DNA of 21,144 bases from a virus. Below are positions 1-21,144 of this stretch, one piece after another. Numbering within the stretch: the stretch's first letter is position 1; each line of letters begins with the position of its first letter. Made by a program: the position numbers and the translations under genes. The notes under the pieces were generated by a model. That model searched no databases and was not told where the DNA came from. It was given only the letters and a program-made list of their open reading frames with translations. The stretch spans positions 1-21,144 of IMG/VR virus record IMGVR_UViG_3300021364_002008. The stretch is one strand, 5' to 3'.

Positions 1-1
1 C

Positions 2-1405
2 ATCACAAATATAATTGCCAATAAAATGACCGATGATGATGTTACTGTTTCATTTTATGCAAGAAAATATGATTCAAATGATTTTTTTGCAATTGTAAAA
101 GATTTAGAAATTAAAACAAAAAGACAGGAAATAATAAATTCAGATAATCCTATATATTTGTCTTTAGACGATGATAGTATAAGTGAAATATGGGCAATTT
201 CTTCTGCTGATAACACAATAAATGTTGATATAGAATACAAACAATACACAGATCAATTATCATTTCCTACAGTAAATTTAGATGCTATAACATATTCTTT
301 ATCACAACCTCTTCTTATCGGTAGTTCAGGATCATTTGTCATTTCTTTTTCTACTAATACTTTAGAATCATTAGTAGCATCAATCAGTGTATCTGGTGAT
401 GGTGTTTTGACTTCATTACCCAGCACAATAACATTTGAAAATGGACATGCAGAATTGACAGTAACTGGTAATGGAACAGGAACAAATCAACAAATAGATA
501 CCATAACTGTCACATTACCATCTGGTGTATCAGTTGATATAGATGCGGAGGTATTGATAATTCCAAATGGTCAGGTTCAATACACAAATTCAGGAACATA
601 TAGTTGGACATGTCCAGCAGGTGTGTATTCTGTTTGTGTAGTTTGTATTGGAGGAGGAGGAGGTGGTATGACTTATAGTGGAAGTTCTGCCACGTATACT
701 TTTTCCATGAATGGGGGAGGAGGCGGTGCTTTGGCATGGTGTAATGATATTCCTACAACACCAGGTCAAACATATACAGTTGTTGTAGGTTCTGGAGGTA
801 GTTGGGGATATTATAGCTCAGGTTCAACTGGTGGAGGTAATAGTTATTTTATGGATCCTAATATCATCATTGCCAGAGGAGGAAATCCTGGTAGGTATTG
901 TCAAACTATTTCTGGAGGCACTTATACTGTGACCACTGATTATGGAACCAGTGGAGGTGGCAATGGGGGATCAAGTATAACAAGTGGTTGTAGTGGTAAT
1001 GGTGGCGCAGGAGGGGGCGGTGCTGGAGGTTATACTGGAAATGGTGGTAATGGTCGAGCATACCCAAACAACGGAGATAATGGTTCTGGAGGAGGCGGTG
1101 CTGGAGGTGGTGGAGCAGATACTGGAAGTGGTCATCCATACAGAGGCGGTGGCGGAGGAGGAGGAGTGGGTATTTGGGGTCAAGGATCTAGTGGTATAGG
1201 AAACGGAGGAGGAGGACAAGGAGGTTCGGGAGGAGGTTCTGGTGTTAGTCAGTATAGTGGACAGCATGGAGGATTATATGGTGGAGGCGGAGGAGGTCAT
1301 GCATCTATTTACTATGGGGGCGCTGGTATGGGAGGTCAAGGCGCTGTTAGAATAATATGGGGAAATGGAAGAGCATTTCCTAGTACATTAACATACGATT
1401 TATAA
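2..1405 (+). CDS. Tail fibre protein with glycine-rich tip, 5'-truncated by the window edge
   Basis: The reading frame is open to the first base of the window, so the Met codon at 26 is probably internal. The residues around it (ANKMTDDDVTVSFYA) align with the interior of the stalk domain of the protein encoded at 2369 (TDSADVTVILY), where about 50 residues precede this point. Numbering from that Met, residues 1-75 are the end of the stalk domain, 80-190 look like an Ig-like beta spacer, and 192-215 (YSWTCPAG then CIGGGGGG) lead into a glycine-rich region to about 442. It ends with the phrase GAVRIIWGNGRAFPS, typical of glycine-rich tips of marine phage fibres. Such tips can pack as polyglycine helices in adhesins of the T4-like phage S16 gp38 type (family knowledge), and a receptor-binding role is inferred. 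The next gene starts 12 bases downstream. Confidence 0.85.
   Translation: MTNIIANKMTDDDVTVSFYARKYDSNDFFAIVKDLEIKTKRQEIINSDNPIYLSLDDDSISEIWAISSADNTINVDIEYKQYTDQLSFPTVNLDAITYSLSQPLLIGSSGSFVISFSTNTLESLVASISVSGDGVLTSLPSTITFENGHAELTVTGNGTGTNQQIDTITVTLPSGVSVDIDAEVLIIPNGQVQYTNSGTYSWTCPAGVYSVCVVCIGGGGGGMTYSGSSATYTFSMNGGGGGALAWCNDIPTTPGQTYTVVVGSGGSWGYYSSGSTGGGNSYFMDPNIIIARGGNPGRYCQTISGGTYTVTTDYGTSGGGNGGSSITSGCSGNGGAGGGGAGGYTGNGGNGRAYPNNGDNGSGGGGAGGGGADTGSGHPYRGGGGGGGVGIWGQGSSGIGNGGGGQGGSGGGSGVSQYSGQHGGLYGGGGGGHASIYYGGAGMGGQGAVRIIWGNGRAFPSTLTYDL
646..1350 (+). repeat. Glycine-rich GGN repeat region of the fibre tip
   Basis: This is a run of imperfect GGA/GGT/GGC codon repeats within the first gene, coding for blocks of four to seven glycines separated by short Tyr/Ser/Asn/Thr segments. 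It is much richer in G than the surrounding sequence. The repetition keeps several other frames open on both strands, and those shadow frames are not genes. Such repeats are prone to slippage and recombination and could vary in length between related phages (inference). Confidence 0.8.
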
Positions 1406-1408
1406 ATA
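1401..1408 (+). promoter_or_regulatory. Possible T4-type late promoter, TATAAATA
   Basis: A perfect match to the T4 late-promoter element overlaps the stop codon of the glycine-rich fibre gene. It is the only exact TATAAATA I found on the plus strand, and it falls in one of the few intergenic spaces. The distance to the next ATG (1418) is only 9 bases, shorter than usual for a late promoter plus leader. In DNA this AT-rich a chance match is easy, so this is a weak call. Confidence 0.35.
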
Positions 1409-1417
1409 TTTACTAAT

Positions 1418-1873
1418 ATGCCAAGAAGAAATTTTAGATATCTTTATAAAGATGAAATTATACCAAGTGCTACCGAATTAAAAGGAATTTCTGAGTTATA
1501 TGATTTATACACAGTAAAAGCAACTGGCAAACCTTATCCGGTAGGATTTTATATAACAGGTTCTAATTTGGATTCTGGTGTAGCGGCAAGGGGTAATGCT
1601 TATGCTGCTAGAATTGATGCTGTAGGTTATCATGTTGAAAGAACATTTACGGTAATAATAATTCCTATTGGTGATACGAATAGTGATGATCTGATCAACG
1701 TTACTCCTGTGAATACTTTAGTTTCTACTAATAGTACGGGAATATTAACTAATATTAGTTTAGGCACTATTGCCATTGTTAGATCCACAGCAGAAATCGG
1801 AAGAACTTTTATTGTAAGAGTTGAAACTGCTGAAGAGGGTATTTTATATGAAAAAACTATGACAATTATTTAA
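1418..1873 (+). CDS. Hypothetical structural protein of the tail-fibre locus
   Basis: I do not recognise this 151-residue protein. It starts with a basic stretch (MPRRNFRYLYKDE). A mixed segment with two glycine-containing turns (TGKPYPVGFY, GVAARGNAYAAR) follows, then a C-terminal half of alternating hydrophobic and polar residues that reads as beta strands (TFTVIIIPIG, GTIAIVRS, RTFIVRVETAEEG). There is no signal peptide, membrane segment or cysteine. It sits between a large fibre gene and a tail-assembly-helper-like gene, 12 bases after the first and 13 bases before the second, so a small fibre, collar or connector role is the simplest reading, but this rests on position only. The start follows a possible TATAAATA element. 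Confidence 0.7.
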   Translation: MPRRNFRYLYKDEIIPSATELKGISELYDLYTVKATGKPYPVGFYITGSNLDSGVAARGNAYAARIDAVGYHVERTFTVIIIPIGDTNSDDLINVTPVNTLVSTNSTGILTNISLGTIAIVRSTAEIGRTFIVRVETAEEGILYEKTMTII

Positions 1874-1886
1874 AAGAAGTAAAAAA

Positions 1887-2369
1887 ATGAATCAAACACC
1901 AAATTTATTAAAATTATATTCTTACAAAGGCGGAGAGCCTCAATATGTTCCAAATAGAATAAGATTATCGAATGGTATAACAAGAACAAATAGAGATACT
2001 TTTAGTATTGATGAATTAACTGATGCAGGATGGATTGAAGTAGAAGATAAACCAGAAACAACAAGATATGAGAAGGCCAGATGGACTGAAAACGGTTGGA
2101 TTGTCACTCCTTTAGATGATATTGAATTAGAGAATGAATGGCGCATTGTTAGAAAAACAAGAGATGAAATAATGCGAAATGTTGAATGGAGAATTTTTAG
2201 ATATCAGAGTGAAGAAAGATTAGGTCTTGAACATACTGATGATATAGTTGAACTTGACAATTTTATGCAGGCACTAAGAGATGTGACAAATCAAGAAGAT
2301 GTTTTCAATATTGTTTGGCCAGAATTATCTAATCATGGTCATTTAGTTGACCATTCGGAGAATCCATAA
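1887..2369 (+). CDS. Divergent tail assembly chaperone-like protein
   Basis: The C-terminal half resembles, at low similarity, the helper repeated later in the window: a charged helix with TRDEIMRNVEWR (about residues 91-102), then FMQALRDV (127-134), and a terminal hydrophobic-WP motif (IVWPEL). This is the arrangement of Phage_tail_APC-like proteins (PF16778, from memory). The first 90 residues (YSYKGGEPQYVPNRI, then a Trp-rich W-I-E-V / RW-T-E-N-GW segment) are not shared with the other copies. At 160 residues it is longer than they are (86-139). The ATG follows a purine-rich AAGAAG. The stop overlaps the next ATG by one base (TAATG), as at most later helper boundaries. It probably assists assembly of the large fibre on one side or the other. 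Confidence 0.65.
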   Translation: MNQTPNLLKLYSYKGGEPQYVPNRIRLSNGITRTNRDTFSIDELTDAGWIEVEDKPETTRYEKARWTENGWIVTPLDDIELENEWRIVRKTRDEIMRNVEWRIFRYQSEERLGLEHTDDIVELDNFMQALRDVTNQEDVFNIVWPELSNHGHLVDHSENP

Positions 2370-3910
2370 TGACTATACCTAATATTTTTTCAGTCGGTGG
2401 ACTATATTATAAAACATTTGCACAAAATTTGACAATTAATGAATCAATAATTTTATCGAATGGTCCAGCATCGCACCAGGTTTTACAATTACAATCAATG
2501 ATAGTAAGTAATGTAGATGGTACAGATTCGGCGGATGTAACTGTCATTTTATATAAAAATGGAACTGGTTATAAAATTGTAAATACCTGTCCAGTTCCTG
2601 CAAAATCTTCTTTAGTTGTTATATCAAAAGATAATCAAATATATCTTGAAGAAGGTGATTATCTTTCTGTTGTTGCGAGTGAAGATTATGATTTACAAGC
2701 TATATGTTCATATCAAGAAATTTTTGATACCGATCAGGCAGCATATACATCAATGATTAGTTCAAATTATAATCCTGGTGAATCAGATACTATTGATATT
2801 ACATTAAACAGTAGAAATATTGTAGACGGAACTACTGTAGGATATACAGTTACTGGAATAGATAGTAACGATATAACCGCAGGTAATTTGACAGGATCTT
2901 TTACTATTAATAATAATCAAGCAACTATTTCTTTTTCTTTCAATGCTGATTTAACAGTAGAGGGTCCTGAAACAATAACCATCACTTTAGCAAGTTCTGA
3001 TAGTGCATCAAATCCTACTGGAAGTTTAGCATTAAATTTAACACTACTAGATACTTCAGCAACTCTTGCTGTAAATGCCTGGTTGGTTGGTGGGGTTTAC
3101 ACTCAAGATTTTCATAAAAGATCATTTGCTACAATGAGCAATGAAGTTTCTTACGGAAGTTTAAGTACAACAAACTCAGGAGGAGCATGTGGAGGTACTA
3201 ATTACTATAAAATGATCTGTAGTTGTTTTACTGGAGTAAATACAACTAATAGTGATATAAAAGATCTTAGTACAAATGCAAATGCGACAACTTGGGGAAA
3301 CACAGCATTCACACATCACAATGGTATGGCAGATGGTAATCAAGATTACCTAATGTATTATGGTGGTTTTAACGGAAGTACAAATACCCAACAGCAAACT
3401 AAACAAAGTTATGCAAGTGCTAGTTCATCGCAATGTGGTGCTGGAACCGTAACAGGAACTAGATTAGGTTTCTGCGGAAGTGATTACAATGATTATATTC
3501 AAGCAGGAGCCGGAGATAATAATAGTAACAGAACAAATGCTACGTGGAGAACAAGTATGAGTTCATGTTCAGTGACAAGTGGACCTGCTTTACCAAGCGT
3601 AATGTATGTCATGCAAGCAGCAGGTAATGACACATATAATTGTGTAAGTGGGAATTATGGAAATTCTCCTTATAACCATTTGAATCAAATTAATAGATAT
3701 CAATTTTCAACAAATACTCAAACAAATAACTGGTTAGGTATTACAGGTATTGGTAGTGGTGTTAATGTTTCTGATAGAGATGATTTGTGTTTTCACGGAG
3801 GTTCAGCAAGTGGATGGCAAAAATTTAGTATAAGTTCAGGTGGAACTGTGACATATTTTGGATCAACAAGTGTAACATCTGGAACTGCAACTAGAGGGCC
3901 AGGCGTATAA
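2369..3910 (+). CDS. Large tail fibre: stalk domain, Calx-beta-like spacer, possible kelch-like tip
   Basis: Residues 1-120 match the stalk domain of the first gene; motifs are DVTVILYKNG, VPAKSSLVVISKDNQIYLEEGD and a closing CSYQEI. Residues 130-230 read like a Calx-beta or related Ig-like spacer (YNPGESDTIDITL, then EGPETITITLASS). The last 280 residues are rich in Gly, Ser, Asn, Tyr and Cys. They contain spaced FATMSNEVSYGSL, YYGGFNG, RLGFCGSD and LCFHGGSA segments, which suggest degenerate kelch or beta-propeller blades, though this is tentative. The cysteines cluster in this tip. It is translationally overlapped by one base at both ends (TAATG). The shared N-terminus with the first gene implies that both proteins attach to the same kind of partner while presenting different tips. 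A receptor-binding role is inferred. Confidence 0.75.
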   Translation: MTIPNIFSVGGLYYKTFAQNLTINESIILSNGPASHQVLQLQSMIVSNVDGTDSADVTVILYKNGTGYKIVNTCPVPAKSSLVVISKDNQIYLEEGDYLSVVASEDYDLQAICSYQEIFDTDQAAYTSMISSNYNPGESDTIDITLNSRNIVDGTTVGYTVTGIDSNDITAGNLTGSFTINNNQATISFSFNADLTVEGPETITITLASSDSASNPTGSLALNLTLLDTSATLAVNAWLVGGVYTQDFHKRSFATMSNEVSYGSLSTTNSGGACGGTNYYKMICSCFTGVNTTNSDIKDLSTNANATTWGNTAFTHHNGMADGNQDYLMYYGGFNGSTNTQQQTKQSYASASSSQCGAGTVTGTRLGFCGSDYNDYIQAGAGDNNSNRTNATWRTSMSSCSVTSGPALPSVMYVMQAAGNDTYNCVSGNYGNSPYNHLNQINRYQFSTNTQTNNWLGITGIGSGVNVSDRDDLCFHGGSASGWQKFSISSGGTVTYFGSTSVTSGTATRGPGV

Positions 3911-4671
3911 TGGAGAATAATATGGATTTGATTGAGAAGAAAAATTTTGACTTAGAGAATTTAGATAAAAATCTTACAGAAATAAGAGATGAAATTTCTC
4001 CTTATGTGAATAAAGTAGAGTATATGAAAAGAATTATCGGTACTCCACAAACTAAACATGAGTTAGAAATTGGTAATTTATTATTCAGTGGAGATAGTCC
4101 TTTAATTTGGTATAAACAGTGTTATTCACAAATTAACAGCAGAATGGAAGGTGTTGTTCAAAGTTATTATAAGTTAAAAAAATTAAAAGTTAAAATTAAC
4201 GAATTACAAAATCAAACAAATTTAACTGAATTAGAAGAAATAAAATTAAACAAAAATCAAACTGATTATGTTAAATTAGAAGGTTATGTTCAAAATTCCA
4301 TCAGTGAAATAAAACATTATTATAATGCTGCACAAAAAATGAAAGAAAGTTTTAACATACCCGATGATATTACTGATGAACAAATGAATGAGGCGAGTAT
4401 TGAGGATCATATTAAAACTGCCTTTAAGCAAGCAATTCAAGATGTAACCCAACACGGAGTGATAACAAGAGGAACTTTTGGACATTTAGAACAATGGGGT
4501 ATTCATCCTATGGCAGCAAAATATTATGTTCATGATTATATAAGCAGTTGTGAGGAATTACTACAAAACAAAAAAACACCTAATGTAAATCATTTATATA
4601 ATTTTTTACAAGAAATGTACTTAATTCATAGAGAATTTTATAAAGACAATAAAACAAGATTGGGTATCTAA
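3910..4671 (+). CDS. Helical, coiled-coil protein of unknown function in the fibre locus
   Basis: This 253-residue protein is unlike all its neighbours: almost entirely helical, charged, and rich in Lys, Glu, Asn and Gln. A likely coiled coil spans about residues 85-140 (YKLKKLKVKINELQNQ and following). The C-terminal third has a more conserved-looking segment with ITRGTFGHLEQWGIHPMAAKYY (about 184-205; the residues are worth searching), then a histidine- and tyrosine-rich helix. There is no signal peptide or membrane segment. The first ATG overlaps the previous stop (TAATG); a second Met at codon 5 is an alternative start. I do not recognise a family. A structural rod, a chaperone or a non-virion accessory protein all remain possible. 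Confidence 0.7.
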   Translation: MENNMDLIEKKNFDLENLDKNLTEIRDEISPYVNKVEYMKRIIGTPQTKHELEIGNLLFSGDSPLIWYKQCYSQINSRMEGVVQSYYKLKKLKVKINELQNQTNLTELEEIKLNKNQTDYVKLEGYVQNSISEIKHYYNAAQKMKESFNIPDDITDEQMNEASIEDHIKTAFKQAIQDVTQHGVITRGTFGHLEQWGIHPMAAKYYVHDYISSCEELLQNKKTPNVNHLYNFLQEMYLIHREFYKDNKTRLGI

Positions 4672-4676
4672 AAAAT

Positions 4677-5156
4677 ATGGCATACATAGGATCATCAGCT
4701 AGAAATACAAATACCAGATCACTTATAGACCATAAGGAATATCTAGGTTCTCATGCTGATACTTCAACAAATTCAGGATACTATACTTTCTATGTAAACT
4801 ATACACCTGGTAATATTACAGTTGTTATACGTGGCATAAATATGGCTAGTTCAGATTATATTGCTACAAATGGTTCTGATGTCAGAATATCAACATCATC
4901 AATAACTTTACAAAATGATGATGTAATAGAAATCATTGGATATAGTGTTCCAAGTAGTAATGTGCTGGAAAGAAGTGATGTAAATATTACAGGAGGACAG
5001 GCAATAAATCTTGAAAAGGTTGATGCTAAGTATTATATGAACAAAAACGAATATACAGCAGATTTAAACGTTCCTGCAGGATATAATGCATTCTTTGCAG
5101 GTCCAATCAACTTCACTGGTACATTAAATGTTGAAGGCACATTGAACATCATCTAA
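4677..5156 (+). CDS. Small fibre protein with YTGDG-like domain remnant and C-terminal cap motif
   Basis: The protein of 159 residues has two parts. The N-terminus (MAYIGSSARN...LIDHKEYLGS) matches in order, though degraded, the start of the protein at 12763 (MPFIGNQPTS...IADHKTYTGD), a beta domain common at the start of phage fibre proteins. The C-terminal 40 residues (YTADLNVPAGYNAFFAGPI then TGTLNVEGTLNII) match the cap family seen at 8736, 11559, 13320-13410, 15931 and 19980-20102. It is the first cap-bearing gene and opens the array of small fibres. The ATG lies 5 bases after the preceding stop. The function is inferred to be structural: a fibre collar, or a capping beta-helix that trimerises. 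Confidence 0.7.
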   Translation: MAYIGSSARNTNTRSLIDHKEYLGSHADTSTNSGYYTFYVNYTPGNITVVIRGINMASSDYIATNGSDVRISTSSITLQNDDVIEIIGYSVPSSNVLERSDVNITGGQAINLEKVDAKYYMNKNEYTADLNVPAGYNAFFAGPINFTGTLNVEGTLNII

Positions 5157-5161
5157 GGGTT

Positions 5162-5187
5162 AAAAATGAACTACACAATTACACTTA
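5162..5187 (+). repeat. Copy 1 of a 26-base exact repeat (start of the 5880 gene)
   Basis: These 26 bases are identical to 5876-5901. They include the A-run before the start codon and the first seven codons (MNYTITL), and they mark the 5' end of a truncated duplicate. Confidence 0.85.
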
Positions 5188-5237
5188 TTGAAATAAATAG
5201 AAATCTAGAAGCACAACAACAGTTAGAGCAAAAATGA
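5166..5237 (+). pseudogene. Internally deleted relic of the MNYTITL small helper gene
   Basis: A 23-codon frame begins MNYTITL, exactly as in the 92-residue protein at 5880, and continues NRNLEAQQQLEQ, which matches that protein's C-terminal RNLEAQQEMEN. The 69 codons in between are gone (72 bases against 279, a difference of 207 bases that keeps the frame). The terminal TGA overlaps the ATG of the next fibre (ATGA), so the coupling junction has survived the deletion. It lies 9 bases after the previous stop. It may be a decayed duplicate, or it may be kept as a translated leader that feeds ribosomes to the gene at 5234. It is unlikely to have the parent's function. Confidence 0.8.
5192..5199 (+). 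promoter_or_regulatory. Weak candidate late-promoter element, AATAAATA
   Basis: It matches the relaxed NATAAATA late-promoter motif reported for T4-like cyanophages (from memory) and lies 34 bases before the ATG at 5234, a plausible leader length. It falls inside the relic gene, near the deletion junction. The same octamer occurs inside several coding regions here, so this is a low-confidence call. Confidence 0.2.
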
Positions 5238-5857
5238 GTAAAGTTCTAGATCTTGCTAACGATCTAACAAGTTTTGAGAGTAAGTATAATTCTGGAACTG
5301 GTGCTTTTGATAGTGTGATAACTGATACAATCTCCGAAAGCACTACTGGTTCTGGTGTAACGATTGATGGATTAAAAATTAAGGATACAGGAATTCAGGT
5401 AGGCGGGTTAGAAGGTGTTAACATTGATTCGAGTGGCCATGTCACGATGCCATATCAACCTGCTTTTATGGCACACGCTAACGAAGGCGGTAGTGAATAT
5501 TTTGCAGGGGGTAGTATTCCTTCTTTTAGTAATATAACCCTTAATACAGGTAATCATTTTAATGGTTCTCGATTTACGGCCCCAATCGCAGGACAATACC
5601 TATTTAGCTTTTCTATTTTGTCAGGCTCTAGCGGTGATTATGGTCTTATTCAGTTTATAAAAAACGGTAGTAGTTTTGTGTTTAATATAAATTGGACACA
5701 AATTTATTCGACAACAAATAATGATAAAGTTGCTAGTGCTACAAAAATAATATCTTTGAGTGCTGATGATTATGTAGAACTAGAAATTAATTCAACCTAT
5801 AATCATTTTTATTGGGATGCCAATTACAGCAGTTTCTGCGGATACTTTTTAGGTTAA
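5234..5857 (+). CDS. Small tail fibre with C1q-like tip domain
   Basis: The product has 207 residues. The first 70 form the docking and shaft part (MSKVLDLANDL, then TGSGVTIDGLKIKD and VNIDSSGHVTMP). From about residue 73 the pattern is that of a C1q-like jelly-roll: PYQPAFMAHAN, FNGSRFTAPIAGQYLFSFS, a central IQFIKNGSS strand, then ISLSADDYVELEI and a final FCGYFLG strand. C1q-like domains form compact trimers and often bind surface ligands, which suits a receptor-binding tip (family knowledge; the role here is inferred). The start overlaps the stop of the relic gene (ATGA). After the stop there are 22 bases with an AAGGA ribosome-binding site for the next gene. Confidence 0.75.
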   Translation: MSKVLDLANDLTSFESKYNSGTGAFDSVITDTISESTTGSGVTIDGLKIKDTGIQVGGLEGVNIDSSGHVTMPYQPAFMAHANEGGSEYFAGGSIPSFSNITLNTGNHFNGSRFTAPIAGQYLFSFSILSGSSGDYGLIQFIKNGSSFVFNINWTQIYSTTNNDKVASATKIISLSADDYVELEINSTYNHFYWDANYSSFCGYFLG

Positions 5858-5869
5858 ATTATTATACAC

Positions 5870-5874
5870 AAGGA
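5870..5874 (+). promoter_or_regulatory. Ribosome binding site AAGGA for the gene at 5880
   Basis: AAGGA lies 5 bases before the ATG, within the longest intergenic space of the window. It is one of the few free-standing ribosome-binding sites here; elsewhere the site is inside the upstream coding sequence. Confidence 0.6.
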
Positions 5875-5875
5875 A

Positions 5876-5901
5876 AAAAATGAACTACACAATTACACTT
5901 A
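5876..5901 (+). repeat. Copy 2 of the 26-base exact repeat
   Basis: Identical to 5162-5187. This is the intact copy, at the start of the 92-residue gene. Confidence 0.85.
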
Positions 5902-6158
5902 CAGAAACAGAAGACAAAGCATTGGCATATGCCGCAGCAAGTCAACAAGATTGGATAGACAATGTTGTACACAATCGTTGTCGTATTGCCATTGATGAAA
6001 TTGTAAAACTTGCAGTAGACAAGTTCATCGCAGCAGGCGAATCAATGCCTGGTGACAAAGAACAAATTGTTGCCATTGCATTTGAACGTGGTTGGGTGAA
6101 AACTGCCGCAGATAGAAATCTGGAAGCGCAACAAGAAATGGAGAATAACGCACCGTGA
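5880..6158 (+). CDS. Small conserved phage protein (MNYTITL family), possible fibre helper
   Basis: A 92-residue, mostly helical, soluble protein with a short beta start (MNYTITLTETEDKALAYAA), a central QQDWIDNVVHNRCRIAIDEI helix, and a polar C-terminus (DRNLEAQQEMENNAP). I associate this opening with small proteins found beside fibre genes in marine phages, but I know of no proven function. Its position, directly before a fibre and with a truncated duplicate before another fibre, suggests a helper or coupling role. Its G+C (about 40 percent) is above that of its neighbours. The last codons contain GGAG as the ribosome-binding site for the next gene, and the stop overlaps that gene's GTG start by four bases (GTGA). 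Confidence 0.75.
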   Translation: MNYTITLTETEDKALAYAAASQQDWIDNVVHNRCRIAIDEIVKLAVDKFIAAGESMPGDKEQIVAIAFERGWVKTAADRNLEAQQEMENNAP

Positions 6159-6733
6159 GCGGAGTCCTCAAACTTGGAAATATAACATTGGGTACAGAGA
6201 ACAATGGTAATATAGATTTGACCAATGTTGGTGAAATATCTTATAATAATCATCCTGCATTTTTTGCATACTTAGGCACAAAACAAACTAATTTTACCGA
6301 CCAAACATATGTAAAAGTATCATATGATACAATAGATATAGACACTCACAGTTCTTTTGATATTTCCTCATTTGTTGGTAGATACACAATACCTAGTGGT
6401 TGTAGTGGCACTTATCAAATAAATGCCAGAGTTACTGGATGGGCAGAGACAGATACAAATTTAAGAGATGACCATTTATATCTGAGAAAAAATGGTTCTA
6501 ATTATGAGGGTGTGGCAAACAGATGGTCCGGAAATGATATAGCACATCATTCTAATGTGTTGACAACAATTATGAATTTAAATGCAGGTGATTATTTAGA
6601 AATTTTTTATTTTTTAAATTCGGTAGACCAAACTGATAGCACAGTCCTGTCTAAAATGAGTGATTATACTCTAACTAGTGGTTGGGAAGAAGTAGAAAGA
6701 TTAACAACGTTTTGGGGATATAGGATACAATAA
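6155..6733 (+). CDS. Small tail fibre with C1q-like or jelly-roll tip, GTG start
   Basis: The 192-residue protein starts at a GTG that overlaps the preceding stop (GTGA). No ATG is placed to replace it, and the N-terminus so obtained (MSGVLKLGNITLGTENNG) fits the docking signature of the other fibres (M-x-x-x-L-x-L/V-G/N-G). From residue 33 (HPAFFAYLG) to the end it follows the C1q-like order: a YVKVSYDTIDIDTHSSFD strand pair, YTIPSGCSGTYQINARV, LYLRKNGSNYEG, NLNAGDYLEIFYF and the closing FWGYRIQ strand. It is paired with the other C1q-like fibre at 5234. The stop overlaps the next ATG by one base (TAATG). Confidence 0.75.
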   Translation: MSGVLKLGNITLGTENNGNIDLTNVGEISYNNHPAFFAYLGTKQTNFTDQTYVKVSYDTIDIDTHSSFDISSFVGRYTIPSGCSGTYQINARVTGWAETDTNLRDDHLYLRKNGSNYEGVANRWSGNDIAHHSNVLTTIMNLNAGDYLEIFYFLNSVDQTDSTVLSKMSDYTLTSGWEEVERLTTFWGYRIQ

Positions 6734-7305
6734 TGGCATCAGAGATACAACTCGGAGGTAAAACTTTATTTACCCAAACGGCAAACAATATGCCGGAAAT
6801 GCACACAAATGTTGTGATACCAGAAGCAACTAAAACTGCTCTTGGATTGAATCAATTGCCCGCAGGAACATCAGCACAAAGACCATCAACTCCTGCAGTT
6901 GGTATGATAAGATATAATACTGATTTAAAATCATTAGAATACTATAATACGAATAGTTTATCTGGTTCAACTTGGCATTCAGTTGGTCCGTTTGTCACGG
7001 TACAATTTAATGGCAACACAGGTTCTGTTATGAAATGGTGGGGTAATTATTCAAGTATTACCAGAAATACTACTGGAAATTATACACTAACATTTGCATC
7101 AGCGGTAGATACTAGTTATGCATGGCATATAGACACCGATACAAATAATTCAAGGTCTGGCAATCATGTAATGGGAATGAGTGGTTTCAGTGGTTATTAT
7201 TTTGTTTATAATTCAACGTATTTTACATTTACAACGTGTGATGTTGCTGCCACAACAAGGTCTGATTCAGAAATAATTTGGGTTTCATTGTGGAGTGTAG
7301 CATGA
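6733..7305 (+). CDS. Small tail fibre with AQRP collar repeat
   Basis: A 190-residue fibre. The docking segment is MASEIQLGGKTLFTQTANN. About residues 55-85 hold the phage fibre collar motif (GTSAQRPSTPAVGMIRYNT then YYN...W), also seen at 18605 and, as a degenerate tandem, at 19626. The tip (GSVMKWWGNYSSITRNTTG, then YTLTFASAVDTSYAW) resembles part of the CRAWVNF/TTAMPD domain in the genes at 8970 and 11783, but without the CRA-W strand. The gene ends with TGA inside an ATGA overlap with the downstream helper. GGAG in its final codons (gtg gag tgt) serves as the ribosome-binding site. Confidence 0.7.
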   Translation: MASEIQLGGKTLFTQTANNMPEMHTNVVIPEATKTALGLNQLPAGTSAQRPSTPAVGMIRYNTDLKSLEYYNTNSLSGSTWHSVGPFVTVQFNGNTGSVMKWWGNYSSITRNTTGNYTLTFASAVDTSYAWHIDTDTNNSRSGNHVMGMSGFSGYYFVYNSTYFTFTTCDVAATTRSDSEIIWVSLWSVA

Positions 7306-7721
7306 ATTATTTAATTTTACACACAAATCAAGAAGGTTCAGTCTCCAGCATTTGCATTGCGGGTTCTGAAGATTACAATAGGGTTCAAGAATATGTAATT
7401 AAAAATAATTTGAAAAATACTATTATCGTTTCTGATGATAGTTTGCCAGAAAGATCTCTAGAATATTGTAAAATAGTTGATGGTCAAGTTATTACTGATG
7501 AGGAATATAAAGAAAATAAAGCATTCGATTTAATGAGAAGAGAAAGAACCAGACTACTCCAACAAACAGATTGGACACAAAATCGTGATGTCACTCTTGC
7601 AAATGATGCGGAGTGGGCAGCATACAGACAAGCATTGAGAGACTTGCCGAACACCGCAACACCAGAATTAGATGAATATGGTAACTTGACAAATGTTACT
7701 TGGCCGGAGAAACCAGCATAA
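7302..7721 (+). CDS. Tail assembly chaperone-like helper (Phage_tail_APC type)
   Basis: I place the start at the ATG overlapping the previous TGA (ATGA), as in every other copy, rather than at the in-frame TTG 24 bases upstream; this gives 139 residues. The first 70 residues (MNYLILHTNQEGS...) are peculiar to this copy. The conserved core follows: RRERTRLLQQTDW (about 79-91), YRQALRDLP (108-116) and a terminal GNLTNVTWP. This is the pattern of the Phage_tail_APC family (PF16778, from memory), whose members accompany fibre genes. The function is inferred as folding or attachment help for the fibre just upstream. The stop overlaps the next ATG by one base (TAATG), with GGAG just before it. Confidence 0.8.
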   Translation: MNYLILHTNQEGSVSSICIAGSEDYNRVQEYVIKNNLKNTIIVSDDSLPERSLEYCKIVDGQVITDEEYKENKAFDLMRRERTRLLQQTDWTQNRDVTLANDAEWAAYRQALRDLPNTATPELDEYGNLTNVTWPEKPA

Positions 7722-8377
7722 TGGCAACACTTAAACTGAATAACACAACTGTTTTCACAGAAACAAATGGAGTAGCAAGCATACCAAGTGGTGTGACGTT
7801 TCCTGCTGGGCATGTGATTCAGGTTAAGTATAGTGAATTTTTAGATCCTGCTACATTTAGTTATACAAGCACTACAGCAGGTTGGGATTTTGGGACTCAA
7901 TCCACTAGAGTAGATAACAGTCATGCTGGAATTTTAACAGATTTAGAACTAACAATAACAACTAAACAAGATAATAGCATATTTATAATTAACAATTATT
8001 TTGCCGGTTGTACTAACAGTGACCCAAATGGTGCATATAATTGGGGAGCAGGAATCTTTTGTTCTTTAGATAATTATAATAGTTTAATATCAAAAGGAAA
8101 TAAACATCCTAGCTATACTTCTGTTGGAGAAGTTACATATGGTAGATGGATTTATCCTCCGAATGATTCATATAGTGATGAAGATTTTTATGGAACAATT
8201 AGACATTCACCCAATCAACCCAAAAATACAAGTATAACTTATAGAGTTGTAATTGATAATCCATACACTAGTGGTGGAAACACTGTATATGTAAATTATA
8301 GGTCTGGTTATTCAAATGCCTTGTCAGAGATGGCAAAGGTAGGAGCAACAATGACTATAATGGAGATAGCAGTATGA
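7721..8377 (+). CDS. Small tail fibre of the FPAGH...MEI family
   Basis: The ATG overlapping the preceding TAA is taken as the start (218 residues); an upstream TTG would overlap the helper by 22 bases and spoil the shared N-terminus. Docking segment MATLKLNNTTVFTETNG. The FPAGHVIQVK motif (about residues 27-36) marks the junction with the tip. The tip is all beta, with LTDLELTITTKQDNSIF and VGATMTIMEIAV at the C-terminus, a frame shared with fibres at 9490, 10056, 10598, 16152, 17626 and 20103. The loop-rich middle (Trp, Tyr, Asn, Asp) differs from all of them, as expected for a variable binding face. It ends with the GAG-containing ribosome-binding site and ATGA overlap for the next helper. 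Confidence 0.75.
   Translation: MATLKLNNTTVFTETNGVASIPSGVTFPAGHVIQVKYSEFLDPATFSYTSTTAGWDFGTQSTRVDNSHAGILTDLELTITTKQDNSIFIINNYFAGCTNSDPNGAYNWGAGIFCSLDNYNSLISKGNKHPSYTSVGEVTYGRWIYPPNDSYSDEDFYGTIRHSPNQPKNTSITYRVVIDNPYTSGGNTVYVNYRSGYSNALSEMAKVGATMTIMEIAV
8363..8377 (+). promoter_or_regulatory. Ribosome-binding site encoded in the fibre C-terminus, with ATGA coupling
   Basis: The codons for Glu-Ile in the conserved MEI tail (GAGATA, preceded by G of ATG) supply GGAG, placed 8 bases before the helper's ATG, which overlaps the fibre's TGA. The same layout, with GAG as the Glu codon, recurs at 11174, 16707, 18223 and 20712. Confidence 0.7.
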
Positions 8378-8733
8378 AAATAAGTATAGTAGATGCTATC
8401 AAAATTTTAAGACCGAATTCTTCATTTGGAACAAGAGGAAATAATATTATATGGAACGATTTAAATAATGCACAACCATCCGAAGAAGAAATCCAAGAAA
8501 AAATTGCAGAACTAGAAGCAGCAGAACCAATCAGACTTCTCCGTATTGAAAGAGACCGCAAACTCACAGAAGTAGATTGGTGGACAAGCCGTGCATTGGA
8601 TGGAACACCATTAACAGAAGAACAAATAGCATACAGACAATCATTGAGAGATTTACCAGAAAATTCTGCTAATGTTGCAATAGATGAAAATGGTACGCTA
8701 ATCAACGTAGAATGGCCAGTTAAACCGGAGTAA
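8374..8733 (+). CDS. Tail assembly chaperone-like helper (Phage_tail_APC type)
   Basis: The copy is 119 residues long with the full two-part architecture. The N-terminal section (MKISIVDAIKILRPNSSF, then NNIIWND) is shared with the helpers at 11185 and 20723. A linker helix follows (QPSEEEIQEKIAELEAAEP), then the core RLLRIERDR (about 56-64), VDWW (67-70), YRQSLRDLP (87-95) and a terminal INVEWP. The core differs from the consensus in having KLTEVDW in place of LLQQTDW. The gene is coupled to its fibre by ATGA. The next gene starts 2 bases after the stop, with GGAG in the Pro-Glu codons as its ribosome-binding site. The inferred role is assembly of the upstream fibre. Confidence 0.8.
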   Translation: MKISIVDAIKILRPNSSFGTRGNNIIWNDLNNAQPSEEEIQEKIAELEAAEPIRLLRIERDRKLTEVDWWTSRALDGTPLTEEQIAYRQSLRDLPENSANVAIDENGTLINVEWPVKPE

Positions 8734-8735
8734 AC

Positions 8736-8966
8736 ATGGGAAACTTATCAATCATCAAAGGTTTTGACAGTGAAGGAATGCGCCCAAGCAATGAGATTGT
8801 TGTAGACAAAGATGTAGTTGCAGAGACAGGTTATTCACAATTAATGATTGGACCTGTGACTGTTCCTAATCTCACTGTAAATGGCAATCTAAATGTAGTA
8901 TCAGAAATAAATATAACAGGAGATATAGAAATTGGTGCTAATGGACAACTCAACATCATTGGATAA
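8736..8966 (+). CDS. Short cap-family structural protein
   Basis: This 76-residue protein is nearly all beta-repeat: ETGYSQLMIGPVTVPNLTV, then NGNLNVVSEINITGD and GNGQLNIIG-like endings in which Asn-Gly turns recur about every eight residues. The YSxxxxGPVTV motif is shared with 4677, 11559, 15931 and the C-termini of the proteins at 12763 and 19626. Such sequences suggest a short right-handed beta-helix or triple beta-spiral, probably trimeric (inference). It directly follows a helper and directly precedes a series of fibres, as do the other free-standing caps. It could be the tip or collar of a composite fibre, or a spacer protein. I know no proven function. Confidence 0.7.
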   Translation: MGNLSIIKGFDSEGMRPSNEIVVDKDVVAETGYSQLMIGPVTVPNLTVNGNLNVVSEINITGDIEIGANGQLNIIG

Positions 8967-8969
8967 CGA

Positions 8970-9485
8970 ATGGGTAATTTAACACTGAATGGACAGACAG
9001 TATTAACACAGGTGGGTACGAATACACCTGTAATGAATAATAGTGTTTTAAACAAAAGTTTTACAGAACTTGATACTAATTCACTACAGGGACCAATTTC
9101 AAATGCAGATAATACATCTTTACCTTTATTTGGCTGTAGAGCATTTGTGTGTTGGTCAGGAAGAACTTATACAAATATCAATGGGGAGAACCTTTGCGAC
9201 ATAGAAAGTTCTGGAAATGTATCAAAGGTTGTTCGTACAACCACCGGAACGTATCAAATTTATTTCGCTACACCAATGCCTGATGCTAATTATGCAGTGT
9301 TACATTGTCTTGCGGATGGTTCAAACAATTTTGGACCTGGAGGACAAATTGGTGTGTATACATCAATATGGGCTGACACAAGACCGGCAAACAAATTAGC
9401 AGGGTCTTTAGTAATGCAATTTAGATATCCGCATAATAATACTGCATATGATGTTCATGATTGTAATTTGGTAATTTTTAGGTAA
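8970..9485 (+). CDS. Small tail fibre with CRAFVCW / ATPMPDANY domain
   Basis: A fibre of 171 residues. Docking segment MGNLTLNGQTVLTQVGTNTP. From about residue 50 it matches a domain widespread in phage fibres: LFGCRAFVCWSGRTY, a GNVSKVVRTTTGTYQIYF strand set, ATPMPDANYAV, and a closing CNLVIFR. The same domain forms most of the protein at 11783 (CRAWVNFNG...TTAMPDTNYSV...VNVTIFR), so the two are tip paralogues in different modules. It is followed by another fibre with a 4-base gap instead of a helper. Binding to a cell-surface receptor is inferred. The start is 3 bases after the previous stop. Confidence 0.75.
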   Translation: MGNLTLNGQTVLTQVGTNTPVMNNSVLNKSFTELDTNSLQGPISNADNTSLPLFGCRAFVCWSGRTYTNINGENLCDIESSGNVSKVVRTTTGTYQIYFATPMPDANYAVLHCLADGSNNFGPGGQIGVYTSIWADTRPANKLAGSLVMQFRYPHNNTAYDVHDCNLVIFR

Positions 9486-9489
9486 AAAT

Positions 9490-10056
9490 ATGGCAACACT
9501 CAAACTCAACAGTTACGAACTATTTACTCAGAGTGAAAACAATAGACCAGAGTTTGGTACTGGGGTTCCTGCTGGGTGTATACTACAAGTTAAACAAGGA
9601 TTAAAAACTGATGATTTTAGTACAAATTTAGGTTATTATGTTGATGTTCCGAATTTATCTGTAACAATAACACCAAAATTCGCATCAAGTAATGTGTTGA
9701 TAAATTGTTGTATTTGGGCAGTTTCTACATATTTTGTTGGACATATAGGATTATTTCAAGATGATATAGAACTTGGTCTTGCCGATGCTGCGGGAAGCAG
9801 GCCCAGAGGATTTTTACACTTTTCACATCAAGATGATGATTCTGCAAATCATGGATTAATGGTTAATGTAACAGGACAATTATTAGTACCAGTTAATGAT
9901 ACATCTGAAAGAATTTACAAAATAAAAGCATCATCAAGATTTGACAATGAAGGTAGTCCTACACTGTATATTAATAGGTCTGAACCTGACAGAAATACAA
10001 ATACATATGACCAACGACATGTTTCTACTATAACTGTAATGGAGATAGCAGCATAA
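9490..10056 (+). CDS. Small tail fibre of the PAG...MEI family
   Basis: This fibre has 188 residues, with docking segment MATLKLNSYELFTQSENNRP, then EFGTGVPAGCILQVKQ in place of FPAGH, strands LSVTITPKFASSNVLINC, a variable middle rich in Asp and His (FLHFSHQDDDSANH), the phrase TLYINRSEP, and the family C-terminus VSTITVMEIAA. The N-terminal 35 residues are close to those of the next gene (FTQSGSDKPEFGAGVPSG), so these two arose by tandem duplication followed by tip divergence. No helper lies between them. The stop overlaps the next ATG by one base, and the MEI codons give GGAG as the ribosome-binding site. Confidence 0.75.
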   Translation: MATLKLNSYELFTQSENNRPEFGTGVPAGCILQVKQGLKTDDFSTNLGYYVDVPNLSVTITPKFASSNVLINCCIWAVSTYFVGHIGLFQDDIELGLADAAGSRPRGFLHFSHQDDDSANHGLMVNVTGQLLVPVNDTSERIYKIKASSRFDNEGSPTLYINRSEPDRNTNTYDQRHVSTITVMEIAA

Positions 10057-10598
10057 TGGCAACACTCAGTTTAGGCAATCAAACAATATTTACTCAGAGT
10101 GGAAGTGATAAACCAGAGTTTGGTGCTGGGGTTCCAAGTGGTACTATTATTCAAACTGTAATTAAAAATGAGCGAATTGGTAATGGAACTTTGAACAATG
10201 GTGATGAATTAGTTGGCAACTCAAATACTATAACAAGTACATTTTATGATTTATCAATTACCACTAAACATAATAACTCAAAAATTCATCTTGTTGCACA
10301 AAGTCCATATGTTTATACAGAAACCGCTACAGGAGCAGAAATTTGGTTTGTTAGAAACCCGAATACAGATAATGTAGATATAAACAGACCTGCTGACGGT
10401 ACTGGATATATTATATATGGTTCTTCTAATCATGGAGGTAGTAGAACTATAATTGCCTATGACATTCCTAATGTTTCTGCAAATACAACATTAAATTATG
10501 TTATAAGATTTAAAAGATATTCGGGGTCAAATGCTGTATGGTGGGTGTATGATAGAGGTGGATTTGGTGTATTTACAATAACAGAGATAGCAGCATAA
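10056..10598 (+). CDS. Small tail fibre of the PAG...MEI family, tandem paralogue
   Basis: A fibre of 180 residues. Docking segment MATLSLGNQTIFTQSGSDKP, then EFGAGVPSGTIIQTV, nearly the same as in the preceding gene. The shared strand phrase is STFYDLSITTKHNNSKIHL, and the C-terminus is FGVFTITEIAA. The central region (TATGAEIWFVRNPNTD, then IIYGSSNHGGSRTI) is unlike the neighbour's. It lies in a row of four fibres (8970, 9490, 10056, 10598) with one helper after the last, so the helper at 11185 may serve several. The overlap with the next gene is a TAATG, and the ribosome-binding site comes from the Glu-Ile codons (gag ata). Confidence 0.75.
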   Translation: MATLSLGNQTIFTQSGSDKPEFGAGVPSGTIIQTVIKNERIGNGTLNNGDELVGNSNTITSTFYDLSITTKHNNSKIHLVAQSPYVYTETATGAEIWFVRNPNTDNVDINRPADGTGYIIYGSSNHGGSRTIIAYDIPNVSANTTLNYVIRFKRYSGSNAVWWVYDRGGFGVFTITEIAA

Positions 10599-11188
10599 TG
10601 GCAAACATCATACTTAACGGAAAAACAGTAGTAACACAGACAGGTAACGATGAGCCGTTGATAGGTGGAAATGTTTTAATGCACAATGATGTATTGGCAA
10701 ATGCTACGTTTCCTGCTGGGCATATAATACAAGTACAATCTACGAATTTATCGGATACAAATAATCAAAATTTTGACGCCTCACCACCACAAATTTCTGA
10801 AACGGTTTCATATAATAGCACATCATTATTACCTTTAATAGAAACCAGTATAACCCCTATACATTCAACAAGTTATTTTTATATTACTTTATCTGGAAGA
10901 TTTGGAATTAACACAGGATACAGAAGTCAAATATTACTTACTAAAAACTGGAGTGGAGCAGGAACAAATGCGTATAATGATGGAAACTATATGTGGTATA
11001 CACATTATGGATTATTCAATAATACAGGAGGAGACTTATGGTATCCAGGTCAATATGCCTACATGGATAAACATCAAGACCATACAGTTGGTGTTCAAAG
11101 AACTTATTCATGGTTTGGTGGGAGAGTTGGTAGCGGAACCCAACTATACACAGCATTAAATATGACAGTCATGGAGATAAGGGTATGA
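10598..11188 (+). CDS. Small tail fibre of the FPAGH...MEI family
   Basis: The product is 196 residues. Docking segment MANIILNGKTVVTQTGNDEP, followed by a short extra segment (GGNVLMHNDVLANA), then FPAGHIIQVQ (about 38-47). The bases coding for the junction (18 bases ending at 10723) are identical to those at 7796-7813. The tip has LIETSITPIHSTSYFYI, a variable Gly/Asn/Trp/Tyr-rich middle (GAGTNAYNDGNYMWYTHYG) and LNMTVMEIRV at the end. Unlike the two fibres before it, this one ends in TGA inside an ATGA overlap with a helper, with GGAG from its Met-Glu codons 8 bases before that start. Confidence 0.75.
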   Translation: MANIILNGKTVVTQTGNDEPLIGGNVLMHNDVLANATFPAGHIIQVQSTNLSDTNNQNFDASPPQISETVSYNSTSLLPLIETSITPIHSTSYFYITLSGRFGINTGYRSQILLTKNWSGAGTNAYNDGNYMWYTHYGLFNNTGGDLWYPGQYAYMDKHQDHTVGVQRTYSWFGGRVGSGTQLYTALNMTVMEIRV

Positions 11189-11559
11189 CCGTATCTATAA
11201 TTGATGCCTTACATAATCTAAGACCTAATGCAGAATGGTCAATACGTGGAGGTAAACTATTTTGGGCAGATTCAATTCAAACTCAACCAACCGAAGAAGA
11301 AATCCAAGCAAAGATAGCGGAACTCCAAGCAGCCGAACCACTACGATTGCTACGTATTGAAAGAGACCGTTTACTGCAACAAACAGATTGGGAAATTCAG
11401 CGCAACACTGAACGCAACATTGATAGCACAGAATTAATTACATACAGAAACGCACTCAGAGATCTTCCACAGGAAATAGAGTCAGGAAATATTTCAGCAC
11501 CTACACTAGATGATCAGGGTAATTTAATTTTTGATAATTGGCCTGTTAGAGGAGAGTAA
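11185..11559 (+). CDS. Tail assembly chaperone-like helper (Phage_tail_APC type)
   Basis: This copy has 124 residues. N-terminal section MTVSIIDALHNLRPNAEW then GGKLFWAD, linker QPTEEEIQAKIAELQAAEP, core RLLRIERDRLLQQTDW (about 54-69), YRNALRDLP (87-95), and an altered end in which an insertion (QEIESGNISAP) precedes LDDQGNL and the terminal NWP. The bases 11287-11312 coding for the linker are identical to 18348-18373 in another helper. The gene is coupled to the fibre upstream by ATGA and to the cap gene downstream by TAATG, and its terminal Gly-Glu codons (gga gag) give the next ribosome-binding site. It is presumed to assist one or more of the four fibres before it. Confidence 0.8.
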   Translation: MTVSIIDALHNLRPNAEWSIRGGKLFWADSIQTQPTEEEIQAKIAELQAAEPLRLLRIERDRLLQQTDWEIQRNTERNIDSTELITYRNALRDLPQEIESGNISAPTLDDQGNLIFDNWPVRGE

Positions 11560-11777
11560 TGGCATCAGTAGCAAAAGATAAAAGTATACTTGTTGGAATA
11601 AATACAAAGACATATACTAATGATATTGTTGTTCCAGAAAATTATTCAGCTATTCTTTCAGGACCTGTGACAGTTCCGAATATTACAGTAAATGGAACTT
11701 TGAATGTTGTAAATAATCTAAATGTCACATCGAATGTTGTTATTGGATCGACCGGAAATTTAAATCTCACAGGATAA
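11559..11777 (+). CDS. Short cap-family structural protein
   Basis: A protein of 72 residues, a close paralogue of the one at 8736. YTNDIVVPENYSAILSGP leads into PVTVPNITVNGTLNVV and then repeated Asn-Gly or Ser-Thr turns ending GNLNLTG. The segment GPVTVPN-hydrophobic-TVNG-x-LNVV is common to both. The bases GGACCTGTGACAGTT at 11661-11675 also occur in the cap at 20034. It stands first after a helper and before a fibre, as do the other caps, which suggests a module-opening role. It is probably a trimeric beta-structured part of a fibre, but this is inferred from sequence periodicity only. Confidence 0.7.
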   Translation: MASVAKDKSILVGINTKTYTNDIVVPENYSAILSGPVTVPNITVNGTLNVVNNLNVTSNVVIGSTGNLNLTG

Positions 11778-11782
11778 TATAA

Positions 11783-12307
11783 ATGTCTAATGCAAGTTTA
11801 ACAATTGATGGAACTGAAGTAATTAAGAAGGAAAATGGAGTTGTATCATTAAAAAATACAAATGCAGATACTTCTTTATCATTTCCTGCAAATCATGCAG
11901 GAATAAAAACAGCATTGAATGCAAGTGGAAGTGCTCCAATTTATGCTTGTAGGGCTTGGGTCAATTTTAATGGGACTGATGCTTTTAGTCCAAACCCTAG
12001 TACAAGTGCAATCCGTGATTCTGGGAATATAAGTTCAATTTACGAAAACGGACCAGGCGACTATACCATAAATTTTACGACTGCAATGCCTGATACAAAT
12101 TATTCTGTAGTTTGCTCTGGTAGCATGGAAAGCGGTAATGTCCGAAGAGGCTCATCTGTTGGCCCAAGGGGAAACGGTTCGTTTGATAATGCCGCAGACT
12201 CTTATTCAACTAGCAGCATAAGGATTTTAAGTGCAATTTATGGGACACCATCACTAAATCCAACACTGCTTGATTTGGATGTTGTGAACGTAACGATCTT
12301 CCGCTAA
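11783..12307 (+). CDS. Small tail fibre with CRAWVNF / TTAMPDTNY domain
   Basis: This 174-residue fibre has the docking segment MSNASLTIDGTEVIKKENG, then FPANHAGIKTALNASGS. The rest is the conserved fibre domain: APIYACRAWVNFNGTDAF, IRDSGNISSIYENGPGDY, INFTTAMPDTNYSVVCSG, and the final VVNVTIFR. It is more typical of the wider family than the copy at 8970. The second half, together with the two genes after it, is visibly richer in G+C (about 40 percent, with one 60-base stretch above 50 percent) than the rest of the window, which hints at acquisition from another phage. The ATG lies 5 bases after the previous stop. It is followed by a different helper pair instead of an APC-type helper. Confidence 0.78.
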   Translation: MSNASLTIDGTEVIKKENGVVSLKNTNADTSLSFPANHAGIKTALNASGSAPIYACRAWVNFNGTDAFSPNPSTSAIRDSGNISSIYENGPGDYTINFTTAMPDTNYSVVCSGSMESGNVRRGSSVGPRGNGSFDNAADSYSTSSIRILSAIYGTPSLNPTLLDLDVVNVTIFR

Positions 12308-12322
12308 CCCAAAGGAATTCAA

Positions 12323-12532
12323 ATGAAACTAGCAATTTTCCCCAATGAGACAACTATTAGTGTACTTGTACCTGCTCCTAATTGCTCACTTAGTTTTGAA
12401 CAAATCTGTGCTAAAGACGTTCCGACCGGAGTACCTTATCTTATAATTGATTCAAGTGAACTACCAGCAGACCGTGAATTCAGAGATGCCTGGCAAGCAG
12501 ACTTTACAAATCCAGATGGTTATGGAGCATAA
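12323..12532 (+). CDS. Small phage protein, first of an alternative helper pair
   Basis: I recognise the pattern MKLAIFPNE, then FEQICAKDVPTGVPYLIID, then LPADREFRDAW as a small protein family placed directly after fibre genes in many phages of Proteobacteria, where it is usually followed by a second small gene like the one at 12533. No biochemical function is known to me. The length (69 residues) fits what I recall for the family. It has a free-standing ribosome-binding site (AAAGGA at 12311-12316), and the next ATG follows its stop without a gap. The G+C content is above the local average. A role in assembly of the upstream fibre is an inference from this repeated neighbourhood. Confidence 0.75.
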   Translation: MKLAIFPNETTISVLVPAPNCSLSFEQICAKDVPTGVPYLIIDSSELPADREFRDAWQADFTNPDGYGA

Positions 12533-12763
12533 ATGATTACTATTAACATAGATAGAGCAAAAGAAATTAAAAAAGATAGACTCCGAGAAGAGAGAAAACC
12601 TTTGCTAGAGCAATTAGATGTAGATTACATGAGGGCAATGGAACAGGGAATCGAAACTACCAATATTGTAAATGAAAAACAAAGATTGCGTGATATTACA
12701 AATTTAGTTGATACATGTAGTTCTGTAGAAGAATTAAAATCCATAAGTTGTGAGAACACATAA
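12533..12763 (+). CDS. Small phage helper, second of an alternative helper pair
   Basis: A charged helical protein of 76 residues: INIDRAKEIKKDRLREERKP, then LLEQLDVDYMRAME, NEKQRLRDITN and a closing SVEELKSI. This is the order seen in a small family that follows fibre genes in many phages (an Asp/Lys-rich start, R-x-x-R-x-P-x-L-x-x-L-D, then K-Q-x-L-R-D). It parallels the APC core (R-x-E-R-x-x-L-L-x-Q-x-D, then YRQALRDLP), so the two may be distant relatives or functional equivalents. It replaces the APC helper in this module. Its stop overlaps the next ATG (TAATG). The role in fibre assembly is inferred. Confidence 0.72.
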   Translation: MITINIDRAKEIKKDRLREERKPLLEQLDVDYMRAMEQGIETTNIVNEKQRLRDITNLVDTCSSVEELKSISCENT

Positions 12764-13410
12764 TGCCATTCATAGGAAATCAACCAACATCAGAAACAAT
12801 TGCTGATCATAAAACATACACTGGTGATGGTACAAGAACAGTTTTTGGTGTGCAATATACTGGAAATTTTGTGTCAGTTTATCAGAATGGTATAAAACTC
12901 ACAGAAAATAATGATTATACCATAAATGATTCTGGTGTTTATATTACATTTGCAATAGCACCTGAACTTGGTGATACAATAAGTTTGGTAGGTGAAAATG
13001 AAATTACAGACCTAGCCCGTAGTAGTTATGTAAGAGAGAGTTTCACTAGTACCGCTAGTCAGACAATATTTCAGCTGAATAGTAATATAAAAGCAAGTGA
13101 TAGAATTAATGTATTTTTAAATGGTTTAAAATTATCAGAAATAGATTATACACTAGATTACACAAACAATCGTGTTACCTTTGCTTCTGGAAGAACTGCA
13201 AATGATGTTGTGGCGGTAGAAATTATTACTCCTGGATTTAGAAGTGATAGTCATTTTACAAGAGGAGACAAAGCACATCATCTTGGTGTTGCCAATCCTA
13301 GCAGTTTGAATAATGATGTTACCATTGATGCTGATGAAAACGCAATGATGGTTGGACCTCTCACAATAAATAGTGTAGTTACTGTAAATGGCAATTTAAC
13401 GATAGTATAA
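12763..13410 (+). CDS. Fibre protein with duplicated YTGDG-type beta domain and C-terminal cap
   Basis: The protein is 215 residues in three parts. Residues 20-82 are a beta domain known from phage fibre N-termini (HKTYTGDGTRTVFGVQYTG, SVYQNGIKLTENNDY, ITFAIAPELGDTISLVG). Residues 90-155 are a second copy (FTSTASQTIFQLNSNIKA, NVFLNGLKLSEIDY, VTFASGRTANDVVAVEI). The end (NNDVTIDADENAMMVGP then VTVNGNLTIV) is the cap motif. A decayed single-copy version of the same plan is at 4677. The start overlaps the preceding stop by one base, and the next fibre begins one base after this one's stop. It is thus a long cap-type gene and opens its module. Confidence 0.75.
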   Translation: MPFIGNQPTSETIADHKTYTGDGTRTVFGVQYTGNFVSVYQNGIKLTENNDYTINDSGVYITFAIAPELGDTISLVGENEITDLARSSYVRESFTSTASQTIFQLNSNIKASDRINVFLNGLKLSEIDYTLDYTNNRVTFASGRTANDVVAVEIITPGFRSDSHFTRGDKAHHLGVANPSSLNNDVTIDADENAMMVGPLTINSVVTVNGNLTIV

Positions 13411-13411
13411 T

Positions 13412-14326
13412 ATGGCAAGCATAATAAAAGTAGACCAGTTATCAGAAAAAACACAAGGTAGTGGAATAACTCTTTCTCATAGTCTCAAAAATTCAAGTGG
13501 ATCAGAGATTATTAATAGTTCTGGATCAATTTCTGGCGATAAGATTCACGGTGGAACAATTAGTAGTAGTACTCTTAAACTCAATTCTTCTGGAAATTCG
13601 ATCACAAAAAGTGATGGAACTACTGCGGTATTGAGTGAGAGTGGTGGAGAGGTGACTTTACAGAACATATCATCTTTTAATATTAAAAATTTCTCGGAAA
13701 CAGACCCATTTGGAGACTCTTCACAAATAGCATTTTATAATTTTTCTAATTTTAGTGTAGATGATGTAATGGGTAATTATAATGGTACTATAGTTAACGG
13801 TACATATGATATGTTTGGTCCTAGTTTGTTAGATGATATTACAGACAAAACATCAATGTTATTTAATGGTACAACGTATTTTTCGATTCCTGCTATTAAC
13901 ATCACAACATTTAGTATATCTTTTTGGATGTGGTCAACCAACATTCAAACAGATGCAATTTTTATTTTAGGCAACCAAAATGATGGTCAAGGTCAATTAG
14001 CAAATTATCAAAGTCAATTGCGTAATTATGATTCTGGTTCCTATTATACATTTGCAGGTACTCCTCAACTATTAAATAACAAAATATACCATATAGTATG
14101 GACTGCAAATGCTACTGTAGATAATTTATATGTGAACAATGTTGATTATGGAACTTCAGGAGGTTCATCAGGAACAACACTAAACAATACTATATATGTT
14201 GGAACAGCATCTACCCAACCAGGATCTGCTACATATGCTATGAAAGGAATGATTTCTAATATTAGAATTTTTAATAAAACACTGAATACGACAGAAGTAA
14301 GTACTTTATACGGAAAGAAAAAATGA
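13412..14326 (+). CDS. Tail fibre with LamG-like (concanavalin A-like) tip
   Basis: A fibre of 304 residues. Docking segment MASIIKVDQLSEKTQGSG, shared in style with the gene at 14583 (MAGILKVDKIQEANSGQG), followed by a Ser/Gly-rich shaft to about residue 90. Residues 105-304 have the LamG-like jelly-roll pattern: an early IAFYNFSNFSVDD strand, MLFNGTTYFSIPAI, FSISFWMWSTN, IYHIVWTANATVDNLYVN, and the closing MKGMISNIRIFNKTLNT then EVSTLY. Laminin-G-like phage tips commonly bind glycans (family knowledge; the ligand here is unknown). A second LamG-like fibre with a different N-terminus is at 18605. The stop lies within an ATGA overlap with a helper. Confidence 0.8.
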   Translation: MASIIKVDQLSEKTQGSGITLSHSLKNSSGSEIINSSGSISGDKIHGGTISSSTLKLNSSGNSITKSDGTTAVLSESGGEVTLQNISSFNIKNFSETDPFGDSSQIAFYNFSNFSVDDVMGNYNGTIVNGTYDMFGPSLLDDITDKTSMLFNGTTYFSIPAINITTFSISFWMWSTNIQTDAIFILGNQNDGQGQLANYQSQLRNYDSGSYYTFAGTPQLLNNKIYHIVWTANATVDNLYVNNVDYGTSGGSSGTTLNNTIYVGTASTQPGSATYAMKGMISNIRIFNKTLNTTEVSTLYGKKK

Positions 14327-14583
14327 CAAAAGCAGAAGGTATTGTTAAGTTTTTAGAAGTACATGGAGTTTCAGTTATGGATTTATTGAAAAAAGAAAGA
14401 AATTCCTTATTAGAGAAAACAGACACACCTTGGGGTTTGGCAGATTACCAACACCCGAACAAACAAGCATGGCTAGACTATCGTCAAGCACTCAGAGATT
14501 TACCAGAAACAGCAGAACCACAACTTGATGAGAATGGACAATTAACAAACGTCATATGGCCATTATCACCTGAGGAACAATAA
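14323..14583 (+). CDS. Tail assembly chaperone-like helper, short form
   Basis: At 86 residues this is the shortest intact copy. It lacks the LRPN section and the EEEIQAKIAEL linker, and has instead MTKAEGIVKFLEVHGVSVMD. The core begins at KKERNSLLEKTD (about 23-34), where the usual TDW is broken by an inserted Thr-Pro (TDTPWG). It continues with YRQALRDLP (52-60), LDENGQLTNVIWP, and SPEEQ. Bases 14459-14506 are identical to 18481-18528 in the helper at 18234, and similarity continues to the stop. It is coupled by ATGA to the LamG fibre upstream and by TAATG to the next fibre, with the ribosome-binding site in gag gaa codons. Confidence 0.8.
   Translation: MTKAEGIVKFLEVHGVSVMDLLKKERNSLLEKTDTPWGLADYQHPNKQAWLDYRQALRDLPETAEPQLDENGQLTNVIWPLSPEEQ
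14459..14506 (+). repeat. 48-base identity between two helper genes, copy 1
   Basis: Identical to 18481-18528. It codes for the middle of the helper core, from Lys-Gln-Ala-Trp through YRQALRDLP. Identity at silent positions shows recent exchange or duplication and not just protein-level selection. Confidence 0.85.
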
Positions 14584-15692
14584 TGGCAGGAATACTAAAA
14601 GTTGATAAAATACAAGAAGCAAATAGTGGCCAAGGTGTTGAACTTTCTCATAAGTTGGTAGACACCAGTGGTAACACCATAATCAGTGAAAACAATGGTG
14701 TTGCTACTTTTGGTTCTTCTGTTGCTCCTAGCGCATACTATACTTTTAGAAACAAGATCATCAATGGGAACTTTGACATTTGGCAAAGAGGAACAAGCCA
14801 AACAAGTAATGGGTATGGGAGTGCAGATAGATGGAGGAGTTTTGCATCGGGCTCAACATTGACAGCATCACAACAATCGTTCACACTTGGACAAACAGAT
14901 GTTCCTGGAAATCCCAAATATTATTTTCGATATGCAGTTTCAAGTGTTTCTGGATCAGGAAATAGTGGCAGATTAATGCAAAGAATCGAAGATGTTTCTT
15001 CTTTAGCAGGACAAACAGTCACATTGAGTTTCTGGGCTAAAGCAGATTCTAATAAAAATATTGCAACTGAGTTCACTAGGAATTTTGGAACAGGAGGTTC
15101 ACCATCTACCACTGAAGAAGAAATTCATGTTACTACTTACAACTTAACAACCTCTTGGCAAAAGTTTACAGCAACGGTTTCAATCCCATCTATTAGTGGA
15201 AAAACAATTGGTTCAGATGGTAATGATTATTTCCAATTACTTTTTTGGTTTGATGCAGGAAGTGATTTTAACTCCAGAACCAATTCACTAGGACAACAAT
15301 CTGGAACCTTTGATATTGCACAAGTCCAGTTGGAAGAAAGCACAGTTCCGACTCCTTTCGAGCATCGGCATATTGGGATGGAACTAAGTTTGTGTCAGAG
15401 ATATTTTCAAAATTTCAGAGGAGATGCTGGAATGCCATATAATCGTATTTTTTTACATAAAAATGCCTATTATGAATCTCAAGCATTTATCTTCCCAGTG
15501 GAAATGAGAGATGCTCCCGCTATGTCACATCAAGGTATTTTTGTCAGGGAACTCAATGCTTCTTCTACTACATCAGCGACAGAAAGTTTTACTGCTGATA
15601 GAAAAGGGTTTCACGCCACTTCAAACGTAACAAACAATTCCAACTTTTATACATTTGTTTGTACAAACGTAAGGGCAGATGCTGAACTTTAA
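14583..15692 (+). CDS. Tail fibre with NFDIWQRGTS carbohydrate-binding-like domain
   Basis: This is the longest of the small fibres (369 residues). Docking segment MAGILKVDKIQEANSGQGVE. From about residue 52 it follows a domain common in phage fibre proteins: YTFRNKIINGNFDIWQRG, SADRWRSFASGS, a VTLSFWAKAD strand, TTSWQKFTATVSIPS, FQLLFWFDAG, and QVQLEESTVPTPFEHR, which I associate with carbohydrate-binding-module-like jelly rolls. A distinct C-terminal segment starts at LSLCQRYFQNF (about 270) and probably forms the actual tip. Glycan binding is inferred from the fold type only. It is overlapped by one base with the helper before it. The helper after it belongs to a different family and starts after a 15-base gap. 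Confidence 0.8.
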   Translation: MAGILKVDKIQEANSGQGVELSHKLVDTSGNTIISENNGVATFGSSVAPSAYYTFRNKIINGNFDIWQRGTSQTSNGYGSADRWRSFASGSTLTASQQSFTLGQTDVPGNPKYYFRYAVSSVSGSGNSGRLMQRIEDVSSLAGQTVTLSFWAKADSNKNIATEFTRNFGTGGSPSTTEEEIHVTTYNLTTSWQKFTATVSIPSISGKTIGSDGNDYFQLLFWFDAGSDFNSRTNSLGQQSGTFDIAQVQLEESTVPTPFEHRHIGMELSLCQRYFQNFRGDAGMPYNRIFLHKNAYYESQAFIFPVEMRDAPAMSHQGIFVRELNASSTTSATESFTADRKGFHATSNVTNNSNFYTFVCTNVRADAEL

Positions 15693-15707
15693 AAGAGAAC
15701 CGAAAAA

Positions 15708-15923
15708 ATGAATATTACATTTGCGCAATATAGAGGATATACACCAGAAGGTGAAACAGATTTTGCAATTCAATCTATTTTTGCGATTATAGATGAAGAT
15801 CATGTTTTTGTACCACTAACTAATGGCAACCGCCACTATGCAGAAATCATGCGTCAAGTAGAAGCAGGAACACTGGTAATTCAATCAGCAGATGAACCAG
15901 AACAACAACCAGTAGGAGAATAA
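15708..15923 (+). CDS. Small NRHYAE-type phage protein, possible fibre helper
   Basis: A protein of 71 residues with a beta-rich first half (MNITFAQYRGYTPEG, FAIIDEDHVFVPLT) and the motif NGNRHYAEIMRQVEAGTLVI (about 44-63), followed by an acidic tail. The NRHYAEI-x-x-Q-hydrophobic motif is one I have seen in small proteins downstream of fibre and tail genes in various phages, but no function is known to me. It takes the position that an APC-type helper has in other modules and is followed by a cap gene, so a fibre-assembly role is plausible. Its Gly-Glu codons (gga gaa) give a ribosome-binding site for the next gene, whose ATG is 7 bases after the stop. Confidence 0.7.
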   Translation: MNITFAQYRGYTPEGETDFAIQSIFAIIDEDHVFVPLTNGNRHYAEIMRQVEAGTLVIQSADEPEQQPVGE

Positions 15924-15930
15924 ATACATT

Positions 15931-16155
15931 ATGTCAGGAACACTATACGTAGATAATCTTCAAAGTAAACTAATGATGCATGATACAACATATTCTGATG
16001 ATCTCACTATTACAGAAAATTATAGTGCATTACTTGTTGGGCCAATTACTGTCAGTGGTAATTTGACTGTTCCTACTACCAGTAATTTAACAGTATTTAA
16101 TTCCATCAGCGTCACAGGTGATGTAAACGTAACAGGAACATTGGATATAAGATGA
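15931..16155 (+). CDS. Short cap-family structural protein
   Basis: The 74-residue protein combines a docking-like start (MSGTLYVDNLQSKLMMHD) with the cap motif YSDDLTITENYSALLVGP and a run of short strands (SGNLTVPTTSNLTVFNSISV, VTGTLDIR). The NYSALLVGPITV phrase is nearly that of the gene at 11559 (NYSAILSGPVTV). Having both a docking signature and a cap suggests a minimal fibre with no variable tip, perhaps a place-holder or a core on which other proteins sit (speculative). It ends in TGA inside an ATGA overlap with the next fibre, an unusual junction for a cap gene. Confidence 0.7.
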   Translation: MSGTLYVDNLQSKLMMHDTTYSDDLTITENYSALLVGPITVSGNLTVPTTSNLTVFNSISVTGDVNVTGTLDIR

Positions 16156-16721
16156 GCGGAAGTATTACAGTAGGCGGAAAAGTACTCGCAAGTCACGATA
16201 ATGTCAGTGGTAAACTGAGCATGAGTGAGAATGTTGATATGTCGAATATGGTGTTTCCTGCTGGGCATGTTATCTCACATTCAATTCCGTTTTTTGATAA
16301 TGGAGTTGCGTCATCAATTGAAACTAGTAGTACCAGTTACCAAGAAACAGGTATAGAGGTTTCCCTAACAACAAAATTATCATCATCGGATTCTAGAATT
16401 GTTGTCCAATTTTACACAGGGTTCGCTCGAATGATTGGTAATATTAGTGCTATTACTATCTGGACTGTTGGTAGGTCAACAGCATCATCAACTACATATG
16501 CGAGTGCAACAGATTTAACTGATGATCAAAGTTCATATTTTTACCCTGGTGCTACCAATACTTATTGGTCGCAACATTCGACTTGGATTGATACTGGAAG
16601 CTATTTGGCGGATACAACGTATTATTATCAAATATATCTAAGGTCATATGTATCATACACAACACAGTTAGCACGACAGGGTGCAACTGTTTCACTGTTA
16701 GCCTACGAGGTGAAAATATGA
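16152..16721 (+). CDS. Small tail fibre of the FPAGH family
   Basis: A 189-residue fibre. Docking segment MSGSITVGGKVLASHDNVSG, close to that of the genes at 17065 (MAGTLRVGGKVLAIHN) and 17626 (MAGQLKVGGNIIASHS), which marks these three as one sub-group. FPAGHVISHS stands at about residues 35-44. The tip has IEVSLTTKLSSSDSRIVVQF, a variable Ser/Thr/Tyr-rich middle, the phrase TTQLARQGATVSLLAYEVKI, and a GAG-GTG (Glu-Val) pair near the end that gives GAGG as the ribosome-binding site for the helper. The stop is within the ATGA overlap with that helper. Confidence 0.75.
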   Translation: MSGSITVGGKVLASHDNVSGKLSMSENVDMSNMVFPAGHVISHSIPFFDNGVASSIETSSTSYQETGIEVSLTTKLSSSDSRIVVQFYTGFARMIGNISAITIWTVGRSTASSTTYASATDLTDDQSSYFYPGATNTYWSQHSTWIDTGSYLADTTYYYQIYLRSYVSYTTQLARQGATVSLLAYEVKI

Positions 16722-17065
16722 TTGAAAAAATTGACGCAATCCGCAGTTTAGTTGGTGGTGCAATCACACAAAAATATGGAGGTGATATTATTTATCACGA
16801 TGGACAGGTAACACCAACCGAGGAAGAAATTACAGCTAAGATCGCAGAACTTGAAGCAACCGAACCACTCCGACTTCTCCGAATTGAAAGAGACCGTTTA
16901 ATCCAGCAAACAGATTGGTGGGTGCTTCCAGACCGTACTGCTACACCAGCACAATTAGCATATCGCCAAGCACTTAGAGATTTACCAGCAAACAGCAATC
17001 CAGCACTAGATGAGAATGGTAATCTCACAGGTGTTGAATGGCCAGTATATAGTGAGGAAGCATAA
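16718..17065 (+). CDS. Tail assembly chaperone-like helper (Phage_tail_APC type)
   Basis: This 115-residue copy has the core closest to the consensus: RLLRIERDRLIQQTDWW (about 53-69), YRQALRDLP (82-90), LDENGNLTGVEWP. The linker is PTEEEITAKIAELEATEP. The N-terminal section (MIEKIDAIRSLVGGAITQ then GGDIIYHD) has lost the LRPN motif of other copies but keeps the glycine and the following hydrophobic strand. Coupled to its fibre by ATGA, to the next fibre by TAATG. The codons gag gaa near the end supply GAGGA for the next start. The function is inferred from family and position, as for the other copies. Confidence 0.8.
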   Translation: MIEKIDAIRSLVGGAITQKYGGDIIYHDGQVTPTEEEITAKIAELEATEPLRLLRIERDRLIQQTDWWVLPDRTATPAQLAYRQALRDLPANSNPALDENGNLTGVEWPVYSEEA

Positions 17066-17613
17066 TGGCAGGCACTCTTAGAGTTGGTGGAAAAGTATTA
17101 GCAATTCACAATTCGGAGACGGATGAGATAAGTTTAAATGATGTCTCATTTCATAATAAACTAGTAAAGATAGACAAAGTTGCAACTGGCACTCCTCTTA
17201 ACAATAACTTCATGAATAGTAATAGTTTTTCATGGGGAAACTCTGCTGTTGAGTTAGATTATACACCAATAAAATCTGGTAATTTACTTATTATACATGG
17301 ATATAACTCTGGTTATATTGACTTTAATGATGGAAGATTATATTCTACATTTTTAATGAGTCAGGATAATGGAACAACATTTATAAATGTTGCGAGTGAT
17401 GTAAATGGGATGAATATGTCTGTAGACCATCTAACACATTTTTATCACTATGATGGAACTGATTTTGGTGTAGGTGGAGGCGGCACACTTGGGTATTATA
17501 CTTTGCAAAACACAAATCCAATCAAAATAAGATTGTCTCACAGGGCGGATAAACAATGGAGATACTATCCTCCATGTATTATTCTTAGTTATGAATATGA
17601 AGTTATTAGTTAG
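17065..17613 (+). CDS. Small tail fibre, uncoupled paralogue
   Basis: A 182-residue fibre with the docking segment MAGTLRVGGKVLAIHNSETD and then an atypical junction (LNDVSFHNKLVKIDKVATG) without FPAGH. The tip has VELDYTPIKSGNLLIIHGYN, FLMSQDNGTTFINVASD, a glycine-rich loop (GTDFGVGGGGTLGYY), IKIRLSHRADKQ, and a C-terminus IILSYEYEVIS that aligns with the E-I/V end of the FPAGH family. The terminal Glu is coded by GAA, not GAG as in the seven other members. It is also one of the family members with no close coupling downstream: 12 bases separate its stop from the next ATG. The next gene is a fibre and no helper follows. Confidence 0.72.
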   Translation: MAGTLRVGGKVLAIHNSETDEISLNDVSFHNKLVKIDKVATGTPLNNNFMNSNSFSWGNSAVELDYTPIKSGNLLIIHGYNSGYIDFNDGRLYSTFLMSQDNGTTFINVASDVNGMNMSVDHLTHFYHYDGTDFGVGGGGTLGYYTLQNTNPIKIRLSHRADKQWRYYPPCIILSYEYEVIS

Positions 17614-17625
17614 GATAAACAAGTA

Positions 17626-18237
17626 ATGGCAGGACAACTCAAAGTAGGCGGAAACATAATCGCAAGTCACAGTGGTGTAGAGGGTGCCGGAACTGTTACT
17701 TTACAGAATACAACTTTGGATAGTGGTGTGGTGTTCCCTGCTGGGCATATAATAAAAATATCACATAATACACTACAAAACACCTCAACAAATAAAACTA
17801 CTGTTTCATCGTATCGGACTTGGACACCAACTAATCTTAATTGCGACCATATAACAGTAAACAATAACGCAAAACTTTATGTTCAATATCATATGCAAGC
17901 ATGGGTATTTGAAGAACAAACTGGAGTTGATACGACTGGTTGGACTAAAATCTATGATGATAGAACAGGTTCTTATGCGGCTTCTACTACATACGCAGAC
18001 CCAACAGGGCTACATATGAGAAGTTATGTCACAGGATGGTGGAGTTATGGTGCAACAATAAGCGTAATACGTGAAATAAATTTAACTGGTATTTTAGCAG
18101 AAACAACAGTTAATTTTAAAGTATATGGTTACAAATATAATAACAGTACTTCTGATTCATATATTGAATACAATGGTCCAGCATCTTTTAATGATGAAAG
18201 AGAATCTGTAATGACAATTTTTGAGGTGCAATCATGA
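17626..18237 (+). CDS. Small tail fibre of the FPAGH...FEV family
   Basis: A fibre of 203 residues with docking segment MAGQLKVGGNIIASHSGVEG, then GVVFPAGHIIKISHN (about 36-50). The tip has CDHITVNNNAKLYVQYHMQ, a Trp/Tyr/Thr-rich middle (GWTKIYDDRTGSY, RSYVTGWWSYG), TTVNFKVYGYKYNNS, and the C-terminus SVMTIFEVQS. The Phe-Glu-Val codons (ttt gag gtg) include GAGG 8 bases before the helper's ATG. The stop overlaps that ATG (ATGA). With 16152 and 17065 it forms a sub-group with V-GG docking segments, likely products of local duplication with tip divergence. Confidence 0.75.
   Translation: MAGQLKVGGNIIASHSGVEGAGTVTLQNTTLDSGVVFPAGHIIKISHNTLQNTSTNKTTVSSYRTWTPTNLNCDHITVNNNAKLYVQYHMQAWVFEEQTGVDTTGWTKIYDDRTGSYAASTTYADPTGLHMRSYVTGWWSYGATISVIREINLTGILAETTVNFKVYGYKYNNSTSDSYIEYNGPASFNDERESVMTIFEVQS
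18223..18237 (+). promoter_or_regulatory. Ribosome-binding site in conserved FEV tail, with ATGA coupling
   Basis: GAGGTG (codons for Glu-Val) lies a few bases before the ATG of the helper, which overlaps the fibre's TGA. It has the same construction as 16707-16721 and 20712-20726. Confidence 0.7.
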
Positions 18238-18605
18238 TTGATATTATCAATGCATTGATAGAAATTACAAAAGACACAGGTGCTCAATTTAATATTCAAG
18301 GTAATACATATAATGGAATTGAATGGCTTTCAAAAGATATTACAATGCCAACCGAAGAAGAAATCCAAGCAAAAATCGCAGAACTGCAAGCAGCCGAACC
18401 AATGAGACTTCTTCGTATTGAGAGAAACCTTTTAATCCAGCAAACAGATTGGAGAGCCACTGTTGACTATCCAAATCCAGACAAACAAGCATGGCTAGAC
18501 TATCGTCAAGCACTCAGAGATTTACCAGGAACAGCAGACCCACAACTTGATGAAAATGGACAATTAACAAATATTACATGGCCACTATCACCTGAGGAAC
18601 AATAA
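18234..18605 (+). CDS. Tail assembly chaperone-like helper (Phage_tail_APC type)
   Basis: This 123-residue copy has a distinct N-terminus (MIDIINALIEITKDTGAQFN, IQGNTYNGIEWL), then the linker PTEEEIQAKIAELQAAEP and the core LLRIERNLLIQQTDW (about 58-72), YRQALRDLP (89-97), LDENGQLTNITWP and SPEEQ. It appears mosaic: the linker is nucleotide-identical over 26 bases to the helper at 11185, and the second half is nearly identical to the helper at 14323 (48 bases exact, then a few changes to the stop). Coupled by ATGA upstream and TAATG downstream, with gag gaa as the next ribosome-binding site. Confidence 0.8.
   Translation: MIDIINALIEITKDTGAQFNIQGNTYNGIEWLSKDITMPTEEEIQAKIAELQAAEPMRLLRIERNLLIQQTDWRATVDYPNPDKQAWLDYRQALRDLPGTADPQLDENGQLTNITWPLSPEEQ
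18481..18528 (+). repeat. 48-base identity between two helper genes, copy 2
   Basis: Identical to 14459-14506. Flanking bases through the stop codon are also highly similar, including the CCTGAGGAACAATAATG junction. Confidence 0.85.
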
Positions 18606-19504
18606 TGCCAGGAAGTTTAACCTTATCACAAATTTCTACCAATGAACTAAGAGATTTGAATGACAATGTGATGATGAGTGATGGTGTGTTGTCTGCTAAT
18701 ATAAAATTTCCTCATGGAACAACAGCACAAAGGCCAGCAGCAGCTGCTATTGGTGATATTAGAATAAATACAGATTTTAATATATTAGAATATTATAATG
18801 GAATAGGTTGGGTTAATTCTAAAAATTCTTATAATCCTGTACAAGGAGATTTAATATTTGAATTAGATGCAAAACATCCTGATAGTTATAGTGCAATCCA
18901 TGATAGTAGCAATGTAAGATGGAAAAATTTAAGAGACAATAATCTTTCAGCAGTTAGCAATGGCGGTCCAACATATAATGCTACAGATAGATATTTTAAT
19001 TTTGATGGCAATGATACATTTTCATTAAGTTCAATTGTAAGTGGATATCCTTTTACTGTTACAGTTTGGTTCACTACTGATTCGTGGGACCCAGTTGGTT
19101 TTAATCAAATATTAAACATGAGCATAGGAGGACAAAGAGTTAGTTTAGGAATAACCGATAGTTGGGTTGCTGAAGGAGAAATTGCATTGATGTATGGAGG
19201 CACTAATCATTGGGGAACTGGATATAATTCTTCAACAATGACAGCAAATACGTGGCATAACATAACATGGGTAGTTTATGGTTCCAATAACACAAATCAT
19301 AAAATATATTTAAATAATGTTTCTCAAACTATGAACAACCGAGGCGGCGGTCACGGAGGCGCTGCTGGTTGGAATTTGGGTTCTAATAGTGCTTCTGCTG
19401 AATACTGGGAAGGTAAAATATCATATTTAGCAATATACGGCAACACTTTATCCTCAGCACAAGTTGGAAACATTTATAATTCTATGGTAGGTATGTATTC
19501 ATGA
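18605..19504 (+). CDS. Tail fibre with AQRP collar and LamG-like tip
   Basis: The product is 299 residues. N-terminus MPGSLTLSQISTNELRDLND, then NVMMSDGVLSANIKFPHG, shared at nucleotide level with the truncated gene at the window end and in looser form with 20103. GTTAQRPAAAAIGDIRINTD (about 38-57) and the YYNGIGW phrase form the collar repeat. Residues 78-299 are LamG-like: LIFELDAKHPDSYS, YFNFDGNDTFSLSS, FTVTVWFTTDSWD, WHNITWVVYGSNNTNHKIYL, and the closing EGKISYLAIYGNTLSSAQV. It is the second LamG tip of the window, on a different N-terminus from that at 13412. The stop overlaps the ATG of a truncated helper (ATGA). Confidence 0.8.
   Translation: MPGSLTLSQISTNELRDLNDNVMMSDGVLSANIKFPHGTTAQRPAAAAIGDIRINTDFNILEYYNGIGWVNSKNSYNPVQGDLIFELDAKHPDSYSAIHDSSNVRWKNLRDNNLSAVSNGGPTYNATDRYFNFDGNDTFSLSSIVSGYPFTVTVWFTTDSWDPVGFNQILNMSIGGQRVSLGITDSWVAEGEIALMYGGTNHWGTGYNSSTMTANTWHNITWVVYGSNNTNHKIYLNNVSQTMNNRGGGHGGAAGWNLGSNSASAEYWEGKISYLAIYGNTLSSAQVGNIYNSMVGMYS
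18644..18684 (+). repeat. Fibre N-terminal repeat, copy 1
   Basis: This 41-base stretch coding for ELRDLNDNVMMSDG matches 21104-21144 at 39 of 41 positions. It belongs to the docking and shaft part of two fibre genes in successive modules. Confidence 0.8.
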
Positions 19505-19626
19505 ATTTTAGAGAACTTGCACTTGACATATTATATCCTCAATGGAGAAATAATTCTATCAATGCACTGAATGATAATGGAGAGTTGATCAATGTGAATT
19601 GGCCAGTACCACCGGGAGAAAAATAA
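19501..19626 (+). CDS. Truncated tail assembly chaperone-like gene
   Basis: A 41-codon frame (MNFRELALDILYPQW, then LNDNGELINVNWPVPPGEK) retains only the C-terminal end of the helper: the ENG-x-L-x-NV-x-WP motif and PPGE tail match those of the helper at 20723 (17 bases of AATTGGCCAGTACCACC identical). The LRPN section, the EEEI linker, the RIERDR and TDW motifs are missing, and the YRQALRDLP helix is at best vestigial (FRELALDIL). The ATGA start overlap with the LamG fibre and the TAATG junction with the next gene are both intact. It is probably non-functional as a helper, but may still pass ribosomes to the next gene. Confidence 0.75.
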   Translation: MNFRELALDILYPQWRNNSINALNDNGELINVNWPVPPGEK

Positions 19627-20102
19627 TGCCAGCAAAACTTTATATAGATGAAATATTATCATCTAGTGTAAATACTTCAATTTCAATATCAAATACTGAT
19701 ATTAAATTGCAACAATTATCTTCCGATCCTGTATCAGCCACAGCAGGACAATTGTATTATAATACTACTGATAATGTAATAAAATTTTATAATGGTACTG
19801 AATGGTTGAATGTTTCAGGAGGAGATATTGTTTTAGAAAATTTATCTTCCGATCCTGCATCAGCAAATACAGGACAATTGTATTATAATACCACTGATAA
19901 TGTCATAAAGTTTTATAATGGCACTGAATGGTTAAATACTTCACAAGGTTCAACTGATCCTAATTTTTTCGAAAATGATGTAGTTTTAACATCATCATAC
20001 ACTATTACTACAAACAAGAATGCTTTAACTGCTGGACCTGTGACAGTTGCAAATGGTGTGATCATCACAGTGCCGGTAGGCTCAACATGGACGATAGTAT
20101 AA
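19626..20102 (+). CDS. Cap-type fibre protein with tandem collar repeats
   Basis: I take the ATG overlapping the previous TAA as the start (158 residues), as at other helper boundaries; a longer frame from 19599 would run through the truncated helper. MPAKLYIDEILSSSVNTS resembles the docking segments. Residues 31-62 and 73-104 are two near-identical 32-residue units (LSSDPVSATAGQLYYNT, then VIKFYNGTEWLN), relatives of the AQRP collar repeat. The last 40 residues (NDVVLTSSYTITTNKNALTA, GPVTVANGVIITVPVGS, WTIV) are the cap motif in a form common in marine phage fibres. It opens the last module. The next ATG follows the stop without a gap. Confidence 0.78.
   Translation: MPAKLYIDEILSSSVNTSISISNTDIKLQQLSSDPVSATAGQLYYNTTDNVIKFYNGTEWLNVSGGDIVLENLSSDPASANTGQLYYNTTDNVIKFYNGTEWLNTSQGSTDPNFFENDVVLTSSYTITTNKNALTAGPVTVANGVIITVPVGSTWTIV
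19716..19811 (+). repeat. 96-base in-frame tandem unit, copy 1
   Basis: It matches 19842-19937 at about 86 of 96 positions by hand count, and most differences fall at third codon positions or in the four-residue segment after DP. Thirty bases of unrelated spacer separate the copies. This is a recent internal duplication of a collar motif. Confidence 0.85.
19842..19937 (+). repeat. 96-base in-frame tandem unit, copy 2
   Basis: Second copy of the unit at 19716-19811. Both code for a 32-residue beta motif ending in FYNGTEWLN. Confidence 0.85.
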
Positions 20103-20726
20103 ATGGCAACAAGTATAATCAAGACAGATGAAATTAGAAGACTGAATGACCAAGTGTTGATGAGTGATGGAGCATTGACAAGTAATGTTGTGTTTCCTGC
20201 TGGTCATGTATTGCAAGTGTTACACACCGTAGATGACAATAATTATACATTTAGTTCTGGTGTGAATGATTGGACTGGTATAACAAATCTTTATTGTGAT
20301 ATTGTTCCAAAATTTTCTAATAGTAAAATAATGATTATGTATACTGCCCATTATGCAGATTATGGAGATGGTGCTGACCCTGGAGCAGTAAATGATAGTG
20401 CGCCTAGATTTGCTATTGGTAAAAATGGAACAATTTTATCAGGATACAATCAAGATGGTGGGAGAGGATATGGTGATTTTGGAACATATATAGACATTCA
20501 AAATTCATCCAATTTATCTCATTTTGATGGTTCAAATATACGAGAAGATTCTAATGTAGGAACTACATCTAGTGTAAGATATCAAGTCATGGTACGTTCA
20601 GGAACAGCAAATGCTTGGGCAAATCAACGATTTTTTATAAATCGCTCATTAAGATTTTCTAACAATCAATGGTATAATGCAAGTAGAATGAGGTCAACTA
20701 TTACATTATTTGAGGTAAAGCAATGA
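20103..20726 (+). CDS. Small tail fibre of the FPAGH...FEV family
   Basis: A 207-residue fibre. N-terminus MATSIIKTDEIRRLNDQVLM, then SDGALTSNVVFPAGHVLQVL; it combines the LND-x-V-x-MSDG segment of the gene at 18605 with the FPAGH junction of the main family, a clear mosaic. The tip has CDIVPKFSNSKIMIMYTAHY, a Gly/Asp/Tyr/Asn-rich middle, VRYQVMVRSGTANAWANQ, RFFINRSLRFSNNQ and the ending RSTITLFEVKQ. These closing motifs are the most typical of the family in the window. GAG-GTA near the end gives GAGG before the helper's ATG, which overlaps this stop (ATGA). The start follows the preceding TAA directly. Confidence 0.77.
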   Translation: MATSIIKTDEIRRLNDQVLMSDGALTSNVVFPAGHVLQVLHTVDDNNYTFSSGVNDWTGITNLYCDIVPKFSNSKIMIMYTAHYADYGDGADPGAVNDSAPRFAIGKNGTILSGYNQDGGRGYGDFGTYIDIQNSSNLSHFDGSNIREDSNVGTTSSVRYQVMVRSGTANAWANQRFFINRSLRFSNNQWYNASRMRSTITLFEVKQ

Positions 20727-21076
20727 AGTATTCTATTTCAGATGCAATGATTCGTCTTAGACCTAATTCCAAATTTATTATAATAAATGAAACTCAAGTT
20801 ATTTGGAATGACTATGAAAGACCACAACCAACAGAAGAAGAAATCCAAGCAAAAATTGCAGAACTAGAAGCAGCCGAACCACTACGTCTTCTCCGTATTG
20901 AAAGAGACCGTTTAATTCAACAAACCGATTGGCGCTTTCGTAGTGACCTAACACCAAGTCAAGAATGGATTGATTACTGCCAAGCATTGAGAGACTTGCC
21001 TGCAAACAGTGAACCACAATTAGATGAAAATGGAAATCTTACAAATGTTAATTGGCCAGTACCACCAGGAGAGTAA
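20723..21076 (+). CDS. Tail assembly chaperone-like helper (Phage_tail_APC type)
   Basis: This 117-residue copy carries the full plan: MKYSISDAMIRLRPNSKF then TQVIWND, linker QPTEEEIQAKIAELEAAEP, core RLLRIERDRLIQQTDW (about 54-70), then YCQALRDLP (85-93), LDENGNLTNVNWP and PPGE. The Cys in place of the usual Arg in the YRQALRDLP motif is unique among the copies and is a single-base CGC to TGC change. Its C-terminal end is the nearest match to the truncated gene at 19501. The terminal gga gag codons supply GGAGAG for the next gene, whose ATG is 3 bases after the stop. Confidence 0.8.
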   Translation: MKYSISDAMIRLRPNSKFIIINETQVIWNDYERPQPTEEEIQAKIAELEAAEPLRLLRIERDRLIQQTDWRFRSDLTPSQEWIDYCQALRDLPANSEPQLDENGNLTNVNWPVPPGE

Positions 21077-21079
21077 CGA

Positions 21080-21144
21080 ATGCCAAGTGCTTTAAGAATC
21101 AAAGAACTGAGAGATTTGAATGATAATGTGATGATGAGTGATGG
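21080..21144 (+). CDS. Start of a further small tail fibre, cut by the window end
   Basis: Only 21 codons are present (MPSALRIKELRDLNDNVMMS then DG). The segment ELRDLNDNVMMSDG is the same as in the LamG fibre at 18605, 39 of 41 bases matching, so a fibre gene is expected to continue past the edge, probably with a FPxG junction soon after. The tip type cannot be told. A GGAGAG ribosome-binding site lies 7 bases upstream, inside the end of the helper gene. Confidence 0.75.
   Translation, partial: MPSALRIKELRDLNDNVMMSD
21104..21144 (+). repeat. Fibre N-terminal repeat, copy 2
   Basis: Matches 18644-18684 at 39 of 41 positions, and extends to the window edge, so the true repeat may be longer. 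Confidence 0.75.

Follow-up and report, generated by a model that had tools for sequence, protein, structure and literature searches.

The window examined here is a stretch of 21,144 nucleotides from a virus (IMG/VR virus record IMGVR_UViG_3300021364_002008, positions 1–21,144; single strand, 5′ to 3′). It contains 16 complete fibre genes and a further one, f39 (21,080–21,144), of which only the plug precedes the truncation at the window edge. A first-pass annotation, made from the sequence alone, had counted at least a dozen fibre genes, and this was borne out. The starts that it listed coincide with intact open reading frame (ORF) starts on the + strand, on which all genes of the array described below lie. 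One entry, at 15,931, was mistaken for a fibre; a29 (15,931–16,155) encodes a 74-residue protein that is constant among relatives, with 24/24 N-terminal residues as in contig L008. The genes of the array are mostly coupled by overlaps of 1–4 nt or gaps of a few nt, and all ORFs are intact. Promoter and terminator scans stayed close to chance level, and late-promoter-like sites (TATAAATA) were not enriched (2 found, 3.8 expected). For this reason, we do not argue for an operon structure from these signals.

The fibres end in six or more types of tip, consistent with the at least five proposed earlier. A C1q tip is present in f07 (5234–5857; Pfam C1q, E=7e-11), the N-terminus of which is longer than and unrelated to the others, and f09 (6155–6733) has a C1q-related tip. 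LamG_3 tips are found in f25 (13,412–14,326) and f35 (18,605–19,504), and CRAWVNF tips in f15 (8970–9485) and f21 (11,783–12,307). The NFDIWQRG tip of f27 (14,583–15,692) shows a weak match to CBM_4_9. FPAGH/MEI tips (MEI for short) are carried by f12 (7721–8377), f16 (9490–10,056), f18 (10,598–11,188), f30 (16,152–16,721; plug class VGGKVLASH), f33 (17,626–18,237), and f37 (20,103–20,726). The tips of f10 (6733–7305; plug class TVFTQ), f17 (10,056–10,598), and f32 (17,065–17,613) do not clearly fit any of these classes. The MEI tip of f37 is modelled as a TNF-like β-sandwich resembling TNF-like lectins; the plug of the same protein was modelled with low confidence. An AlphaFold model of f21 matched tailspikes and pyocin fibres only weakly, and we draw nothing from it. 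The fibre f30 and the protein g05 (3910–4671) were without a match in the phage collection.

The first-pass annotation missed eight tail-assembly chaperones, further tip-specific helper genes, and the conservation of slots between phages. The window has eight matches to PF16778 (Phage_tail_APC) above the curated cut-off. The chaperones c11 (7302–7721), c13 (8374–8733), c19 (11,185–11,559), c31 (16,718–17,065), c34 (18,234–18,605), and c38 (20,723–21,076) belong to this family, as does c26 (14,323–14,583), which is part of a LamG cassette. In close relatives, the chaperones have variable heads and tails linked to the slot, as seen for c31 and for the slot-specific tail of c19. At synonymous sites, the chaperone cores are closer within genomes than between them. 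The helper pair g22 and c23 (12,323–12,763) lies downstream of CRAWVNF tips and is also present in slot f32 of L007 and L008, and g28 (15,708–15,923) is a helper type found after NFDIWQRG tips. When tip and helper classes, assigned by profile searches, were tabulated against each other, the table was nearly block-diagonal. At the level of sequence, each tip class is accompanied by its own assembly genes downstream, which move with it.

Several proteins of the array are constant rather than variable. These include a14 (8736–8966; constant in contig G008), a20 (11,559–11,777), and a24 (12,763–13,410), which has two VYxNGxKL-type repeats. The short protein a36 (19,626–20,102) ends in GPVTVANGVIITVPVGSTWTIV. 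The N-terminal module of a06 (4677–5156) is kept in relatives; here it has a short end, GPxxFTGTLNVEGTLNII, and its counterparts in L008, L028, L030, and G008 are fused to full tips.

A nucleotide search with positions 1–8000 and 14,583–21,144 of the window against public phage genomes returned short local matches only. Since cultured phages gave nothing longer, the slot comparison rests on metagenomic viral contigs, and all relatives used (L and G contigs) are metagenome assemblies. T4-type terminase, Portal_T4, Peptidase_S77, and Gp23 are found on G008; the window does not have the length to accommodate them. In L028, a T4_neck-protein gene (E=5e-35) directly follows the array. Judged by these relatives, the array lies in the part of a T4-like phage genome that serves host recognition. 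In pelagimyophages and cyanomyophages, the host recognition cluster lies between VrlC and the neck gene gp14 (PMC7029224), and metaviromic islands carry variable C1q tips and tail fibres with a better conserved N-terminus (PMC3909814). The present array resembles this marine T4-like cluster as a hypervariable tail-fibre island that the neck gene adjoins in relatives. The row of short fibres, the slot-specific plugs, the tip–helper pairing, and the moves between slots seen here are not described in the parts of these two papers on which we draw.

The first-pass annotation had also proposed that the fibres share one docking-like N-terminus and hence a common partner on the virion. We tested the N-terminal motif in the 17 fibre genes with a leave-one-out PSSM and p values against shuffles. 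It was significant (p≤0.002) in 11 (f10, f12, f15–f18, f25, f27, f30, f32, and f33), weak (p 0.03–0.10) in five (f09, f21, f35, f37, and f39), and absent in f07 (p 0.43). A conserved N-terminal segment on varied tips is well supported, but a single partner is weakened, since the plugs are closer to those of the same slot in other phages. Thirteen window plugs (residues 1–24) have a counterpart in G008 at 14–22/24 identity, versus at most 13/24 to any other plug of their own genome; for f35, a plug counterpart was not found. Much of the plug order is retained in close relatives. All plugs might instead dock at one common socket and compete for it, giving a mixed population of virions, as the first-pass annotation had considered. 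The motif recognizable in 11 of the 17 plugs fits such a socket, as related plugs could bind one fold. However, the plugs diverge between slots and are yet kept within slots across phages, and with a common socket these distinct sequences would lack a reason to persist. We consider this reading unlikely. Separate sockets fit better, because the plugs match the same slot elsewhere more closely than plugs of their own genome, stay distinct, and keep much of their order.

Followed along the protein in 15 slots, identity falls from 0.89 (residues 1–5) to 0.13–0.15 past residue 40 (profile to residue 60), and we estimate a plug length of about 25–35 residues. In the four best-sampled slots, the plug dN/dS is 0.12–0.21, and plug sequences stay distinct while synonymous divergence reaches a dS of 0.85. 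These values show purifying selection on the plugs. The conserved 5′ segments could alternatively be arms for DNA recombination or sequence for translation coupling, with no role in protein docking, and some junctions do fall at the segment's end or close to it. But it is the protein that is kept while synonymous sites diverge, and plugs that differ this strongly between slots would make poor arms for inter-slot moves, which leaves this explanation very improbable.

Beyond the plug, the sequences part: plugs stay and tips change. Compared with G008 and L026, same-slot tips are replaced at most slots, mostly with no detectable similarity. In slot f07, the L003 gene start is 97% identical in nucleotides and the tip 47% identical. 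The f37 plug is kept in nine contigs, and a similar tip was found in none of them (0/9). Slot f15 holds a CRAWVNF tip in the window versus an MEI tip in L026, and CRAWVNF tips occupy slot f17 in L026 and G008 and slot f32 in L007 and L008. Slot f33, with an MEI tip here, elsewhere has LamG, NFDIWQRG, or MEI tips. G008 keeps the f09 tip and both plug and tip of f10; in G016 and L055, slot f09 has a CRAWVNF-class tip.

Three tip-plus-chaperone cassettes were found in different slots of different phages at 95–96% nucleotide identity. The f12 cassette (7782–8558) is in slot f18 of L026 (96.4%), the f18 cassette (10,700–11,391) in slot f37 of L012 (95.1%), and the f25 LamG cassette (13,637–14,561) in slot f33 of L006 (96.4%). 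Their junctions lie in short shared motifs, both where plug meets tip (FPAGH, VTLQN) and inside the chaperone. Joints made of short repeats could also arise in metagenome assembly, and two cases look as a chimera could: beyond its joint, L009 is identical to L010, and 78 bases are duplicated exactly in L006. The three main cases come from different metagenomes, however, are 95–96% rather than 100% identical, and agree exactly over no more than short stretches at their 5′ joints; the plug/tip contrast is moreover seen over many contigs. An assembly artefact is the least probable of the explanations we weighed.

The clear movement of tips between slots would also suit an archive, in which most cassettes are a rarely incorporated reservoir and recombination brings single tips into one active slot. 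Against this, the ORFs are all intact, their starts are tightly coupled, the slots possess conserved plugs of their own, and the searches described next revealed no dedicated switch gene. A programmed tropism switch (a diversity-generating retroelement (DGR) or invertible fibre genes) would be expected to have a reverse transcriptase or serine invertase nearby. The window was said to lack both, and the searches agree: neither RVT_1 nor Resolvase had a match in six possibly incomplete records (the window record and five relatives, the longest 93 and 86 kb). The archive seems quite unlikely to us.

We favour, with a probability of about 0.68, the reading that a T4-like phage has here, in its host-recognition region, a receptor-binding array of many slots. 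Each fibre gene would join a short slot-specific plug to an exchangeable tip, with the downstream chaperone or helper serving its tip class. Exchange would proceed by homologous recombination at the short shared motifs. Each plug may have a separate binding site on a composite baseplate or fibre scaffold, possibly via the constant a-type proteins, of which a24 is a candidate docking platform. One virion would then carry many different tips simultaneously, and these tips, several with sugar-binding-like folds, could be retooled singly while assembly is undisturbed. Some observations count against this multi-slot reading. G016 and L055, which are more distant, do not keep the plug order, slots f37 and f27 appear biased to one tip class, and a docking partner was not found by sequence among a24 and similar proteins.

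Slot-conserved anchors with variable tips are already known. In the branched tailspike complex of Ackermannviridae, each tailspike has N-terminal assembly domains of its own, which are conserved, and a variable part for receptor binding that is swapped by recombination while assembly is kept (PMC11414711). The tailspikes of that complex are large, number four at most, and carry gp10-like XD domains, whereas here there are 16 or more short fibres with plugs of ~25–35 residues and chaperones that move with the tips. KP32 viruses have a conserved N-terminal peptide of 29 residues and K1-5 has hepta- and undecapeptides, which are thought to attach variable receptor-binding proteins (PMC6872550). 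The short conserved peptide preceding a variable protein is shared with our array, but those proteins are depolymerase spikes and, in KP32-like viruses, much less numerous per phage; PhiK64-1 has 11. The plugs here are slot-specific over many slots of one array. Both systems employ a gp10-like docking or XD branching domain; a24 and similar proteins gave no Pfam or PDB sequence match to one, although divergent folds could escape such a search. The cultured marine T4-like Methylophilales phage Melnitz (MZ577098; PMC9004378) likewise has fibres with a small N-terminus and FPAGH/MEI tips; FAKV-type genes come after its Gly-rich tips, and tail assembly chaperones are annotated. Its genes of this kind are fewer than in the window and the similarity is weak (31% for one tip). 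Compared with the Ackermannviridae and Klebsiella systems, the scale, the very short plugs, and the cassette joints look like a new variation on this theme. It is conceivable, at somewhat less than even odds, that each virion bears a dozen or more different adhesins that assemble by themselves into a set larger than the branched complexes cited, with positions addressed by ~25-residue peptides and tip-plus-chaperone cassettes swapped between positions and phages.

Hypervariable fibre islands of marine T4-like phages are known, but their mode of variation is poorly described. The layout of slot, plug, and tip suggests a route by which T4-like phages retool host recognition. It amounts to a concrete rule for which parts are fixed, which are mobile, where the joints lie, and which helper goes with each tip. 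This anatomy predicts many fibre kinds per particle and plug-specific docking sites, which is testable in cultured phages, and for uncultured phages the rule would help to read the range of tips from nothing but sequence. If true, a dozen or more addressed adhesins per virion would constitute a natural plug-and-play receptor-binding system.

The main genes in the 21,144 bases of this IMG/VR virus record all lie on the + strand, with intact reading frames and joints that are mostly overlaps of 1–4 nt or gaps of a few nucleotides. From position 5234 to the window end there are 16 whole fibre genes (f, numbered by gene order) and one truncated by the edge, together with seven PF16778 tail assembly chaperones (APC; eight across the entire window), small helper genes and the short proteins a14, a20, a24, a29 and a36. 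A further short protein, a06, lies immediately upstream. A related 93-kb contig (G008) has 13 PF16778 matches, so the window is not alone in carrying a long array. The start of G008 encodes a T4-type terminase, sheath, portal, prohead protease and Gp23, and a T4 neck protein gene lies soon downstream of the array in contig L028. These genes place the array in the region that PMC7029224, for pelagimyophages and cyanomyophages, terms the host recognition cluster.

The window begins inside a glycine-rich protein (26–1405; PF21722; PHROG 4474), truncated by the window start and followed by g02, c03 and a conserved pair, g04–g05, that is common to contigs L001 and L002. Over the start of g08 (5862–6001), nucleotide identity is about 82% with G008 and contig G016 and 73–75% with two named phages, Limnohabitans phage DC33 and Synechococcus phage S-SRM01. 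The protein a24 (12763–13410) carries two VYxNGxKLxExxDYT-type repeats and, in contrast to the neighbouring fibres, is constant over its full length in relatives.

Five types of tip, the variable C-terminal part of the fibre, had been named in the first-pass annotation, and Pfam and PHROGs back them; three tips have no class. Where several of the tips align with long fibres from other phages, the match covers solely the C-terminal end of the long fibre (526–707 of 708 in PHROG 6942 and 788–1095 of 1096 in PHROG 4492), and these short genes therefore look like tips without a long shaft. A short motif, AQRPxxxAxGxIRxNTDxxxLEYYN, is common to f10 (6733–7305) and f35 (18605–19504) and is also present in many PHROGs. 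The same annotation had proposed one docking-like N-terminus. A common motif was supported for 11 of the 17 fibre genes and unsupported for the remaining six in a leave-one-out PSSM test. Assigned by eye, the N-termini fall into the classes TVFTQ (f10, f12, f15–f18), VGGKVLASH (f30, f32, f33), KVDxIxE (f25, f27) and RDLNDNVMMSDG (f35, f37, f39), with f07, f09 and f21 as outliers. The claim of a single N-terminus is thus oversimplified.

Relatives were gathered by searches with chaperone c31, the proteins g05 and a24, and same-slot fibre alignments, a slot being an array position defined by its short N-terminal segment, or plug. The window's plugs reappear slot by slot in related contigs, carrying different tips. 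In slot f33, 27 of the first 28 residues are invariant across six phages, with zero invariant columns beyond; slots f30, f32, f25 and f27 show the same pattern, yet f30 and f27 often retain the tip class. Reciprocal-best plug matches to G008 were obtained for 17 window genes, 13 of them fibres, whose plugs are identical at 14–22 of 24 residues (best paralogue inside the window, 13). Between G008 and the window, similarity of same-slot fibre tips is undetectable except for f09 and f10 (77–80% identical). Over 15 slots, mean identity falls from 0.89 at residues 1–5 to 0.13–0.15 past residue 40. Plug order agrees with G008 in 112 of 136 pairs (p=5e-5), and is fully concordant with L008 and L026; block rearrangements break the agreement in G016 and L055. 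Pooled plug dN/dS is 0.12–0.21 for slots f37, f33, f30 and f39, with dS reaching 0.85; two slots of low divergence, f25 and f32, give 0 and 0.48. The plug is therefore kept as a protein, beyond mere DNA conservation.

When tips and following genes were sorted into classes by profiles, the table of one against the other was nearly block-diagonal. All 49 classified MEI (FPAGH/MEI-type) tips precede APC chaperones, as do all four LamG tips; CIKY tips precede CT genes (9/9), Gly-rich tips FAKV genes (4/4), CRAWVNF (IFR) tips g22 (7/9) and NFDIWQRG tips g28-type genes (18/27, the rest APC). The mutual information is 1.31 bits versus at most 0.35 across 2000 shuffles, a significance overstated by the repeated counting of related sequences.

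Three tip cassettes occur at high nucleotide identity in differing slots of differing phages: a LamG tip with its chaperone (13637–14561, slot f25; slot f33 of L006, 96.4%), 7782–8558 (slot f12; slot f18 of L026, 96.4%) and 10700–11391 (slot f18; slot f37 of L012, 95.1%). The 5′ junction of the first lies at GTGACTTTACAGAA (VTLQN), and its identity extends nearly to the chaperone end. Those of the other two fall within the FPAGH codons (TTTCCTGCTGG...), with 3′ junctions in the chaperone core encoding AEPxRLLRIERDR. The window f25 retains GGEVTLQN ahead of its tip, and the resemblance to an f33-type plug end suggests that this LamG tip derived from an f33-type slot. Consistent with junctions in the core, same-slot chaperones have heads that vary between phages and tails that are slot-linked in close relatives, a contrast that weakens when distant relatives are added. 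At synonymous sites, chaperone cores give 0.24–0.45 within genomes (three records with at least three copies; 0.43 and 0.69 for single pairs in two others) and are less alike between genomes (0.53–0.74). This is as expected if exchange runs through the cores; part of the likeness could come from a codon bias that the copies share.

The possibility of assembly chimeras matters for individual cases, above all L009 and L006, and not for the overall pattern. In L009 (583–1146) the f37 plug is fused to the tip that sits in slot f30 of L010, identical past the FPAGH joint, and slots f32 and f33 follow; either unequal exchange or a chimera would account for it. In L006 (2003–2158) the f33 plug is in tandem duplicate, identical at 78/78 bases, through either recent duplication or an assembly artefact.

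An AlphaFold model of f37, built with 52 related sequences, showed a beta sandwich from residue 35 and the plug at low confidence. The best PDB matches of the tip were TNF-like lectins (BC2L-C N-terminal domain, PLTL) and the Pgp3 C-terminal domain, with modest TM-scores. Model and matches are in line with a C1q/TNF-type knob that binds sugars, and MEI and C1q tips would then be fold relatives.

Modular anchors with variable tips are already known, as is the hypervariable island; we found no description of a plug, tip and chaperone cassette array at such scale in the open-licence literature, which does not prove its absence. The sequences argue strongly for the anatomy of plug, tip and cassette. 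A sequence search of a24 and similar proteins found no docking partner for the plugs. One particle may carry many of these fibres; less probably, they compete for docking, the alternative offered by the first-pass annotation. From the slot-specific selection, and from precedents in Ackermannviridae (PMC11414711) and Klebsiella phages (PMC6872550), we infer that the plugs would dock, each at its own site.
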